From the NCBI RefSeq assembly GCF_034314085.1, contig NZ_JAVIWI010000001.1:992001-1056000 (forward strand): a stretch of DNA of 64,000 nucleotides. Reading direction: 5' to 3'. A model generated the notes under the pieces. That model had not been told where the DNA came from. It saw only the letters and a program-made list of their open reading frames with translations, and ran no database searches. The translations under genes and the position numbers were made by a program. This document shows, piece by piece, positions 1 through 64,000 of the stretch. How positions within the stretch are numbered: the stretch's first letter is position 1; every line of letters begins with the position of its first letter. Source of the DNA: Undibacterium sp. 5I1. GTDB lineage: Bacteria; Pseudomonadota; Gammaproteobacteria; Burkholderiales; Burkholderiaceae_D.

Positions 1-513
1 ACGCTCAACATAGACTGCAACTTGATTCAATTGAAACGAATTAGCTGCATAGTCGTAAGCAGCAGGGTAATTTCCGCCAGTGCCAGTTGCAAAATTAAAT
101 TTTGATTTTGATGTACTAATGTTGTAACTAGGTGCTATCCAGCCATAGACAGTAATGCGCGAATCTTTCCAGGCTTTTCCATTTGGACCACAATAAATTG
201 TGTCCATTAGCGGGCCATAGTATTGGTTGTCATAACCAATCGTTTCAGAACCACCAATCGGCCAAGTTGCGAATGGATACGGTGGGCTGGACACGGGAGG
301 TGCCTGCACATCTTTGCGCCAGCTCGGGGCTGCGTCAGCAGGATCGCCATTCCATTTCAGGTAGTCGCTATAGGTTGTGCTAAACCTCTCTGAGAAACTC
401 TTTGAAGCAGAATTTTCTGGGCATCCCTCTGCTGCACCACTCTGTGCTAACGCAATATTGTTGAAGGCTAAGGTAGTAGCCGCAACGAATGCGAGTGACA
501 ACATTTTTTGCAT
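1..513 (-). CDS. Outer-membrane beta-barrel protein (BBP2/OmpL-like), 5' part only
   Basis: An open frame begins at an ATG at 513 and runs off the left edge, giving the first 171 residues. The N-terminus has a Sec signal peptide (MQKMLSLAFVAATTLAFNNI...ALA). The mature part has the pattern GPL-x-IY-GPNGKAWKDSRITVYGWI followed by a QLNQVAVYVER stretch. I recognise this as the start of the putative beta-barrel porin-2 family (PF07642, OmpL-like). Members are predicted outer-membrane channels of unproven substrate. A modest Shine-Dalgarno (CAGGGA) lies upstream. The C-terminal barrel is outside the window, so completeness cannot be judged. Confidence 0.7.
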   Translation of the reverse strand, partial: MQKMLSLAFVAATTLAFNNIALAQSGAAEGCPENSASKSFSERFSTTYSDYLKWNGDPADAAPSWRKDVQAPPVSSPPYPFATWPIGGSETIGYDNQYYGPLMDTIYCGPNGKAWKDSRITVYGWIAPSYNISTSKSKFNFATGTGGNYPAAYDYAANSFQLNQVAVYVER

Positions 514-1083
514 TTTATTTTCCCTGGAGTTATAAATTCAAATGTATCAACGACGTGTTGTTACACCAGTTTAAAAATCAGTAATCGATTAATTAAATGG
601 TCATGCTTTGTGCCTTAAAAATTTTTTTAGGACCAAAAAAACTGCCAATTCAATTTATTCTGAACGAGGAGAAGATTACTAGGATCGATATAAAAAAAAT
701 GCAAAAAGTCAGTTGATGCTTGTAAATTTTATGTAAACGAACCGATTAATTTGTCATTAGTGAAAAATAGATATTAGGTGCATTAAAATTTTTTTTATAA
801 AAAATTTACGAATAAATTCCATTTTTTTTCAATTTATTTATATGGATTTTGTTAAATTTGCTATGCAGTTTTTATTCCAATATCAGCTATTAATTATTGT
901 CAAGATTAAGAATATTTAAATCAAAAAATTTCAAATAATATTCTGATCAGTATTTTTTATTCTATGAAAATTGGAAATCGTCATAGAGAAAATTATGTAT
1001 TTAGTCAAATGTCATTCTTTGTTTTTCGCATAAATCCAAAGAATTTTTAAGTTAGTAGTAAAGTCAAATATTGAAAGTACCAA
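514..1083. other. AT-rich intergenic region
   Basis: About 570 bases between the divergent beta-barrel gene and the small secreted protein. It is strikingly AT-rich, with many A and T runs between about 590 and 1040, far more than neighbouring coding DNA. It should hold promoters for both flanking genes, and such DNA is a typical target for H-NS-like silencers. I found no ORF, repeat-family copy or clear hairpin in it. Confidence 0.5.
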
Positions 1084-1308
1084 ATGAAATATATTTCTAT
1101 CTGCGTTACCTGCATCATAGCGGCGAGCTTCTCTTTAAATGTTATCGCTGCGGAAGATCAGTTTTTAGTTCAGCAGGCACATAAGAATCAATTAGCACAC
1201 GAATCTAAAAAAACAAAAACTATTGAAAAGTCAGCAGAAGACAAAAAACACGCTGCATTAACATCTGAGATAAGTAAAGATAGTGTTTCACCAAAAACGT
1301 CAAAGTAA
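1084..1308 (+). CDS. Small secreted hypothetical protein
   Basis: A 74-residue ORF with a clear Sec signal peptide: positive start MKY, a hydrophobic core to about residue 20, and cleavage after VIAA. The remaining 50 residues are very hydrophilic, rich in Lys, Glu, Ser and Thr, with no cysteines. I recognise no family. It is probably a small periplasmic or extracytoplasmic protein. The Shine-Dalgarno is weak (GAAAG). It stands alone, with an AT-rich region upstream and soxR converging downstream. The AT-rich codon use resembles the flanking intergenic DNA, so it could be recently acquired or a young gene. Confidence 0.5.
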   Translation: MKYISICVTCIIAASFSLNVIAAEDQFLVQQAHKNQLAHESKKTKTIEKSAEDKKHAALTSEISKDSVSPKTSK

Positions 1309-1425
1309 TGTTTTTTTGTGATTAAATTTTCTTAGCCAGAAAAATAATTGTTTTACTTTTCTTTATTAATCTCTATTGCTTTGACCAAGTGTGCAGATAT
1401 AGCGAAATATGAGAATGCGTTTCAG

Positions 1426-1935
1426 TCATTTTATTGCTGTATCTCCGTTTAAATAACGCGCACCGTTACCACGTTGAGCCGCAACGTCGCCTGGGTTATA
1501 CAGCGAGCAGGATTTCAGTGAGAGGCAGCCGCAGCCTATGCAGGACGTGAGTTTGTCCCGTAGCGCAACTAAGGCATCTATGCGCTGCTGGAGTGTCGTT
1601 TGCCATGAGGATGACAATTTTTCCCAATCTTGTTTTGTCGGTGTGCGTTGTTCGGGCAGTGACGCTAATGCTGATTTGATTTCGCTCAGGCTCAGACCCG
1701 CAGTTTGCGCGGCACGAATAAAAGCGACACGCCTCAATACTTCTTTTGGAAACTGTCTTTGTTGCCCCGCATTGCGTGAGCTGGTGATCAATCCTTGTTC
1801 TTCGTAATATCGTAATGCACTAGCTGCGAGTCCAGAGCGTTTCGCCAAGTCACCAATGCTAATCAGATTCTCGGTTGATTTTTTCACCGTAATTCCCTTT
1901 GTCTCAGCTTTTAATACACGCATCATAGTTAACAA
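1426..1935 (-). CDS. soxR: Redox-sensitive transcriptional activator SoxR
   Basis: MerR-family regulator. The N-terminal winged helix-turn-helix (residues about 25-95, ISIGDLAKRSGLAASALRYYE) is followed by a dimerisation helix and the [2Fe-2S] cluster motif CIGCGCLSLKSC, giving cysteines 132, 135, 137 and 143. This spacing matches Escherichia coli SoxR. Oxidation of the cluster by redox-cycling compounds turns the bound protein into an activator. In betaproteobacteria it usually controls quinone-handling genes directly rather than soxS. The chosen start is a TTG at 1935 with AAGGA 6 bases upstream; ATGs at 1926 and 1923 are alternatives. The gene is divergent from a questin-oxidase-like gene and shares with it the operator at 1945-1975. 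Confidence 0.93.
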   Translation of the reverse strand: MLTMMRVLKAETKGITVKKSTENLISIGDLAKRSGLAASALRYYEEQGLITSSRNAGQQRQFPKEVLRRVAFIRAAQTAGLSLSEIKSALASLPEQRTPTKQDWEKLSSSWQTTLQQRIDALVALRDKLTSCIGCGCLSLKSCSLYNPGDVAAQRGNGARYLNGDTAIK

Positions 1936-1944
1936 AAATTATCC

Positions 1945-1975
1945 TTGACTTCAAGTGTACTTGAACTTGTATGCT
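1945..1975 (+). promoter_or_regulatory. SoxR/MerR-type promoter with 19-bp spacer
   Basis: A -35 hexamer TTGACT (1945-1950) and a -10 hexamer TATGCT (1970-1975) are separated by 19 bases, the overlong spacing typical of MerR-family promoters. The spacer contains the dyad TTCAAGTGTACTTGAA (1950-1965), two 7-base arms around GT. It resembles known SoxR boxes with CTCAAGTT/ACTTGAG-like arms. It points toward the plus-strand gene at 2007 and overlaps the soxR upstream region, so it probably also mediates soxR autoregulation. Confidence 0.8.
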
Positions 1976-2006
1976 TATTTCATCAAAAATTGTTAAGGAC
2001 ATTGCG

Positions 2007-2960
2007 ATGAAAAAAGGTTCAACAGAATCTGTCAGGGATTACTCCTCATCTGAGCTTTTAGACCAGCTGCTGGATGCCAGTGCTCATTTTGCGTTGGCAT
2101 CAAAAGGTACGACTAATCACTGTCCTATGGCATTGATCGCGTTAGCGAAGATGGGAGCCAGCCCAGAACGTTTACAACAGTTTTTTAGTATGTGGCAAAA
2201 CACTTATGCGCTGCCAATGCGAATGAGTCAATGTAAAGTGACTGCTGATAACTGGCAACGGCAGCTAGGAAAAGTGGATAATTTCATGCCCTTGCGTGCT
2301 TATTTTATGACGGCGATTTCTGCCCGCAGTGCTGATGAGGTATTGATCGAAGTGTTAAGTCAGATCCCTTTTGCGCCAGCAACGGCGGCGTTCCATGCCT
2401 TGATTCGCCTCGCATATGGTTTAGATGCGCATCATATTGGAGAAATTGCCGCCGGACTGGCACATCTTATGGTGTCGAATCTGGACATTAAGATAAAGAG
2501 CAATCAGCCGCAGTTTGCTGTTACAGCGGAGCAAGCATTGGCCCAGTTGTCGCTATTGTACAAAGCCAATCCAAATCTGTATGTGGGTGATTCGATTGTC
2601 GGTAGTCTTAAAGCGGTGGTCGCCGATCCGCGCTTTGCTGATGGCCTCTACCTGATCGAAAATCAGTCTCAGTTATTGAATGAGATGATGCTTGAGATGA
2701 CAAGCTTAGCAATCGTCGCCTACTGGAAAAGTAAAAATTTTACTGTGCTGCATATGGTCACGGCGATGCATGCTGCGCGTATTGTATTTGCTCGTTTGCC
2801 GCAGAATTTAGTCGTCGTCTTATTGCCGCAATTGTGGGTGGCTTTTTGTGCCGCCTATGTGTCGGTAGGAGCACCCTCGCTACCATCACTCGTTTCTGCC
2901 GAGCGTGAGGCAGAATTAATACTCAATTCGTTGTACCGAACATCTCCAGAACAAGCCTAG
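2007..2960 (+). CDS. Questin oxidase-like family protein
   Basis: A 317-residue protein starting at the ATG at 2007. A start at 1971 is unlikely because that codon lies inside the -10 box; AAGGA sits 9 bases before 2007. Diagnostic segments are NHCPMALIALAKMGASPERL near the N-terminus and APATAAFHALIRLAYGLDAHH in the middle, which fit the questin oxidase-like family (PF14027, formerly DUF4243). The founding fungal enzymes carry out Baeyer-Villiger-type ring opening of anthraquinones; bacterial members are largely uncharacterised. Its only visible promoter is the SoxR-type site, which suggests a role in disposing of redox-cycling quinones. The family call is firm; the substrate is inference. 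Confidence 0.75.
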   Translation: MKKGSTESVRDYSSSELLDQLLDASAHFALASKGTTNHCPMALIALAKMGASPERLQQFFSMWQNTYALPMRMSQCKVTADNWQRQLGKVDNFMPLRAYFMTAISARSADEVLIEVLSQIPFAPATAAFHALIRLAYGLDAHHIGEIAAGLAHLMVSNLDIKIKSNQPQFAVTAEQALAQLSLLYKANPNLYVGDSIVGSLKAVVADPRFADGLYLIENQSQLLNEMMLEMTSLAIVAYWKSKNFTVLHMVTAMHAARIVFARLPQNLVVVLLPQLWVAFCAAYVSVGAPSLPSLVSAEREAELILNSLYRTSPEQA

Positions 2961-2966
2961 TCAGAT

Positions 2967-3143
2967 TTATTTGCTAAGGCGATTCAGAGTGATAACGACC
3001 ATGTCATCAAGTTGACTCATACCTGCTATGAACAAAACCGGATTTATCCATCTCCGTTGTATCTTGCGACCATAATCAGGCTGTTGTCCAAAACTGATTA
3101 ATCTATCTTGTGGATTTCTCAACACAAGTTTTTTAGGATACAT
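2967..3143 (-). CDS. Possible small DUF1127-like protein
   Basis: A 58-codon frame lying between the stops of the questin-oxidase-like gene and the monooxygenase gene. The C-terminal part reads RRWINP...MSQLDDMVVITLNRLSK, loosely like the DUF1127 signature of basic residues, then LDD-x-x-L-x-DIGL-x-R. The key DIGL is not preserved (VITL), and there is no convincing Shine-Dalgarno. It may be a degenerate small gene or a chance ORF. It is downstream of, and co-oriented with, the sulfur cluster. Confidence 0.25.
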   Translation of the reverse strand: MYPKKLVLRNPQDRLISFGQQPDYGRKIQRRWINPVLFIAGMSQLDDMVVITLNRLSK

Positions 3144-3165
3144 TCGACCCGATCTTAAAAGTAAT

Positions 3166-4545
3166 TTATGCGGATTCCTGAGACTGGATTCTGATCTGCC
3201 GTCCAATATGATTTTCAGACAGTCGATTCCCTGCACCAAATAACTGGTCGCGCAGTGTGCCGCCGATATATTGGTTACGATAGCGTCCGCGTTTTTGGAG
3301 CTCGGGTACGATGAAATCAACCACGTCGGCCATACTGTCATGTGACACAGCAAACGCCAGATTGAAACCGTCTATCCCGGTTTCTTCTACCCAATCGATC
3401 AGTTGATCGGCGATTTGCTGTGGGCTACCGATCAACACCGGACCACGTCCGCCAAGGCCGATAAACTCTGCCGCTTCTCTCACTGTCCAGCGACGTGTAG
3501 GGTCAGCCTGGCTGAATGATGCTAATGCCGATCGGCCGGCATCGTTTTCCATATATTCAATTGTGGCATCCGGGTCATATTTACTAAAATCCACACCAGT
3601 CCAGCCCGACAGCAACGCGAGTGCTGCGGTAATGTCGATATGACTGCGGTAGTCGGCATATTTGGCTTGGGCTTCTTCTTCGTTTGCGGCTGTGATGATC
3701 AAGGCCTGGGCGTATATCAAAATGTCATCGGCATTGCGTCTGGCTGCTAGTGTGGCAGCGCGCAAGTCTTGTACATAATGTTTGACTACCGCTTTGCTGG
3801 GTCCGCTGACGAAAACGCATTCGGCATGTTTGCCTGCAAAGTTTTTACCGCGTCCCGATGTACCAGCCTGGAATAACAAGGGAGTGCGCTGGGGCGAAGG
3901 TTCACACAAGTGGAAACCTGGCACGCGATAGTTTTCTCCATGATGATGAATCGCGTGAACTTTGCTTGGATCGGTAAATATGCCGTTGACTTTATCGCGT
4001 ACGACTGCATCGTCTTCCCAACTTTGTTCCCAAAGTTTGTAAACGACTTCCATATATTCTTCTGCGATGTCGTAGCGTGCATCGTGACCAATCTGATGTT
4101 CTAATCCCAGATTTCGTGCTGCGCTGTCAAGATAGCCGGTGACAATATTCCACGCAATCCGTCCTTTGCTCAAATGATCCAGCGTCGAGATGCGGCGAGC
4201 AAATGAGTAGGGATGTTCATAGGTCAGTGCACAGGTCACTCCAAAACCCAGGTGCCGAGTGGCATGCGCCATCAGCGGCACCAGTGCTAAGGGATCATTC
4301 AGCGGAACTTGCACACCGCCACGCAATGCTGCGTTGGCATTCGATTGATAGACGTCATAGACACCAAGTACATCGGCTAAAAATAGTCCGTCAAATAAGC
4401 CACGTTCTAGTAATTGCGCCAGACTGATCCAATGCTCTGGATCTGTGTAACGATGGGACTGGTCACGTGGATGTGTCCAGAGACCTGGCGACTGGTGCCC
4501 GACACTATTGATTTGAAATGCGTTAAACCGGATCTGCTTTGCCAT
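3166..4545 (-). CDS. FMN-dependent monooxygenase (LLM class, NtaA/SnaA/DszA family)
   Basis: 459 residues, the usual length of the NtaA/SnaA/DszA/DmoA branch of the bacterial luciferase-like superfamily. Family features include an opening strand with SVGHQSPGLW, the ERGLFDGLFLADVLG segment, RISTLDHLSKGRIAWNIVTG, and a substrate/flavin segment LFQAGTSGRGKNFAGKHAE. These two-component enzymes use reduced FMN from a partner reductase to oxidise substrates such as dimethyl sulfide, sulfones or aminopolycarboxylates. The neighbouring acyl-CoA-dehydrogenase-like flavoenzyme and MetQ-type transporter point to an organosulfur compound. It is the last main gene of the minus-strand cluster, 6 bases after the binding-protein gene. 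No flavin reductase is visible nearby. Confidence 0.85.
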   Translation of the reverse strand: MAKQIRFNAFQINSVGHQSPGLWTHPRDQSHRYTDPEHWISLAQLLERGLFDGLFLADVLGVYDVYQSNANAALRGGVQVPLNDPLALVPLMAHATRHLGFGVTCALTYEHPYSFARRISTLDHLSKGRIAWNIVTGYLDSAARNLGLEHQIGHDARYDIAEEYMEVVYKLWEQSWEDDAVVRDKVNGIFTDPSKVHAIHHHGENYRVPGFHLCEPSPQRTPLLFQAGTSGRGKNFAGKHAECVFVSGPSKAVVKHYVQDLRAATLAARRNADDILIYAQALIITAANEEEAQAKYADYRSHIDITAALALLSGWTGVDFSKYDPDATIEYMENDAGRSALASFSQADPTRRWTVREAAEFIGLGGRGPVLIGSPQQIADQLIDWVEETGIDGFNLAFAVSHDSMADVVDFIVPELQKRGRYRNQYIGGTLRDQLFGAGNRLSENHIGRQIRIQSQESA

Positions 4546-4551
4546 GGTTGA

Positions 4552-5448
4552 TTATTTTGCACTCACAGTTACAGCCTGCTGATTTAAGCGGCTTTGATTC
4601 AATGCTTGCTGATAGTCTGTTTTAACAAAGCCAGCAAAGTGCTTGTTAGTGATCTCAAGAAATTCACGTGAACGGTAGGCGTCCGCTAAATCCTGAACCC
4701 ATTTACTTCCTTTATCGGCAGTACGCACTGCGACTAGATTTTGGTAAGTCGCGGAAGTTTTTTCTAATGCCAGAGCCTCACTGATTTTGAGCCCCGACGC
4801 AATCGCAAAGTTACCGTTGATGAAAGAGTAGTCCGTATCATCCAGTGAGCGCGGTAGTTGTGCTGCTTCTAACGGGACTAGTTTGATCTTTTTGGTATAG
4901 GACGCGACATCTCTTTCTGAGACGCGTATTGGGTCATAGCCTGCGCGCAATTTCAGCCAGTTTAATTGTTCTAGCACGACCAGTGCTCGCGCTTGATTAG
5001 TTGGGTCATTTCACAGCGCCACGGTTGCGCCATCTTTGACTTCATCCAGCGTTTTATGTTTTTTACTGTAGATCGCAATCGGTGCAGTGGGTACTTTGAT
5101 GACTTCAGTCAGCGCCAATTTATTTTCAGTAGAAAACTTGGTCAGATAAACGATATGCTGAAAAACATTCGCATCGAGTGAACCCTGTGCCAGTGCGAAG
5201 TTAGGTTGGATGTAGTCATTAAATTCGACAATCTTTACCTGATATCCTTTTTTCTCCAGGATCGGTTTGATACCTAATTTGACTTGATCCGAGTAGGGCC
5301 CTGCAGTTGCGCCGATCACGATTTCTTTTTTTTCTTGTGCCAATGCGAGTGGACTAAATATGGTCGCTACCGCGATAGTGGAGCTGATGGCAATATTAGC
5401 GAATAAGCGCAAACTAGAGCGACGGCGATTGGATGAGGAGAGTGACAT
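4552..5448 (-). pseudogene. MetQ/NlpA-type substrate-binding protein gene with in-frame TGA
   Basis: One frame from the ATG at 5448 (AGAGGAAT Shine-Dalgarno) to the stop at 4552 would encode about 298 residues of an NlpA/MetQ-family periplasmic binding protein. It includes EIVIGATAGPYSDQ, YIQPNFALAQGSLDANVFQH and TAPIAIYSKKHKTLDEVKDGATVAL. A single TGA at 5011-5013 splits it; the next residues NDPTNQARAL continue the family consensus in the same frame. A Pro or Ser codon would be expected at that site, so a TCA-to-TGA change would explain it. There is a signal peptide ending LALA but no lipobox cysteine, so the product would be a soluble periplasmic protein. Everything after the stop looks intact, so this is either a recent nonsense mutation or a sequencing error. 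Confidence 0.8.
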
Positions 5449-5764
5449 GGAAATTCCTCTTGATAAAAATTTTAGGGTCTTAGTAAGCAAACATATTGGG
5501 AATAAATGATTCAGAAACAGGATGCTGCGTGCTTTAGATCAACAGCGATGATGAACGACGATGAGGAACACCACCGGAGCACCAAAACTTAGGTCGTTTA
5601 ATTGCTGAAATTGGTGCATTTTTAATATACTCCCCATCATTTTTATAAAATATGCTCTATTGTCCAATGATTATATGGACGCTTAAAATTACTCCTACTC
5701 AGTATATATTTTGGATATGCTTAGAGAATCATAGAAATCAGCATGCGCTAGACAATTAGAGCGC
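5449..5764. other. Intergenic gap inside the sulfur cluster
   Basis: About 316 bases separate the permease and binding-protein genes, although all other genes of the cluster are tightly packed. It contains one copy of the dispersed palindromic element (5625-5710). The binding-protein gene may therefore have its own promoter, or the element may have been inserted into the operon. No ORF is apparent. Confidence 0.5.
5625..5710 (+). repeat. Dispersed palindromic element, copy 1
   Basis: It begins ATATACTCCCC, has the inner hairpin TGTCCA...TGGACGC, and ends with a degenerate ACTCAGTATATATTTT instead of the usual GGGAGTATAT. It lies between the MetI-type permease and the MetQ-type binding-protein gene. 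It is about 86 bp and clearly alignable with the copy at 27149. Confidence 0.7.
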
Positions 5765-6427
5765 TCAGCGGTGATCAATACGTCGCGCAACTGTATTGCC
5801 GACAAACTGAATTATTTGTACCAGTACCACCAAAATAGCGATGGTAAAAACCATCACGTCGGTTTGAAAACGGTAGTAGCCATAACGTATCGCCAGATCG
5901 CCGATACCGCCGCCACCCACCACACCCGCGACGGCGGAATAAGACAAAAAGCTGATCGCTAATACGGTAAATCCCAGTACCAGGCCAGACCTGGATTCCA
6001 CCAGTAAAACGCGCCATATAATTTGTAATTCTGATGCGCCAATGGCGTGGGCTGCCTCGATCACACCGCGCGGAATCTCACGCAAGCTTTGTTCTACCAA
6101 CCGGGCAAAGTAAGGAATGGCAGCAATCGACAATGGCACTGCCGCCGCAGTTGGGCCAATTGAAGAGCCTACAATCGAACGGGTAAACGGCACCAACGCG
6201 ACCAGCAAAATAATGAAGGGAAAAGACCGCACCGTACTCACAAGCCAATCCAGTACCGTAAACACCGGACGGTTGGCTAGCGATTGCCCCGGTCCAACCA
6301 GGTATAACAAAATACCCAATGGGCCACCAATTAGGACTGCCGCAGTCAAACCAATGCCGAGCATCAAAAACGTTTGAGCGATAGAGACCCAGAGCTCAGG
6401 CAAGATATTCAGAATATTCTCAGACAT
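5765..6427 (-). CDS. MetI-type ABC transporter permease
   Basis: 220 residues with five or six hydrophobic segments and the BPD permease loop (EAAHAIGASELQIIWRVLLVESRSG). The length and sequence match the MetI family, which imports D/L-methionine or related sulfur compounds through the inner membrane. Its start overlaps the end of the ATPase gene by 8 bases, indicating translational coupling. The conserved GGGGIGDLAIRYGYYRF segment near the C-terminus is typical of MetI. Linkage to monooxygenase genes suggests an organosulfur substrate other than, or in addition to, methionine. Confidence 0.88.
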   Translation of the reverse strand: MSENILNILPELWVSIAQTFLMLGIGLTAAVLIGGPLGILLYLVGPGQSLANRPVFTVLDWLVSTVRSFPFIILLVALVPFTRSIVGSSIGPTAAAVPLSIAAIPYFARLVEQSLREIPRGVIEAAHAIGASELQIIWRVLLVESRSGLVLGFTVLAISFLSYSAVAGVVGGGGIGDLAIRYGYYRFQTDVMVFTIAILVVLVQIIQFVGNTVARRIDHR

Positions 6428-7376
6428 GCGCTAGCTCACGTGACTGCTGTTCTTGCAATTGAGATGGGGCATCTTGATTGGATTGAGGCAGCGTTTGCTC
6501 TTCACTGTGCTGCAGTTCCAAAATGCTTTGTGCAAATCTGGCGTAATGCACTAGCTCTTTTCCTAGCAAGGTTTTGCGTGGAGTGATGTAATCTGAGATG
6601 GAAATTTGTTCCGCGATGACACCGTTTTCTATGACTGCGACGTGCTCGCACAACTCATGGACGACCGATAGTTCATGCGTGACGATGACAATTGTGACGC
6701 CTAGCCGGGCGTTGATATCGCGCAGCGTCGCCAATAATGCACGCGTGGTTTCGGCATCTAAGGCAGAACTGGGCTCATCACACAACAAGACTGCCGGGTG
6801 GCTAGCTAGCGCGCGGGCAATCGCCACACGCTGTTTTTGGCCACCCGACAATTGCGATGGGTAGCTATCGGCTTTATCGACCAGATCGACGAGGGCTAAG
6901 CATTCACGCACGCGTTCTGCTATTTGAAGACGATTGAATCCGCCATGGATTTTTAAGGGGAGGGCAATGTTCTGAAATACACTGGCATTCTGCAATAAAT
7001 TAAATTGCTGGAAGATCATACCGATGGACTGACGCGCTTTGCGTAATGCCGATTTATCCAGTGCGGTCAGATCAAGCTGATTCACGGTGACAGTTCCGCT
7101 ATCGGGTTGTTCTAATAAATTGATCAGGCGCAGTAAAGTTGATTTGCCTGCGCCACTTTTTCCGATCAGACCAAAGATATCGCCGGATTGTATTTGCAGC
7201 GAGACGTCTTTGACAGCGTCAAAATGTTTACCAGCTGGCAGTGCGAACGATTTTGAGATTTGATCAAGCTGAATCACGACGTTTTTTTTCGTCGCTTGCT
7301 TACCGTTTGCCGTGGTTGCAATCTGGGCGAATTTGCCAGCATCAAATGGTGGAAACAATTGAGACAATTGAGACAT
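6420..7376 (-). CDS. MetN-type ABC transporter ATP-binding protein lacking the NIL domain
   Basis: 318 residues from the ATG at 7376, preceded by AGGA 8 bases upstream; a longer frame to 7502 overlaps the preceding gene and is rejected. Walker A is GKSGAGKST (72-80), the signature is LSGGQ (176-180), and Walker B ends in CDEPSSALD (D200, E201). The domain order resembles MetN. About 30 extra residues precede the ATPase core, and the C-terminus ends in a Gln/Glu-rich tail without the roughly 90-residue NIL regulatory domain of canonical MetN. It would therefore lack methionine trans-inhibition. It lies 14 bases after the SfnB-like gene and overlaps the permease gene. Confidence 0.88.
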   Translation of the reverse strand: MSQLSQLFPPFDAGKFAQIATTANGKQATKKNVVIQLDQISKSFALPAGKHFDAVKDVSLQIQSGDIFGLIGKSGAGKSTLLRLINLLEQPDSGTVTVNQLDLTALDKSALRKARQSIGMIFQQFNLLQNASVFQNIALPLKIHGGFNRLQIAERVRECLALVDLVDKADSYPSQLSGGQKQRVAIARALASHPAVLLCDEPSSALDAETTRALLATLRDINARLGVTIVIVTHELSVVHELCEHVAVIENGVIAEQISISDYITPRKTLLGKELVHYARFAQSILELQHSEEQTLPQSNQDAPSQLQEQQSRELAHV

Positions 7377-7390
7377 GAGGCGCGTCCTGA

Positions 7391-8683
7391 TCACGAGTAA
7401 GGTGTGGGCTCTGGCAAACTGCCACTGAGAACATAGCGACCCAAATCCCGCAGTTTGTAGTCGATTGGGTCGTGTAGCGTATGTACCCGGACATTCCGCC
7501 AAAAGCGGTCATAGCCATAACGTGCGCTGGTCGAGCGTGCGCCAGTGATGTCAAACATTTGATTTGATACTTCTAATCCGGCTTGATGCGACAGGCATTT
7601 TGCTTCTGCCACACTGATGGCGAGTTCGCCACGATCCTGTGCCGTGATTGTTTCGCCTTTACTCCAGACCCGCTGTAGATGCTCTGCAGCTTGATCTGCC
7701 AAAGCAATCGCTGGACGAAGTAATAACCAAAGGCTGCCGAAACGATGTTGGACATAAGGATCATCAACCGTGCTTGGTACGCCAGAAGCAAACCAGGGAC
7801 GTGCTTCGTCGCGACTATATCGTCTGGCTTCATCAAATGCGCCTAAGCCAATTCCCAAGTACAAATTAGCCATGATTAATTGTGCGACCTGGGAACGCAC
7901 GCTGGCTTGCGCCGTTGCCACGGCACCGGGGGCAAGCAAAATATCTTCTTTGTGCAAAATCACATCGGTAAAAACGACATTGCCGCTATCGGTCTGGCGC
8001 TGGCCAAATGCATCCCAGTCAGGATTGATCTGGATGCCACTTCGATTGCTTGGTACCGCGGCAATGAGTGCGCTCTGGCTTGCTTCATGCCATGCCGATA
8101 TTGTCAGCAAATCTGATCCGACTGAGCCGGACGAAAAACTTTTGATACCGTTAATTTTGTATATGCCATCAGCCGCTTCAGCGGTAAGATCATCTGCCAA
8201 TTCATGGGCAATAACGCGTTTGTCCAAGGGATTTAAAGCATTGCCCCAAAACCAGCGGTTGGTGACGGTATTGGTGAGTAAAGTGCGTTGTTGCGTTTTA
8301 TTGCCATAGAGTTGTACGCCTGCCACTTGTAGATGATGAAACGCAAATACATGTGCCAACGCGCTATCAACTTTGGCTAACTCGCGAATGGTCTGATAAA
8401 TCTGCGGCCAGGGAGCACCTAAACCACCGTATTCTGTGGGAACCGATAGAGTGAGTAAGCCACTGTCACAAAGTAATTCTCGCTCTGTCGCTGCATGACC
8501 TCCAACCCGATCACGTGCAACTGCGTTTGCCGCTAGCGCTTTTGCAATTTCTGCTATTACGGCAGATACTTCAAACAGTGTGCTTGCGTGGAGATGGCGT
8601 TGGACATCAACCGGAAAAGCGTTCGATGTTAATGCGGAGTGGAGTGGCAGCGGCATAGCGTTCTTTACAGAGATCAATGTCAA
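7391..8683 (-). CDS. Acyl-CoA dehydrogenase-like flavoenzyme (SfnB/DszC type)
   Basis: 430 residues with the acyl-CoA dehydrogenase fold: an N-terminal helical domain (LLTLSVPTEYGGLGAPW), a middle sheet domain (WFWGNALNPLDKR, YKINGIKSFSSGS), and a C-terminal helical domain ending ARSTSARYGYDRFWRNVRVHTLHDPI. The last segment is typical of DszC and SfnB sulfur-acquisition monooxygenases rather than true dehydrogenases. The likely role is FMNH2-dependent oxidation of an organosulfur compound. It is the first gene of the minus-strand cluster, so the promoter should lie in the 277 bases shared with kup. The start is a TTG at 8683 with GGAAT upstream; the ATG at 8656 is an alternative. Confidence 0.82.
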   Translation of the reverse strand: MTLISVKNAMPLPLHSALTSNAFPVDVQRHLHASTLFEVSAVIAEIAKALAANAVARDRVGGHAATERELLCDSGLLTLSVPTEYGGLGAPWPQIYQTIRELAKVDSALAHVFAFHHLQVAGVQLYGNKTQQRTLLTNTVTNRWFWGNALNPLDKRVIAHELADDLTAEAADGIYKINGIKSFSSGSVGSDLLTISAWHEASQSALIAAVPSNRSGIQINPDWDAFGQRQTDSGNVVFTDVILHKEDILLAPGAVATAQASVRSQVAQLIMANLYLGIGLGAFDEARRYSRDEARPWFASGVPSTVDDPYVQHRFGSLWLLLRPAIALADQAAEHLQRVWSKGETITAQDRGELAISVAEAKCLSHQAGLEVSNQMFDITGARSTSARYGYDRFWRNVRVHTLHDPIDYKLRDLGRYVLSGSLPEPTPYS

Positions 8684-8960
8684 AATTATTCCATTGTGTC
8701 CGCCGCAGTAAAACGAATCATTTCAACTTTAGTTATGCGAATTCTGGATTCGGCCTTCCGTTTCATTCTGTTGTCAAGAATTTCCCTGAGTCAAAAACAG
8801 GTGCTCCGTTTATTGTTTTTATTGACAGTTCAAGAGAAACTTTGCAGAGTGTGGGCTGTTGTTGCATGACTCCCACAATTGGTCGATTCCCGAATTGATG
8901 CTTGAATTTCGTTACGGAATCACCTATTGTGCAACGCACCAAGAATAACAAGGTACACAA

Positions 8961-10850
8961 TTGGCTAATTTAACAACTGATCATCACGCAAAAAGCAGTA
9001 TGGCGGGACTAACGCTGGCAGCAGTCGGCATTGTCTACGGCGATATTGGCACTAGTCCTCTTTACACGATGAAAGAGGTATTTTCAAAAGAACATGGTCT
9101 TCCTCTGAACGAGGCCAACATTTTTGGCGTGGTATCGCTGATCTTGTGGGGATTGTTCATTATCGTCGCGATTAAATATGTCACCCTGATTTTGCGGGCA
9201 GATAACCGGGGCGAAGGCGGGATTATGGCGCTGACGGCATTGGCGTTGGAATCAGTTGGCAAAGCCTCCAGATGGCATTTTTTACTCTTTGTGATTGGTT
9301 TGTTTGGCGCTGCGCTGTTTTATGGCGATGGTGTAATTACTCCCGCTATCTCTGTGCTATCAGCGATTGAGGGGCTAGAGGTTGCTACCCCCGCATTTTC
9401 TCCTTATGTGGTCCCCATTACTTTGGTGGTGTTGATCGCTCTGTATGCGGTGCAAAGCAAAGGATCTGCGGGTATTGGTAAATGGTTTGGCCCGATTATG
9501 GTGATCTGGTTTGTCGCCTTGGCTGTGATGGGCGTAATTAATATCATCAAAATGCCAATGATTCTGGGTGCGTTAAGCCCGTTGCATGCAGTACGTTTTT
9601 TAGTGTCTAACGGGTGGCTAGCATTTTTAGCACTAGGCGCAGTAGTGCTGGCATTTACCGGTGCTGAGGCTTTGTATGCAGATATGGGACACTTTGGCCG
9701 CAAGCCAATCAGAATGGCGTGGTTTATGGTGGTGTTTCCTGCGTTGGGTCTAAATTATTTAGGGCAGGGCGCATTATTGATCGTCACGCCGGACGCTGTT
9801 AGCAATCCGTTTTATCAGCAATTGGGTGCCTGGAGTGTTTATCCTTTAGTCGCTTTGTCTGCTGTTGCTACTGTGATCGCATCACAGGCAACTATTTCTG
9901 GCACTTTCTCCATGACTAAGCAGGCGATTTCTTTAGGTTTTATGCCAAGAATGAAAATCGTCCATACGTCATCGCAAGAGATCGGTCAAATTTACATCCC
10001 TGCGGTCAACTGGTTGCAGTTATTGGTGGTGGTGGCAGCGGTAGTCGGTTTTGGTAATTCTTCTAATCTGGCGTCTGCATACGGCATTGCTGTTACTGGC
10101 ACGATGTTGGTGACGTCGATCTTAACTTTCTTCGTGATCCGTTACGGCTGGAAATACAATCCGATTCTTTGCTTTGTTGCGACCGGATTTTTTACCACGA
10201 TTGATCTCGCATTTTTCTCGGCCAATGGCTTGAAATTCTTCCATGGCGGCTGGTTCCCGGTGGTATTGGGCATCATCATGTTTACCGTAATGGTGACCTG
10301 GAAGCGTGGCCGTGAGCTGGTATTTGATAATCTGAAAAAGCATGCGATTCCGCTGGAAGCGTTTTTATCCTCTTTGTTTGTATCACCGCCTGTACGGGTC
10401 GCTGGGACAGCCATCTTCTTGCGCGGCGAGTCCGACGGTGTGCCACATGCGCTGTTGCACAACTTGTCGCACAATAAAATTCTGCACGAACGGGTTATAT
10501 TTTTAACTTTGCATAACGAGGATATTCCTTGGGTGCCGGCCTCTGACAGAGTCAAAGTGACTGATCTGGGACATGATTGCTACCAGATTGATGTGTTTTA
10601 TGGCTTTAAAAATGAACCAGATATTCCCAAAGCGCTGGATTTGTGTGAGCCATTTGGGCTGACATTTGAGCGGATGGAAACTTCTTACTTCATCGCGCGC
10701 CAGACAATTATTTCAAGACCGAATAGCGGTATGGCCTTGTGGCGCGAATGGTTGTTTGTCATCATGTCTAAAAATTCACGCGATGCAGCAGATTATTATC
10801 AAGTGCCAACTAATCGCGTAATTGAAGTCGGTTCTCAGGTTGAAATTTAA
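8961..10850 (+). CDS. kup: Low-affinity potassium transporter Kup
   Basis: 629 residues, close to the 622 of the E. coli protein. The N-terminal signature GIVYGDIGTSPLYTMKEVF is followed by about twelve membrane segments (residues 15-430), with GDGVITPAISVLSAIEGLE and FTGAEALYADMGHFG in conserved positions, then a cytoplasmic C-terminal domain of about 170 residues. It is a proton-coupled K+ symporter of the inner membrane. The start is a TTG at 8961 preceded by AAGG 7 bases upstream; the next ATG (9000) would truncate the conserved N-terminus little and cannot be excluded. It is monocistronic and divergent from the sulfur cluster. Confidence 0.95.
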   Translation: MANLTTDHHAKSSMAGLTLAAVGIVYGDIGTSPLYTMKEVFSKEHGLPLNEANIFGVVSLILWGLFIIVAIKYVTLILRADNRGEGGIMALTALALESVGKASRWHFLLFVIGLFGAALFYGDGVITPAISVLSAIEGLEVATPAFSPYVVPITLVVLIALYAVQSKGSAGIGKWFGPIMVIWFVALAVMGVINIIKMPMILGALSPLHAVRFLVSNGWLAFLALGAVVLAFTGAEALYADMGHFGRKPIRMAWFMVVFPALGLNYLGQGALLIVTPDAVSNPFYQQLGAWSVYPLVALSAVATVIASQATISGTFSMTKQAISLGFMPRMKIVHTSSQEIGQIYIPAVNWLQLLVVVAAVVGFGNSSNLASAYGIAVTGTMLVTSILTFFVIRYGWKYNPILCFVATGFFTTIDLAFFSANGLKFFHGGWFPVVLGIIMFTVMVTWKRGRELVFDNLKKHAIPLEAFLSSLFVSPPVRVAGTAIFLRGESDGVPHALLHNLSHNKILHERVIFLTLHNEDIPWVPASDRVKVTDLGHDCYQIDVFYGFKNEPDIPKALDLCEPFGLTFERMETSYFIARQTIISRPNSGMALWREWLFVIMSKNSRDAADYYQVPTNRVIEVGSQVEI

Positions 10851-10942
10851 GCTACTTTAGTTTGCTGAGAGCCTCAAAAACGCTTGAAAAATAGCGTGGG
10901 GGCTTATCAAGCGAATTTGGCTATGCTATACTCTCGTTTTTC

Positions 10943-11019
10943 GCGGCTGTAGCTCAGCTGGATAGAGTACTTGGCTACGAACCAAGGGGTCGTGGGTTCG
11001 ATTCCTGCCAGCCGCACCA
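10943..11019 (+). tRNA. tRNA-Arg (ACG), copy 1
   Basis: A 77-base cloverleaf. The acceptor GCGGCTG pairs with CAGCCGC (11009-11015) and is followed by an encoded CCA end. The anticodon loop is CTACGAA within stem CTTGG/CCAAG, giving anticodon ACG. The T arm contains GGTTCGATTCC. It is followed immediately by a strong terminator and is identical to the copy at 16387. Confidence 0.97.
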
Positions 11020-11025
11020 GATTCA

Positions 11026-11057
11026 AGGGACTAGATGCAAATCTAGTCCCTTTTTTC
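11026..11057 (+). terminator. Rho-independent terminator after tRNA-Arg copy 1
   Basis: The arms AAGGGACTAGAT and ATCTAGTCCCTT form a 12-bp stem with a GCA-type loop, followed by a run of T. Confidence 0.92.
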
Positions 11058-11198
11058 TTTGGTGGATTGGGTTCATGCGGTTTTTGGGGGATATTCTTCT
11101 TAGAACTCTAATTTGCTTCCTCGTTATCAGTTTTGATCAGTTGATATTCTATAAATCTCATCTCTAGACGATCAATCAAACATAGCTCCATTTAAAAT

Positions 11199-11217
11199 AT
11201 AAATGCGAATCATTATC
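11199..11217 (+). promoter_or_regulatory. Fur box upstream of the DUF2325 operon
   Basis: The 19-mer ending AATCATTATC matches 14 of 19 positions of the Fur consensus by my count, with a perfect right half. It lies about 47 bases before the ATG at 11264. This predicts iron-dependent repression of the downstream three-gene operon, which itself ends in a Fur family gene. Confidence 0.65.
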
Positions 11218-11263
11218 ATTTATTGATACAATAACTTCTCATTTACCCGTGAGGAGTTATTTC

Positions 11264-11533
11264 ATGTCACACAAAACCAACTATGTAGAATGTCGCCAGA
11301 CCTTGGTCGCTGCCAGCGATGTAGGTCATGTGACGACTTGTCCCGAGTGCGGACATGTGCATTTGAATTTGCGCGCGGTGACGGTCAGATTTGAATTAGA
11401 TGCTTTTCGTGAATTGACCGAGATGCTGAGTTTTGCCCAAAAACGTTTAGATGTTGATCCCGCTTTACACGATTCTGAATCGTCTGAATCTCGGGTGCTT
11501 GCCACTGACGGTGGCAACAACATCAGACATTAA
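11264..11533 (+). CDS. Small protein with a CPECGH zinc-ribbon-like motif
   Basis: 89 residues from the ATG at 11264 (GAGGAG 7 bases upstream); an in-frame upstream ATG at 11249 lacks a ribosome site. The cysteines are C9 (YVECRQ) and the pair CPECGH at about 27-32, followed by His residues, so half of a zinc- or iron-binding site is visible. The rest is helical and acidic, without membrane segments. I do not recognise the family. It is the first gene after a Fur box and 14 bases before the DUF2325 gene, which suggests a cytoplasmic role in the iron response or metal handling. Confidence 0.7.
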   Translation: MSHKTNYVECRQTLVAASDVGHVTTCPECGHVHLNLRAVTVRFELDAFRELTEMLSFAQKRLDVDPALHDSESSESRVLATDGGNNIRH

Positions 11534-11547
11534 CCGGAGGGCAGCTC

Positions 11548-12990
11548 ATGTGCGAACTAGGTAAAAAAGCGAATAAACCAGCAAATCTGAATTCTAGCCC
11601 GAACTCTAGCCCGAATTTCAACCTCAATTCCAAATCAACTTCAAATGCTAATTCCAGCCTAATTGATCTCGATACGATTTCTCAACGCTTGGCTGCCAAG
11701 GGATCGCGTCGCCGTCGCTTATGGGAGTTGCCATATCATGCGTTATGTCCTGTTATCGGGGTTTGTTTGCCCATCACGGTCTTGCGTCGTCTGGTGGATA
11801 AGGCATTAGGCGGGCAGACGGTTGCTGATGATTACGAATTACATTGTGGTGCGATAGCTGATTGTAAATTTCGTAGAGCGATGACGGAGCGTTTGCAGGC
11901 AGAGTTAGAGCGCCGTTACGCGATTGCTTTGCGTCAGTCATCACAGATTAAATCAAGCGAGGCGTTGTCTGCCTGGTGGTCGCAGGGACAGCACAGCGCA
12001 GATGTTGCTGGCGTATTGTGGGCAACGCTGACTCATGCGCGTTGCGATAACTCTTTAGAAGAAAGGGTGTTAAGAGAAATTCATATGCTGCAACATCAGG
12101 TCGGCACAACTGATCGTGTCAGTAGCCGGCGCTTTATTGAAATGCAGGCTGATTATGAACATGTCAGTAAAGAGTTGGCCGCGCATCAAGAGCGCAATAC
12201 CCGCATCATCGCTGCCAAAAGTGCCGCTATAGAGCAATTGCAAACTGATCAAGTGCAATTGCATGCCAGCTTGATTGGCAAAAATACGGTGATCGCCAGT
12301 TTGCAAGATCAGATCAAGGAGCTGGAAGCGGGCTTCCCTGATTTACGTGCAAGACAAGAGCAAGCACGTCATATTGATACGCAAATGGCACGCATTCATG
12401 ATTTAGAGAAGCAGCTTGCCAGCATGCAGCGGCAGCAATCCCAACTGGAGCAAGTTCAGCAAGTCCATCAATTGCAGCAGCTCCAGCAAAAAGCAGAAGC
12501 AGATCTAGCGGCCTCATTATCTGATCGCTCAGCACAGTATGAAGCGAGTAATACCTCTGCTAATTTACAAAACCTTGGCCTACAAAACCGGTCGATATTA
12601 TGTGTCGGCGGACGTCCGAACATTGTCCCGATGTACCGACAAATGATAGAGCGTACTGGCGGACATTTTTTACATCATGACGGTGGCGATGAAGATAATG
12701 CCTCTTTACTTGGCGCTAGTCTTGCGGCGGCCGATTTAGTTATTTGCCAAACGGGTTGCGTCAGCCATGGTGCTTACTGGCGAGTTAAAGATCATTGCAA
12801 AAGAACAGGCAAGCCCTGCGTGTTTGTTGAGAAACCCAGCGTTAGCAGCATGGCACGCTGCCTTAAGGATATCCAGCTAAAAAGTCAGTCTAATCAATCC
12901 AATCAAGCAGCTAAACACAGCCGATCAGTCGCTTCCCAAGATGAACAGCTAGTCTCAGAAGGCCAGAATGACGGCACAGGCGGCGAATGA
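11548..12990 (+). CDS. DUF2325 domain protein with long coiled coil
   Basis: 480 residues. The first 35 are a low-complexity Asn/Ser stretch (repeated NSSPNSSPN). Residues 40-210 form a helical domain, and about 210-335 are a Gln/Glu-rich coiled coil. Residues about 350-440 are a DUF2325 domain (PF10087) with SILCVGGRPNIVPMYRQMIE, HHDGGDEDN and LVICQTGCVSHGAYWRVKDHC. The domain resembles a small Rossmann-like sensor with conserved Cys and His; its function is unknown. A strong Shine-Dalgarno (CGGAGG) precedes the ATG, and the end overlaps the Fur family gene by 4 bases (ATGA). Control by the upstream Fur box implies a job during iron limitation. Confidence 0.85.
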   Translation: MCELGKKANKPANLNSSPNSSPNFNLNSKSTSNANSSLIDLDTISQRLAAKGSRRRRLWELPYHALCPVIGVCLPITVLRRLVDKALGGQTVADDYELHCGAIADCKFRRAMTERLQAELERRYAIALRQSSQIKSSEALSAWWSQGQHSADVAGVLWATLTHARCDNSLEERVLREIHMLQHQVGTTDRVSSRRFIEMQADYEHVSKELAAHQERNTRIIAAKSAAIEQLQTDQVQLHASLIGKNTVIASLQDQIKELEAGFPDLRARQEQARHIDTQMARIHDLEKQLASMQRQQSQLEQVQQVHQLQQLQQKAEADLAASLSDRSAQYEASNTSANLQNLGLQNRSILCVGGRPNIVPMYRQMIERTGGHFLHHDGGDEDNASLLGASLAAADLVICQTGCVSHGAYWRVKDHCKRTGKPCVFVEKPSVSSMARCLKDIQLKSQSNQSNQAAKHSRSVASQDEQLVSEGQNDGTGGE

Positions 12991-13457
12991 TGCGATCCAC
13001 ACTACAAAATAAAGAGACACAGGTGGTTGAGCGAACTTGCGATCAGGATTTGAAAAATCTTGGCTTAAAAAGTACCATTCCAAGGCAAAAAATATTAGAG
13101 GTGATACGCAATAGCAAGCAGCGCCACCTCAGTGCGGAAGACGTGTATCGACGCTTGCTGGAGCAAAACGTGATGATCGCCTTAGCAACCGTTTACAGAG
13201 TGTTATCGCAATTAGAGGCAGCGGGAATTCTGGCGCGCAATGTATTTGAATCAGGTAAAGCGATTTATGAAATTAGCGAGGGCGGTCATCACGACCACCT
13301 GATTTGCCTCGACTGCGGCATGGTGATTGAGTTCGCCGACGATGTAATTGAATCGCGCCAATTACAGGTTGCCCAGACACACGGATTTCAATTGCTTAGA
13401 CACCGGTTAGCGCTGTATGGAACTTGTCCGGCGTGCTGCAAGATTCACCATACTTAG
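12987..13457 (+). CDS. Fur family transcriptional regulator
   Basis: 156 residues. The N-terminal winged helix is TIPRQKILEVI...HLSAEDVYRRLLEQ...IALATVYRVLSQLEAAGI. The C-terminal dimerisation/metal domain has GGHHDHLICLDCG and ends with CPAC, so the HHDH sensory site and both structural CxxC pairs are present. That combination fits Fur (iron) better than Zur or PerR, although a second genomic fur is possible. It starts with ATGATG overlapping the DUF2325 stop. With the Fur box at the operon head this predicts an autoregulatory loop. The coupling of a regulator to a DUF2325 protein is the notable feature. Confidence 0.9.
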   Translation: MMRSTLQNKETQVVERTCDQDLKNLGLKSTIPRQKILEVIRNSKQRHLSAEDVYRRLLEQNVMIALATVYRVLSQLEAAGILARNVFESGKAIYEISEGGHHDHLICLDCGMVIEFADDVIESRQLQVAQTHGFQLLRHRLALYGTCPACCKIHHT

Positions 13458-14014
13458 GCCGCTATGCTTAAGTCACCATCATTCCAGGCTTAGCTTGTTT
13501 AAGGACTGAGTTAGTGTAATCGGGTGCTCAATCAGAGCGCGGCCTTTACCCATTTCATTACCCGGCTCAATTATCGAATTATCCGCACGAATTAAATTGC
13601 ATATGTATATACTCATTACAGTATATTTTTATGTCCAATAAATCATTGGACATAAAGGGTATATTTGGCATATACCCCCTAATTTTTACTTATTTCAACT
13701 CGAGTGGATAAGCTATTCAGTCGATGTCAGCCATCAAAGAGAGCAATAAAACGACCACCGCAGAGAAAGCGAATGATTTGGCGGAGATGTACTAAATATG
13801 CAACATAGCTACAATATTGACGAGTTTGCAAGGTTTTTGTTGCTCTGAGTCTCTTTTACTGTGTGCGCCTATGGCATAATTAAATGGCAAGCTTATTGTT
13901 AGGCAATACAAACGATGCGCCTGACAAAAGACCATAAAAAAGCTTGATGTCTAAGTAGTCGCCCCATCCAAACAAAAGCGAACTTCATTTCACCTCCACT
14001 TAAGGTTTTAATCC
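13458..14014. other. Intergenic region between the Fur operon and the DUF898 operon
   Basis: About 560 bases. It holds one copy of the dispersed palindromic element (13600-13690). The remainder includes AT-rich DNA and possible promoter sequence before 14015. No convincing rho-independent terminator follows the Fur family gene. Confidence 0.5.
13600..13690 (-). repeat. Dispersed palindromic element, copy 2 (divergent)
   Basis: Read on the minus strand it has AAATATACCC, the inner hairpin, AAATATACT and GAGTATATA in the family order. Its hairpin is the strongest of the family: TATGTCCAAT and ATTGGACATA around a 5-base loop (13630-13654). The left end has AGGGGGTATAT in place of ATACTCCCC. Confidence 0.55.
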
Positions 14015-14134
14015 ATGCAGAATCTATTCGATCACTCTTGTGACAGGTTTCTGGGCGTCTGTTTTGAGACGACTGCCATCAATAATTATGATAACAATGT
14101 CGCAATGATTAAACTGGCAAACGAGGTGGCATGA
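14015..14134 (+). CDS. Possible 39-residue leader ORF
   Basis: An ATG at 14015, with TAAGG 9 bases upstream, opens a 39-codon frame whose TGA (14132-14134) overlaps the ATGATG start of the DUF898 gene. The peptide has two cysteines and no signal sequence, and I recognise no family. The stop/start overlap would allow translational coupling, which is the main reason to list it. It could be a chance frame. Confidence 0.3.
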   Translation: MQNLFDHSCDRFLGVCFETTAINNYDNNVAMIKLANEVA

Positions 14135-15186
14135 TGCAAACCAATACGGATTCCTCAAAAGTCTCTTTAAGTTTTACCGGAACAGGCGGCGAATATTTTC
14201 GTATCTGGATCGTCAATCTTTTACTGACCATCGTCACCTTGGGCATTTATTCAGCCTGGGCTAAAGTAAGAAGAAATCATTATTTTTATTCGAGTACCCA
14301 GCTTGCAGGGGCTAGTTTTGAATATCACGGTAATCCGATTGCGATTTTAAAAGGTCGTATTGTGGCGTTTGTTTTTGTAACGCTGTATCACTTTGCTTTT
14401 AAGTTTTCTACCGGTTTTGGCTTTTTGATGTTGATTGCGCTAAGTGCAGTGATGCCTTGGTTGCTCTGGAAAAGTCTGCAATTTAAACTGTATAACTCCA
14501 GTTTCCGCGGTGTGCGTTTTGGTTTTCGTGGTACCGCCAAGCAGGCTTATATCAATTATTTAATGTGGCCATTTTTTGCCTTGATCAGCTTGTACACCCT
14601 GGTACCTTTGGTGCATCAACGGATTAAGCAGTTCCAGCATAATGAGAGTCGTTTTGGTACAACGCATTTTTCTTTCGACGCAAAAATATCGCGCTTTTAT
14701 CTGAATTATTTAATCGGATTTTCTATTTTTATTGCGGGTATTATCGTGATATGTCTAGCGTTTTCGGCGCCAATCGCGGCGGTAATTGCTGCCAAACAGG
14801 CAGGGCAGTTTGCGCCACATCTAATAGTTGGTCTGATTGGGTTGGTATTTTCACTTTATTTTTGGTTGTTCGCGATTGTTCCCTTGTTTTTAAGCTTGAT
14901 ACAGAATCTGATCTGGAATCACACTAAGCTTGGCAATCGACAAATGTATAGCCATATGAAGTGGGGACGTGTCACTTTCATTTATCTCACGAATTTGCTC
15001 GCTATTGTTTGTACCTTGGGTTTGTTTATTCCCTTCGCTCAAATACGTATGATGCGTTACCGTCTGGAATCTATCTCGATTGAAATTGGTGATGGTTTAG
15101 ACCAATTTGTAGCCGACGAAGCCGCGCAGGTCTCTGCTACCGGTGAAGGTATGGCGGATTTATTGGACTTTGATTTATCTCTATGA
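14131..15186 (+). CDS. DUF898 (YjgN family) membrane protein
   Basis: 351 residues. It opens with SFTGTGGEYFRIWIVNLLLTIVTLGIY followed by SAWAKVRRNHYFYSSTQL, the hallmark of DUF898/YjgN proteins, and repeats a similar module later (YLTNLLAIVCTLGLF...IRMMRYRLESI). Six or so transmembrane segments are visible. The function is unknown; it is an inner-membrane protein. The end overlaps the M48 peptidase start by 4 bases, so the two are co-translated. This pairing suggests that the peptidase acts on or with the membrane protein, for example in envelope quality control. Confidence 0.9.
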   Translation: MMQTNTDSSKVSLSFTGTGGEYFRIWIVNLLLTIVTLGIYSAWAKVRRNHYFYSSTQLAGASFEYHGNPIAILKGRIVAFVFVTLYHFAFKFSTGFGFLMLIALSAVMPWLLWKSLQFKLYNSSFRGVRFGFRGTAKQAYINYLMWPFFALISLYTLVPLVHQRIKQFQHNESRFGTTHFSFDAKISRFYLNYLIGFSIFIAGIIVICLAFSAPIAAVIAAKQAGQFAPHLIVGLIGLVFSLYFWLFAIVPLFLSLIQNLIWNHTKLGNRQMYSHMKWGRVTFIYLTNLLAIVCTLGLFIPFAQIRMMRYRLESISIEIGDGLDQFVADEAAQVSATGEGMADLLDFDLSL

Positions 15187-16211
15187 TGCCAGTTGCAGCA
15201 AATTATTTTGATGGCAGAACATCGCGTGCCCACCACGTCTATTTAGAAGTGGTCGGGCAGATTGCGCAGTTGACTGGCGATGTGCAACTAGAGTGTCCGC
15301 TGGATCAATTGCGTGTATCAGAACGCACCTCCAATAAGGTGCGTAAAGTTACTTTCCCTGACGGTGCTTACCTCGAAGTAAGCGACCCAGAAATGCTGGC
15401 AGCCTTAGCTAATTTATTGTCAGCCACCGGGCATAGTGACAGCCTGATCGTACGCATGCAACAAAGCTGGCGTGCGACCTTGATTGCTGTTGTCAGTACG
15501 GTGGTGTTGATTAGCTTGCTGTATGTTTATGCCTTGCCTGCAGCTGCAAAAATAGTCGCTTTTGCTCTGCCAGAAAAAGTAGAACGGGCTTTAGGTGATG
15601 GCGCACTGACATTTTTAGATGAGCATTTTTTTAGCCCGACTAAGCTTTCTGTGGAAAGACAAAATGAGCTGAGTACACGCTTTGCTCGCCTGCGACCAGT
15701 CGAAGACGATAGTCCAGCTTATCGACTATTATTTCGCAAAAGTAAAATTGGTCCCAACGCACTGGCCTTGCCTTCGGGCGAAATTATTTTGACCGATGAG
15801 CTAGTTAATTTATCTCATAACGATGATGCAATCATGGGCGTACTAGCGCATGAACTGGGGCATTTGCACGAACGTCACTTAAGCCGTCGGGTGATACAAA
15901 GCTCGGCCGTTGCCGCCGTTGCCGTCGCCTTGTTCGGCGATGTTTCTACCGCTGTTGCCAGCTTGCCGCCTTTGCTATTAGATTTAAAATATTCCCGCGA
16001 TGCCGAGCGCGAAGCGGATGCTTATGCCTTGGCGATGTTGGAAAAAAATGGTATCAGCTCCAATGCGCTAGCAGATTTATTTGCCGATTTAGAAAAAAAT
16101 CATAGTGCAAGTAATCCTTACTTATCCAGCCATCCAAGTAGCGCAGAGAGGATTATGTTTTTGCGTAAAGGCGATCAAGATGGAAGCAGGCTAAACAAAG
16201 CAGCGCAATAA
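15183..16211 (+). CDS. M48 family membrane metallopeptidase
   Basis: 342 residues. The zinc motif HELGH is at 223-227, with the third ligand in EREAD (about 275-279), as in M48 peptidases of the HtpX/Ste24/BepA type. A transmembrane helix spans about 98-122, a second hydrophobic stretch follows the active site (240-268), and a soluble N-terminal domain of about 95 residues precedes the first helix. There is no TPR domain, so it is shorter than BepA. It is coupled to the DUF898 gene by an ATGA overlap. Likely an envelope protease. Confidence 0.88.
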   Translation: MMPVAANYFDGRTSRAHHVYLEVVGQIAQLTGDVQLECPLDQLRVSERTSNKVRKVTFPDGAYLEVSDPEMLAALANLLSATGHSDSLIVRMQQSWRATLIAVVSTVVLISLLYVYALPAAAKIVAFALPEKVERALGDGALTFLDEHFFSPTKLSVERQNELSTRFARLRPVEDDSPAYRLLFRKSKIGPNALALPSGEIILTDELVNLSHNDDAIMGVLAHELGHLHERHLSRRVIQSSAVAAVAVALFGDVSTAVASLPPLLLDLKYSRDAEREADAYALAMLEKNGISSNALADLFADLEKNHSASNPYLSSHPSSAERIMFLRKGDQDGSRLNKAAQ

Positions 16212-16386
16212 ATCATTGAATAATTAGCATAGTATTTTATTCATTTGGAAATGTAGTAAGTCCTGCTTTAAATTAGTTTTTGATACTTAATTTTGGTGAT
16301 GTTGGCCATTATTAATGCAATGTAGAGGATTTTTGCCACCGCTTAGCTTTGTATTTTTCAATTGCTATGCTATGCTGTCGATCTTC

Positions 16387-16463
16387 GCGGCTGTAGCTCA
16401 GCTGGATAGAGTACTTGGCTACGAACCAAGGGGTCGTGGGTTCGATTCCTGCCAGCCGCACCA
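16387..16463 (+). tRNA. tRNA-Arg (ACG), copy 2
   Basis: Identical over all 77 bases to the gene at 10943, with anticodon ACG and an encoded CCA end. The duplication also includes the following terminator and part of the promoter (GCTATGCTAT upstream of both copies). Confidence 0.97.
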
Positions 16464-16468
16464 GATTC

Positions 16469-16501
16469 AAGGGACTAGATGCAAATCTAGTCCCTTTTTT
16501 C
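16469..16501 (+). terminator. Rho-independent terminator after tRNA-Arg copy 2
   Basis: The same 12-bp stem (AAGGGACTAGAT/ATCTAGTCCCTT) and T run as after copy 1. Confidence 0.92.
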
Positions 16502-16648
16502 TTTTGTCCTAAGGATTTTGTGACTCATTTGTTCACTCAATGCTTGAATACCGTATTGCCTGGGCCTGTCCATATCAGTTCCGCGATTTATCCATTTAAG
16601 GCATGCAAGCAATTTAAATCCCAACACGTTTAAACTAAAAAGCCGAGC

Positions 16649-17746
16649 TCACCATTTCATTTTTTGTTTGATCAAAGTGCTTAGCAAAGCGGCATTAGTT
16701 TGATGTTGCTTTACTCGTGGATGCGCGTCATAACCGGTGTATGGGAAGAAAATAGTGTCTATTTTTTCCTTGTTATTTTCGTTCTTAATTCGCGTCACTG
16801 CCGCAGTAATATAGCCTGGCCACTTCGATCCGTCCTTGGCCGCATCCATGCTGCCTAAGGCGCACACAATATACGCGTCACGATATTTGCTACGAATAGT
16901 TTTTACAAAGTCGACATAGGCCTGAATGCGCTGCTCATCCGAAGGTTCAGGGTTTAAGCGATGCTCTATCTCAATTAACCAACGATCATTCTGGAATAAA
17001 TTGATCACCACCACATCAGGCGTCCAGCTTGAAAAATCCCATTTAGTATCGTTGCGTCCATACGCGTTTAACTGATCGTAGAACTGCGGCATGACAAATG
17101 GAAACCAACTCACCATCACGCCTATACCGCTTTGCGACGTGACATGGACTTCTGCATTGAGATTGCGCGCCGTGATTGCGCTATACGCCATAAAGTTATT
17201 TTTATCTTTCGCCAGATTATCTGGGGCACCATCGGGGGATTCATTGCCCATTCCACTGGTGATCGAGTCGCCAAAAAATTCAATCTTCCGTTTTAGTCTG
17301 ACGGGTGGCGGTAACAATCCGGCACCATCCGCTAATATAAATTCTTTGATTGCAGTCGCGCCATCCTCACCCTCAGTGCGTTTTGTCAGCAAAAAGCTGT
17401 GTTTTCCTGGCGCCAGATTGTCAGCAATTAGATAGGTTTTTTCACCTGTTTCTGCTTTTAATATCATCGGGTGGTTTAAGTCGTGATCGATGAAGACATT
17501 GAAGTAATTTCCTCCAAATTGATCGACCAAAGTGACTGATAAATATTGGCCGGTAAAGTTTCCAGCAACGCTGGAACCTGGCCAAGACAGGCTTGGTGCA
17601 TAGACATTGCTGAAATCAATCCGCCCCGTGTATTGTAAATTTTTATCGCTACTGGATACTTTGGTAGTCGCATGAACCGGCGATAAGATCGCCAGGAATA
17701 CGATCGTTACTATAAGATTTTTGGTCAAGCAAAATAAATTCATCAT
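16649..17746 (-). CDS. Secreted SGNH esterase, carbohydrate esterase family 2-like
   Basis: 365 residues with a Sec signal peptide ending PVHA (about residue 26). Residues 35-145 look like the N-terminal beta-sandwich of CE2 enzymes. The SGNH hydrolase domain follows, with GDSIT (S161 nucleophile), SQSGIGVM, NLFQND and YDAHPRVKQH (H342 of the catalytic Ser-His pair). CE2 enzymes remove acetyl groups from xylan or glucomannan oligosaccharides. It would act in the periplasm or outside the cell. It is co-oriented with, and downstream of, a GH43-type gene 183 bases away, consistent with a small hemicellulose-degrading locus. Confidence 0.82.
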   Translation of the reverse strand: MMNLFCLTKNLIVTIVFLAILSPVHATTKVSSSDKNLQYTGRIDFSNVYAPSLSWPGSSVAGNFTGQYLSVTLVDQFGGNYFNVFIDHDLNHPMILKAETGEKTYLIADNLAPGKHSFLLTKRTEGEDGATAIKEFILADGAGLLPPPVRLKRKIEFFGDSITSGMGNESPDGAPDNLAKDKNNFMAYSAITARNLNAEVHVTSQSGIGVMVSWFPFVMPQFYDQLNAYGRNDTKWDFSSWTPDVVVINLFQNDRWLIEIEHRLNPEPSDEQRIQAYVDFVKTIRSKYRDAYIVCALGSMDAAKDGSKWPGYITAAVTRIKNENNKEKIDTIFFPYTGYDAHPRVKQHQTNAALLSTLIKQKMKW

Positions 17747-17929
17747 GTCATTGTCAATTCAATTTACATCATCAGGATTGCAGCGATATGCATTATGCAT
17801 CGCTCCGTCAGCAACGTCATATGAACGCGATATATTTGCTCACTGATGCTAAGTGATCATCCGGGATGCTTTATCCAGAATGATCATTGCGCATTAAGCG
17901 AGTAAGTTCAAATCCTTATCGTACAGCGC

Positions 17930-19456
17930 TCAGTTTTTTATCAGACTGAAGTCATCAGCGATCACCCAATTATTCGCGCTGGCAACCGTATAGAGTCCCA
18001 AGTCGATCTTTCCGTTGCTAACGACGATGTTCGGTATTGTCACTTGCTGCCAGTTTGAAATCGCTGTGTTGAATCCCACGTTCAGCTCTGATCCGCCAAA
18101 ATTCTTGACATAGATCTGAGCGATACTTTGTCCACCGCTGCTCATGACCCAGGCTTTCAGAGTATAGGTTCCATTCGGCAGGCCAGTCAGACTCTGATAG
18201 CGGCTGGCGCTATAAGCTGTCGTGTAGCTTAGCTTCATCGACCAGCGTCCAGTATGTCCACCGAGTACATTCGAGTTCGGATTTGCGCCGCCTGTCAGAT
18301 TAGTCCAGGTCGACCAGCCAGCCAGATCGTTCTGCGCGACCCTGTCGGCTTCAAAGCTGGGGTTGAGAATATAGTTATTGCCCGCACCCACTGTCCAGAC
18401 GCCAGTTGCCGCATCCAGATTAAACTGGCTGACGGAGTTGAGCGTCGGTGTCGTCCCGCTAAACGATATTGGCATCCATTGATTGTAGCCTAGCCCGTTA
18501 CCAGCGAAGTCGCTCCAACGATCACCTGCAAATAGGATTGTCGTACCGGATCTACCATTAACTGGAATAAAGAAACCGGTTTGAGTCACATGCGAGAAGT
18601 CGGCATCTGTTCCACCCATCACAGCCTCTGCTGTGTACGGCCCCAGTATTGAATTGGCCTTGAGATAATACGTGTGCGAAGCGTTCCATCCATGTAAGTC
18701 TGACGAGCAGAAATAATAGGTACCGTTGTATTTGAACATGGCATTGCCTTCGCGCCCTCCAGTGGTACTGGTCGAGATTAGCGAAGCTGGCTCTATATTG
18801 AGCGAATCAGAGGCACGCAAAGCGGCTACATAAGCGTTAGCGCGTCCACCCGCGTTACTGAAAATCAGATAGGACAAACCAGTATCGTCAGTAAATACGG
18901 TCTGATCACCTGTACCGGTTGAGCCAACATTGGTGATCTGTGTCTGCACATGATGATAGATGAAGGACCCGGCAGGTGAGTCGCTGGTTGCAAACAAGAT
19001 TGCATTACCGGTTGCCGTGCTGTAGTACTGGGTAATCAACACATATTTTTTGGTATTACTGTTATAAACGACGCCCATACGGCCGATCCAGTTGGACGGA
19101 TCGAGCACGCTGCCCGCCGCACCGGCACTCATCATATTGCCTTCGAATTTCCAGGTCGCCAGATCGGTCGAAGAATAAGCGGTAATCGCATTGAAGCTGA
19201 TATCAGAGTTCTTGGCGACAGGGTTGGCAGCATAAGTCACCGCGCCGTTGTACTTGACCCCATACCAGTAATAAATGTCTCCTACTTTAAGAATGCCACC
19301 GCCTTGAGAATAGATGGGATTTTTGCTTGTATCCTTCCAAAATACGTCGTTCTGTATGGTCTTCGGCGCGGCCTGCGCGGGTGATACAACTGCACATACC
19401 AACGCAACACTGACGATCGCCATGCAACGACCGATGAAGCTCAGATAGTCATTCAT
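17930..19456 (-). CDS. Secreted glycoside hydrolase family 43-like protein with C-terminal CBM
   Basis: 508 residues from the ATG at 19456, chosen because GAGGAG lies 8 bases upstream. The signal peptide ends SPAQA. Residues about 30-350 form a five-bladed propeller-type domain: NPIYSQGGGILKVGDIYYWYG, SSTDLATWKFEGN, SDSPAGSFIYH, GDQTVFTDDTG. This matches GH43, closest to my memory of the exo-beta-1,3-galactanase or arabinan-type subfamilies. Residues about 365-508 are a jelly-roll carbohydrate-binding module (NPSFEADRV...LPNGTYTLKAWV...NNWVIADDFSLI). The precise substrate cannot be read from sequence. Confidence 0.8.
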   Translation of the reverse strand: MNDYLSFIGRCMAIVSVALVCAVVSPAQAAPKTIQNDVFWKDTSKNPIYSQGGGILKVGDIYYWYGVKYNGAVTYAANPVAKNSDISFNAITAYSSTDLATWKFEGNMMSAGAAGSVLDPSNWIGRMGVVYNSNTKKYVLITQYYSTATGNAILFATSDSPAGSFIYHHVQTQITNVGSTGTGDQTVFTDDTGLSYLIFSNAGGRANAYVAALRASDSLNIEPASLISTSTTGGREGNAMFKYNGTYYFCSSDLHGWNASHTYYLKANSILGPYTAEAVMGGTDADFSHVTQTGFFIPVNGRSGTTILFAGDRWSDFAGNGLGYNQWMPISFSGTTPTLNSVSQFNLDAATGVWTVGAGNNYILNPSFEADRVAQNDLAGWSTWTNLTGGANPNSNVLGGHTGRWSMKLSYTTAYSASRYQSLTGLPNGTYTLKAWVMSSGGQSIAQIYVKNFGGSELNVGFNTAISNWQQVTIPNIVVSNGKIDLGLYTVASANNWVIADDFSLIKN

Positions 19457-19868
19457 TTTTTGTCTCCTCTGTGAACCACGGATGAGCACCGTCTTATTCT
19501 ATGTAAGACGTGAAATGCAAATCCGTAGTTGAATCTGCAATACCCGCAGAGTCCATAAGCTTCGGCACATATCGCCACACGATTATGCGAAGCAATAAGG
19601 ATTTTTCACAAATCCCATATTCATATAGCAAAAGAGATTTTTTATATACGTGTGGAATTACTTAGCAGATTGTGACTGGTGATATTCGGTGCGGTCACAT
19701 TAAAACGATATAGAGCACAGAGAAAAATTTACTTTGCGCTCAGAAAAGGAAAGGTTTTCTTACTTTTTCTACGTGTTTTATAAAACGATGCTTAAGGATT
19801 TAAGGCAGTTTTTAAGCTCGTCGTTCCTCTATGTGAATGACGAATTTATCATCAAACAGGAGTTATTC
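19457..19868. other. Intergenic region before the SDR remnant
   Basis: About 410 bases between divergent genes. CCACACG (19575-19581) and CGTGTGG (19649-19655) form a widely spaced inverted repeat that may be incidental. No gene or family repeat is seen. Confidence 0.4.
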
Positions 19869-20090
19869 ATGAGCAATAACATCGAAGGAAAAGTTGTCGT
19901 CATTACCAGCGCAAGCAGTGGTTTTGGCGAAGCGACTGCTTTGCATCTTAGTGAACTGGGAGCAAAGCTCGTACTCGGCGCGTGACGCGTAGACCGCATC
20001 AATGCCCTGGCAGATCAACTCGCAGGCAAGGGTGGCAAAGCCATCGCACTGGAATCAATGCTGCGCAAGTCCAGCCTCAGGCATCATTAA
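19869..20090 (+). pseudogene. Truncated short-chain dehydrogenase/reductase remnant
   Basis: The start has a good Shine-Dalgarno (AGGAG) and reads [30 protein letters not shown], the cofactor-binding TGxxxGxG-like N-terminus of classical SDR enzymes. After LGA comes TGA (19983-19985) where a CGA Arg codon is expected. The frame then continues as RVDRINALADQLAGKGGKAIALE, still SDR-like, before drifting and stopping at 20088. The remaining roughly 180 residues, including the YxxxK active site, are absent. It is a decayed gene carrying a nonsense mutation and a 3' deletion whose endpoint adjoins the convergent thioredoxin-like gene. Confidence 0.85.
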
Positions 20091-20547
20091 CAATCAATTG
20101 GCGCAAGCTCCAGCCACTTGGTATGCCTTGATGTGCGGTGGATTTTGTGGCGGCTGTGTCGTTCCGGGTAGTATTCATTGCGATCTTGCCAGCCTCTTGC
20201 TGAGTACCTGTATGAGACGCCATGATTGACTTTAACAAGCGATGCAATTGCATTGTGTCTGGCAGCATGGTGCCAAAAAAATGCACTGTGTCTTGATGTT
20301 GTATCAAGATGGTAGGGAAGTTTTCAATATCGATTTCGTCCACTAAGTGCGCCTGATCTTCTATGTCTATCCAGGCGAAACAGACATCGGGATGCTGTTC
20401 GGCCAATTGATCGAATGCGATCCGATAGGCTGTGCAGGTGTCGCACCAGGCTGCGCATAAGCAGGCTACTAGCCATTGTTTGCTCGTTAATTGGCGTTTG
20501 ATGAGTGCCAAGTCTTCAGTGTTCGTTGCTAAGTTCATGCCTGACAT
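20077..20547 (-). CDS. Thioredoxin-like protein
   Basis: 156 residues from the ATG at 20547; an upstream TTG at 20601 is less likely. The thioredoxin fold covers residues about 10-110 with WLVACLCAAWCDTC as the active-site region (WCDTC in place of WCGPC) and the cis-proline loop NFPTILI. It is probably a cytoplasmic disulfide reductase, since no signal peptide is seen. The last 45 residues (from about TGTQQEAG) are low complexity and outside the fold. They run into the SDR remnant, so the natural 3' end may have been altered by the same deletion. Confidence 0.8.
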   Translation of the reverse strand: MSGMNLATNTEDLALIKRQLTSKQWLVACLCAAWCDTCTAYRIAFDQLAEQHPDVCFAWIDIEDQAHLVDEIDIENFPTILIQHQDTVHFFGTMLPDTMQLHRLLKSIMASHTGTQQEAGKIAMNTTRNDTAATKSTAHQGIPSGWSLRQLIVNDA

Positions 20548-20645
20548 TTTAACCGAACTGATGTTATTCCGGCTTGGCGCGCTTGATTTAAGCGGATTCA
20601 AACATCAGAGTTTGGGATTGCCTTCGCGCCCTGTAAAATACGGGT

Positions 20646-21380
20646 ATGACAACACTTCTTGCTATTGAAACTTCGACAGAACTTGCTTCTGCTGCTTTGC
20701 TAATCGGCGATACTCTGATCATTCGTGAACTGACGGGGGTACAGACCCATTCCCAAGGTATTTTGCCTGCCATACAAGCCTTATTGCTGGAGGCAGGTTT
20801 GTCGCTAAAACAATGTGATGCGATTGCTTTTGGTTGTGGTCCCGGGGCTTTTACCGGTGTACGAACTGCATGCGGGATTGTGCAAGGCTTGGCTTTTGGT
20901 GCCAACTTGCCGATATTGCCCGTCGTGAGTTTGCAGGCAATGGCAGAATCCGCGCGCCAGCAACATGTCTTATCAAATGATGTCGTTGATTATGTTGCGG
21001 TACTTGATGCCCGCATGGGCGAGGTGTATTGGGCGCAATATCGCTATCTAAACAGCGTATGGCAGGTGACGGTAGCGCCGACTTTATCAAAAGTGGAGGA
21101 GGTCAGGGCTGTCGTTGATAGCGACTTATCAGATAGTAGCTCGCTGGTATTTGCGCTTGGGCAAGGCGTTGTGCTGCCTGAAAATGTCAGCATTGCTGAA
21201 TCGTTTTCGGCACATCTGCAGATAGCTTGCATGCCGCATGCAAGGCAAATAGCGCAACTCGCTTTACCCGATTATCTTGCGGGGCGTGGTCTGGATGCAT
21301 CGCAAGCGCAGCCGCTGTACTTGCGTAACAAAATCGCATTGACTACCGCAGAGCGCATGCAATTGAAAGCGGCGAGCTAA
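20646..21380 (+). CDS. tsaB: tRNA threonylcarbamoyladenosine biosynthesis protein TsaB
   Basis: 244 residues of the ASKHA-fold TsaB/YeaZ family. It opens LLAIETSTELASAALL, followed by HSQGILPAIQALL and GCGPGAFTGVRTACGIVQGLA. TsaB is the scaffold partner of TsaD in t6A37 tRNA modification. Its stop overlaps the rimI start by one base (TAATG), so the two genes are co-translated, the usual arrangement in this order. The ATG at 20646 is the only sensible start. Confidence 0.96.
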   Translation: MTTLLAIETSTELASAALLIGDTLIIRELTGVQTHSQGILPAIQALLLEAGLSLKQCDAIAFGCGPGAFTGVRTACGIVQGLAFGANLPILPVVSLQAMAESARQQHVLSNDVVDYVAVLDARMGEVYWAQYRYLNSVWQVTVAPTLSKVEEVRAVVDSDLSDSSSLVFALGQGVVLPENVSIAESFSAHLQIACMPHARQIAQLALPDYLAGRGLDASQAQPLYLRNKIALTTAERMQLKAAS

Positions 21381-21835
21381 TGCAGGGCAACTTGATTTTT
21401 AGCCGGCTTGGTTTTGAGGATATCGATGATGTCTTAGCGATAGAAAATCAGGTCTACTCACATCCCTGGTCGCGCGGCAATTTTTTAGATTCTTTGTATA
21501 GCGCTTATCATTTGACCGGTTTGCGTGATCCGTCGCAAAAACTGATCGGCTATTTTTTATTAATGCCTGTCGTCGATGAGATGCATTTGCTGAATCTTGC
21601 CGTAAGTGCCGAGCATCAGGGTTTGGGTTATGCTCGTTTGATGTTGGACAATATGGTAGCAATGGCACGGGAGAAGCAGTGTCTGGCGATTTTGCTAGAA
21701 GTGCGGATCAGTAATCAGCGCGCGATTGAGGTGTATCAGCGGTATGGCTTTAAAGAAATCGGGCGTCGCAAAGCCTACTATCCCGCCCACGACAATCTGC
21801 GTGAAGATGCGATTGTGATGCGAATAGAGTTGTAA
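21380..21835 (+). CDS. rimI: Ribosomal protein S18-alanine N-acetyltransferase RimI
   Basis: 151 residues, one GNAT domain. The acetyl-CoA loop is in VSAEHQGLGYARLMLDNMV and the C-terminal motif is NQRAIEVYQRYGFKEIGRRKAYY. RimI acetylates the N-terminal alanine of S18; the substrate gene rpsR lies at 45966 in this window. The start overlaps the tsaB stop by one base. The downstream 240 bases hold a dispersed palindromic element before the UDG gene. Confidence 0.93.
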   Translation: MQGNLIFSRLGFEDIDDVLAIENQVYSHPWSRGNFLDSLYSAYHLTGLRDPSQKLIGYFLLMPVVDEMHLLNLAVSAEHQGLGYARLMLDNMVAMAREKQCLAILLEVRISNQRAIEVYQRYGFKEIGRRKAYYPAHDNLREDAIVMRIEL

Positions 21836-21865
21836 ATCTCGTTATTTTAAATTGTAGTGAATTAT

Positions 21866-21949
21866 TATACTGGTGACGAGTATGGTTAAGTTGTCCATGG
21901 ATTCATTGGTTAATAAGGCATTTTTAGTAAAAATAATGGGGAGTATATT
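21866..21949 (-). repeat. Dispersed palindromic element, copy 3
   Basis: On the minus strand it begins AAATATACTCCCCATTATTT, continues AAATGCCTTATT, and has CCATGGACAACTTAA at the inner right arm. The inner hairpin is weaker because the left GTCCA is changed to AACCA. It lies between rimI and the UDG gene. Confidence 0.68.
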
Positions 21950-22048
21950 TAATTTGGGGGAAGGATTTCGTAATATCCCAAACGCCCCTGCTATTTTTAT
22001 CATAAATTAGACTCGTTTCAACTTTATTCAATCTTATCTAATTTGCTA

Positions 22049-22072
22049 TCAACTAAGCCGTCAACTAAGCCA
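22049..22072 (+). repeat. 12-bp tandem duplication before the UDG gene
   Basis: TCAACTAAGCCG is followed directly by TCAACTAAGCCA, ending 2 bases before the ATG at 22075. It fills the position where a Shine-Dalgarno would be, and none is visible. Confidence 0.7.
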
Positions 22073-22074
22073 TC

Positions 22075-22947
22075 ATGAACACCCCAGAACATAACAATCC
22101 AAAGCAACACGATGCAATGCTGGCAGAGCTGGGTATCGGACCTGTCTGGAAATTGCGTGAAGCTAACGTCGATGCTGATGCCCATTCTGGCATTGACGCT
22201 GCGCAGGCAGGTGCCATCATATCCCCGGAAATCATTGCCCGCGCTGGTCGCGAGTCTGATCTATCGTCTGAGCAATCCCCAGATCAAGCACACCGGTCAT
22301 TAACAGCAATCTCAGTCAACCCATCAACGCCTACTGCCGAACTGGATTGGGTCGCATTAGAAGCCAGAGTCTCTAACTGCCGCGCCTGTCATTTGTGCGA
22401 AGGTCGCGCCAAGACGGTGTTCGGTGTCGGTGATCAACATGCGAAGTGGTTGTTTGTTGGTGAAGGGCCAGGCTATAACGAGAATTTACAAGGGCTACCT
22501 TTTGTCGGACCCGCCGGGCAGCTACTAGACAACATCCTGCGCGCTTTGGGTATGCAACGTGGCACTAATACTTATATCGCCAATATCGTCAAGTGTCGTC
22601 CGACCGATGCCCAGGGCAAGGACCGAGCGCCCGCACCCGAAGAAGTCGCTGCCTGCTTGCCGTATTTAAAGCGTCAAATTGCATTGATACAGCCAGAAAT
22701 TATTATTGCGCTGGGTAAGACGGCAGCGATTTCATTGCTGGATTTAAATCCTGAAACTCCCGTCGGAAAGTTGCGCGGCTCGATTCATCATTATCAGGAT
22801 TTACCTTTGGTCGTGACTTACCATCCAGCGTATTTACTACGCAAGCCAACTGAGAAAAGTAAAACCTGGGAAGACCTTTGTCTGGCGCTACAGGCAATCG
22901 CACAGACCACTGCGGTGGCATCGTCGACTATGTTGGCATCGACCTGA
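22075..22947 (+). CDS. Uracil-DNA glycosylase, family 4 type
   Basis: 290 residues. The catalytic part begins near residue 100. CRACHLC (C105, C108) plus C174 (VKCRP) and C194 supply the four [4Fe-4S] ligands. Motif 1 is GEGPGYNENLQGLPFVGPAG and motif 2 is TYHPAYLLR. It removes uracil from deaminated DNA. The first 90 residues are a variable, probably disordered extension, common in beta-proteobacterial homologues after rimI. The 12-bp duplication immediately upstream replaces a recognisable ribosome site. Confidence 0.92.
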   Translation: MNTPEHNNPKQHDAMLAELGIGPVWKLREANVDADAHSGIDAAQAGAIISPEIIARAGRESDLSSEQSPDQAHRSLTAISVNPSTPTAELDWVALEARVSNCRACHLCEGRAKTVFGVGDQHAKWLFVGEGPGYNENLQGLPFVGPAGQLLDNILRALGMQRGTNTYIANIVKCRPTDAQGKDRAPAPEEVAACLPYLKRQIALIQPEIIIALGKTAAISLLDLNPETPVGKLRGSIHHYQDLPLVVTYHPAYLLRKPTEKSKTWEDLCLALQAIAQTTAVASSTMLAST

Positions 22948-22991
22948 AGCTATCAATTTTTGGAACTGAGTTTTTTTGAAACTGAGCTTGG

Positions 22992-24011
22992 ATGCAAACC
23001 TACCAGAAACAGTTTCATCAACAATGGCAGCATCTGCAAGACCCGCATGTGCGCGCGCTGGTATGGATGCTGACCTCGCCCAACTTGCTTGCGAGCGATA
23101 CCGCTGAATACGCAACACCAGATTCAACCGATCCAACAGGTTCAATCAGCGCATCCCGCTGGCATGGACAGATTGCCCACATTGCGCTGCCTGATCCACA
23201 ACAATTATTAAGCTGGATTAACCAGCTTGATCAATATCCCCAGGTTTTGCATGACGCCTTGGCGGTACACAAGCATCGCAGGCTAGGACATTATGCTGAA
23301 AACTTACTGGCGTTTTTTCTGAATCATCAAAGTTTGTCAGGGCTACAAAATTTACTCTTTGCCCAAAATCTGCAAGTACAAGGTGCAAAGCAAGTGACAT
23401 TGGGTGAGTTTGATTTTTTATTAAATGACGCCCGGGGATTCGTCCACTGGGAACTGGCCACCAAGATGTATTTGTTCGTCGGTGATCTGGATCAGACCCG
23501 TAGCAAGTTTGCACTAGACGACTATATTGGCCCCAATCAGCTTGATACCTTTGCCAAAAAAGCGGACAAACTTTTTAATCAACAATTGCTGTTATCTCAC
23601 CACGCTGCTGCGCAAGCTTTATTGCAGCGAGCCGTGATCAGTACTCAGGCATTGATCAAGGGCTGGTTATTCTATCGTCAGCCGATGATTGCCTCTGCTA
23701 ATGCGCCGCCAGAGATCGCGCCTGAACACTGCTGTGGTTATTGGTGGACGCTGCAAGATATGGCGGCTATGGCGATAGAGCATGGCGTGGTTTTGGAGCG
23801 TATGTCATGGCTGGCACCAGCGCAAACCAAGCCGGAGCAGGTGCTGAATCAGGCAATGTTATTGGATGAAATACAGCGCCGTTTTCAATTGCAAAACATG
23901 CCGGTGATGTTGGCAATCATGCGTGAAAACGGCGATCTGATGCAGGAAACGCATCGCGGCATGGTGGTACCGGAGCAGTGGCTAGATCTTGCGCAGGACA
24001 GATATCAGTGA
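22992..24011 (+). CDS. DUF1853 family protein
   Basis: 339 residues matching DUF1853 (PF08907) by the segments HRRLGHYAENLLAFFLNH and LGEFDFLLNDARGFVHWELATKMYLFV. The E...D...E-x-x-x-K layout resembles a PD-(D/E)XK nuclease core, but that is my inference and catalytic activity is unproven. It is soluble, with no signal peptide. It lies 44 bases after the UDG gene, so they may be co-transcribed, which hints at a DNA-related role. Confidence 0.82.
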   Translation: MQTYQKQFHQQWQHLQDPHVRALVWMLTSPNLLASDTAEYATPDSTDPTGSISASRWHGQIAHIALPDPQQLLSWINQLDQYPQVLHDALAVHKHRRLGHYAENLLAFFLNHQSLSGLQNLLFAQNLQVQGAKQVTLGEFDFLLNDARGFVHWELATKMYLFVGDLDQTRSKFALDDYIGPNQLDTFAKKADKLFNQQLLLSHHAAAQALLQRAVISTQALIKGWLFYRQPMIASANAPPEIAPEHCCGYWWTLQDMAAMAIEHGVVLERMSWLAPAQTKPEQVLNQAMLLDEIQRRFQLQNMPVMLAIMRENGDLMQETHRGMVVPEQWLDLAQDRYQ

Positions 24012-24073
24012 TCACATTGAAGTGATTAGCGTTACTTGTGCTTGACAAGACCTGTCTTAAAAAATGGGATTTT

Positions 24074-25354
24074 TTAAGGCGTTGGCTGACAAGGGTGCTT
24101 ATGCTCACCAATCAAAGCAACTGAATCAAACTCCAGTTGGTTCAACTGATGTTTGCGCATCACTAAATACATCGTGCTGGCCATAAACAGACCAAACAGG
24201 ATGATCACAAAATAAATACTGACGTTGAGAGAAATCAGCAGGGCATACAGTCCCAGCATAGTCAGTACTGAGAGGTTCTCATTAAAGTTTTGTACCGCGA
24301 TGGAATGTCCTGCGCTCATCAACACATGTCCGCGATGCTGCAATAAAGCATTCATCGGAACCACAAAGTAACCGGCCAGTGCGCCAATTACGATGAGCAA
24401 TGGATAAGCCACCCACACATTGGTGACTAAAGTCATGCTCATTACCGTCAAGCCCATCGCAATACCTAATGGCATTACCGTCAATGATTTTTTTAACGGA
24501 ACAAATCGCGCTGCTGCTACTGCGCCTAATGCAATCCCGACTGCGACTACGCCTTGTAATGCTGCTGCTTTGTCTAATGGCATTTTCAACGCACTTTGCG
24601 CCCATTTCAAAACGATAAATTGCAGAGTCGCACCGGCACCCCAAAATAAAGTCGTGATGGCTAGAGAAATTTGGCCTAATTTATCTTTCCATAAATTGAC
24701 GAAGCAGTTAGCAAAATCTTCTACCAATTTTGCTGGGTTGCGTTCTTGATGTACGTAACAGACGCCGGTATCAGGTATCCGTAAATTGAATAAAGCGGCC
24801 AGAGCATAGCAGGCGGTAATCACACAAATCGCCGCTTGCGTCGCTGTAGAAATATTAAAATCGATGAAGGGGAAATCTAAGTTCAGTAACATTGCCGCAT
24901 TGTGCGGGTTGACTAGCGCACCACCTAATACCGTGCCAAGAATGATGGAGGACACGGTTAAGCCTTCAATCCAGCCATTGGCGGCAACTAATTTCTCTGG
25001 GGGTAATAATTCGGTCAAGATGCCGTATTTAGCTGGGGAGTAGGCCGCGGCGCCAAACCCGACCACCGCATAAGCCAGTAGAGGATGAACTCGGCAATAC
25101 ATTAAGCCGCAACCAAACACTTTGATCAGGTTGGTAAAGAACATGACTTTGCCTTTGGGAAGCGAATCTGCAAAAGCGCCGACAAAAGGTGCCAACAGCA
25201 CATACGACAAGACAAAGAAGAGTTTGAGGAAGGGAGGCATCCATTCGGGTGACTCCATGGACACCAACAAAGCGATGGCTGCAATTAATAAAGCGTTATC
25301 TGCGAGCGACGAAAAAAACTGCGCCGCCATGATCGTATAAAAACCGCGTTTCAT
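24074..25354 (-). CDS. lplT: Lysophospholipid transporter LplT
   Basis: 426 residues from the ATG at 25354 (MKRGFYTIMAAQFFSSLADN); a GTG start at 25384 is possible. It is a major-facilitator protein with about 12 membrane segments. The family signatures LLAPFVGAFADSLPKGKVMF, AAYSPAKYGILTELLPPEKLVAANGWIEG and NEN-containing helices are present. LplT flips lysophospholipids across the inner membrane for re-acylation by Aas. Here the acyltransferase is neither fused nor adjacent. It is convergent with the DUF1853 gene. Confidence 0.92.
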   Translation of the reverse strand: MKRGFYTIMAAQFFSSLADNALLIAAIALLVSMESPEWMPPFLKLFFVLSYVLLAPFVGAFADSLPKGKVMFFTNLIKVFGCGLMYCRVHPLLAYAVVGFGAAAYSPAKYGILTELLPPEKLVAANGWIEGLTVSSIILGTVLGGALVNPHNAAMLLNLDFPFIDFNISTATQAAICVITACYALAALFNLRIPDTGVCYVHQERNPAKLVEDFANCFVNLWKDKLGQISLAITTLFWGAGATLQFIVLKWAQSALKMPLDKAAALQGVVAVGIALGAVAAARFVPLKKSLTVMPLGIAMGLTVMSMTLVTNVWVAYPLLIVIGALAGYFVVPMNALLQHRGHVLMSAGHSIAVQNFNENLSVLTMLGLYALLISLNVSIYFVIILFGLFMASTMYLVMRKHQLNQLEFDSVALIGEHKHPCQPTP

Positions 25355-25684
25355 TCTTTTTATATGCCTGTTACGTAATGTCACCGACTCGCTTTATACC
25401 ATGAAAAACCAAGAATATTTGTGATTTACATGGGGCAAGTTTTACAATACTGGTTAAACTATCAGTAGTTTTGTCAATATACCAAACTAGCTTTGCTAAG
25501 TTTAGTTTGCGATTGATTGGCAATTTATTGGCAAGCGGATTTATTGTTGCGACGCACCAAATTTAGATTGTATTGTCGCTGTAGTTAGAGCTTATTTTTT
25601 AAAGCGTATTTTTTAAAGTTTATTTTTGAAGCTAATTGTTAAAGTCGACATCCACGTTTTTTGATGAATTTATTTGTTTAGACC
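25355..25684. other. Intergenic region between lplT and radA
   Basis: About 330 bases between divergent genes, AT-rich. The last 100 bases hold a short tandem array (25590-25643). No family palindrome or ORF is seen. Confidence 0.5.
25590..25643 (+). repeat. Short degenerate tandem array upstream of radA
   Basis: Four units of 13-14 bp: GCTTATTTTTTAAA, GCGTATTTTTTAAA, GTTTATTTTTGAA and GCTAATTGTTAAA. They lie about 40-95 bases before the radA start, in the promoter region. Confidence 0.6.
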
Positions 25685-27070
25685 ATGGCCAAACCAAAAA
25701 CCAATTACACCTGTACCGAATGCGGTGGCATCGTCAATAAATGGGCAGGGCAATGCCCGTCCTGCCAGCAATGGAATACCTTGGTAGAAACCATTATCGA
25801 AACCAGCGTCAATCGCTATTCTGCCAAACCACAAAGTCTGGCGCAGACTGCGCCTGTACTGAATCTGTCTGAAATCGATGCAGAAGAAATTCCACGTTTT
25901 GGTACCGGTATTGATGAATTTGACAGGGTGCTGGGCGGTGGTCTGGTTGCCGGCGGAGTAGTGCTAATCGGTGGTGATCCGGGGATTGGTAAATCGACCT
26001 TGCTGTTACAGGCGCTGGCCAATTTATCTAAGGTCAAAAAAGTGCTATATGTCAGCGGTGAGGAGTCCGGCTCCCAGATTGCCTTGCGTGCCAAACGTCT
26101 GGCGGTTGATGCCAGTGATTTAAAGTTACAGGCAGAGATTCAGCTGGAGAAAATCCTCAACACGCTGGCAGACCACAAACCGCAGGTGGTGGTGATTGAC
26201 TCCATTCAAACCATGTATTCGGATGCTTTAAGCTCCGCACCCGGATCGGTAGCGCAAGTCAGAGAGTGCGCAGCGCAACTGACGCGGATTGCCAAGACCA
26301 TGGATATCACGATGATTCTGGTCGGCCATGTCACCAAAGAGGGCGCACTGGCGGGACCGCGCGTGCTGGAGCATATTGTGGACACCGTGCTGTATTTTGA
26401 AGGCGATACCCATTCCAGTTTCCGTCTGGTGCGCGCGATCAAAAACCGTTTCGGTGCGGTCAATGAGCTGGGCGTTTTTGCCATGACTGAACGTGGCTTG
26501 AAAGGTGTTTCCAACCCGTCCGCTCTGTTTTTGTCGCAGCACGACACGCAGGTTGCGGGTTCTTGCGTGATGGTGACGCAAGAAGGTACCCGTCCTTTGC
26601 TCGTTGAGATACAGGCCTTGGTCGACAGTTCTCACGCGCCCAATGCCAAACGTTTGTCAGTCGGCCTGGAGCAAAACCGGTTGGCAATGTTGCTGGCCGT
26701 CTTGCACCGGCACGCAGGTGTTGCGGTGTTTGATCAGGATGTCTTTATCAATGCGGTTGGAGGCGTCAAAATTACCGAACCTGCCGCCGATCTGGCGGTG
26801 TTGCTGGCAGTCAATTCCTCGATGCGCAACAAGCCATTGCCGCGAGGTTTAGTCGTGTTTGGTGAAGTCGGCTTAGCGGGTGAAATTCGTCCGGCACCGC
26901 GCGGACAAGAGCGTCTGCGCGAGGCCGCCAAGCTTGGATTCTCGATTGCGATGATCCCCAAATCCAATGCGCCCAAGCAGCCGATTGAAGGTTTGACCTT
27001 AATACCCGTCGACAGGATAGAAGAGGCATTGAATAAAATACGGGATGTCGATAGTTATGTAAAAGACTAG
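25685..27070 (+). CDS. radA: DNA repair protein RadA
   Basis: 461 residues. It has an N-terminal zinc finger (C10, C13, C24, C27), a RecA-like ATPase with Walker A GGDPGIGKSTLL, the RadA-specific KNRFG motif (KNRFGAVNELGVF), and a C-terminal Lon-protease-like domain (GGVKITEPAADLAVLLAV). It promotes branch migration of recombination intermediates. The length is normal for the family. The gene appears monocistronic, and a dispersed palindromic element lies between it and the convergent hpnE. Confidence 0.97.
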   Translation: MAKPKTNYTCTECGGIVNKWAGQCPSCQQWNTLVETIIETSVNRYSAKPQSLAQTAPVLNLSEIDAEEIPRFGTGIDEFDRVLGGGLVAGGVVLIGGDPGIGKSTLLLQALANLSKVKKVLYVSGEESGSQIALRAKRLAVDASDLKLQAEIQLEKILNTLADHKPQVVVIDSIQTMYSDALSSAPGSVAQVRECAAQLTRIAKTMDITMILVGHVTKEGALAGPRVLEHIVDTVLYFEGDTHSSFRLVRAIKNRFGAVNELGVFAMTERGLKGVSNPSALFLSQHDTQVAGSCVMVTQEGTRPLLVEIQALVDSSHAPNAKRLSVGLEQNRLAMLLAVLHRHAGVAVFDQDVFINAVGGVKITEPAADLAVLLAVNSSMRNKPLPRGLVVFGEVGLAGEIRPAPRGQERLREAAKLGFSIAMIPKSNAPKQPIEGLTLIPVDRIEEALNKIRDVDSYVKD

Positions 27071-27148
27071 TGTAAAAGATCATGGAATATCGATCATTCT
27101 CATAACCAGTGCGCCATGCTTGGCATGTCTGTGAGAATATCGATTTCC

Positions 27149-27236
27149 ATATACTCCCCCAATTTTTTATGAAATATGCCTTATCGTCCAAGGATTCTAT
27201 GGACAACTTAAATATACTTGTTGGGAGTATATTTTA
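27149..27236 (+). repeat. Dispersed palindromic element, copy 4 (best type copy)
   Basis: 88 bp with the clearest terminal inverted repeats: ATATACTCCC at the left and GGGAGTATAT at the right. The inner arms are TCGTCCA and TATGGACAA within AAATATGCCTTAT...CTTAAATATACT. It lies between the convergent radA and hpnE genes. Confidence 0.8.
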
Positions 27237-27257
27237 TAGTGCTGTCTGTATATCGGC

Positions 27258-28640
27258 TTAAGACTTCGCTTGCAAACACAACTTTGCCGCCGCAACGCCA
27301 CTGCGTACCGCGGCCTCCAGCGTCGCCGGATAATCGCCCTTGGTGTAATCGCCAGCGATAAAACAGTTGCTCAGACCAAGATTATTATCCGGTCTGTCTA
27401 ATGCGGGTGTGCAAGAAAACGTGGCGCGTTTTTCTGAAATAATTTGATGCCATAGTGGGTTTGCCAGCTGCGGCAGTTGGAATACCTGTGCCAGTTGTTG
27501 AGCAATAGCGGTCGCTAAGGCCGAATTGCCCAGGGCAATCGCCTGTTCAGACGCGCTGACAACCACCGCTAATAAACCGGCTTGCGAGGGATGTAACTGG
27601 CCTCGATCAAAAACAAACTGTCCCCAGTGCTGGCGCTCTGGTTGATCCCGCAGCGCGAAAAAAGTCCGTGAAAGTTGCAGCTTGGTGTCGTATTGAAGAT
27701 AACAAGTGGTGATAGCCTCATAGCCAAAACCGGAAAGCTGGCGGGTAGTTTCTTCCCTCAGATTGCCCCCCAAAAGACGCGTCGCTTGCTCAGGATTTGT
27801 CGCTACGATCAGCGCATCAAACTCTTGCTGATGGCTAGTATCCGCACTTGTAAAATCTAATTGCCAGCCGTGCTGTGCGGTGGGCGTGATGTGCTTCACG
27901 GTGGTACCTAAGTGCACATTGCCACCCGCCGCTTCAATCCATTGTCTGGCTTGTTCAGGGAAGAGGGCGGACAAGTCTAGTTTGGACAGCAGCATGTCGG
28001 ATGCCGCTCGTTTTGCTCCCAGACTATCGCGTAAAACATTTAAAAATACTTGTGCCGAGGCACGTTCTGGTGGGGTATTCAAGGCGGCAATGCACAAGGG
28101 ATTCCACATTAGCTGACATAGCCGGTCAGTCTGATCAAAGCGCTCCAGCAGCTCGGTCACGCTGCAATCTTGATTCAGCTGCCATCCCATCCAGCGCGCT
28201 GTCGTTGAGAATCTGGCCAGCGCGAGTTTGTCTTGCTTATCCAGTCCTTTAGCACGCAACAGCGCCAGAAGCAAATGGAAAGGCGCGGGCAGTTTGGGCG
28301 CGATAAATTGCATGCCATCGGTGTAGTTTGGATAAACCATCTGCAAGGGCAAGCGCAAAAGCGCCGCGTCCAGATCAATCCCGACTTTGCGCATGATCGC
28401 CAGGCTGGCGCTATAAGCACCTAGCAAAATATGCTGGCCGTTATCCAGCGCATGTCCATGCAAATCCACCCGACGCGCCCGACCACCCAAGGTGCGTGCC
28501 GCTTCAAACAAGCTCACTATCGCGCCTTGGCTGGTAAGCTCGGTAGCCGCTGCGCAGCCTGCCCAGCCAGCACCGATTACGGCGACGTGTCGAGCAATTC
28601 GTAGATTTTGTTTGCGATTGATCTGATCGAGCTTAGCCAC
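27258..28640 (-). CDS. hpnE: Hydroxysqualene dehydroxylase HpnE
   Basis: 460 residues. It has an N-terminal FAD-binding Rossmann motif (VAVIGAGWAGCAAATELTSQG), the amine-oxidase/phytoene-desaturase fold, and a C-terminal cofactor motif CFIAGDYTKGDYPATLEAAVRSG. HpnE reduces hydroxysqualene to squalene, the third step of the HpnCDE route. The start is a GTG at 28640 overlapping the hpnD stop by 8 bases, so translation is coupled. The cyclase (shc) is not in the window, so whether squalene goes to hopanoids cannot be told here. Confidence 0.93.
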   Translation of the reverse strand: MAKLDQINRKQNLRIARHVAVIGAGWAGCAAATELTSQGAIVSLFEAARTLGGRARRVDLHGHALDNGQHILLGAYSASLAIMRKVGIDLDAALLRLPLQMVYPNYTDGMQFIAPKLPAPFHLLLALLRAKGLDKQDKLALARFSTTARWMGWQLNQDCSVTELLERFDQTDRLCQLMWNPLCIAALNTPPERASAQVFLNVLRDSLGAKRAASDMLLSKLDLSALFPEQARQWIEAAGGNVHLGTTVKHITPTAQHGWQLDFTSADTSHQQEFDALIVATNPEQATRLLGGNLREETTRQLSGFGYEAITTCYLQYDTKLQLSRTFFALRDQPERQHWGQFVFDRGQLHPSQAGLLAVVVSASEQAIALGNSALATAIAQQLAQVFQLPQLANPLWHQIISEKRATFSCTPALDRPDNNLGLSNCFIAGDYTKGDYPATLEAAVRSGVAAAKLCLQAKS

Positions 28641-29466
28641 GGATGTAAGTTTTCCAGGCCAGCCAGAGTTTGCGGATGGGTGTCAGCGAGATGCGTTGCG
28701 TCAACACTTTAAAGTGGTCGTCTTTAATTTCTACCAGCAAGGCGCGATAAATGGCGGCCATAATCAGACCGGTGCGCTGCGCTTTACGATCTTCCGCTGG
28801 TAGCAGGGCAAAGGCGTCGTCATAGAGTTGCTGCGCCCGTTCGTACTGGAATTGCATGAGAGCTTCAAATTCAGGGCTGTGGCGCGCATTCAGAATGTCG
28901 GCGGCGGTGACTTTGTGTTGTTGTAACTCATTGACTGGCAAATAAATCCGGCCTTTACGTGCATCTTCACCGACATCGCGAATGATGTTAGTCATCTGGA
29001 AAGCCAGCCCTAATTTTTCAGCAAATTGTTTGGTTTGCGGATTTTTGATGCCAAAAATACTGGCGGACAAAATACCGACGACGCCAGCCACATGCCAGCA
29101 ATATTTTTGCAGACCGATAAAATCGAGATAGCGTGTCTGGTTTAAGTCCATCTCCATGCCATCAATGATCGCCAGCAAATGTGCTCCATCCAAAGCATAG
29201 GTTGCCATGTGCGGCAATAAGGCTTTGGTGACGGGATGGGTGGGTTGATTATTCAGCATGGCCTGGATTTCACCACGCCACCAACTGAGTTTGCTGCGGG
29301 CAATGCCATCGTCAGTGCTCTCATCCACGACATCATCGACCTCGCGACAAAACGCGTATAGCGCCGTGATGGCTAAGCGTCTTTCATTCGGTAGAAATAA
29401 AAAACTGTAATAAAAACTGGAGCCGCTTTGTGCTGCTTTTTGTTGGCAATATTCGTCTGGAGACAT
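28633..29466 (-). CDS. hpnD: Presqualene diphosphate synthase HpnD
   Basis: 277 residues from the ATG at 29466 (MSPDEYCQQKAAQSGSSFYYSF), the conserved family start; the frame extends upstream to a TTG at 29532 without homology. The two Asp-rich motifs of trans-isoprenyl head-to-head synthases are REVDDVVDE and NIIRDVGED. It condenses two farnesyl diphosphates to presqualene diphosphate. It is coupled to hpnE. No good Shine-Dalgarno is visible. Confidence 0.93.
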   Translation of the reverse strand: MSPDEYCQQKAAQSGSSFYYSFLFLPNERRLAITALYAFCREVDDVVDESTDDGIARSKLSWWRGEIQAMLNNQPTHPVTKALLPHMATYALDGAHLLAIIDGMEMDLNQTRYLDFIGLQKYCWHVAGVVGILSASIFGIKNPQTKQFAEKLGLAFQMTNIIRDVGEDARKGRIYLPVNELQQHKVTAADILNARHSPEFEALMQFQYERAQQLYDDAFALLPAEDRKAQRTGLIMAAIYRALLVEIKDDHFKVLTQRISLTPIRKLWLAWKTYIRG

Positions 29467-29814
29467 GCTTAATGAGTGAGTTTGGCTGGAGAGGACTGAT
29501 GAGTCCGCTGTTGGCTGCGTGCAATGCAGCAATAAGCCAGTATGTTATCCGAAGTGACAGAGACTACAAATAGACAAGGCAGAATTAGCGGGTGGGGCGT
29601 TGCTTTAATCGGTGTTGTGATGCGCTTTTAGTAAATTAATTGAATGTTTTGACTTAGAAATACATGTAATGCTTTGTAATCTGATACGGTTTTTTGTATC
29701 TGGCGCACGCTTTTTTCGTCAAGCTCATATACCATTACGCAATTACTCAAATTAAGCAGTGTATATATTGCAATAGTATTGGGTTTGATTGATTTTGACC
29801 AAATGGAATAGCGA
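29467..29814. other. Divergent intergenic region hpnD / lipoprotein
   Basis: About 350 bases that should hold promoters for hpnD and for the divergent lipoprotein gene. No repeat-family copy or further ORF is evident. Confidence 0.4.
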
Positions 29815-30672
29815 ATGAAAATGATGAAAAAAACGAGCCTGGTTCTTTTAGCGAGCAGCTTGCTGCTGGTCTTGGTAGCGTGCGGCGGCTTTGTCTACAC
29901 GACGGTCGGCGGCACAGTTACTGGTCTTGGCAATAGCACCACCTCTGGCGGCACCTTGGTGTTGAGGAATGAAGGTAATTTTGTTCAGCAATTGACAGTA
30001 GATGGTCCTTTCTCCTTTAAAGTCGCAAGTAATGCTAGCTATACCATCAGTGTTGCGACACAGCCCGCCCAAGTTAATTGTGCGGTAGCCAATGGTACAG
30101 GCACCATGACCAGCGATGCCGCAGTAACTAATATTGCGGTGACATGCGTACCTAAGGTGCCTGTGATTGCAACTGTTTCGGGATTAACTGCGGGCTCATT
30201 ACTCTTGTATAACAATGCGAACGTTAATCTTGATGCCTTGACCTTCACTACCAATATTGCAGGAACTTTTTCTTATTACATTCCAAATGGTTCCGCTTAT
30301 GCGGTGACTATTGGTTTGCAACCGGCAGCACAGACTTGTACTGTACAAAATGGTAGTGGCACAGCGAGTACTACTAATCCGCAACTAGCTGCCAATGTGC
30401 TCGTTAACTGTGTGCCAAGTGTTCCGGTTTCTGTGATTATTACTGGTTTAGGTAGTGGCAAATCAGTGGTGCTGGCCAATGGTGCGGATAGTTTGACTGA
30501 AGGTGCAAATGGCACCTTTACTTTCGCTAATTCAGTCTTAGATGGTCAGCCATATGCTGTAACAGTGACGACACAACCGGTTGGACAAACTTGTACCGTG
30601 GTTGGTGGTTCGGGTACGGCACGACTAAGTAATCCGACTGGCGCAAGCAATATCCAGGTTAATTGTATATAA
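29815..30672 (+). CDS. Lipoprotein with three beta-rich repeats
   Basis: 285 residues with a lipoprotein signal (lipobox LVAC, cysteine at about 23). The mature part is three consecutive modules of about 80-85 residues. Each runs from a VTGL-type strand through GTLVL/GSLLL/KSVVL to a QPAxxxCxVxNGxGT motif and ends TCV, VNCV or VNCI. The paired cysteines recur in each module, suggesting one disulfide per repeat. Such repeats occur in secreted adhesion-like proteins of several proteobacteria, but I cannot name the function. It was probably built by tandem duplication of one module. A terminator follows at 30785. Confidence 0.75.
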   Translation: MKMMKKTSLVLLASSLLLVLVACGGFVYTTVGGTVTGLGNSTTSGGTLVLRNEGNFVQQLTVDGPFSFKVASNASYTISVATQPAQVNCAVANGTGTMTSDAAVTNIAVTCVPKVPVIATVSGLTAGSLLLYNNANVNLDALTFTTNIAGTFSYYIPNGSAYAVTIGLQPAAQTCTVQNGSGTASTTNPQLAANVLVNCVPSVPVSVIITGLGSGKSVVLANGADSLTEGANGTFTFANSVLDGQPYAVTVTTQPVGQTCTVVGGSGTARLSNPTGASNIQVNCI

Positions 30673-30708
30673 GCTCTGATTTAAGCTTGTATAGAATTTA
30701 GTAGATGG

Positions 30709-30774
30709 TTTCTATATAAGTTCCGTTTCTATATAAGTTCTATAACTGAGTTCTATAAATAAGTTTTCCAAAGA
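30709..30774 (+). repeat. Short degenerate tandem array
   Basis: TTTCTATATAAGTTCCG occurs twice with the second copy incomplete, followed by TTCTATAACTGAG and TTCTATAAATAAG. It lies just after the lipoprotein stop. Confidence 0.6.
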
Positions 30775-30784
30775 AGCCCAGCAA

Positions 30785-30826
30785 AAGTAAAAAGCCGATC
30801 TTTGTAAAGATATCGGCTTTTTACTT
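30785..30826. terminator. Bidirectional terminator
   Basis: AAGTAAAAAGCCGAT pairs with ATCGGCTTTTTACTT around a short loop. The A and T flanks let it serve both the plus-strand lipoprotein and the convergent minus-strand M24 gene. Confidence 0.9.
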
Positions 30827-30844
30827 TATGAAGCAGGTTAGCTT

Positions 30845-31549
30845 TTATACGCTTTCGAGTGCGCCATCCTGATTGAAGAAAAACATATCCTCATGTTTAA
30901 ATCCCCAGCGCCCACCTTTAAGCCTGACAAAAGGCTCGAAGGTAAAAAATGGCACATCTCCCAAACACAAAGTATTACTGGTCTGGATATATTGTCGTTC
31001 ATCCCGATTAGTGGCAACGCTGTGGCCTACATTGCCGCGGTAATCTAAGTTCACAAAACCACTCTCGCGTATGCGCACGTTGGCCCATTCAAACAACTGT
31101 TCAAACGTGGTATCCGGTTTTACGAAGCGTGGCATTTGCTGGTGTAGCTGGTGCAAAAAATGTAAGCCATTTTTAAATTCGAGCTGCTTAGGTTTTTCGC
31201 TGAGTTTGCCATCTTCGATGACAAATGAGCGAGCGTAATCTCCCCAGCAATTATCTTTGATCGGACTGAGGTCTATCGTAATCAGGTTGGACATGCCAAC
31301 CGCTTCCTCACTGGCGCTGTAGTTGTTGCCAGCAATAGATACGCAACTTCTGGACCCCAATAACACCAGGGCAGGGCATTGGTAATACCAGGTTTCCGGG
31401 TAACCAGATTCAGATAACAGGGCGTGTGCTTTTGCCGCAAGACTCTGCTCGGTATCTTCTGGCGTAATTAAGGACCCCAAACGCGCCAAAGCGAACTTAG
31501 CCGCATGTTGCGCTTTACGGTGCTCTGCAATTTGCAGTTCGGTTGGCAT
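30845..31549 (-). CDS. M24 family metallopeptidase-like protein
   Basis: 234 residues covering only the pita-bread catalytic domain. All five metal ligands can be placed: D93 (ITIDLSP), D104 (WGDYARS), H176 (GNVGHSV), E205 (FTFEPF) and E220 (KHEDMFF). The arrangement is that of aminopeptidase P/methionine aminopeptidase relatives, so it is likely an active dinuclear metal aminopeptidase or prolidase-like enzyme. It lacks the N-terminal domain of aminopeptidase P. There is no signal peptide, so it should be cytoplasmic. It sits between the two squalene gene groups with no obvious link to them. Confidence 0.82.
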   Translation of the reverse strand: MPTELQIAEHRKAQHAAKFALARLGSLITPEDTEQSLAAKAHALLSESGYPETWYYQCPALVLLGSRSCVSIAGNNYSASEEAVGMSNLITIDLSPIKDNCWGDYARSFVIEDGKLSEKPKQLEFKNGLHFLHQLHQQMPRFVKPDTTFEQLFEWANVRIRESGFVNLDYRGNVGHSVATNRDERQYIQTSNTLCLGDVPFFTFEPFVRLKGGRWGFKHEDMFFFNQDGALESV

Positions 31550-31668
31550 GAGCTAGCTCTTAATGATGTTGAGTTGCGGGTTGATGTACCTAGTGACGTG
31601 CCAGATGGTGTATTGGCCGGATAGTGTGATGCGTCAGCAGATTAAAAACAGAATCTGATTTGCCCTAC

Positions 31669-31881
31669 TTATTTTTTACCGCTGCCTGTCACCGCGTGTA
31701 CCCCAGCCGCCGTTACATCAACCGCAGTACCCACCACCGCACTACCTACTTTGACCGTTGTAGATACCGCCGCGTCTGCAATTGCGATTACGGTGCATCC
31801 ACTGGCACTCAGACTGCCAAGCAACATGCTGAGGCAACATAATAAGCGGGAGGAAAAAAGAGGAAAAGAATTTCGCATCAT
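31669..31881 (-). CDS. Small lipoprotein
   Basis: 70 residues from the ATG at 31881 (a second ATG follows at 31878). The signal has a lipobox LSASGC, and the mature part is a short Ala/Val/Thr-rich sequence (VIAIADAAVSTTVKVGSAVVGTAVDV) ending GSGKK. Similar small NF038104-like lipoproteins are common in beta-proteobacteria and of unknown function. The longer frame to 31962 adds a stretch with no ribosome site and is rejected. Confidence 0.7.
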   Translation of the reverse strand: MMRNSFPLFSSRLLCCLSMLLGSLSASGCTVIAIADAAVSTTVKVGSAVVGTAVDVTAAGVHAVTGSGKK

Positions 31882-32040
31882 TATGCCCGAAAAGAAAATT
31901 GCATCGTATTGATCATTGGTGTACGACATGGTATCCGCATAGTAAGGTGCTGTACGCGGCAAAGCTATAATAATTTTGCAACAGCCTGTAATTTATTTGT
32001 ACTACTCACGCGTACAGAGTTTGTGTTTTTACCCCGACGC

Positions 32041-32850
32041 TTACATCCAGATTGCGCGCCAGGCAATCACCAACCAATCACTTTTTCCTATGGATGGACG
32101 GTGCCTAAAAACATCGCCATGAACAGCGTCAATTTTTTCCAAGATACGTAATCCACCTTGTACAACAAGACGTAATTCCCAACCTATCCTACCTTTTAAA
32201 CGTTTACATAGTGGGCTTCCGCTTAACAGCATCGTACGTGCTCTGTCGGTTTGAAATCGCATCATTTGCTGCCAATTTTCATTCACTTGCTTATTTGCTA
32301 TTTGTTGTTCAGTAATACCAAATTGCGTCAGGTCGTCTAAGGGTAGATAGATTCTTTGTTTATGCCAATCGACAGCGACATCTTGCCAAAAATTGATCAG
32401 TTGCAGCGCAGAGCAAATTACTGCGGAGTCTTTTAGATTGTCCGGTGTTGTCGCCTTATAGAGATGCAACATGAGCGTTCCGACAGGATTGGCAGAGCGT
32501 CTGCAATAATCTAATAATTCAGTAAAGCTTTGATAGCGGGTAATCACCACATCTTGTTTAAATGCGGACAGCAAGTCCCGAAAGGCTTGTAAAGGCAGGC
32601 GATATTGCGCAATATAATAATTAAGCTTTTGAAACAAGCCAATGTCACTTATTTCATTTAATTCTATTTTGGTCAATTCCGTTTCATATTGGTTAAGCGC
32701 AAACAAACGTTGTTCTGCGGTTGCATCACCTTCATCTGCAATGTCGTCCGCCGTTCTGGCAAAAGCATAAATAGATTCAACTGCTGGACGTAAGTGTTCG
32801 GGCAGCAAAATTGAGGCTACAGGGAAGTTTTCGTAATGATCTATTGACAT
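32041..32850 (-). CDS. hpnC: Squalene synthase HpnC
   Basis: 269 residues of the squalene/phytoene synthase fold. The opening HYENFPVASILLPEHLRPAVESIYAF and the Asp motifs ARTADDIADE and INFWQDVAVDW identify HpnC, which converts presqualene diphosphate to hydroxysqualene. It is on the same strand as hpnD-hpnE but 2.5 kb upstream of hpnD, separated by lipoprotein and M24 genes, whereas the usual order is contiguous hpnC-hpnD-hpnE. It therefore needs its own promoter in 32851-33194. Confidence 0.93.
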   Translation of the reverse strand: MSIDHYENFPVASILLPEHLRPAVESIYAFARTADDIADEGDATAEQRLFALNQYETELTKIELNEISDIGLFQKLNYYIAQYRLPLQAFRDLLSAFKQDVVITRYQSFTELLDYCRRSANPVGTLMLHLYKATTPDNLKDSAVICSALQLINFWQDVAVDWHKQRIYLPLDDLTQFGITEQQIANKQVNENWQQMMRFQTDRARTMLLSGSPLCKRLKGRIGWELRLVVQGGLRILEKIDAVHGDVFRHRPSIGKSDWLVIAWRAIWM

Positions 32851-32923
32851 AGCATTGGTTGAAATTGCAATAAAAAATAAATGACTCTAAAGTCATTGGC
32901 AAAAAAATGTTGCGCAACTATAA

Positions 32924-32945
32924 TTACTAACCGTTTAGTCAGTAA
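32924..32945. promoter_or_regulatory. Candidate TetR-type operator
   Basis: TTACTAAC and GTCAGTAA form an imperfect palindrome (7 of 8 arm positions pair) around CGTTTA. The size and position upstream of an RND efflux operon are typical of TetR-family operators, but no tetR-like gene is in this window. Confidence 0.45.
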
Positions 32946-33064
32946 CTGATTGAGTCACTTGAAATGATATTCAAATGGTCTACCCAAAGTATTTTGTCTA
33001 TCCGTTAGCAGTCAGTAAGTGTTTTGTCATTCATTCCGTTAGAACGTTTAAAAAAAGCTGGGAT

Positions 33065-33119
33065 AAGATTTGAGCAAGACGTAAATAAGATTTAAGCAAG
33101 ATTTAAGCAAAACTTAAAA
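33065..33119 (+). repeat. 11-bp tandem array, five units
   Basis: Consecutive units AAGATTTGAGC, AAGACGTAAAT, AAGATTTAAGC, AAGATTTAAGC and AAAACTTAAAA. The period of 11 is close to one helical turn, so A-tracts are phased on one face of the DNA about 75-130 bases before the efflux operon start. Confidence 0.75.
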
Positions 33120-33194
33120 GTAATAAATTTTGATTGCCATCCGGCAAACGCATATTCTTGGTATTTACAGCCAGCATAGTAAAGGAAACCCCAC

Positions 33195-34400
33195 GTGCCA
33201 ACCGTACAAAAAAACTATTTCAGTGAGTTCACTGATGCAAACAAAGCATCTGGCATACGTTTATCTATTGCAAAACATACTCTTGTACTCGGTGTGAGTA
33301 CCGTACTGTTGCTAACTGCATGCTCAAAGCCAGCAGAAAAAGTAGAAGATATTCGTCCAGTACGAGTCGTCAAAGCTAGTGCAAATAGCGCTGACTCGGC
33401 TACGGAATTTTCTGGCGAGGTGCGCCCACGGATAGAGTCACGCCTTGGTTTTAGAGTGGCAGGTAAAATCGTTCTCCGCAAAGTTGATGTGGGTAACTTG
33501 GTAAAACGTGGTCAGGTATTGATGCAGCTTGATCCGCAAGACCTGGCGTTAGCGCAAACGCAGGCAAAAGCTGGATTAATGGCGGCGGAGAGCAATCGTG
33601 ATTTGGCCAGAGCAGAACTCAAGCGTTATCAAGAATTGCGACAAAAGAATTTTGTCGCTGCTACTGTATTAGAGTCCAAAGAAACTACTTATAAAGCGGC
33701 TCAAGCGAGTTATGAGCAGGCGCAGGCATCATATAAAAATCAGGTCAATCAATCTGGTTACACGACCCTAATTTCTGACGTAGATGGCGTGGTTACCGGG
33801 ATTGACGCGGAGGTAGGGCAGGTCGTTGCAGCAGGTACACCGGTAGTGCGCGTCGCGCAATCCGGTGAGATGGATGTGGTTGTAGGTATTCCTGAGGATA
33901 AAGTAAATACGATACGCCAAATTTCTGATATCCGGGTACGTTTGTGGGCGAATCAAGGCGAAGTGTTAGAGGCGAAGCTACGTGAATTGTCGCCAATTGC
34001 TGATGCGGTGACTCGCACTTATACAGCCAAAGTCGCTCTTCCAGCTAATTCTAAAGATGTCAGATTAGGCATGACTGCTTACGTCACTTTCTCTGCTAAA
34101 ACGCCTAATGCAATGATACGTCTGCCGATGACGGCATTATTTAATGATAAAAATATGACTTCGGTATGGGTCGTTGAGGGTGGTGCTGTTAAATTAGTTC
34201 CAGTCATCATTGCGGGTTCTGCCGGACAAGATATATTGGTTGCCAAGGGTGTTGTAGCAGGACAAATGGTGGTGACAGCTGGTGTGAATTTATTAAAAGT
34301 CGGACAAAAAGTATCGATTCTTGGAGGCGAGCTTGCGAGTGCCAGTCCAACTACTGATTCCGTTAAAGCAGCTAGCGATGTAGCAGGAGTGGCTAAATGA
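33195..34400 (+). CDS. RND efflux periplasmic adaptor (membrane fusion) lipoprotein
   Basis: 401 residues. A lipoprotein signal (lipobox LLTAC, cysteine near 43) sits behind an unusually long N-region of about 28 residues. Then come a beta-barrel/lipoyl half (SRLGFRVAGKI...VDVGNLVKRGQVLMQLD), an alpha-hairpin (residues 120-185), the second lipoyl half (DGVVTGIDAEVGQVVAAGTPVVRV) and the membrane-proximal domain. It links the inner-membrane pump to an outer-membrane channel. The stop overlaps the pump gene by 4 bases (ATGA). No outer-membrane TolC-type gene follows. Confidence 0.92.
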   Translation: MPTVQKNYFSEFTDANKASGIRLSIAKHTLVLGVSTVLLLTACSKPAEKVEDIRPVRVVKASANSADSATEFSGEVRPRIESRLGFRVAGKIVLRKVDVGNLVKRGQVLMQLDPQDLALAQTQAKAGLMAAESNRDLARAELKRYQELRQKNFVAATVLESKETTYKAAQASYEQAQASYKNQVNQSGYTTLISDVDGVVTGIDAEVGQVVAAGTPVVRVAQSGEMDVVVGIPEDKVNTIRQISDIRVRLWANQGEVLEAKLRELSPIADAVTRTYTAKVALPANSKDVRLGMTAYVTFSAKTPNAMIRLPMTALFNDKNMTSVWVVEGGAVKLVPVIIAGSAGQDILVAKGVVAGQMVVTAGVNLLKVGQKVSILGGELASASPTTDSVKAASDVAGVAK

Positions 34401-37400
34401 GCGATTCCTCCCGAGGTTTTAATTTATCGCGGTGGGCTCTGGAACACATTCCATTAACCCGTTACTTAATTGTGGTGCTGTTATTAGGCGGCATTTTGAG
34501 CTATGGACGGCTGGGGCAAGATGAAGATCCTCCATTCACTTTCCGTAATATGGTGGTTAGGGCCGTTTGGCCTGGTGCAACTGCTTTGCAGATGGCGGAG
34601 CAAGTAACCGATAAACTTGAGAAGAAACTACAAGAGACGCCGTATATAGACAAAATACGCAGCTACTCCAAGCCTGGTGAGACCCTCATCATTTTGCAAT
34701 TACGCGAATCGACTCCACCAAAAGAGACCGCACAATCCTGGTATCAAGTCCGTAAAAAAATTGGAGATATCAGCAGCACTTTGCCATCTGGTGTGCTCGG
34801 TCCATTTTTTAATGATGAATTTGGTGATACCTACGGATCTATCTTTGCTCTGTCTGGCGATGGATTTACCTATGAGCAGGTCAAAGAATATGCGGACTTT
34901 GTACGTCAGCAATTTTTGCGCATACCGACAGTTGCTAAGGTTGAGTTGTTTGGCGTGCAAGATGAGAAAATCAATATTGAATTTTCTCAAAAAAAGTTTT
35001 CTCAGTTAGGAGTTTCTTTTGACACGATTGTTAGTCAAATTAATTCCCAAAATACGATTAATGCCACAGGTATTCTAACGACCGCAGCAGATAATTTACA
35101 GGTCAGGATTTCTGGTGCGTTAGTGACAGTAAAAGATCTAGAAAATCTGCAATTACGCGCCAATGGAACCACTTTTCGTTTAGGTGATTTTGCGACAGTT
35201 AAGCGAGAGTATAAAAATCCTCCGCAGGATAAAATGCGCTTCAACGGTAAAGAAGTAATTGGTCTTGGTATTTCCATGGAGCGAGGCGGGAATATTATTG
35301 ACCTAGGTAAAAATCTCGAAAAAGCGACAGCCGAGGTTAAGAGCAAATTACCTGTTGGTATTCAGATTGAACGCGTTTCTGATCAACCTAAAATGGTTGC
35401 GTCTTCTGTTGGCGAGTTTGTCCATACTTTAATTGAGGCCGTGGTTATTGTCTTGGCGGTGAGTTTTCTCGCTTTGGGTTTGCATACTAAACCATTCCGT
35501 TTAGATGTATGGCCTGGCTTAGTCGTCGGCTTGACTATTCCTTTGGTGCTGGCAGTGACGTTTTTGTTTATGCGGATATTTGATATTGACCTGCATAAAA
35601 TTTCTCTAGGTGCCCTGATTATTGCACTTGGACTGTTAGTCGACGACGCCATTATTGCCGTTGAGATGATGGTGCGCAAAATGGAAGAGGGCTTCTCTCG
35701 TTTTGATGCCGCGACTTTTGCTTACACGTCAACCGCGATGCCGATGTTGACGGGGACCTTGATTACAGCGGCAGGATTTTTGCCGATTGGTTTAGCTAAA
35801 TCTGCCGCGGGGGAATACACATTTTCGATGTTCTCAGTAAACACGTTAGCTTTGATTATCTCTTGGTTGGCGGCGGTGTTATTTACTCCTTACCTTGGTT
35901 ACTTGCTACTCAAGGTGAAGCCATCCTCTAATGCTGACGGTCATCATGAATTATTTGACACACCATTTTATTCACGTTTCCGTAAGCTGGTTACCTGGTG
36001 TGTTGAATGGCGAAAAACTACCATCCTCATTACGCTTGGTGTCTTTGGCTTAGGTATTTTCGGTTTTAAATTTATTGAGCAGCAATTTTTCCCTGATTCT
36101 AGTCGCCCTGAACTGATGGTGGAGTTGTGGTTGCCAGAAGGAAGTTCCTTCGGGGCGACCGAGGCACAGGCTAAAAAGTTTGAGCAGTTCATTCAAAAAC
36201 AAGAAGGTGTTGAGAGCGTGACCAGCTATGTTGGTACTGGCAGTCCACGTTTTTATTTGCCGCTAGATCAAATCTTCCCTCAGACGAATGTGGCGCAAAT
36301 CGTTGTGTTGCCAAAAGATCTTGAGGCTAGAAACGCGCTACGTTTAAAAATCGTCAATGTGTTTAAAGTTGATTTTCCTGAAGTACGTGGACGCGTTAAG
36401 GTGTTGCCTAGTGGTCCACCTGTTCCTTATCCTGTGCAGTTCCGCGTGACAGGTTTAGAAGTCGCCAAGGTTCGTGAGGTGGCAGATCGGGTTAAAGATG
36501 TCATGCGTGCCAATCCTAATGCTATTGGCGTCAATGATAATTGGAATGAGTCAGTGAAGGTTGTGCGTATCGATTTGGATCAAGATAAATTGCGTGCCTT
36601 AGGTGTTACTTCGCAATCAGTAATGCGGGCGGCGAATACTATTTTGACAGGTTCAACTGTTGGACAATTTAGGGATGGCAATAAGCTCATTGATATCGTG
36701 GTTCGGCAACCTGTTGATGAGCGATCAACCATCAATGCGTTAGGCGATGCAAATATTCCTACGGCAAGTGGTAAGTCTGTTCCCTTATCTCAAGTAGCAA
36801 GAATTAATCTGGTTTGGGAGCCTGGTGTAGTCTGGCGCGAGGGACGGGAGTGGGCAGTTACGGTTCAGTGTGACGTTGTCGATGGCATACAGGGTCCGAC
36901 GGTTTCCAGCCAGATTTCGCCTAAGTTAGAGAAAATTCGCTCTGAGTTATTACCTGGCTACAAAATTGAATTGGCTGGTGCAGCGGCAGATAGTGGGAAA
37001 GCGCAAGAATCAATATCGGCAAATGTACCTTTAGTGATATTCATTATTTTTACTTTATTGATGTTGCAATTGCATAGCTTCTCACGTTCTTTATTGGTAT
37101 TTTTGACTGGGCCACTTGGTATTGCCGGCGCAGCGATGGCTTTATTACTATTGCATAGACCGTTCGGCTTTGTTGCGCAGCTAGGAGTGATTGCCTTGTT
37201 TGGAATGATTATTCGCAATTCGATTATTTTGATTGATCAGATTGAGCAAGATATTCAAGCAGGCGCTTCCGCTTGGGACGCGATTGTGGAGTCGGCTGTG
37301 AGGCGTTTCCGTCCAATTATTTTGACAGCCGCCGCAGCAGTTTTAGCGATGATTCCGTTGTCCCGATCAGTTTTTTGGGGGCCAATGGCAGTCGCGATCA

Positions 37401-37489
37401 TGGGTGGATTGATCATTGCGACAGCTTTAACTTTGCTATTTTTACCTGCTTTATATGCTGCATGGTTTAGGGTGAAAAGACCAGTTTGA
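34397..37489 (+). CDS. RND multidrug efflux transporter, inner-membrane pump
   Basis: 1030 residues, the normal size of HAE-1 type RND pumps. It has twelve membrane segments with the proton-relay Asp pair in TM4 (GLLVDDAIIAVEMMVRK), two large periplasmic loops, and the typical ending PMAVAIMGGLIIATALTLLFLPALY. The N-terminus (LTRYLIVVLLLGGILSYGRLGQDEDPPFTFRNMVV) is more like the VexF/MdtC-like or CzcA-distant branch than AcrB. The lack of heavy-metal signatures favours drugs, bile-like detergents or dyes as substrates. It is co-translated with the adaptor gene. Confidence 0.93.
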   Translation: MSDSSRGFNLSRWALEHIPLTRYLIVVLLLGGILSYGRLGQDEDPPFTFRNMVVRAVWPGATALQMAEQVTDKLEKKLQETPYIDKIRSYSKPGETLIILQLRESTPPKETAQSWYQVRKKIGDISSTLPSGVLGPFFNDEFGDTYGSIFALSGDGFTYEQVKEYADFVRQQFLRIPTVAKVELFGVQDEKINIEFSQKKFSQLGVSFDTIVSQINSQNTINATGILTTAADNLQVRISGALVTVKDLENLQLRANGTTFRLGDFATVKREYKNPPQDKMRFNGKEVIGLGISMERGGNIIDLGKNLEKATAEVKSKLPVGIQIERVSDQPKMVASSVGEFVHTLIEAVVIVLAVSFLALGLHTKPFRLDVWPGLVVGLTIPLVLAVTFLFMRIFDIDLHKISLGALIIALGLLVDDAIIAVEMMVRKMEEGFSRFDAATFAYTSTAMPMLTGTLITAAGFLPIGLAKSAAGEYTFSMFSVNTLALIISWLAAVLFTPYLGYLLLKVKPSSNADGHHELFDTPFYSRFRKLVTWCVEWRKTTILITLGVFGLGIFGFKFIEQQFFPDSSRPELMVELWLPEGSSFGATEAQAKKFEQFIQKQEGVESVTSYVGTGSPRFYLPLDQIFPQTNVAQIVVLPKDLEARNALRLKIVNVFKVDFPEVRGRVKVLPSGPPVPYPVQFRVTGLEVAKVREVADRVKDVMRANPNAIGVNDNWNESVKVVRIDLDQDKLRALGVTSQSVMRAANTILTGSTVGQFRDGNKLIDIVVRQPVDERSTINALGDANIPTASGKSVPLSQVARINLVWEPGVVWREGREWAVTVQCDVVDGIQGPTVSSQISPKLEKIRSELLPGYKIELAGAAADSGKAQESISANVPLVIFIIFTLLMLQLHSFSRSLLVFLTGPLGIAGAAMALLLLHRPFGFVAQLGVIALFGMIIRNSIILIDQIEQDIQAGASAWDAIVESAVRRFRPIILTAAAAVLAMIPLSRSVFWGPMAVAIMGGLIIATALTLLFLPALYAAWFRVKRPV

Positions 37490-37714
37490 TAGGCTCTGAT
37501 TGTGAATGCGAGTCGGGCTTGCTACTGTTTATATAGTGAGCCTGACTAAATAATTGCAAAGCAAACTCTAAAAAAGAGCCACATCGGATTAAAATCCAGT
37601 AGAATACGCGGCTGGAGTTGAAATGCCACATGCAATAGTCTTGGGCGACACTTGAATTTCGGGTCGCCCTTTGCTTTTGTGCCAGTTTTTAATTTTGGCA
37701 AGTGTTCTCATCCC

Positions 37715-37801
37715 GCGAGGATGGCGAAATTGGTAGACGCACCAGGTTTAGGTCCTGACGCCAGTAATGGTGTGGGGGTTCGAGTCCCCCTCCTCGCACC
37801 A
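37715..37801 (+). tRNA. tRNA-Leu (TAG)
   Basis: 87 bases with the long variable arm of class II tRNAs. The acceptor GCGAGGA pairs with TCCTCGC, followed by an encoded CCA. The anticodon loop TTTAGGT gives anticodon TAG (UAG). It ends 28 bases before the tig start, so tig may be expressed partly from the tRNA promoter. Confidence 0.97.
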
Positions 37802-37829
37802 CAGAATTTTTTTTATTTGGACGATTTTC

Positions 37830-39173
37830 ATGGCAACTGCAGTCGAAACTTTAGATAAATTGGAACGCCGTCTTACTATTTCTTTTCCGATCGCCGATGT
37901 GCAATCTGAAGTGGAAAAGCGTTTGAAATTGCGCGCACGCACAGCGAAAGCCCCTGGCTTCCGCCCTGGAAAAGTGCCGATGAAAATGGTCGCCGCGCAG
38001 CACGGTTATCAAGTCGAAAATGAAGTCTTAAATGATAAAGTTGGCCAGGCATTTAATGTCGCTGCTAACGAGAATAAATTGCGCGTCGCTGGATATCCAC
38101 GCATTGAACCAAAATCTGGTGAAGGCGTAGCCGAAGGTAGTTTAGCCTTCGACGCAACGTTTGAAATATATCCAGATGTTGTAGTTGGTGATTTGTCTTC
38201 TGCAGAAGTAGAACAAGTTAAAGCTGAAGTATCCGATGCGGAAATTGATAAAACTATCGATATTTTACGCAAGCAACGCGTTCACTTTCATGTCAAAGGT
38301 GAGCAAGGTGCTCATGGAGACGGTGGTGACTTATCGGCAAAAAATGGTGATCGTGCGACTTTAGACTTCGTTGGTAAAATTGATGGTGTAGAGTTTGCTG
38401 GCGGCAAAGCTGAAGATTTTGCTTTTGTGCTAGGCGAGGGTCGTATGTTGCCTGAATTTGAAGCTGCTACGTTAGGCTTGAAATCTGGCGAGAGCAAAAC
38501 ATTCCCATTGTCGTTTCCATCAGATTATCACGGTAAAGATGTAGCTGGTAAAACTGCAGAGTTCACTGTCACTCTGAAAAAACTAGAGTGGGCACATCTT
38601 CCTGATGTTGACGCTGAATTTGCAAAAAGTCTAGGTGTAGACGATGGTGATTTAGTCAAAATGCGCGCTGATATCAAAGAAAATCTTGAGCGTGAAGTTA
38701 AAGGTCGCGTTAAAGCTAAAACTAAAGATAGTGTAATGGATGCTTTAGTTAAAGCCGTAGAATTTGATGTGCCAAAATCCTTGGTAGAGCAAGACGGTCA
38801 ACGCTTGGCAGAGATGACTCGTCAAGACATGGCTCAGCGCGGTATGAATGTTGCAGATGTTCCATTCCCACCAGAATTGTTTACGGCGCAAGCGGAACGC
38901 CGTGTTCGTTTAGGATTGATATTGGCTGAGTTAGTAAAAGCTAATAATTTGCAAGCAACTGCTGAGCAGATTAAAGCGCAAGTCGAAGATTTCGCTCAGA
39001 GCTATGAAGATCCTCAGCAGGTCGTTAAATATTATTTTAGTGACCGTAATCGCTTAGCTGAAGTTGAAGCCCTTGTATTAGAAGAAAACGTCGTTAACTA
39101 TGTCTTAGGTAAGTCAAAAGTCACTGACAAGGTGTTACCTTTTGATGAATTAATGGGTAACAACGCGCAATAA
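37830..39173 (+). CDS. tig: Trigger factor (ribosome-associated chaperone)
   Basis: 447 residues from the ATG at 37830 ([16 protein letters not shown]), the family start; the frame opening at 37767 runs inside tRNA-Leu and is rejected. It has a ribosome-binding domain with [12 protein letters not shown] (residues about 45-56), a PPIase/FKBP domain ([25 protein letters not shown]...[11 protein letters not shown]), and a long helical chaperone domain. It binds nascent chains at the ribosome exit. It is first in the tig-clpP-clpX-lon series; clpP follows after 15 bases. Confidence 0.97.
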
Positions 39174-39188
39174 CTAAAGGGAAATCCA

Positions 39189-39815
39189 ATGACAGGCATT
39201 ATTCGTGGTTCAGCATTAGATACCAACATGCTCGGTATGGTGCCTATGGTTATAGAGCAAAGTGGTCGCGGCGAACGTGCTTACGACATTTACTCTCGCT
39301 TGTTAAAAGAGCGTGTGATCTTTCTAGTTGGGCCAGTAAATGATCAAGCTGCAAATTTAATCGTAGCTCAGTTATTGTTTTTGGAAAGTGAAAATCCTGA
39401 TAAGGATATTTCGCTTTACATTAATTCTCCGGGTGGCTCTGTATCAGCTGGTATGGCGATTTATGATACCATGCAATTTATTAAGCCTGATATATCCACT
39501 TTGTGTACAGGTTTGGCCGCGTCAATGGGTGCATTTTTATTGGCTGCTGGTGCGAAAGGCAAACGTTTCTCACTGCCAAATTCTCGTATTATGATTCACC
39601 AACCTTTGGGTGGTGCTCAAGGTCAAGCCTCTGACATAGAAATACAGGCGCGTGAAATTTTGTACCTGCGTGAACGTTTGAATGGAATCCTAGCTGACAA
39701 AACTGGCCAGACAGTTGAGCAAATTGCGAAAGATACTGATCGTGACAACTTTATGTCGGCCGAATCTGCAGCGGAGTATGGTTTAATCGATAAAGTCTTA
39801 ACGCATCGCGCCTGA
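39189..39815 (+). CDS. clpP: ATP-dependent Clp protease proteolytic subunit
   Basis: 208 residues. The catalytic triad can be placed at S112 ([11 protein letters not shown]), H137 (IMIHQPLGG) and D186 (DTDRDNFMS). The N-terminal propeptide and handle helix are as usual. ClpP forms the tetradecameric peptidase chamber that works with ClpX, encoded next. It is 15 bases after tig, and a strong terminator follows, so tig-clpP is one unit. Confidence 0.97.
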
Positions 39816-39842
39816 TATACTAAAAATATTGAGTAATTAGAA

Positions 39843-39877
39843 GACGTCCGCGCTTATTAAGTGCGGACGTTTTTTAT
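39843..39877 (+). terminator. Rho-independent terminator after clpP
   Basis: GACGTCCGCGCTT pairs with AAGTGCGGACGTT around a short AT loop and is followed by a T run. It separates tig-clpP from clpX. Confidence 0.88.
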
Positions 39878-40031
39878 TGTGCTCTATAATTAAATTGCTA
39901 GCGGGTTTTATATTGATTTGTTATCTTCGTATTTTCGTGTCCTTCTTCAATGACATATATCGGATTTACGGTTAATATCAAAATTATTCTCGCTTAATTT
40001 TTGCTTAATTCCTGTTAAAGATATACGTACT

Positions 40032-41303
40032 ATGCCTGATAAAAAATCCTCCACTGGCGAAAAGCTTTTATATTGTTCTTTTTGTGGCAAAAGCCAACAT
40101 GAGGTTAAAAAACTAATTGCAGGTCCGTCTGTTTTCATTTGCGATGAATGCATCGATCTGTGTAACGATATTATTCGTGACGAAGTTAGCAACTTGGAAT
40201 CTATTTCCAGTGCAAAAACTGATCTGCCAACACCTTTAGAAATTACAGCTTTGCTTGATCAATATGTAATTGGTCAAGTAACAGCAAAACGTATTCTTGC
40301 TGTAGCTGTTTATAATCATTACAAGCGCTTAAAGCATCTTGGTAAAAAAGATGGTATTGAGCTATCTAAGAGCAATATCCTTTTGGTCGGCCCAACTGGG
40401 TCAGGTAAGACCTTACTTGCACAAACTTTAGCACGTATGCTCAATGTGCCGTTTGTAATTGCTGATGCGACAACTTTGACTGAGGCTGGCTATGTAGGCG
40501 AAGACGTTGAAAATATTATTCAAAAGCTGCTTCAAAACTGCAACTATGAAGTTGAGCGAGCCCAAAAAGGGATCGTTTATATTGATGAAATCGATAAAAT
40601 ATCTCGTAAGTCAGATAATCCTTCAATTACCCGCGATGTTTCTGGAGAAGGCGTACAGCAAGCATTATTGAAATTGATTGAGGGTACGATGGCATCCGTG
40701 CCACCGCAGGGAGGGCGCAAACACCCTAATCAAGATTTCATTCAGATCGATACCACAAATATTATGTTTATTTGTGGCGGTGCATTTGATGGTTTGGCTA
40801 AGATTATTTCTGACCGCTCTGAACGCAGCGGCATAGGATTTTCTGCTAGCGTGAAAAGTCAGGCAGAGAAGAGTGCTAGCCAGGTTATGCAAGATGCAGA
40901 ACCGCAAGATTTGATTCGTTTTGGTTTGATCCCTGAGCTTGTCGGTCGTTTGCCTGTGATTGCAACTCTCAACGAGCTTGATGAGACGGCATTAATTCAA
41001 ATCTTGGTCGAGCCGAAGAATGCGCTGATCAAGCAATATTCTAAATTGCTTGAAATGGAGGGTGCTGAGCTTGAAATCAGGCCAGCAGCTTTGCAAGCAA
41101 TTGCAAAAAAAGCAATCGCACGTAAAACAGGTGCACGAGGCTTAAGATCTATTCTTGAGCACGCGTTGCTAGATGTTATGTATGATTTGCCTAGCGAGCA
41201 AAATGTTTCTAAAGTGGTTATTGATGAAAATACTATTACCAATGGCGCAAAACCTTTGTTGATTTACGACGAGCAACCGAAGGTGTCAGGTATAAAATCT
41301 TAA
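40032..41303 (+). CDS. clpX: ATP-dependent Clp protease ATP-binding subunit ClpX
   Basis: 423 residues. It has an N-terminal zinc-binding domain with two CxxC pairs (YCSFCGK and CDECIDLC), Walker A GPTGSGKT, Walker B IDEIDKI, and the pore loop [10 protein letters not shown]. It unfolds substrates and feeds them to ClpP. The ATG at 40032 is the canonical start. It has its own promoter region after the clpP terminator, and another terminator follows before lon. Confidence 0.97.
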
Positions 41304-41396
41304 TCCTTTAAAATTGTGGGTGAATGTCATAATTGATCCACGGTATTTGGAATAAGCAGTACAATTAATTACACAATAAAATTGAGCTTCAATCGA

Positions 41397-41433
41397 AAAG
41401 CTACCCGGAGTTTCTCTCTGAGTGGCTTTTTTT
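41397..41433 (+). terminator. Rho-independent terminator after clpX
   Basis: AAGCTACCCGGAG pairs with CTCTGAGTGGCTT with some mismatches, then T7. Confidence 0.75.
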
Positions 41434-41453
41434 ATTGTTTTTCGGATGACGGG

Positions 41454-41483
41454 CTTGAGATTTAGCCTAGTGCGCCAATCTAT
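41454..41483 (+). promoter_or_regulatory. Candidate sigma-32 heat-shock promoter of lon
   Basis: CTTGAGA (41454-41460), 14 bases, then CCAATCTA (41475-41482) resembles the sigma-32 pattern CTTGAAA-N13-15-CCCATNTA. It lies about 30 bases before the lon ATG, and lon is a known heat-shock gene. Confidence 0.6.
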
Positions 41484-41511
41484 ATACTAGAAATTTTGAA
41501 TAAGGTGCGCC

Positions 41512-43926
41512 ATGACAACTTCTATAATTACTGAACAAACCGAATTGCCTTTATTGCCACTGCGCGATGTGGTTGTGTTTCCACACATGGTTATTCCTTT
41601 ATTTGTGGGGCGTCCAAAGTCCATTAAAGCTTTGGAAGCAGCAATGGAGCAGGGCAAGAGCATCATGTTGGCGGCACAAAAAGCTGCAGCAAAAGATGAG
41701 CCATCTGCTGACGATATTTACGAAATCGGCTGCATTGCCAATATTTTACAAATGTTGAAATTGCCAGACGGCACTGTTAAGGTGCTGGTCGAGGGTGCGC
41801 AGCGTGCACGTATCCACAAGATTACTGAAACAGAGTCTCACTTCACAGCAGAGCTCACTCCTGTTGCGCTGGAAGAGGGTGATGACTCTGAAGTAGAGGC
41901 AATGCGCCGTGCAATCGTTCAGCAATTTGATCAATATGTAAAACTGAATAAAAAAATCCCACCTGAAATTTTGGCATCACTTTCCGGAATTGATGATGCG
42001 GGTCGGTTAGCCGATACGATTGCTGCACATTTGCCTTTGAAGCTAGAGCAAAAGCAAGTCATTCTGGAAATTTTTAGCGTTGCCAAACGTTTAGAACATT
42101 TGCTTGGTCAATTGGAGGGTGAGCTTGACATTCTGCAAGTAGAAAAGCGTATCCGTGGCCGTGTTAAGCGTCAGATGGAAAAATCTCAGCGTGAATACTA
42201 TTTGAATGAGCAAGTAAAAGCGATTCAAAAAGAACTCGGTGAAGGTGATGAAGGTGCTGACATCGATGAGTTAGAAAAGAAAATTCTAGCCGCAAAGATG
42301 CCGAAAGAAGCGCATAACAAAGCGATGAATGAGTTGAAAAAGCTTAAAATGATGTCGCCTATGTCTGCTGAGGCAACTGTTGTTCGCAACTATATAGACA
42401 CGATCGTTAATTTACCTTGGAAGAAAAAATCCAAGGTAAACAATGATTTAACTAACGCTGAAAAAGTGTTGGAAGATGATCACTTTGGTTTAGATAAGGT
42501 CAAAGAGCGTATTCTGGAATATCTTGCCGTACAACAGCGCGTTGATAAACTGAAAGCGCCAATATTGTGTTTGGTCGGCCCCCCAGGTGTGGGTAAGACC
42601 TCCCTTGGTCAATCTATAGCACGTGCTACTAATCGTAAGTTTGTACGTATGGCGCTGGGCGGTGTTCGTGACGAGGCGGAGATCCGCGGTCATCGACGCA
42701 CTTATATTGGCTCTATGCCCGGTAAGATATTGCAAAGCTTATCGAAAGTAGGCGTGCGTAATCCATTATTTTTACTGGATGAAGTAGATAAAATGGGGGC
42801 GGATTTCCGTGGCGACCCGTCTTCTGCGTTACTTGAGGTGCTAGATCCTGAACAAAACCATACTTTTTCTGATCATTACATCGAAGTTGATTTCGATTTA
42901 TCAGATGTTATGTTTGTAGCGACCTCTAATTCATACAACATTCCGCCAGCTTTGTTGGATCGTATGGAGGTTATTCGTTTGTCGGGTTATACCGAAGACG
43001 AAAAAGCTAGCATTGCCCAGCGTTACTTACTTCCTAAACAAATTAAAAATAATGGTTTGAAGGATGGTGAAATCAGTGTTGCTGAAAGTGCTATTCGAGA
43101 CATTATTCGTTATTACACTAGAGAAGCAGGGGTACGTTCCTTAGAGCGTGAGTTATCAAAAATTTGTCGCAAAGTCGTTAAAATGCTCTTACTTAAAAAG
43201 AGTGAAAAGAAAGCAACGATTACATCAAAAAATCTTGATAAGTTTTTGGGTGTTCGTCGTTACGATTTTGGTGTGGCGGTCAAAGATAACCAGGTTGGAC
43301 AAGTCGTTGGTCTTGCGTGGACTGAAGTCGGCGGCGATTTATTGACAATTGAAGCAGTTGCAATGCCTGGTAAAGGTGGCGTGATACGTACCGGTACTTT
43401 AGGCGATGTGATGAAGGAGTCGATTGAAGCTGCTCGCACCGTAGTTCGCAGTCGTGCGAAGCGCTTGGGTATTAAGCCAGATGTGTTTGAAAAAAGTGAT
43501 ATTCATATTCACGTTCCAGAGGGGGCAACGCCAAAAGATGGTCCTTCCGCTGGTATTGCTATGACGACAGCTCTGGTATCTGTTTTTACCGGGATACCGG
43601 TACGTGCAGATGTAGCGATGACTGGTGAGATTACCTTGCGTGGTGAAGTATTGCCTATCGGTGGTCTAAAAGAGAAATTATTGGCCGCTCATCGAGGCGG
43701 AATTAAGACGGTTTTAATTCCTGAAGAGAATGCTAAAGATTTAACTGAGATTCCTGATAACGTCAAAAATAAGCTAGAAATCATTCCAGTGCGTTGGATA
43801 GATAAAGTCTTAGAAATTGCTTTAGAACGTCAGCCAGTTGCTTTGACTGATGAAGAAGTTTTAGTAGCTGCTACGGCCACTAAAGTTGAAGGTGGCGTTG
43901 ATGTTGGTGGTGTTGTAAAGCATTGA
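41512..43926 (+). CDS. lon: ATP-dependent protease Lon (LonA type)
   Basis: 804 residues. It has an N-terminal substrate-binding LON domain ([23 protein letters not shown]), a coiled-coil linker, an AAA+ module with Walker A GPPGVGKT, and a C-terminal protease domain. The Ser-Lys dyad is in [11 protein letters not shown] (Ser) and [15 protein letters not shown] (Lys). It is a soluble homohexamer that degrades misfolded proteins. It is preceded by its own probable sigma-32 promoter and followed by a strong terminator, so it is transcribed apart from clpX. Confidence 0.98.
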
Positions 43927-43986
43927 GCCTGATCCGAAATTTGGTTTTAATCAGATAGTTTTCTCTGATTAAAAACTAAAGAAATT

Positions 43987-44020
43987 AAAATGGCCGCTAG
44001 TTACCTAGTGGCCATTTTTT
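43987..44020 (+). terminator. Rho-independent terminator after lon
   Basis: AAAATGGCCGCTAG and CTAGTGGCCATTTT form the stem, with a TTAC loop and a T tail. The A-rich left side may make it bidirectional. Confidence 0.9.
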
Positions 44021-44162
44021 ATTCATAATTGATTTTCTGGGTTATCTAATCTTTAAATCATTGTCTAAATAGTAAATTAAATTGACCGATAATTTAACTT
44101 TTGTCGAGACGATGAAAGTAGGCTCGAAACATAAAATTTTATGCATTTAATCGGAGTGATTG

Positions 44163-44246
44163 CATACTATGGGTGAGTATATTTTAATTGTCTATGCACC
44201 AATTGAGTAAAATCATGTTTTTCAAAAAGATTGTGGGGAGTATATT
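44163..44246 (-). repeat. Dispersed palindromic element, copy 5
   Basis: On the minus strand it begins ATATACTCCCCACAATCTTT, has CATAGACAATTAAAATATACT as the right inner arm, and ends ACTCACCCATAGTAT. The inner hairpin is eroded, but the ends and spacing fit the family. It lies between the convergent lon and lexA. Confidence 0.6.
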
Positions 44247-44317
44247 GATTGAGTTGGGACGTGACAGATGGAATTTTTTTAATTTCCTGATATTGCCAAT
44301 ACCTAGTAATACATAAC

Positions 44318-44992
44318 TTAAGTCCAGGTTCTGAGCAGCCCAACGGCTAAACCTTCAAGTGAAAAGTCTTGATCAAGTTCATTAATCTTGATATTGGGAT
44401 AATCAGGATTTTCTGCCAATAGCTCGATCATATCCCCTGATTTTTTATAGCGTTTAACCGTAACATCATCCCCCATACGGGCAATCACGATTTGTCCATT
44501 TTTTGCTTCGTTAGATTTTTTTACTGCGAGCAAATCACCATCAAAAATACCGGCATCACGCATAGACATACCACGCACTTTGAGCAGATAGTCTGGAATA
44601 GCTGAAAATAAGGCTGGATCAACTTGATAGGTCGTATCCACATGCTCTTGCGCAAGAATGGGAGATCCTGCTGCTACTCTGCCAACTAGCGGCAAACTAA
44701 GTTGCATTAGTGATGGATGAGGTAGCGCTAATTGAGCACTATAGTTAGGCCTAGCCTTGGTGCTTCCACTGCTTAGTATGGAATCGAGCAATCGTATGCC
44801 GCGTGAGGTACCCGGAGCAATTTCAATAACTCCTTTGCGTGCTAGTGCTTGCAAATGCTCTTCCGCTGCATTGGTGGAGCGAAAACCTAATTCATTCGCA
44901 ATTTCTGCTCTTGTTGGCGGAAATCCAGTATTTTGGATCGCGTCCTTAATTAAATTTAAAATCTGTTCTTGGCGAGCGGTGAGTTTTAGCAT
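44318..44992 (-). CDS. lexA: SOS response repressor LexA
   Basis: 224 residues. It has an N-terminal winged helix ([16 protein letters not shown]...[15 protein letters not shown]), the autocleavage site A108-G109 (RVAAGSP), and the Ser143/Lys180 catalytic dyad (RGMSMRDAG and VTVKRY). It represses DNA damage genes until RecA filaments stimulate self-cleavage. The linker is longer than in E. coli LexA (202 residues). An SOS box lies 48 bases upstream, so the gene is autoregulated. Confidence 0.97.
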
Positions 44993-45039
44993 GATCGAAT
45001 TCCAATCGTGTAGTTGTGAGACTGGGTTTATATGCAGCC

Positions 45040-45055
45040 TGTATTTTTGTACAGT
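45040..45055. promoter_or_regulatory. LexA (SOS) box upstream of lexA
   Basis: CTGT-N8-ACAG (CTGTATTTTTGTACAG), matching the LexA operator core with an AT-rich centre. It is positioned to overlap the lexA promoter. Confidence 0.85.
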
Positions 45056-45202
45056 ATAAACCTAAAATCTTTTTTATCTCAAAATTTTTTTAAGTCCTCT
45101 CAATGGTTGTGTTACGCATAAATTGGTAGCAGTAAATGTAATAAGCTATTGAAACTATTGAGTAAATTATCAAAGTGCAGTATAGTTATGGGCTTTCCTC
45201 TT

Positions 45203-45230
45203 CCCGCACTCGTCTTGACGCCGAGGCGGG
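45203..45230 (+). promoter_or_regulatory. Candidate S6:S18 r-protein leader hairpin
   Basis: CCCGC-A-CTCG and CGAG-GCGGG form a stem with one bulged A and a TCTTGACGC loop, about 28 bases before the rpsF ATG. A CCG lies on the 3' side. Leaders of rpsF operons in many bacteria carry an S6:S18-binding hairpin with a critical CCG, and this one is in the right place. Confidence 0.45.
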
Positions 45231-45257
45231 CTACTAAATTGTCCACAAGGAGAATAT

Positions 45258-45626
45258 ATGCGTCATTATGAAATCGTATTTATCGTACATCCGGATCAAA
45301 GCGAGCAAGTGCCTGCAATGATCGAACGTTACAAAGCCACAGTTGTTGCACGTAGTGGTCAAGTACACCGTATTGAAGATTGGGGCCGTCGTCAATTGGC
45401 TTACATGATTCAAAAACTGGCAAAAGCACATTATGTTTGCATGAACATTGAGTGCGATGCTGAGACTCTGATTGAGTTGGAAACCGCATTCAAATTCAAT
45501 GATGCAGTTCTGCGCCACCTCACAGTCAAAATGAAGAAAGCTGAAACAGCGCCATCTCCAATGATGAAATCTGTTCAGAAAGAAGATGCTGCTAAAACGC
45601 AACGCGTAGAAGCGCCAGCAGCATAA
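45258..45626 (+). CDS. rpsF: 30S ribosomal protein S6
   Basis: 122 residues starting [18 protein letters not shown], the canonical S6 start, with an AAGGAG ribosome site. The core ferredoxin-like fold is followed by a Lys/Ala-rich tail of about 25 residues. S6 pairs with S18 (rpsR, two genes downstream) in the 30S platform. It is first in the rpsF-priB-rpsR-rplI operon. Confidence 0.97.
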
Positions 45627-45656
45627 TTGACACGTTAGAGGACGCTACATAAATCA

Positions 45657-45956
45657 GTGAATCAGCTTAAAGTCGTTGCCAGCATTGTAGAAAAATCGGC
45701 GCTGCGTTTTACACCAGCCGGAATTCCGATAGCTTCTGCGGTACTGATACATAACTCTAAGCAAACGCAAGCAAATGCCCAACGTGTAGTCGACTTTGAA
45801 ATCAATGCGCTAGCCGCAGGAGAAATTTCAAAGCGATTTATGGAAATAGAGTTAGGTGTTGTAATGCAATTCACAGGTTTTTTGTCGCGCAAGAACCGTA
45901 ACAGCAAAAGTCTCGTATTTCACATTACTGAATTCGAGACAAATTTACTAGATTAG
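45657..45956 (+). CDS. priB: Primosomal replication protein PriB
   Basis: 99 residues of an OB fold, starting at GTG 45657 (MNQLKVVASIVEKSALRFTPAG) and ending with HITEFETNLLD. PriB, a paralogue of SSB, helps PriA restart stalled forks. Its position between rpsF and rpsR is the conserved one. A GTG start may lower expression relative to the ribosomal proteins around it. Confidence 0.95.
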   Translation: MNQLKVVASIVEKSALRFTPAGIPIASAVLIHNSKQTQANAQRVVDFEINALAAGEISKRFMEIELGVVMQFTGFLSRKNRNSKSLVFHITEFETNLLD

Positions 45957-45965
45957 GAGCCACAA

Positions 45966-46250
45966 ATGGCATTCGGTAAAAAATTTGACAAAAGCAAACT
46001 GAAAAATAAGCGCCCACAACAAAATCCATTGTTCAAGCGTAAAAAATTCTGCCGCTTTACAGCCGCACATGTAGCGCAAGTTGACTACAAAGACGTCGAT
46101 ACATTGAAAGATTTCGTGCAAGAAAACGGCAAAATCATGCCAGCACGTTTGACAGGTACTAAAGCTTTGTACCAACGTCAAGTCGACACAGCGATCAAAC
46201 GCGCACGCTACTTAGCGTTGCTGCCGTACACTGATTTGCACACAGCGTAA
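45966..46250 (+). CDS. rpsR: 30S ribosomal protein S18
   Basis: 94 residues. The conserved core [29 protein letters not shown] is followed by [33 protein letters not shown]. The basic N-terminus is about 15 residues longer than in E. coli, as is common in beta-proteobacteria. It has a GGAG ribosome site and is 9 bases after priB. It is the acetylation substrate of RimI, encoded in this window. Confidence 0.97.
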
Positions 46251-46277
46251 TTGACGACAAGGTACTAGGAGAAAAAT

Positions 46278-46730
46278 ATGCAAGTTATTCTGATTGATAA
46301 AGTCGTTAATCTCGGCAATCTGGGCGATGTAGTTAAAGTTAAAGATGGTTACGCACGTAACTTCTTGATCCCACAACGTATGGCTCGCCGTGCTACAACT
46401 TCAGCGATTGCTGAATTCGAAGCAAAACGCGCAGAGTTGGAAAAAGCAGCAGCAGCACGTTTGGCTGCAGCACAAGCTCAAGGCGAAAAATTGTCTGGTT
46501 TGACTGTGCAAATCTCGCAAAAGTCTGGTGTTGATGGTCGTTTGTTTGGTTCCGTAACCAACTTCGACATCGCTGAAGCATTGACCAAGCAAGGTTTTGC
46601 TGTTGAAAAAGCGCAGATTCGTTTGCCACAAGGTCCGTTGAAGATCGTTGGCGATCACTCTGTTGCCGTTGCATTGCACACAGACGTAGTTGTTGATGTG
46701 ACCGTTGCTATCTTGGGCGAGCACGCTTAA
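46278..46730 (+). CDS. rplI: 50S ribosomal protein L9
   Basis: 150 residues. The N-terminal domain [32 protein letters not shown] is followed by a long connecting helix and the C-terminal rRNA-binding domain. It ends the operon and is followed by a strong terminator, with a good AGGAG ribosome site. Confidence 0.97.
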
Positions 46731-46749
46731 GTTTTAGTTGCATAGCATT

Positions 46750-46777
46750 AAAAAAGCCGGGTTCGCCCGGCTTTTTA
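46750..46777 (+). terminator. Rho-independent terminator after rplI
   Basis: AAAAAAGCCGGG and CCCGGCTTTTT with a TTCG tetraloop, ending the ribosomal operon. Confidence 0.95.
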
Positions 46778-46984
46778 ACGTTTACGTCGTTAAGATTGAG
46801 CGATCAATTACTCTTGGCAGTCAGGTATTGATTTAATTAATTTGGTATTTTAAAGCTTGCAGCATAAATGGTATTTACTATTTTTTAATAGCGGCTGTGC
46901 CTGTTATCTTAGTAATAAATGGTCAGAGTTATGTATTTCATTAAGGCATGTTCTGTTGATTTCGATATTGAATAAAAAGGTATA

Positions 46985-48382
46985 ATGCGCGCCATGAAAG
47001 CACCTTCCGATCCGCAATTAGATTCCATTCGCGTCCCGCCACATTCCATCGAAGCCGAGCAATCTGTTTTGGGCGGCTTACTATTAGATAATGCTGCGTG
47101 GGATAGAATCGCTGACTTTATCCGCGAGGATGATTTTTATCGATATGACCATAGGATTATTTTTCAGGCCATTGTTAAGCTGATTAACGCGACTAAGCCC
47201 GCCGACGTTATTACTGTCTACGAGGCATTGACTGGCCTGAATAAAGCAGACGACGCTGGTGGATTGACGTATTTAAATGCGCTAGCACAAAATACTCCCT
47301 CCGCCGCAAATATTCGTCGTTATGCCGAAATTGTGCGTGACCGGGGTGTATTGCGCAAATTGATTTCAGTATCTGACGAAATCGCTGGTAATGCCTTTAA
47401 TCCGCAAGGCAAAGAAGTAAAGCAAATGCTGGATGAGGCAGAGTCTAAAATCTTTGCGATTGCAGAGGAGGGCTCCCGTGGCGCTCAAGGCTTCACTGCT
47501 ATTCAACCTTTGCTTACACAAGTGGTTGAGCGAATTGATGAGTTGTATAACCGCGATCACACGAGCGACATCACCGGCGTACCAACGGGCTTTACGGATC
47601 TGGATCGGATGACTTCCGGTTTGCAACCTGGTGATTTGATCATTGTTGCAGGTCGCCCATCAATGGGTAAAACGGCGTTCTCTATCAATATCGGTGAAAA
47701 CGTCGCAATTGAAAGTGGTTTGCCAGTCGCTGTGTTTTCGATGGAAATGGGTGGCGCTCAATTAGCCATGCGTATGCTTGGCTCTGTCGGTCGCTTGGAC
47801 CAACACCGACTGCGTACAGGTCGGTTGGTCGATGAAGATTGGCCGCGCCTGACCCATGCGATTCAAAAAATGAACGACGCGCAGTTATATATTGATGAGA
47901 CGCCTGCGCTGAGTTCAATTGAATTGCGCGCTCGCTCGCGTCGTTTGTCACGTCAATGTGGCAAACTGGGTTTGATTATTATCGATTACTTGCAACTGAT
48001 GTCAGGTAACACTGCAGGTGAAAACCGTGCGACAGAAATATCCGAAATTTCCCGCAGCTTAAAAGGTTTAGCAAAAGAGTTGCAGTGCCCAGTAATCGCA
48101 CTCTCTCAGCTCAATCGTTCGTTGGAGCAAAGGCCGAATAAACGTCCGGTAATGTCCGATTTGCGGGAGTCTGGCGCGATTGAGCAAGATGCTGACGTCA
48201 TTCTATTTATCTACCGTGATCAGGTTTATAACCCGGACTCTCCAGATAAAGGTACTGCCGAGATCATTATCGGTAAACAGCGTAATGGTCCTATTGGCAG
48301 TGTTCGCTTAACCTTTTTGGGCGAATACACTAAGTTCGATAATTACACAGGCTCACTGTCTATTTACGGTGACAACGAATAG
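46985..48382 (+). CDS. dnaB: Replicative DNA helicase DnaB
   Basis: 465 residues. It has an N-terminal collar domain (RVPPHSIEAEQSVLGGLLLDN) and a RecA-like helicase domain with Walker A GRPSMGKTAFS, Walker B LIIIDYLQLM and the DnaB-specific EISRSLKGLAKEL. No intein is present. The start at 46985 has AAAAGG only 4 bases upstream. A second ATG at 46994 is possible, and a consensus TATAAT (46981-46986) overlaps the first ATG, so a leaderless mRNA beginning near the second ATG is conceivable. Confidence 0.97.
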   Translation: MRAMKAPSDPQLDSIRVPPHSIEAEQSVLGGLLLDNAAWDRIADFIREDDFYRYDHRIIFQAIVKLINATKPADVITVYEALTGLNKADDAGGLTYLNALAQNTPSAANIRRYAEIVRDRGVLRKLISVSDEIAGNAFNPQGKEVKQMLDEAESKIFAIAEEGSRGAQGFTAIQPLLTQVVERIDELYNRDHTSDITGVPTGFTDLDRMTSGLQPGDLIIVAGRPSMGKTAFSINIGENVAIESGLPVAVFSMEMGGAQLAMRMLGSVGRLDQHRLRTGRLVDEDWPRLTHAIQKMNDAQLYIDETPALSSIELRARSRRLSRQCGKLGLIIIDYLQLMSGNTAGENRATEISEISRSLKGLAKELQCPVIALSQLNRSLEQRPNKRPVMSDLRESGAIEQDADVILFIYRDQVYNPDSPDKGTAEIIIGKQRNGPIGSVRLTFLGEYTKFDNYTGSLSIYGDNE

Positions 48383-48472
48383 TCGTACGACTATTTAGCA
48401 GTATCCAGACTAATCAGATTCTTCTTTTTGATCTGGAGCGATTTCAGTATTTTTACTTCTAGCGAGAACAAT

Positions 48473-49099
48473 ATGTTTGGACGATTGATGCCCACTGAGG
48501 GTAAATTTTTTGAGCTCTTTAACCAGCATGCAGAATTATGCGTTAAAGGTGCCAAAGAAATGGTCGCCTTGATGACCAATTTTGATGACCTTGAGCACCG
48601 TGTACATGCAATTGAGGGTATAGAAAAACAGGCCGATACAGTCACCTACAACACGATTGAGTTATTGCATAAAACCTTCATCACGCCGCTGGACCGTGAC
48701 GATATCCACCAGCTGATTACCCGCATGGATGATATTTTGGATTTGCTGGAAGATGCCGGACAAACAATCTCTTTATATGACGTCCGTGAGATTACGCCAG
48801 AGGCCAAACGGTTAGCTGAGCTATGTCTAGCTTGCGCTGAAAAGGTAAAAGCTGCAGTCGGACTCCTTAATAACATGAAAAACTCCCGCGAGATTTTGTT
48901 GATCTGCGAAGAGATTGATCGCTTAGAATCCGATGCAGATCACGTCATGCGCGCCGCGATGTCTAAATTATTCCGTGATGAACCGGATGTCCGTAATCTG
49001 ATTAAATTGAAAGCGATTTACGAGATTCTGGAAACCGTGACAGATCGTTGCGAAGACGTCGCCAATATTATTGAAGGCATTATTGTCGAAAACGCGTAA
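48473..49099 (+). CDS. DUF47 family PhoU-like protein (Pit accessory)
   Basis: 208 residues from the ATG at 48473 (MFGRLMPTEGKFFELFNQHAE); the frame extends upstream to 48428 without homology. It is all helical, with the DUF47 signature: EHRVHAIEGIEKQADTVTYNTIELLHKTFITPLDRDDIHQL and ETVTDRCEDVANIIEGI at the end. These PhoU-like proteins sit beside Pit transporters and are thought to tune phosphate uptake. It is followed by pit after 141 bases. Confidence 0.9.
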   Translation: MFGRLMPTEGKFFELFNQHAELCVKGAKEMVALMTNFDDLEHRVHAIEGIEKQADTVTYNTIELLHKTFITPLDRDDIHQLITRMDDILDLLEDAGQTISLYDVREITPEAKRLAELCLACAEKVKAAVGLLNNMKNSREILLICEEIDRLESDADHVMRAAMSKLFRDEPDVRNLIKLKAIYEILETVTDRCEDVANIIEGIIVENA

Positions 49100-49240
49100 C
49101 GATGAAACTGGCAAGATATTGCTCTGCTAGTTTAGATGCTACAAATATGTGTATCGGCAGTATCTAAGCATTTAACTTGCCTGTCGTTTTATTAGTATTA
49201 ACTCTCAGCTCCGAGAGTGCTTAAAAGAGAAGTGATTCCC

Positions 49241-50251
49241 ATGCAAACCTTCCATATGAGCCTATACCTCATCATATTTCTGGTGGTGCTAGCTCTGTTA
49301 TTTGATTTTATGAATGGCTTTCATGATGCAGCGAATGCTATTGCTACCGTTGTTTCTACCGGCGTATTAAAGCCTCAGCAAGCAGTCGCGATGGCGGCAT
49401 TTTTTAATGTGCTCGCCATTGTAGTTTTTCCATTGACTGTTGCAACCACGATCGGTAAAGGTACGATCGATCCCAGTGTAGTTGATCATTATGTGATTTT
49501 TGGCGCATTAGTCGGGGCGATTTTTTGGAATTTTGTGACCTGGTATTTTGGTATTCCATCGTCCTCATCGCATGCATTAATCGGTGGTATGGTTGGTGCG
49601 GCGGTAGCTAAAGCGGGCACTGGTGCATTAATTTCTGCTGGCTTGATCAAGACGATCGTGTTTATCGTTGTGTCTCCTCTGTTGGGGTTTTTTCTCGGTT
49701 CTTTAATGATGTTATTGGTGTCGTGGTTGTTCGTTAAATCGACGCCGATGAAGGTTGATAAATGGTTTCGTCGTTTGCAGCTTTTATCCGCTTCCATGTT
49801 TAGCCTGGGGCATGGCGGTAACGACGCTCAAAAAACCATGGGTATCATCTGGATGCTGCTGATCTCTGCCGGTTATTCTGCACAAGCAGATACTTCGCCA
49901 CCGCTCTGGGTGATTATCTGTTGTTATACCGCGATCGGTATGGGGACTTTGTTTGGCGGATGGCGCATTGTCAAAACTATGGGACAAAAAATTACAAAGT
50001 TAAAACCTGTAGGCGGTTTTTGTGCAGAGACAGCAGGCGCTGCGACCTTATTTTTTGCCACCGCCATGGGCATTCCTGTCTCCACGACACACACTGTTAC
50101 TGGTGCGATTGTGGGCGTGGGTTCTGCCCAAAAGATGTCTGCAGTGCGTTGGGGTGTTGCTAGTAATATTGTCTGGGCCTGGATTTTGACTATACCTGCC
50201 TCTGCCTTTGTCGCCGCGATTGCATGGTGGGTCGGACGACACATATTATAG
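49241..50251 (+). CDS. pit: Inorganic phosphate transporter, Pit family
   Basis: 336 residues from the ATG at 49241 (GAGAAG upstream). It is a membrane protein with about ten helices and the duplicated PiT signature: DFMNGFHDAANAIATVVSTG in the first half and GHGGNDAQKTMGI in the second. It is a low-affinity, proton- or metal-coupled phosphate importer. It follows the DUF47 gene, an arrangement conserved widely. The stop codon abuts a dispersed palindromic element and then a terminator. Confidence 0.95.
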   Translation: MQTFHMSLYLIIFLVVLALLFDFMNGFHDAANAIATVVSTGVLKPQQAVAMAAFFNVLAIVVFPLTVATTIGKGTIDPSVVDHYVIFGALVGAIFWNFVTWYFGIPSSSSHALIGGMVGAAVAKAGTGALISAGLIKTIVFIVVSPLLGFFLGSLMMLLVSWLFVKSTPMKVDKWFRRLQLLSASMFSLGHGGNDAQKTMGIIWMLLISAGYSAQADTSPPLWVIICCYTAIGMGTLFGGWRIVKTMGQKITKLKPVGGFCAETAGAATLFFATAMGIPVSTTHTVTGAIVGVGSAQKMSAVRWGVASNIVWAWILTIPASAFVAAIAWWVGRHIL

Positions 50252-50333
50252 ATACTCCCCCTGTTTTTTGGTAAATATGCCTTATCGTCCATATTTCTTC
50301 TGGACGATTAAATATACACAGGGGTAGTATATT
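50251..50333 (+). repeat. Dispersed palindromic element, copy 6
   Basis: It begins GATACTCCCCC at the last base of the pit stop codon, has AAATATGCCTTA, and contains a perfect 7-bp inner stem TCGTCCA/TGGACGA. It ends with GGGGTAGTATATT. The sequence GCCTTATCGTCCA is shared exactly with the copy at 27149. Confidence 0.8.
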
Positions 50334-50371
50334 AAAAAGCCTGACAGGCATCACGTTTATCAGGCTTTTTT
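50334..50371. terminator. Rho-independent terminator after pit
   Basis: AAAAAGCCTGA and TCAGGCTTTTT form the stem, followed by T. The symmetric A/T flanks allow use by the convergent response-regulator gene as well. Confidence 0.88.
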
Positions 50372-50411
50372 CAACTGCGTACCGTTTGTTGATCTGATCG
50401 CCGCTATTCGC

Positions 50412-51179
50412 TTACATTTGTTTAAACAGATGCACAAAGCTACGACTGACTTCCAGCTTCTCTGTTAGTCCTTTGACTTGCACTAGATGCCGTCCCCTCA
50501 TGTCGCGCACTACGCCAGAAATCGCTTTGGCATTGACCAGGGTTGCCCGATGAATTTGCCAAAACAGGGCAGGGTCCAGCTCTTCCGCCAGATCGCGCAC
50601 GGGCTTCCGGATCAATGCCTCGTAGCTTGCTGTTTGTACCCGGGTGTATTTTTCGTCTGATTGAAAAAACAAAATTTCTTCGACCGGGATCAAACGTAAT
50701 TCTTGACCAATAGATGCTTGTATCCATTGCAAATAACTCTGTTTGCCGATTCCCATCTGCTTGGCTAATTGCGCCAGCATATTGCTCATGTCATTAGGCT
50801 CGGCTTGGCTATGTAGTCGCGTTTTTAATCGCTCTACGGTGCGCGTCAGCCGCTCTACATCCGCTGGCTTCAGCACATAATCGACTGCGCCATGATCAAA
50901 CGCCTCTATTGCATATTGATCATAAGCAGTGATAAATACGATATGCGCTTTGTTGCCAATTTCTTTAGCGGCTTCTAAGCCTGTTTTTGCAGGCATGCGA
51001 ATATCGAGAAAGGCAAAGTCAGGCTGTAATGTTTCTACTAACTGCACAGCTTCTTCGCCATTTTTGGCTTCATCGAGAATCTGCAATTCTGGCCAGACTT
51101 GTTCTAGGCGTGACCTTAACTGGTCGCGCATCAGTCTTTCATCGTCGGCGATTATGGCGGTTGGCATATCGGTTGGCAT
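50412..51179 (-). CDS. LytTR family response regulator
   Basis: 255 residues. It has a receiver domain with acidic pocket D12/D13, phospho-acceptor D59 (FAFLDIRMP), the Thr of ITAYD and the Lys of LKPAD, then a LytTR DNA-binding domain in the C-terminal 100 residues (LIPVEEILFFQSDEKYTRV...WQIHRATLVNAKAI). LytTR proteins bind direct repeats rather than palindromes. The gene follows its sensor kinase after 16 bases. A second ATG at residue 5 is an alternative start. The targets are unknown; no transporter of the usual LytS/LrgAB type is adjacent. Confidence 0.93.
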   Translation of the reverse strand: MPTDMPTAIIADDERLMRDQLRSRLEQVWPELQILDEAKNGEEAVQLVETLQPDFAFLDIRMPAKTGLEAAKEIGNKAHIVFITAYDQYAIEAFDHGAVDYVLKPADVERLTRTVERLKTRLHSQAEPNDMSNMLAQLAKQMGIGKQSYLQWIQASIGQELRLIPVEEILFFQSDEKYTRVQTASYEALIRKPVRDLAEELDPALFWQIHRATLVNAKAISGVVRDMRGRHLVQVKGLTEKLEVSRSFVHLFKQM

Positions 51180-51195
51180 AGTTCGTCAATTCCGT

Positions 51196-52533
51196 TTAGT
51201 TGGCTAACTCATAAGGGATTTCTATAGTAACGCAAACGCCTGTCGGTTGATTAGGTGTAATGATCATTTGCCCTTTTTCTTTGTAAATAAGTTTCAGACG
51301 CTCACGAATATTTTGCAAACCTAAGCCCGTGCCGTTACTCGGCATTGCACCAAAGCCCAATCCGTTATCTGATACCGATACCCGCAATTTGTTGTGCGCT
51401 ACTTCTGCATGGAAGCGAATCGTGCCACCTTCGGCTTTGACCTCTAACCCATGCTTAATCGCATTCTCAACCAGCGACTGCAACATCATCGGCGGGAAAG
51501 AGGCGCTGCGCAATCCTTCTGGCATGATGAAGTCAACCTCTAATCGTTCTTCCATCCGCATTTTTAATAGATCCAGATAAGACCTGACCATATCCGCCTC
51601 GCGTCCCAAATTGGTTGTTGCGGCGTTTTCGCGCATTTGTGGCAAGACAGCGCGCAAGTAAGAGATCAAGCTGCGTTGCATCGCTGCTGCGCGAGGCGGG
51701 TCGGTTTCAATCAAATATTCTACCGATGCCAGCGTGTTAAATAAGAAGTGCGGTTCGACTTGCGCTTGCATCATTTGCATCTGTGCCTCGCTAACCTGAC
51801 GCAGCAATGATTCACGCTCAGCAGAGGCATTGGCTTGTTTGGCCTTTTCTTCCGCTCGGACTTTCCCACCCATTAACGCCTTCATACCAAGCAGGCCAAA
51901 AATCAATAACATCACAAAGTTGATAAACCATTTGGATGATTTTTTCTGATAACTCTTTACCTCTTCATCCGCAGCGTCGGCAACGGCATCTTCAATATCA
52001 TTGCTGATTTCCTGTGCGACCTCTGGCGGTAGCTTGATGTGAATATCATCTTGCCCATTTTTACTGATGATTGGTGCTGCAGGTGCAGCAGGTGCTGCGG
52101 CTGAGGCTTCAGAGGCGGCACTTTCTGCTGGTGCGACCGGCGCAGCAGGTTCTGTTGGTGTGCTGCTATTGCCGTTTAAAACGCGAATGCCATTCTCATC
52201 GATCTCAATTTGTTTGCCATCACCATCGGTTTTGTTTTTGCGGATATGGATACCAGTCCCATCAATCTCAATATTGGTATCGCCGTCGCTAATTGCTTTG
52301 GATTTACTCGCTTTTTTCGCTGCTTTTTTCTTAGTGACGACAACACTCTCTTCAGAACTAAAAAGATTATCTTGAAGGATCGCACCCGCGATCATTGTGA
52401 CGATGGCGAATAAGAAAAACTTCCACCAGGACAATTGCGTTACCCAAGCGGCAGTTTTGTCAAAAGCCTTGCTGAGCCAGCGTAAAAAACTAGTAGCAAA
52501 CTCTTTACTTGTTTGAAGTGTATTCGGGTTCAT
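51196..52533 (-). CDS. LytS-type sensor histidine kinase with unusual loop
   Basis: 445 residues. The first membrane helix is at about 36-52 and the second at 202-221, followed by a HisKA-like PF06580 domain with the phosphorylated His262 (VEPHFLFNTL), the N-box VENAIKHGL and a G-box GLGLQNIRERL. The 150-residue loop between the helices carries a Lys-rich start, two copies of an IEIDGTGIHI / IEIDENGIRV motif (88-97 and 109-118), an Ala/Pro-rich low-complexity stretch (125-155) and an acidic helix. I do not recognise this loop as a known sensor domain. It is paired with the LytTR regulator downstream. Confidence 0.9.
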   Translation of the reverse strand: MNPNTLQTSKEFATSFLRWLSKAFDKTAAWVTQLSWWKFFLFAIVTMIAGAILQDNLFSSEESVVVTKKKAAKKASKSKAISDGDTNIEIDGTGIHIRKNKTDGDGKQIEIDENGIRVLNGNSSTPTEPAAPVAPAESAASEASAAAPAAPAAPIISKNGQDDIHIKLPPEVAQEISNDIEDAVADAADEEVKSYQKKSSKWFINFVMLLIFGLLGMKALMGGKVRAEEKAKQANASAERESLLRQVSEAQMQMMQAQVEPHFLFNTLASVEYLIETDPPRAAAMQRSLISYLRAVLPQMRENAATTNLGREADMVRSYLDLLKMRMEERLEVDFIMPEGLRSASFPPMMLQSLVENAIKHGLEVKAEGGTIRFHAEVAHNKLRVSVSDNGLGFGAMPSNGTGLGLQNIRERLKLIYKEKGQMIITPNQPTGVCVTIEIPYELAN

Positions 52534-52603
52534 GATGAATTTCTCTCTAAGTTATCTTATTTCTACTAACTGATATTGGCTGATTAGCTTGGTAGCAAAG
52601 ATA

Positions 52604-52756
52604 ATGTTTTATATGGCATGTTGTGACTTTAGAGAAATGCTGGAGCGATCGCTACAGGCTTGCGACAGTCTGCAAATAAACTGGGACAGAATCAGTAAAA
52701 GTGAGCTTAGTGTGCAGGAGCAACAGTATGTTTTTCAAGATATAGCGAAAAAATGA
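52604..52756 (+). CDS. Possible 50-residue hypothetical protein
   Basis: An ORF in the divergent region upstream of the kinase gene. It has three cysteines and a plausible amphipathic, Gln/Glu-rich second half (SVQEQQYVFQDIAKK). There is no signal peptide and no family is recognised. The Shine-Dalgarno is poor. It is listed because it is the only sizeable frame in the gap and its composition is protein-like. Confidence 0.3.
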   Translation: MFYMACCDFREMLERSLQACDSLQINWDRISKSELSVQEQQYVFQDIAKK

Positions 52757-52892
52757 TGTCTTACCTGCTATGAAGATTGTTGATGAAGCTCATTGCTGTT
52801 CGTGATCATAAGAGTGATGTAAGTTTTTATTTAGATAATAAAAGTAATGAGCAGCATTTTAAAATGATCATGATGGTCGGTAAAAATCAATG

Positions 52893-52916
52893 AAGTAATT
52901 AAATAAGTAATTAAAT
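52893..52916 (+). repeat. 12-bp perfect tandem duplication
   Basis: AAGTAATTAAAT occurs twice in direct succession, followed by another AAG. Confidence 0.7.
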
Positions 52917-53005
52917 AAGAAAGTGGCACATATCAGTGATCTGTATGATCACCTGACTGCGCCACTATTGAAATAATTTGATATCAGCAGACCTAGTAAA
53001 CGGAA

Positions 53006-55255
53006 CTAAGTATTTTTTACTAATTGCTTTTGATTTTCTAACCAAGGATGTAAATCCTGCTTGGTCATAGGTTTTGCATAGTAATAACCCTGCGCCAAAT
53101 GACAGCCAAACGACATTAAGGTTTGTGCTTGCATTTCGCTTTCTACACCCTCGGCAATGATAGAAAGCTCCAGACTTTGTCCTAATTGCACGACCATCTT
53201 GGCGATACTGCCGTCACCAGAATTTTCTTGTATTTCGTTGACGAAGGCGCGATCGATCTTCAGTTTGTCTACATCAAGTTTTTGTAAGTGACTTAGAGAT
53301 GAGAATCCCGTGCCGAAATCGTCAATCGATACTTTGATCCCTAACTGTTTGATTTGATACAGCGTTTTGATCAGCAGTTCAGGGTCTTTCATCGCCATGG
53401 ATTCGGTGATTTCTAGTTCTATTCTCTCTGGCGGCGCTTTGGTATCAGCCAATGCATTGTGCAAGGACTGCATAAACAGCGGGTGAGAAAACTGTGCTTG
53501 AGATACGTTAATCGCCATTTGGAAATCTTCGTAACCTAGACTGCGCAGATGGACGAGTTCGTGGCACGCCGTACGCAAAACCCATTCACCAATATCAACG
53601 ATCAAGCCAGAATATTCGGCAATCGGAATAAATTGATCGGGAGGGATAAATTTACCTTCATCGGTCTTCCAGCGTAACAGAGCTTCCGCGCCAACTACCC
53701 GACCATTACGCATATCGACTTGCGGTTGGAATACCAAGAATAGTTTTTCGCTCTCAAACGCAGAGCGTAAAGCATGCATCAGACGAACACGTTCGCGGAT
53801 TTCTACTCCCATATCTCTGGTGAAATAGACAAACCCACCGCGTTGATGTGATTTGGCACGTTTTAATGCAATATTAGTATCTTTTAGTGCCTCTGATCCG
53901 TCGCCATCGTAATCGCCGAGGGCGACTAAACCAATTGTTGCTGACAACTGTACATCTTGGCGGTCAACTTGAACAGGAGGGTGGAAGAGCGCCAAAATCG
54001 CATCAGGGCAGACCATTTCTTCATCACCTAGTAGCGCAAAAGTATCGCTGCCTACGCGTGCTAGCTGACAATCGTTACCAAAATGTTTTGTCAGCCGTTG
54101 CGCGACAGCGCATAGCAACATGTCGCCAAACTGGTGACCAAGCGCATCATTGGTTTCTGCAAAATGGTCAATGTCAATTAAGGACAATGCACTTTGTTTT
54201 TTGAGTGGCGATTGCAAGGTTTCATTCAACGTTTGCAATAACTTTAAGCGATTGGCTAAGCCAGTCAGAGGATCGTAAAACGCATAGCTGTGCAAGCGCG
54301 AGGTCAGCATGACATTATCTAGGCCAACGGAGACGTTGCTGCAGAACACTTCCAGCAGCCGTTTATCCATGTCATTAAGATCAAGACCTTTATTCAGGTA
54401 GACAGTCAGATCCCGATCCGCGACATTACTAAAATAAAGTGTGGTCGATTCAGGTTCATACAGATTGCTACGTCCTTGCATAGAACGCTGCACAATGGCA
54501 TGCACACTTTCTTGGGCGACGTCACCTAAGGGGCGATCAATCCATTCGTTAAAAGAAAAGGTTGTTGCAATAACGAGTAATTCATTTTCAGGATTTCCAC
54601 CCTGTTGAGCGCAAACAAAGCCCTCAGGATGTCCACCTAGCAAACCAGATATTTGTGTTAAAACCCCAAGCGCGAAATTTTGTAAGCCCTGCAACGCCAT
54701 TAACTCCGTACTGGCATTAATGATGAGTTCTAATCCTCGGCGGCTGGAACTGATGGCACAGATTTGTTCATAGGAACGAATTGCTGATGTAACGGCAGTG
54801 TATAGCTTGGTGCGTGTCAGCTCTGATTTGGTTTTGTAATCATTGATGTCGTAGTCGCGGATCGCATCAATCTCAGGTGCGTAACCAGGTTGTCCGGTGC
54901 GTAAGATAATCCGCACGTCGGATAAGCCTAAGGTTTTTCTGATATGACTAACGAGTTGCAGGCCGGCGTCTTCTTGTTCCATTACGACATCAAGCAGAAT
55001 AATCGCTATATCAGTTTCGCTCTGGAGAATGTCACGTGCCTCTGCAGCCGAGTATGCATGTAAGAAACTAAGCGGCCGGTGCTGAATCTCCAGGCTGCCG
55101 AGCGCAAATGTCGTCGCTGAATGGACATCAGGATCATCATCGATGATCATAATGCGCCATGTTGGGTGAAGCTTGCTCACTGCCGAAGCATCACTAGCCT
55201 CTGGTTCATCCAGAAAAACCAGATCATCTTCGGAAGAGTGGATCATTGCATTCAT
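53006..55255 (-). CDS. REC-DUF3369-GGDEF-EAL cyclic-di-GMP phosphodiesterase
   Basis: 749 residues. The receiver domain (35-160) has the phospho-acceptor D89 (ILLDVVME). DUF3369 (about 170-315) is a GAF-like sensor. The GGDEF domain (320-480) has GSDTF (402-406) in place of GGDEF and so is probably an inactive cyclase. The EAL domain (495-745) is complete: EALLRW (524-529), NVS, EITES, DDFGTG, LKID and EGVE. The protein should degrade c-di-GMP in response to phosphorylation. No kinase is adjacent except the LytS-type one, which has its own partner. It is a lone gene. Confidence 0.92.
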   Translation of the reverse strand: MNAMIHSSEDDLVFLDEPEASDASAVSKLHPTWRIMIIDDDPDVHSATTFALGSLEIQHRPLSFLHAYSAAEARDILQSETDIAIILLDVVMEQEDAGLQLVSHIRKTLGLSDVRIILRTGQPGYAPEIDAIRDYDINDYKTKSELTRTKLYTAVTSAIRSYEQICAISSSRRGLELIINASTELMALQGLQNFALGVLTQISGLLGGHPEGFVCAQQGGNPENELLVIATTFSFNEWIDRPLGDVAQESVHAIVQRSMQGRSNLYEPESTTLYFSNVADRDLTVYLNKGLDLNDMDKRLLEVFCSNVSVGLDNVMLTSRLHSYAFYDPLTGLANRLKLLQTLNETLQSPLKKQSALSLIDIDHFAETNDALGHQFGDMLLCAVAQRLTKHFGNDCQLARVGSDTFALLGDEEMVCPDAILALFHPPVQVDRQDVQLSATIGLVALGDYDGDGSEALKDTNIALKRAKSHQRGGFVYFTRDMGVEIRERVRLMHALRSAFESEKLFLVFQPQVDMRNGRVVGAEALLRWKTDEGKFIPPDQFIPIAEYSGLIVDIGEWVLRTACHELVHLRSLGYEDFQMAINVSQAQFSHPLFMQSLHNALADTKAPPERIELEITESMAMKDPELLIKTLYQIKQLGIKVSIDDFGTGFSSLSHLQKLDVDKLKIDRAFVNEIQENSGDGSIAKMVVQLGQSLELSIIAEGVESEMQAQTLMSFGCHLAQGYYYAKPMTKQDLHPWLENQKQLVKNT

Positions 55256-55553
55256 CTGAGGTGCGACTCCAAGAAAGGATTTATATATTGCTACGTGTAT
55301 TACTTTCTTTGATTGTAACTTTACGTGAACTATCGCATTAAATGATCAAACAGCCAAGTCGGATTTGTTGTATTGAGTCAGTATAAAACAAGACGTACAA
55401 ATATTTCTCGACTTATGTGGACAAAATTCATAAAACCAAATTTTGTGTCGAGATTTACGTACTTTTCCTCGCGAATGCCTTACCCGAAAGCGACTCTTAC
55501 GCCGTCATCGCTGTTAAAATCAAGGCAATTTCGAAACAAATCCTGCAAATATT

Positions 55554-56633
55554 ATGTCTGGTAATACATTTGGAACACTGTTCACTGTGACGACTTTTGG
55601 TGAGTCACATGGCCCTGCAATCGGTTGTGTAATTGATGGTTGCCCTCCGGGGCTTGAGTTGTCAGAGCTGGATATACAGCCTGAATTAGATCGTCGCAAA
55701 CCGGGCACATCGCGCCATGTCACGCAACGGCAGGAGCCAGATACGGTAGAAATTTTGTCTGGTGTGTATCAAGGTAAAACGACAGGTACACCGATTGGTC
55801 TATTGATCCGCAACCAAGACCAGCGCAGCAAGGATTACGGCAACATTACCGAGACTTTTCGCCCCGGACACGCCGACTTTACCTACTGGAATAAATACGG
55901 CATCCGCGATCCACGCGGCGGCGGTCGTTCTTCTGCACGCTTGACTGCTCCCGTGGTCGGTGCCGCAGCTATTGCCAAAAAGTGGCTTTTTCAACAGTAT
56001 GGTACGACCTTTAAAGGTGGAATGAGTCAATTGGGCGATATCGTGATCCCGTTTGAATCGTGGGCGCATGTGTCTGATAACCCTTTCTTTGCGCCCAACA
56101 ATAATCCGGCTTTAATTACACAGCTAGAGGATTACATGGACGCCTTACGTAAAGACGGTGATTCGATCGGTGCGCGGATTGATGTGGTAGCGAGCGGCGT
56201 CCCGGTTGGTTTGGGAGAGCCAATTTACGATAAATTGGACGCAGAAATCGCTTACGCTATGATGGGGATTAATGCAGTTAAGGGCGTAGAGATTGGTGCT
56301 GGTTTTAAGTGCGTTGCCCAGCGTGGTTCCGAGCATGGCGACGAACTGACGCCTGAGGGGTTTGTCGGTAATAACGCTGGTGGTGTTTTAGGGGGGATTT
56401 CAACCGGGCAAGATATTACGGTTTCGATTGCGATTAAGCCCACATCGTCTATTCGTACACCACGTCGTTCGATTGATAAGGACGGCAACCCAGTGATGGT
56501 GGAAACTTTTGGCCGGCATGATCCCTGTGTTGGTATCCGTGCCACACCGATTGCTGAGGCGATGCTGGCGCTGGTATTGATGGATCATGCTTTAAGGCAT
56601 CGTGCACAATGCGCTGATGTTAGGCATTCATAA
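55554..56633 (+). CDS. aroC: Chorismate synthase
   Basis: 359 residues opening [27 protein letters not shown], with the family signatures [30 protein letters not shown] and [16 protein letters not shown]. It converts 5-enolpyruvylshikimate-3-phosphate to chorismate using reduced FMN as a catalytic cofactor. It is a single gene; the next gene, leuC, is 550 bases away. Confidence 0.97.
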
Positions 56634-57184
56634 ATATTGCTATGATGTGATTTGATACGACTCTACAGTTTTATGGGGAGTATAGCCACTAACGATGGTT
56701 ATTGACCAGATAATCTATGGACAATTAATTTTACTGGGTAGGAGTATTGAAAATATTCTGTAGATGTTTTGTGGTGATGCAGTTAGATTTTCACGAATCA
56801 GCTCAACAGAATAAAAAATGGAAATTTCTTTATTTCTCTCCGATTATCCGGTGAAAGTTTGGCTTTAATTTAATATTTTCTATTTTTCTATGGAAAAACG
56901 TATGCCTTAAATTGATGCGCAGTATGGTTCTGCGTTGCACAATTGTGGCATAATCTGAAGCAAATCTTGCATAAGAGTCTCTCCGATTTCACCTGAGTCG
57001 ACTGCAAATCACCTGAGTAGTGCATATTGCACCGGTTTCCTGTCAATTGTTGTGTCGTTGATCTGGCCAGACCGCACGAAACTTCGTATTTCCCTGCTCC
57101 TTTGATTTGCGCTAATCCCAAAAGGATTATCCGGCTTCTTACGCGCGTTGCAGGCTCACGTATCTCATATCAGGTTTCAACATC
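56634..57184. other. Intergenic region before the leucine operon
   Basis: About 550 bases with a copy of the dispersed palindromic element near the left end. It should hold the leuC promoter. I looked for a Leu-rich attenuator peptide and found none. Confidence 0.5.
56671..56749 (+). repeat. Dispersed palindromic element, copy 7 (left end inverted)
   Basis: TTATGGGGAGTATA at the left, then TTGACCAGATAATCTATGGACAATTAATTTTAC with the inner right arm conserved, and GGTAGGAGTATTG at the right. The left end reads GGGGAGTAT instead of ATACTCCCC, so both ends have the same orientation here. Confidence 0.5.
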
Positions 57185-58588
57185 ATGCTTAAAACGCTTT
57201 ACGACAAACTTTGGGAATCCCATATCGTCAATGAGGACGATGATGGCACCGCAATTTTGTATATTGACCGCCATTTACTTCACGAAGTCACCAGCCCGCA
57301 AGCTTTTGAAGGGCTAAAAATCGCTGGGCGCCAGCCTTGGCGATTGTCCGCGAATCTGGTAGTCGCGGATCACAACGTGCCAACCACTAACCGCATCAAT
57401 GGCATTGATGACCCGACTTCTCGCCTGCAAGTAGAAACGCTGGATGCCAACGCAAAGCAATACGGCTTGACGTATTTTGGTATGAATGACAAGCGTCAAG
57501 GGATCGTGCATGTGATCGGTCCAGAGCAAGGTGCGACTTTGCCAGGTATGACGGTGGTGTGTGGTGATTCTCATACATCGACCCACGGCGCATTTGCTTG
57601 CCTGGCGCACGGCATTGGCACCTCAGAAGTTGAGCATGTGTTAGCCACACAAACACTCATTGCTAAAAAATCCAAAGCCATGCTGGTGCAAGTCGATGGT
57701 GCGATGCCGGCTGGCGTGACCGCAAAAGATATTGTCCTCGCCATCATTGGCAAAATTGGTACGGCCGGAGGTACTGGTTATGCGATTGAGTTTGCTGGCT
57801 CAACAATCCGTAGTTTGTCGATGGAAGGTCGCATGACCGTCTGTAATATGGCGATTGAAGCTGGCGCCCGCGCTGGCATGATTGCCGTTGATCAAACCAC
57901 GATTGATTATGTCAAAGGTCGTCCGTTTTCTCCTGCAGGTCCGCATTGGGATCGTGCAGTTGAATACTGGCGTACTCTGCATACCGATGCTGGTGCAAAG
58001 TTTGACATGGTCGTTACCTTAAATGCGGCAGAGATTAAGCCACAAGTCACTTGGGGAACTTCTCCAGAAATGGTTGTCGCTGTCGATGGTCGCGTCCCAG
58101 ATCCAGATCAGGAAAAAGACGCTGTAAAACGCGATGCGATGGAAAAAGCGCTGATTTACATGGCCTTGAAGCCAAACACCGCGATTGAAGATATCCGTAT
58201 CGACAAAGTATTTATTGGCTCTTGCACTAACTCTCGCATTGAAGATTTACGTGCCGCTGCCGCTATAGTGCGTGGAAAATTCCGTGCATCCAATGTAAAG
58301 TTGGCGATGGTTGTTCCAGGCTCTGGCTTGGTCAAGGATCAGGCAGAACGGGAAGGCTTGGATAAGATTTTCCGTGATGCTGGTTTTGAGTGGCGTGAGC
58401 CGGGATGCTCGATGTGTCTCGCAATGAATGCGGATCGTTTGGAGCCGGGTGAACGTTGTGCTTCGACATCGAATCGTAATTTTGAAGGTCGCCAGGGGCA
58501 GGGTGGTCGTACTCATTTGGTCTCTCCTGCAATGGCGGCAGCCGCCGGTATTGCAGGTCATTTTGTTGATGTCCGCGCTTTGCGCTAA
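57185..58588 (+). CDS. leuC: 3-isopropylmalate dehydratase large subunit
   Basis: 467 residues. The [4Fe-4S] cluster cysteines are in [21 protein letters not shown] and GCSMCLAMN, as in all aconitase-superfamily LeuC proteins. With LeuD it isomerises 2-isopropylmalate to 3-isopropylmalate in leucine synthesis. It starts the leuC-lipoprotein-leuD-leuB-asd cluster. The ATG at 57185 has a modest CAGG upstream. Confidence 0.97.
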
Positions 58589-58609
58589 TTTTATTTCTGA
58601 GGAACATAC

Positions 58610-58732
58610 ATGAAAAAATTATTCACTCTCGCCATTTGCGTAGTCGTTTTAGCTGCTTGCAATACCGTCCAAGGTATTGGTAAAGATGTAAAAAAAGCAG
58701 GTGAAGTCGTTGAGGATGCTGGCAGAAAATAA
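58610..58732 (+). CDS. Entericidin-like small lipoprotein
   Basis: 40 residues with a TGAGGA ribosome site. It starts [20 protein letters not shown] (lipobox LAAC) and continues [20 protein letters not shown]. It matches the entericidin EcnA/EcnB-type family, which in other bacteria forms a toxin/antidote-like pair; here only one member is seen. It sits between leuC (21 bases after) and leuD (1-base overlap TAATG), so it must be co-transcribed and co-translated with the leucine genes. The same insertion occurs in related Burkholderiales. Confidence 0.88.
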
Positions 58733-59382
58733 TGATGGAAAAATTTACCGTGCTTGATGGTCTTGTCGCGCCGATGGACAGAGCGAATGTCGATACTGAT
58801 GCCATTATTCCAAAGCAGTTTTTGAAGTCAATTCAGCGTAGCGGTTTTGGCCCTAATCTGTTTGATGAATGGCGTTATCTGGATCATGGTGAGCCTGGTA
58901 TGGACAATAGCAAGCGTCCGCTCAATCCAGAGTTTGTATTGAATCAAGCACGTTATCAAGGCGCCTCAATTTTACTGACGCGAAAAAATTTTGGTTGCGG
59001 TTCTTCGCGTGAGCATGCACCGTGGGCCTTAGATCAATACGGTTTTCGTGCAGTGATAGCGCCAAGTTTTGCCGATATTTTCTTTAATAATTGCTTTAAA
59101 AATGGTTTGCTTCCAATCGTTTTGAGTGAGCAGCAAGTTGATCAGTTATTTAATGAAGTCAAAGCTTTTCCTGGCTTTCGGTTGATCGTTGATCTTGAGA
59201 AGCAGGTTGTGACAACGTCTAATGGCATTGTCAGCTATCCATTTGAAGTCGATACTTTCCGCAAATATTGTTTGTTGAACGGGCTTGACGACATCGGATT
59301 GACTTTGCGCCAGGCGGACAAAATTCGTGCATTTGAAGAGCGGCATATCGCGATGCAGCCTTGGTTAGCGAATACGATCTAA
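58732..59382 (+). CDS. leuD: 3-isopropylmalate dehydratase small subunit
   Basis: 216 residues starting at the ATGATG at 58732/58735. Swivel-domain features are [20 protein letters not shown] and [15 protein letters not shown]. It forms the isopropylmalate isomerase with LeuC. Its start overlaps the lipoprotein stop by one base. leuB follows after 39 bases. Confidence 0.97.
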
Positions 59383-59421
59383 TCGAATCGTAATGCGACG
59401 ATTTATTGAAATGAATAGAAC

Positions 59422-60492
59422 ATGAAAATAGCAATTTTGCCAGGTGATGGCATCGGTCCTGAGATAGTCGAGCAAGCAGTCAGAGTTTTAAATGTGTTGG
59501 GTGAATCATTTGAAATGGAAACTGCATCAGTCGGTGGCGCCGGCTTTGAGGCAAGCGGGCATCCTTTACCAGAGGCTACGCTCAAACTGGCATTGGAAGC
59601 TGATGCGGTGTTGTTTGGCGCAGTAGGTGACTGGAAATACGATACTTTAGAGCGCGCTTTGCGTCCTGAGCAGGCAATTCTTGGTTTGCGTAAAAATCTC
59701 GGTCTGTTTGCAAATCTGAGACCGGCAATTTTATATCCTGAATTAGCGGGAGCTTCTACTCTAAAGCCTGAAATAGTTTCGGGTCTGGATATTCTGATTA
59801 TTCGGGAATTGACCGGCGACATTTACTTTGGACAGCCTCGTGGTGTGCGGGAATGTCCAGATGGTCCTTTCAAAGGCCAGCGCGAAGGTTTCGATACGAT
59901 GCGCTATGCCGAGGGAGAAATCCGCCGCATTGCTAATGTCGCTTTTCAAGCCGCGCAAAAGCGTTCAAAACGTTTGACCAGCGTGGATAAGGCAAATGTG
60001 CTTGAGACGTTCCAGTTCTGGAAAGACATCGTCACGGATGTTCATGAAGAATATCCAGACGTCGCGCTAGATCATATGTATGTCGATAACGCGGCAATGC
60101 AATTAGTACGCGCACCGAAAAAATTTGATGTGATCGTTACAGGCAACATGTTTGGCGACATTTTGTCCGATGCAGCGGCAATGTTGACTGGCTCAATCGG
60201 AATGTTGCCTTCCGCATCGTTGGATGCAAATAACAAAGGCTTGTATGAGCCATCGCATGGCTCTGCACCTGATATCGCGGGCAAAGGTGTTGCCAATCCT
60301 TTAGCGACTATTTTGTCTGCTGCAATGATGTTACGTTTCTCATTTGGCAAAGCCGATCAGGCGGATCGTATTGAGAGTGCGGTTAAGAATGTCTTATCTC
60401 AAGGTCTGAGAACTCCAGATATTTATGAGCCAGGAACGACGAAAGTTGGAACGGTCGAGATGGGTAATGCAGTAGTTAAAGCACTTGAATAA
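59422..60492 (+). CDS. leuB: 3-isopropylmalate dehydrogenase
   Basis: 356 residues with the NAD-dependent beta-decarboxylating dehydrogenase fold: [12 protein letters not shown] at the N-terminus, [14 protein letters not shown] for substrate recognition, [14 protein letters not shown] for the metal/cofactor site and [14 protein letters not shown] near the end. It catalyses the last oxidative step before transamination to leucine. It sits between leuD and asd. Confidence 0.97.
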
Positions 60493-60543
60493 GTGTAGTA
60501 AGTATATCAATCAGCAGGCGTTGCCCGCAAATTTTAGGGAAAG

Positions 60544-61674
60544 ATGATGAAACTAGTTGGTCTGGTAGGTTGGCGTGGAATGGTAGGTTCGGTTTTAATG
60601 CAGCGTATGCAGGAAGAGGGTGATTTCGCTCACATCGAACCAGTGTTTTTTTCAACTTCCAATACAGGTGGCACGGCTCCTGCAATGGCAACGAATGAAA
60701 AGACATTAAAAGACGCAAATGATATTGATGCATTGAAGAAGTGCGACATTATTATTACCTGCCAAGGTGGCGAGTATACGACGGAAGTTTTTCCCAAATT
60801 ACGTGCGGCTGGCTGGAATGGTTATTGGATTGATGCAGCTTCTAGTTTGCGTATGGAAGATGATGCTGTGATCGTGCTCGATCCAGTCAATCTGGACGTG
60901 ATTAAGTCTGCATTGAATCGAGGAGTTAAAAACTACATTGGCGGTAACTGCACTGTGTCTTGTATGTTGATGGGCCTGGGTGGTCTGTTTCAGCATGATT
61001 TGGTCGATTGGATGTCCTCAATGACTTATCAGGCGGCCTCTGGTGGCGGTGCGCAGCACATGCGTGAGCTCTTGACTCAGTTTGGCAGTATTAACGCTGA
61101 AGTAAAGGCGTTGCTCGATAATCCCGCAGCGGCAATTTTAGAAATTGATCGTAAAGTGCTGGCTAAACAGCACTCTTTTACTGATGATGAAACGAGGCAA
61201 TTTGGCGTTCCGTTAGCTGGTAATTTGATTCCGTGGATTGATAAAGATCTGGGGAATGGCGTTTCTAAAGAAGAGTGGAAAGCAGGCGCAGAAACTAACA
61301 AGATTTTGGGTAAGGGCGCAGCTTTTGGTTCGGCGCCAATTCCAGTTGATGGTCTATGTATTCGTGTTGGCGCAATGCGTTGTCATTCGCAAGCCTTGAC
61401 AATCAAGTTGAAGAAAGATGTACCGCTGGATGAGATCAACGACATCATTGCCCAGAATAATCAGTGGGTTAAAATTGTCCCTAATGAACGTGTTGCTTCT
61501 ATGCGTGATTTAACACCTGCCGCCGTTACTGGTAGTCTGACAATTCCGGTCGGGCGTTTGCGCAAAATGCAAATGGGCGGTGAGTATTTATCGGCGTTTA
61601 CAGTCGGCGATCAATTATTGTGGGGTGCGGCAGAACCTTTGCGCCGCATGCTACGTATTTTGATTGCCGATTAA
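60544..61674 (+). CDS. asd: Aspartate-semialdehyde dehydrogenase
   Basis: 376 residues. It has an N-terminal NADP-binding motif ([20 protein letters not shown]) and the nucleophile C136 ([10 protein letters not shown]), with a dimerisation domain typical of the gamma/beta-proteobacterial Asd class. It makes aspartate semialdehyde for lysine, threonine, methionine and diaminopimelate. A strong terminator follows. The first or second ATG could be the start. Confidence 0.97.
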
Positions 61675-61700
61675 CTCAACAGTTTTCATTGTCGTTGTTA

Positions 61701-61736
61701 AAAAAGGAATGATTTTTCATTCCTTTTTGTTTTTTT
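61701..61736 (+). terminator. Rho-independent terminator after asd
   Basis: AAAAAGGAATGA and TCATTCCTTTTT with a TTTT loop, then GTTTTTTT. It closes the leuC-asd cluster ahead of fimV. Confidence 0.9.
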
Positions 61737-61952
61737 CCCCATATTTGGTGCTTTTATGACTTGATTGTCAAACTGCAACAACGATTTATCTAAATTGGAA
61801 ATGGTTTGGCTTCTTAATGTATTTACCATAGTTGCAAATCGAGTTAAGCTTATAGCGCTAATTTTGTAATGTTATCTTGAGACAATATGATGCATTCATC
61901 CAAAATTTATTACGATTGCTATCGCTAACTGGATCTGTCAAATTTCCCAAAT

Positions 61953-64000
61953 ATGTCCTATAAAATGCATAACCATAAACGCTTACCGATGATCTCTCTC
62001 GGACGCAAAGTGCTGGGTACAGCGGTAGCCTCAACTTTGTTCATGTTCTCCAGCGCAAACGCTACAGGTCTTGGCAAGTTGACGGTGTTATCTGCTCTGG
62101 GGCAGCCACTACGTGCTGAGATCGAATTAACATCACCGAACAAAGATGAAATTGGTTCGCTAGTGCCGAAGTTAGCTTCTGCTGATGCATTTCGCCAAGC
62201 AAGCATCGATTTAAACCCGGCATTATTATCTCTGCGCTTTAGCGTTGAGCAACGTGGATCGGGATATGTCATCCGTGTTAGCTCAAATCAGGCCATGAAT
62301 GAACCGTTTGTGGATATGTTGTTAGAACTAAACTCTAGCAATGGTAAGTTGTTGCGTGAATACACATTTTTGTTGGATCCTGCAGAATTGAGAAATAGTC
62401 AGTCAGCTCAGGTTGCCAATCCGGTCAACGTGCCAGGTGCTACACAATCTAGCTCCAATCAAACATCCGTGCAAAGTAAGGCTGATACTGGTTCGATAAA
62501 CACCGCGCGAGCGAGAGATAAGAAAGTAACCGGACTAAAAAATGAATCGAGTGTTCCCGCTAAATCGTCTGGTGACTATCAAGTCAAAATGGGAGACACA
62601 TTAAGCAAAATAGCAGGCGCATATAAGAGTGATGGCGTTTCGCTAGATCAGATGCTTGTTAGCTTGTATAAGGCAAATCCACAAGCGTTTGCGGGGAACA
62701 ACATGAACCGCCTGAAGTCCGGGCAAATTCTGTCTATTCCTGATGTAGATGCAAGCCGCTCTATTTCCTCCGGCGATGCACACTCTACGGTTATGGCACA
62801 TGCTGCTGATTTTAGTGCTTATAGAAACAAGTTGGCTGGTCAAGTAGAAAGAGCACCTGCTGAAAAAGTAGTTGCGCCGAAGCAAACAGCCAGCGGAGTG
62901 ATTACGGCTAAAGTAAAAGAGGTGCCGACCGCTACCAATGAAGCATTAGATAAATTGAAATTATCTAAAGCTACTCCAAGCGCGTCAGCTAAATCTACGA
63001 CTGGTAAAGTACTAGCAGAGGAAGATAAACTCGCCAAAGATAAAGCAATTGCAGACGCGAATGCACGGGTCAAAGAGTTGGAGAAAAACGTCGAAGGCTT
63101 GCAAAAAATACTACAAATAAAAGACAAGGATTTGAGTGACAAACAGGCCGCCGCGAAAAAGATGGCTGCTTCTACTTCTGCCCCAGTGGCACCAATTAAT
63201 TCCCCCGCTGTTGACAGTGTTGCAGCCAGTACTGTAGCTGCTTTAGTACCAGCATCGTCAACTGCTGCAACTCCAACTCCAGCTCCCAAACGTAAAATTG
63301 CGCCTCCGCCACCTCCACCACCTGAGCCAGGGATCTTTGATGGAATTATGAGCAGTGGGTTTGTATATCCCATCGCTGCTATCCTTGCACTATTAGGCGG
63401 ATACGGCTTTTACTCTAACCGCCGCAAGAAAAGCCTACAGCAATTTGAAGATAGCATCTTGACCGGTTCGAGTATGAAGGCTAATTCTATGTTCGGATCG
63501 ACCGGCGGCCAGAGTGTTGATACAAATAATAGTGTATTTAACTCTAACTTTGCGCCATCTGCTAGCCAATTGGATGCAAATGAGGTTGATCCGGTCGCTG
63601 AAGCTGATGTGTATATCGCCTACGGACGTGACTCCCAGGCCGAAGAGATTTTAAAAGAAGCACTACGTACTCAGCCCGACAGACATGCGGTCAGAGTTAA
63701 ATTGCTCGAAATTTATTTCACTCGTAAAGATGTGAAATCATTTGAGCGTTTGGCTGGCGAATTGTATGGAATGACAAGCGGTGATGGTGATGATTGGGCG
63801 CAAGCTGCATCTATGGGAATTGTATTAGACCCTCATAATCCGTTATACGCAGGTGGAAAAGCTCAGGTTGATTCTAATGCAACAGGCTTGGGTTCTGGCA
63901 CCCAGCCATTAGAAGATTTGGATCCAGACGCGTTACTGGCAAATTCTTTGTCCCACGATATGTTGGAGTCGATCAGCATTATAGATACAGCTGCTGGTCT
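61953..64000 (+). CDS. fimV: FimV family pilus-assembly/polar hub protein, 5' part
   Basis: The first 682 codons of a frame running off the right edge. The signal peptide ends SSANA (about residue 36), followed by the FimV N-terminal domain (GLGKLTVLSALGQPLRAEIEL). A LysM domain lies near 207-250 (YQVKMGDTLSKIAGAYKSD), then a coiled coil (about 350-400), a Pro-rich stretch and a membrane helix at about 470-488. The cytoplasmic part contains TPR-like helices (DVYIAYGRDSQAEEILKEAL). FimV binds peptidoglycan and organises type IV pili, twitching and polar cAMP signalling. Its position after asd is the Burkholderiales norm. Confidence 0.95.
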   Translation, partial: MSYKMHNHKRLPMISLGRKVLGTAVASTLFMFSSANATGLGKLTVLSALGQPLRAEIELTSPNKDEIGSLVPKLASADAFRQASIDLNPALLSLRFSVEQRGSGYVIRVSSNQAMNEPFVDMLLELNSSNGKLLREYTFLLDPAELRNSQSAQVANPVNVPGATQSSSNQTSVQSKADTGSINTARARDKKVTGLKNESSVPAKSSGDYQVKMGDTLSKIAGAYKSDGVSLDQMLVSLYKANPQAFAGNNMNRLKSGQILSIPDVDASRSISSGDAHSTVMAHAADFSAYRNKLAGQVERAPAEKVVAPKQTASGVITAKVKEVPTATNEALDKLKLSKATPSASAKSTTGKVLAEEDKLAKDKAIADANARVKELEKNVEGLQKILQIKDKDLSDKQAAAKKMAASTSAPVAPINSPAVDSVAASTVAALVPASSTAATPTPAPKRKIAPPPPPPPEPGIFDGIMSSGFVYPIAAILALLGGYGFYSNRRKKSLQQFEDSILTGSSMKANSMFGSTGGQSVDTNNSVFNSNFAPSASQLDANEVDPVAEADVYIAYGRDSQAEEILKEALRTQPDRHAVRVKLLEIYFTRKDVKSFERLAGELYGMTSGDGDDWAQAASMGIVLDPHNPLYAGGKAQVDSNATGLGSGTQPLEDLDPDALLANSLSHDMLESISIIDTAAG

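Follow-up and report, generated by a model that had tools for sequence, protein, structure and literature searches.

Seven palindromic sequences lie between genes in a window of 64,000 nucleotides (the whole stretch analyzed here) from Undibacterium sp. 5I1, and they raise the question of whether they belong to a single repeat family and, if so, how such a family spreads and what keeps it in place.

Seven copies of one repeat family in the window

The first-pass annotation described the seven places as copies of a single design, and our analysis confirms that they constitute one repeat family of nested-hairpin elements (Table 1). All seven score with R1, a covariance model built from 43 genomic copies, including 5625, 21866, 27149 and 50251, and constructed without 13600, 44163 and 56671. 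Four are good full-length copies, one (44163) is degenerate and two have an altered 5' half. In the R1 alignment, five copies extend over the full model, and 13600 and 56671 align in its 3' part only, their 5' half being other sequence; in 13600, the 3' part of the family is followed on its 5' side by another hairpin-forming sequence swapped in for the original half. R2, a multi-species model, recovered six of the seven copies at E<=1 and missed 56671 at this threshold. The ends and the GTCCA...TGGAC inner stem agree with the original description, as does the loop, which has 9 bases. According to the frame list, all seven copies are intergenic, three of them in convergent gaps (27149, 44163 and 50251) and four in co-directional gaps. 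At 50251, a TAG stop codon occupies positions 50249-50251 and the ATAC end starts at 50252. The only matches to Rfam covariance models in the window were tRNAs, and the region 27090-27290 had no match at E<=1.

Table 1. Copies of the element in the window, with model scores and genomic context
Copy	Type	Position	Strand	Score	Context
5625	full-length	5620..5713	+	R1 90.1 bits	co-directional neighbours
13600	variant	13601..13690	-	R1 34.7 bits (13601-13666), R2 29.2 bits (13607-13690)	co-directional neighbours
21866	full-length	21859..21953	-	R1 87.2 bits	co-directional rimI-like / uracil-DNA-glycosylase-like genes
27149	full-length	27144..27238	+	R1 109.4 bits, top R1 score in genome	convergent gap
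44163	degenerate	44156..44250	-	R1 52.4 bits	convergent lon / lexA
50251	full-length	50245..50338	+	R1 83.2 bits	convergent gap
56671	variant, altered 5' half	56671..56755	+	R1 34.5 bits (56699-56755)	chorismate synthase / leuC gap

Copy number and distribution

The genome (G000) has two replicons, C1 (the chromosome, 4.71 Mb) and C2 (171 kb). The pattern TATACTCCCN{40,65}TGGAC had 133 forward and 122 reverse exact matches in it, 255 in all, and the control read backwards gave 0 and 0; this total is a lower bound, the strict pattern being unfit for some of the window copies. BLAST identified at least 40 places and R1 at least 150, the weakest R1 place among the matches listed having an E value of 4.6e-9. 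The search for further copies was therefore positive, and the family is genome-wide, intergenic, present in both orientations and complementary at two nested levels. All 150 R1 places among the matches listed are on C1, the gaps between them look random (coefficient of variation 1.03), and neither strand bias nor regular chromosomal spacing was detected on these 150 places.

With R1, the family was found in 16 of 98 genomes, that is, in 15 of the 43 genomes of the same genus (our own included) and in one genome of another genus (G054). R2 found it in 13 of 195 genomes drawn from the taxonomic family: six genomes of the genus with at least 21 copies each and G004 with one copy; and, beyond the genus, four g13 genomes and two g69 genomes, each with one weak match. 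R2 was applied to 25 of 80 loci from named relatives (Herminiimonas, Undibacterium pigrum, Herbaspirillum and others) and gave no match. Searches of phages, plasmids and viral contigs with one copy or one strict pattern as the query gave no match either, and carriage on them is not supported. The element is about 80 bases long, with the potential to form a nested hairpin, and occurs in hundreds of intergenic copies in a group of betaproteobacteria; none of the paper titles and abstract openings listed names this family.

Structure and covariation

Measured from ATAC to GTAT, 40 of our own 41 copies (43 minus 2 that were not parsed) and 53 of the 60 from other genomes are 79 or 80 bases long, the end nearest 80 having been chosen where two were possible, and a weaker A/T-rich skirt extends about 8 bases outward on both sides. 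ATACTCCCC (arm 1) comes first and is separated by about four free bases from a T-run and an A-run; next are the inner stem, with about seven pairs and a 9-base loop, then AAATATAC (arm 2) and, after a few free bases, GGGGAGTAT (arm 3). Arm 3 has two possible partners, arm 1, which yields the nested hairpin, and, locally, arm 2; counting the inner stem as well, 83.0% of cells are paired in the former arrangement and 79.3% in the latter. In the outer helix, formed by the terminal inverted repeats, 87.4% of cells are paired. The typed consensus folded at -21 kcal/mol (shuffles: -10.9, sd 2.5) and its opposite-strand version at -26 (shuffles: -11.6, sd 2.8).

The pairing of the inner stem is kept across species through two-sided changes, as all seven pairs change on both sides in an alignment of 72 rows (69 distinct) from 16 genomes; at columns 46-60, for example, CG occurs 33 times and GC 32 times. 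The compensatory change proposed as a check on the nested fold is thus present across copies and relatives. The covariation score of the inner stem was 0.194 vs 0.115 for shuffled alignments (reached by 0 of 500), and partners slid along the alignment gave at most 0.078. Two other measures were weaker, the number of double-change pairs being reached by 50 of 500 shuffles and that of pair types by 23 of 500. Within our genome alone, the inner stem is nearly invariant and displays no covariation, and RNAalifold, unaided, predicted no structure from the multi-species alignment, from which one row (L077, aligned reversed) was left out.

Position relative to genes

A simple frame caller allowed the classification of 93 of 98 copies from 12 genomes, four others lying within called frames and one at an edge. 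The classified copies were located in 32 convergent, 53 co-directional and 8 divergent gaps. In a 96 kb reference (the window, L198 and L199; partly orthologous to the window), convergent gaps account for 24% of the intergenic bases, co-directional gaps for 51% and divergent gaps for 25%. The co-directional copies were oriented along the genes in 32 cases and against them in 21. The nearest gene end was at a median distance of 46 bases (85 copies). A regulatory or mRNA 3'-end element, the other reading in the first-pass annotation, may fit this placement.

Conservation of sites in a sister genome

The joined flanks of 27 of our sites were compared with the sister genome G035, and all 22 judgeable sites were filled; the other five were not judgeable, and neither was any of the four G015 sites. 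The window sites 13600, 21866 and 27149 are likewise filled in G035. Three of the 22 were scored as filled from one flank or an odd spacing together with an R1 place, and one of these three was confirmed by alignment. Sites are therefore stable between sister genomes and, as described below, mostly different between distant ones.

In 20 pairs of copies from G000 and G035, the arms differed at 6 of 458 positions, compared with 203 of 2982 in the flanks (75 bases to the left and to the right; Fisher P 1.6e-7). Differences numbered 24 of 280 in the inner stem, a rate not below that of the flanks, 5 of 119 in the T-run, and 85 of 729 in the loop and other interior positions, above the flanks (P 2.7e-5). 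Flank divergence was 7-8% within 60 bases. Our copies were chosen for this comparison by their likeness to one copy, which favours low change in the arms, but equally in the stem. Paired stem positions carried 18 changes, 9 of which preserve the pair and 9 of which break it. The arms are thus protected at single sites between these sister genomes and the inner stem is not; a stem held site by site through a changing trans factor was rejected on the same counts.

The most striking feature of these elements is this split: their arms are conserved site by site, and their centre only across the family as a whole. It separates the part that the host would keep from what the copying process would need, and both are testable.

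Shared sites in distant congeners

The gaps corresponding to those of the window were mostly devoid of the element in more distant species. The lon/lexA gap had no R2 match at E<=1 in G015, G033 or G025, and in G006 and G011, where the two gene ends are separated, these likewise had none. By the same threshold, the phosphate-permease/regulator gap contained a copy in G011 (34.1 bits) but not in G033 or G015, and the gaps of 21866 and 27149 were empty in G011. At aroC/leuC, G011 gave a weak match (17.9 bits, E 0.57), and G033, G015, G006 and G025 gave no match at E<=1. Among the orthologous gaps compared in congeners, there was no clean empty site with both flanks aligned to the junction. At the permease site, the element directly follows the stop codon in G000 and, by eye, in G011.

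Nine sites were nevertheless common to non-sister genomes, with flank identities of 69-86%; the copies from relatives were the top scorers with R1, a model derived from our genome, rather than a random sample. Examples identified with family models are the prpB/prpC gap (three species), a position upstream of pyrC, and positions after a relA/spoT-type gene and after a phosphomannomutase-type gene. At one shared site, beside a gene that by eye is MarR-regulator-like, 5 of 6 pairs were homologous on one side only. Orientation was the same in 27 of 27 pairs at the nine sites, the pairs not being independent. Upstream of pyrC, the element and a downstream box, GGTA(A/G)AATG, are 30, 31 and 30 bases apart in G014, G033 and G011, and the bases in between are unrelated. 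Copies at the same site had interiors no more similar than the average for the two genomes concerned (difference -0.004, 25 pairs), copies within a genome were 0.089 more alike than copies at the same site, and the stems were of each genome's own type. Distant species sharing a site therefore have the element in the same orientation, with an interior of their own type. Such sites could correspond to repeated hits in the same orientation or to inherited copies that were overwritten, and we favour overwriting because both orientation and spacing agree. A single repeat family can in this way be traced through the genus, some of its places being inherited and their content apparently refreshed.

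Origin and maintenance of the family

Our best explanation, in which we have about even confidence, is that these are old, vertically inherited, non-autonomous structured intergenic repeats of the REPIN/MITE class, copied slowly, kept near gene ends and refreshed from species-specific sources. New copies would arise infrequently, from source copies particular to each species and dependent on the inner hairpin, and probably by way of single-stranded DNA, given the lack of a target duplication. At their sites, inherited copies would also be overwritten, either through conversion between copies or through re-insertion, and the arms may be kept because the host uses or binds hairpins near gene ends or between the genes of operons. 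In favour of this explanation are the copy number, the near-fixed length, the covariation of the stem, the placement at gene ends and the lack of a target duplication; the 22 filled sites out of 22 in G035 and the respective rates of change of arms, flanks and stem; and, at shared sites, the 27 concordant orientations out of 27, the own-type interiors and the pyrC spacing. Against it, we count the lack of a clean empty site, the two weak shuffle measures, the failure of RNAalifold to predict a structure, the 9 of 18 stem changes that break pairs and the sampling of top scorers in the relatives.

More tentatively, the family may be rewritten in place by a system in these cells that overwrites existing copies; within a species, hundreds of inherited chromosomal addresses would then acquire a new inner hairpin in concert, address and orientation remaining the same. 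Single-stranded element DNA might, for example, anneal through the invariant arms at replication forks; alternatively, conversion might occur between dispersed copies. The new alleles of G035 resembled other copies (0.289 vs 0.208-0.212), as they did when the own copy carried the commonest base (0.131 vs 0.105, P 0.003), both comparisons being confounded by retained ancestral bases.

We consider a strict REPIN interpretation unlikely, in which the RAYT of the genome would move the element, its dispersed partner, as single-stranded DNA. There are ten matches to Y1 transposases in our genome, one of which is a RAYT-like gene (C1:4129313-4130008, 232 codons from its ATG), with a score for NF047646 of 60 bits, below the cut-off of 80. 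A copy of the element is located about 124 bases downstream of this gene, and likewise in G035, and in G020 a copy is found 73 bases downstream; these copies and the lack of a target duplication are consistent with a REPIN. A RAYT match was present in 40 of 43 genomes of the genus, as would be expected for vertically inherited RAYTs such as those described in PMC8049555. However, these include 25 of the 28 genomes in which R1 found no element, and only 3 of 30 RAYT loci had a nearby copy, always on one side, the other 27 having none and no locus having copies on both sides. A rayt gene flanked by two inverted REPs is described in PMC2817692. The steady neighbour of RAYT is instead another hairpin of 56 bases, present once per genome in 12 of 15 genomes; in G017, it adjoins the gene for the large subunit of glutamate synthase. 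This TATGTCCC...GACCC hairpin was considered as a dispersed repeat and rejected, given its single match per genome. The GTAG- or CGTC-type tag reported at one end in REP/RAYT systems (PMC3733652) is absent from the element, the conserved ends of which are, by eye, ATACTCCC...GAGTAT. The RAYT of these genomes is thus a candidate, and only a candidate, for the copying enzyme.

It is less probable still that the copies are immobile regulatory sites of the host, with arms recognized by a protein or an RNA-processing element, that spread long ago and have been kept by selection. The arms conserved in place, the position at gene ends, including the prpB/prpC gap in three species, and the one copy detected in G004, between SIS-domain and solute-binding-protein genes at a site common to G013 and G015, would all fit such sites. 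However, the same gaps in distant congeners mostly lack the element, as do 28 of the 43 genomes of the genus by R1; there is no preferred orientation relative to genes; and the genome-specific interiors at shared sites would be left unexplained.

The TA-targeting MITE raised in the first-pass annotation, which would derive from a transposon of the IS630/Tc1-mariner type, is very improbable and largely refuted. The terminal inverted repeats TATAC...GTATA speak for it, but the outermost T is variable (the adjacent A is invariant), flanking direct repeats of 2-9 bases show no excess over shuffled pairs (41 own and 60 related copies) and a search of our genome for the DDE_3 (IS630-type) transposase gave 0 matches. 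IS605-type ends in the genome were also considered as relatives and rejected, as they are unrelated to the element.

Relationship to known repeats

The family works like a REPIN or a MITE, but it cannot be filed under either, because one defining feature of each was looked for and found to be absent. ERIC and the REP/BIME sequences of E. coli are intergenic palindromes able to act in mRNA. Our element resembles these repeats, which are named in PMC3049150, in being palindromic and intergenic, and appears to differ from them in sequence and length. An effect of the element on mRNA may be supposed by analogy with REP and BOX elements (PMC3049150).

With REPINs and RAYTs as described in PMC3116915, PMC2817692 and PMC8049555, the similarities lie in the hundreds of palindromic extragenic copies with a RAYT gene in the genome, the paired inverted ends around a spacer, the hairpin in single-stranded form and the species-specific sequence. 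In contrast to the REPINs described there, the element has ATACTCCC ends and a spacer of fixed length with a covarying stem of its own, and its RAYT is not flanked by two inverted copies. It shares with the MITE-type repeats BOX, RUP and Correia, as presented in PMC3049150, an AT-rich composition, terminal inverted repeats, structure and an intergenic position, and transcribed copies are conceivable. Unlike these repeats, it showed no target duplication and no related transposase among the families searched, and its inner stem is kept by compensatory change across species.

Copies outside the window and the gene beside copy 5625

The smaller replicon of strain 5I1 (C2, 171 kb, 3.5% of the genome) carried none of the 150 best matches to the element listed for this genome. 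An additional copy in the sister genome G035 sits in a gene-poor stretch, which is unlike the window across ~17.8–20.1 kb. The frame adjoining the window copy at 5625 (5011–5490, minus strand) matched the NlpA lipoprotein profile over the first 102 of 236 positions only, and is a putative metQ-like gene, shortened or frameshifted.

Other repeats and hairpins

The right flank of locus L047 (G000:C1, 126683–128774) contains ~60 bases, starting with GACTGACGCAAAACTGTCCCAGCAAGGCG, that have matches at many places in G035 and in the congener G014; they belong to a dispersed repeat family other than the nested-hairpin element. The hairpin TATGTCCC...GACCC occurs, once per genome, 3' of RAYT in strain 5I1 and at the RAYT loci of 11 congeners. 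The two tRNA-Arg(acg) stretches of the window, 5.4 kb apart, are 97% identical, and both are also present in G035.

Locations of the additional features
Feature	Location	Remark
144-base stretch with tRNA-Arg(acg) gene	window 10920–11063	
144-base stretch with tRNA-Arg(acg) gene	window 16364–16507	
56-base hairpin, TATGTCCC...GACCC	G000:C1:4130390–4130445	downstream of RAYT gene
Further element copy	L198:7626–7719 (G035:C211)
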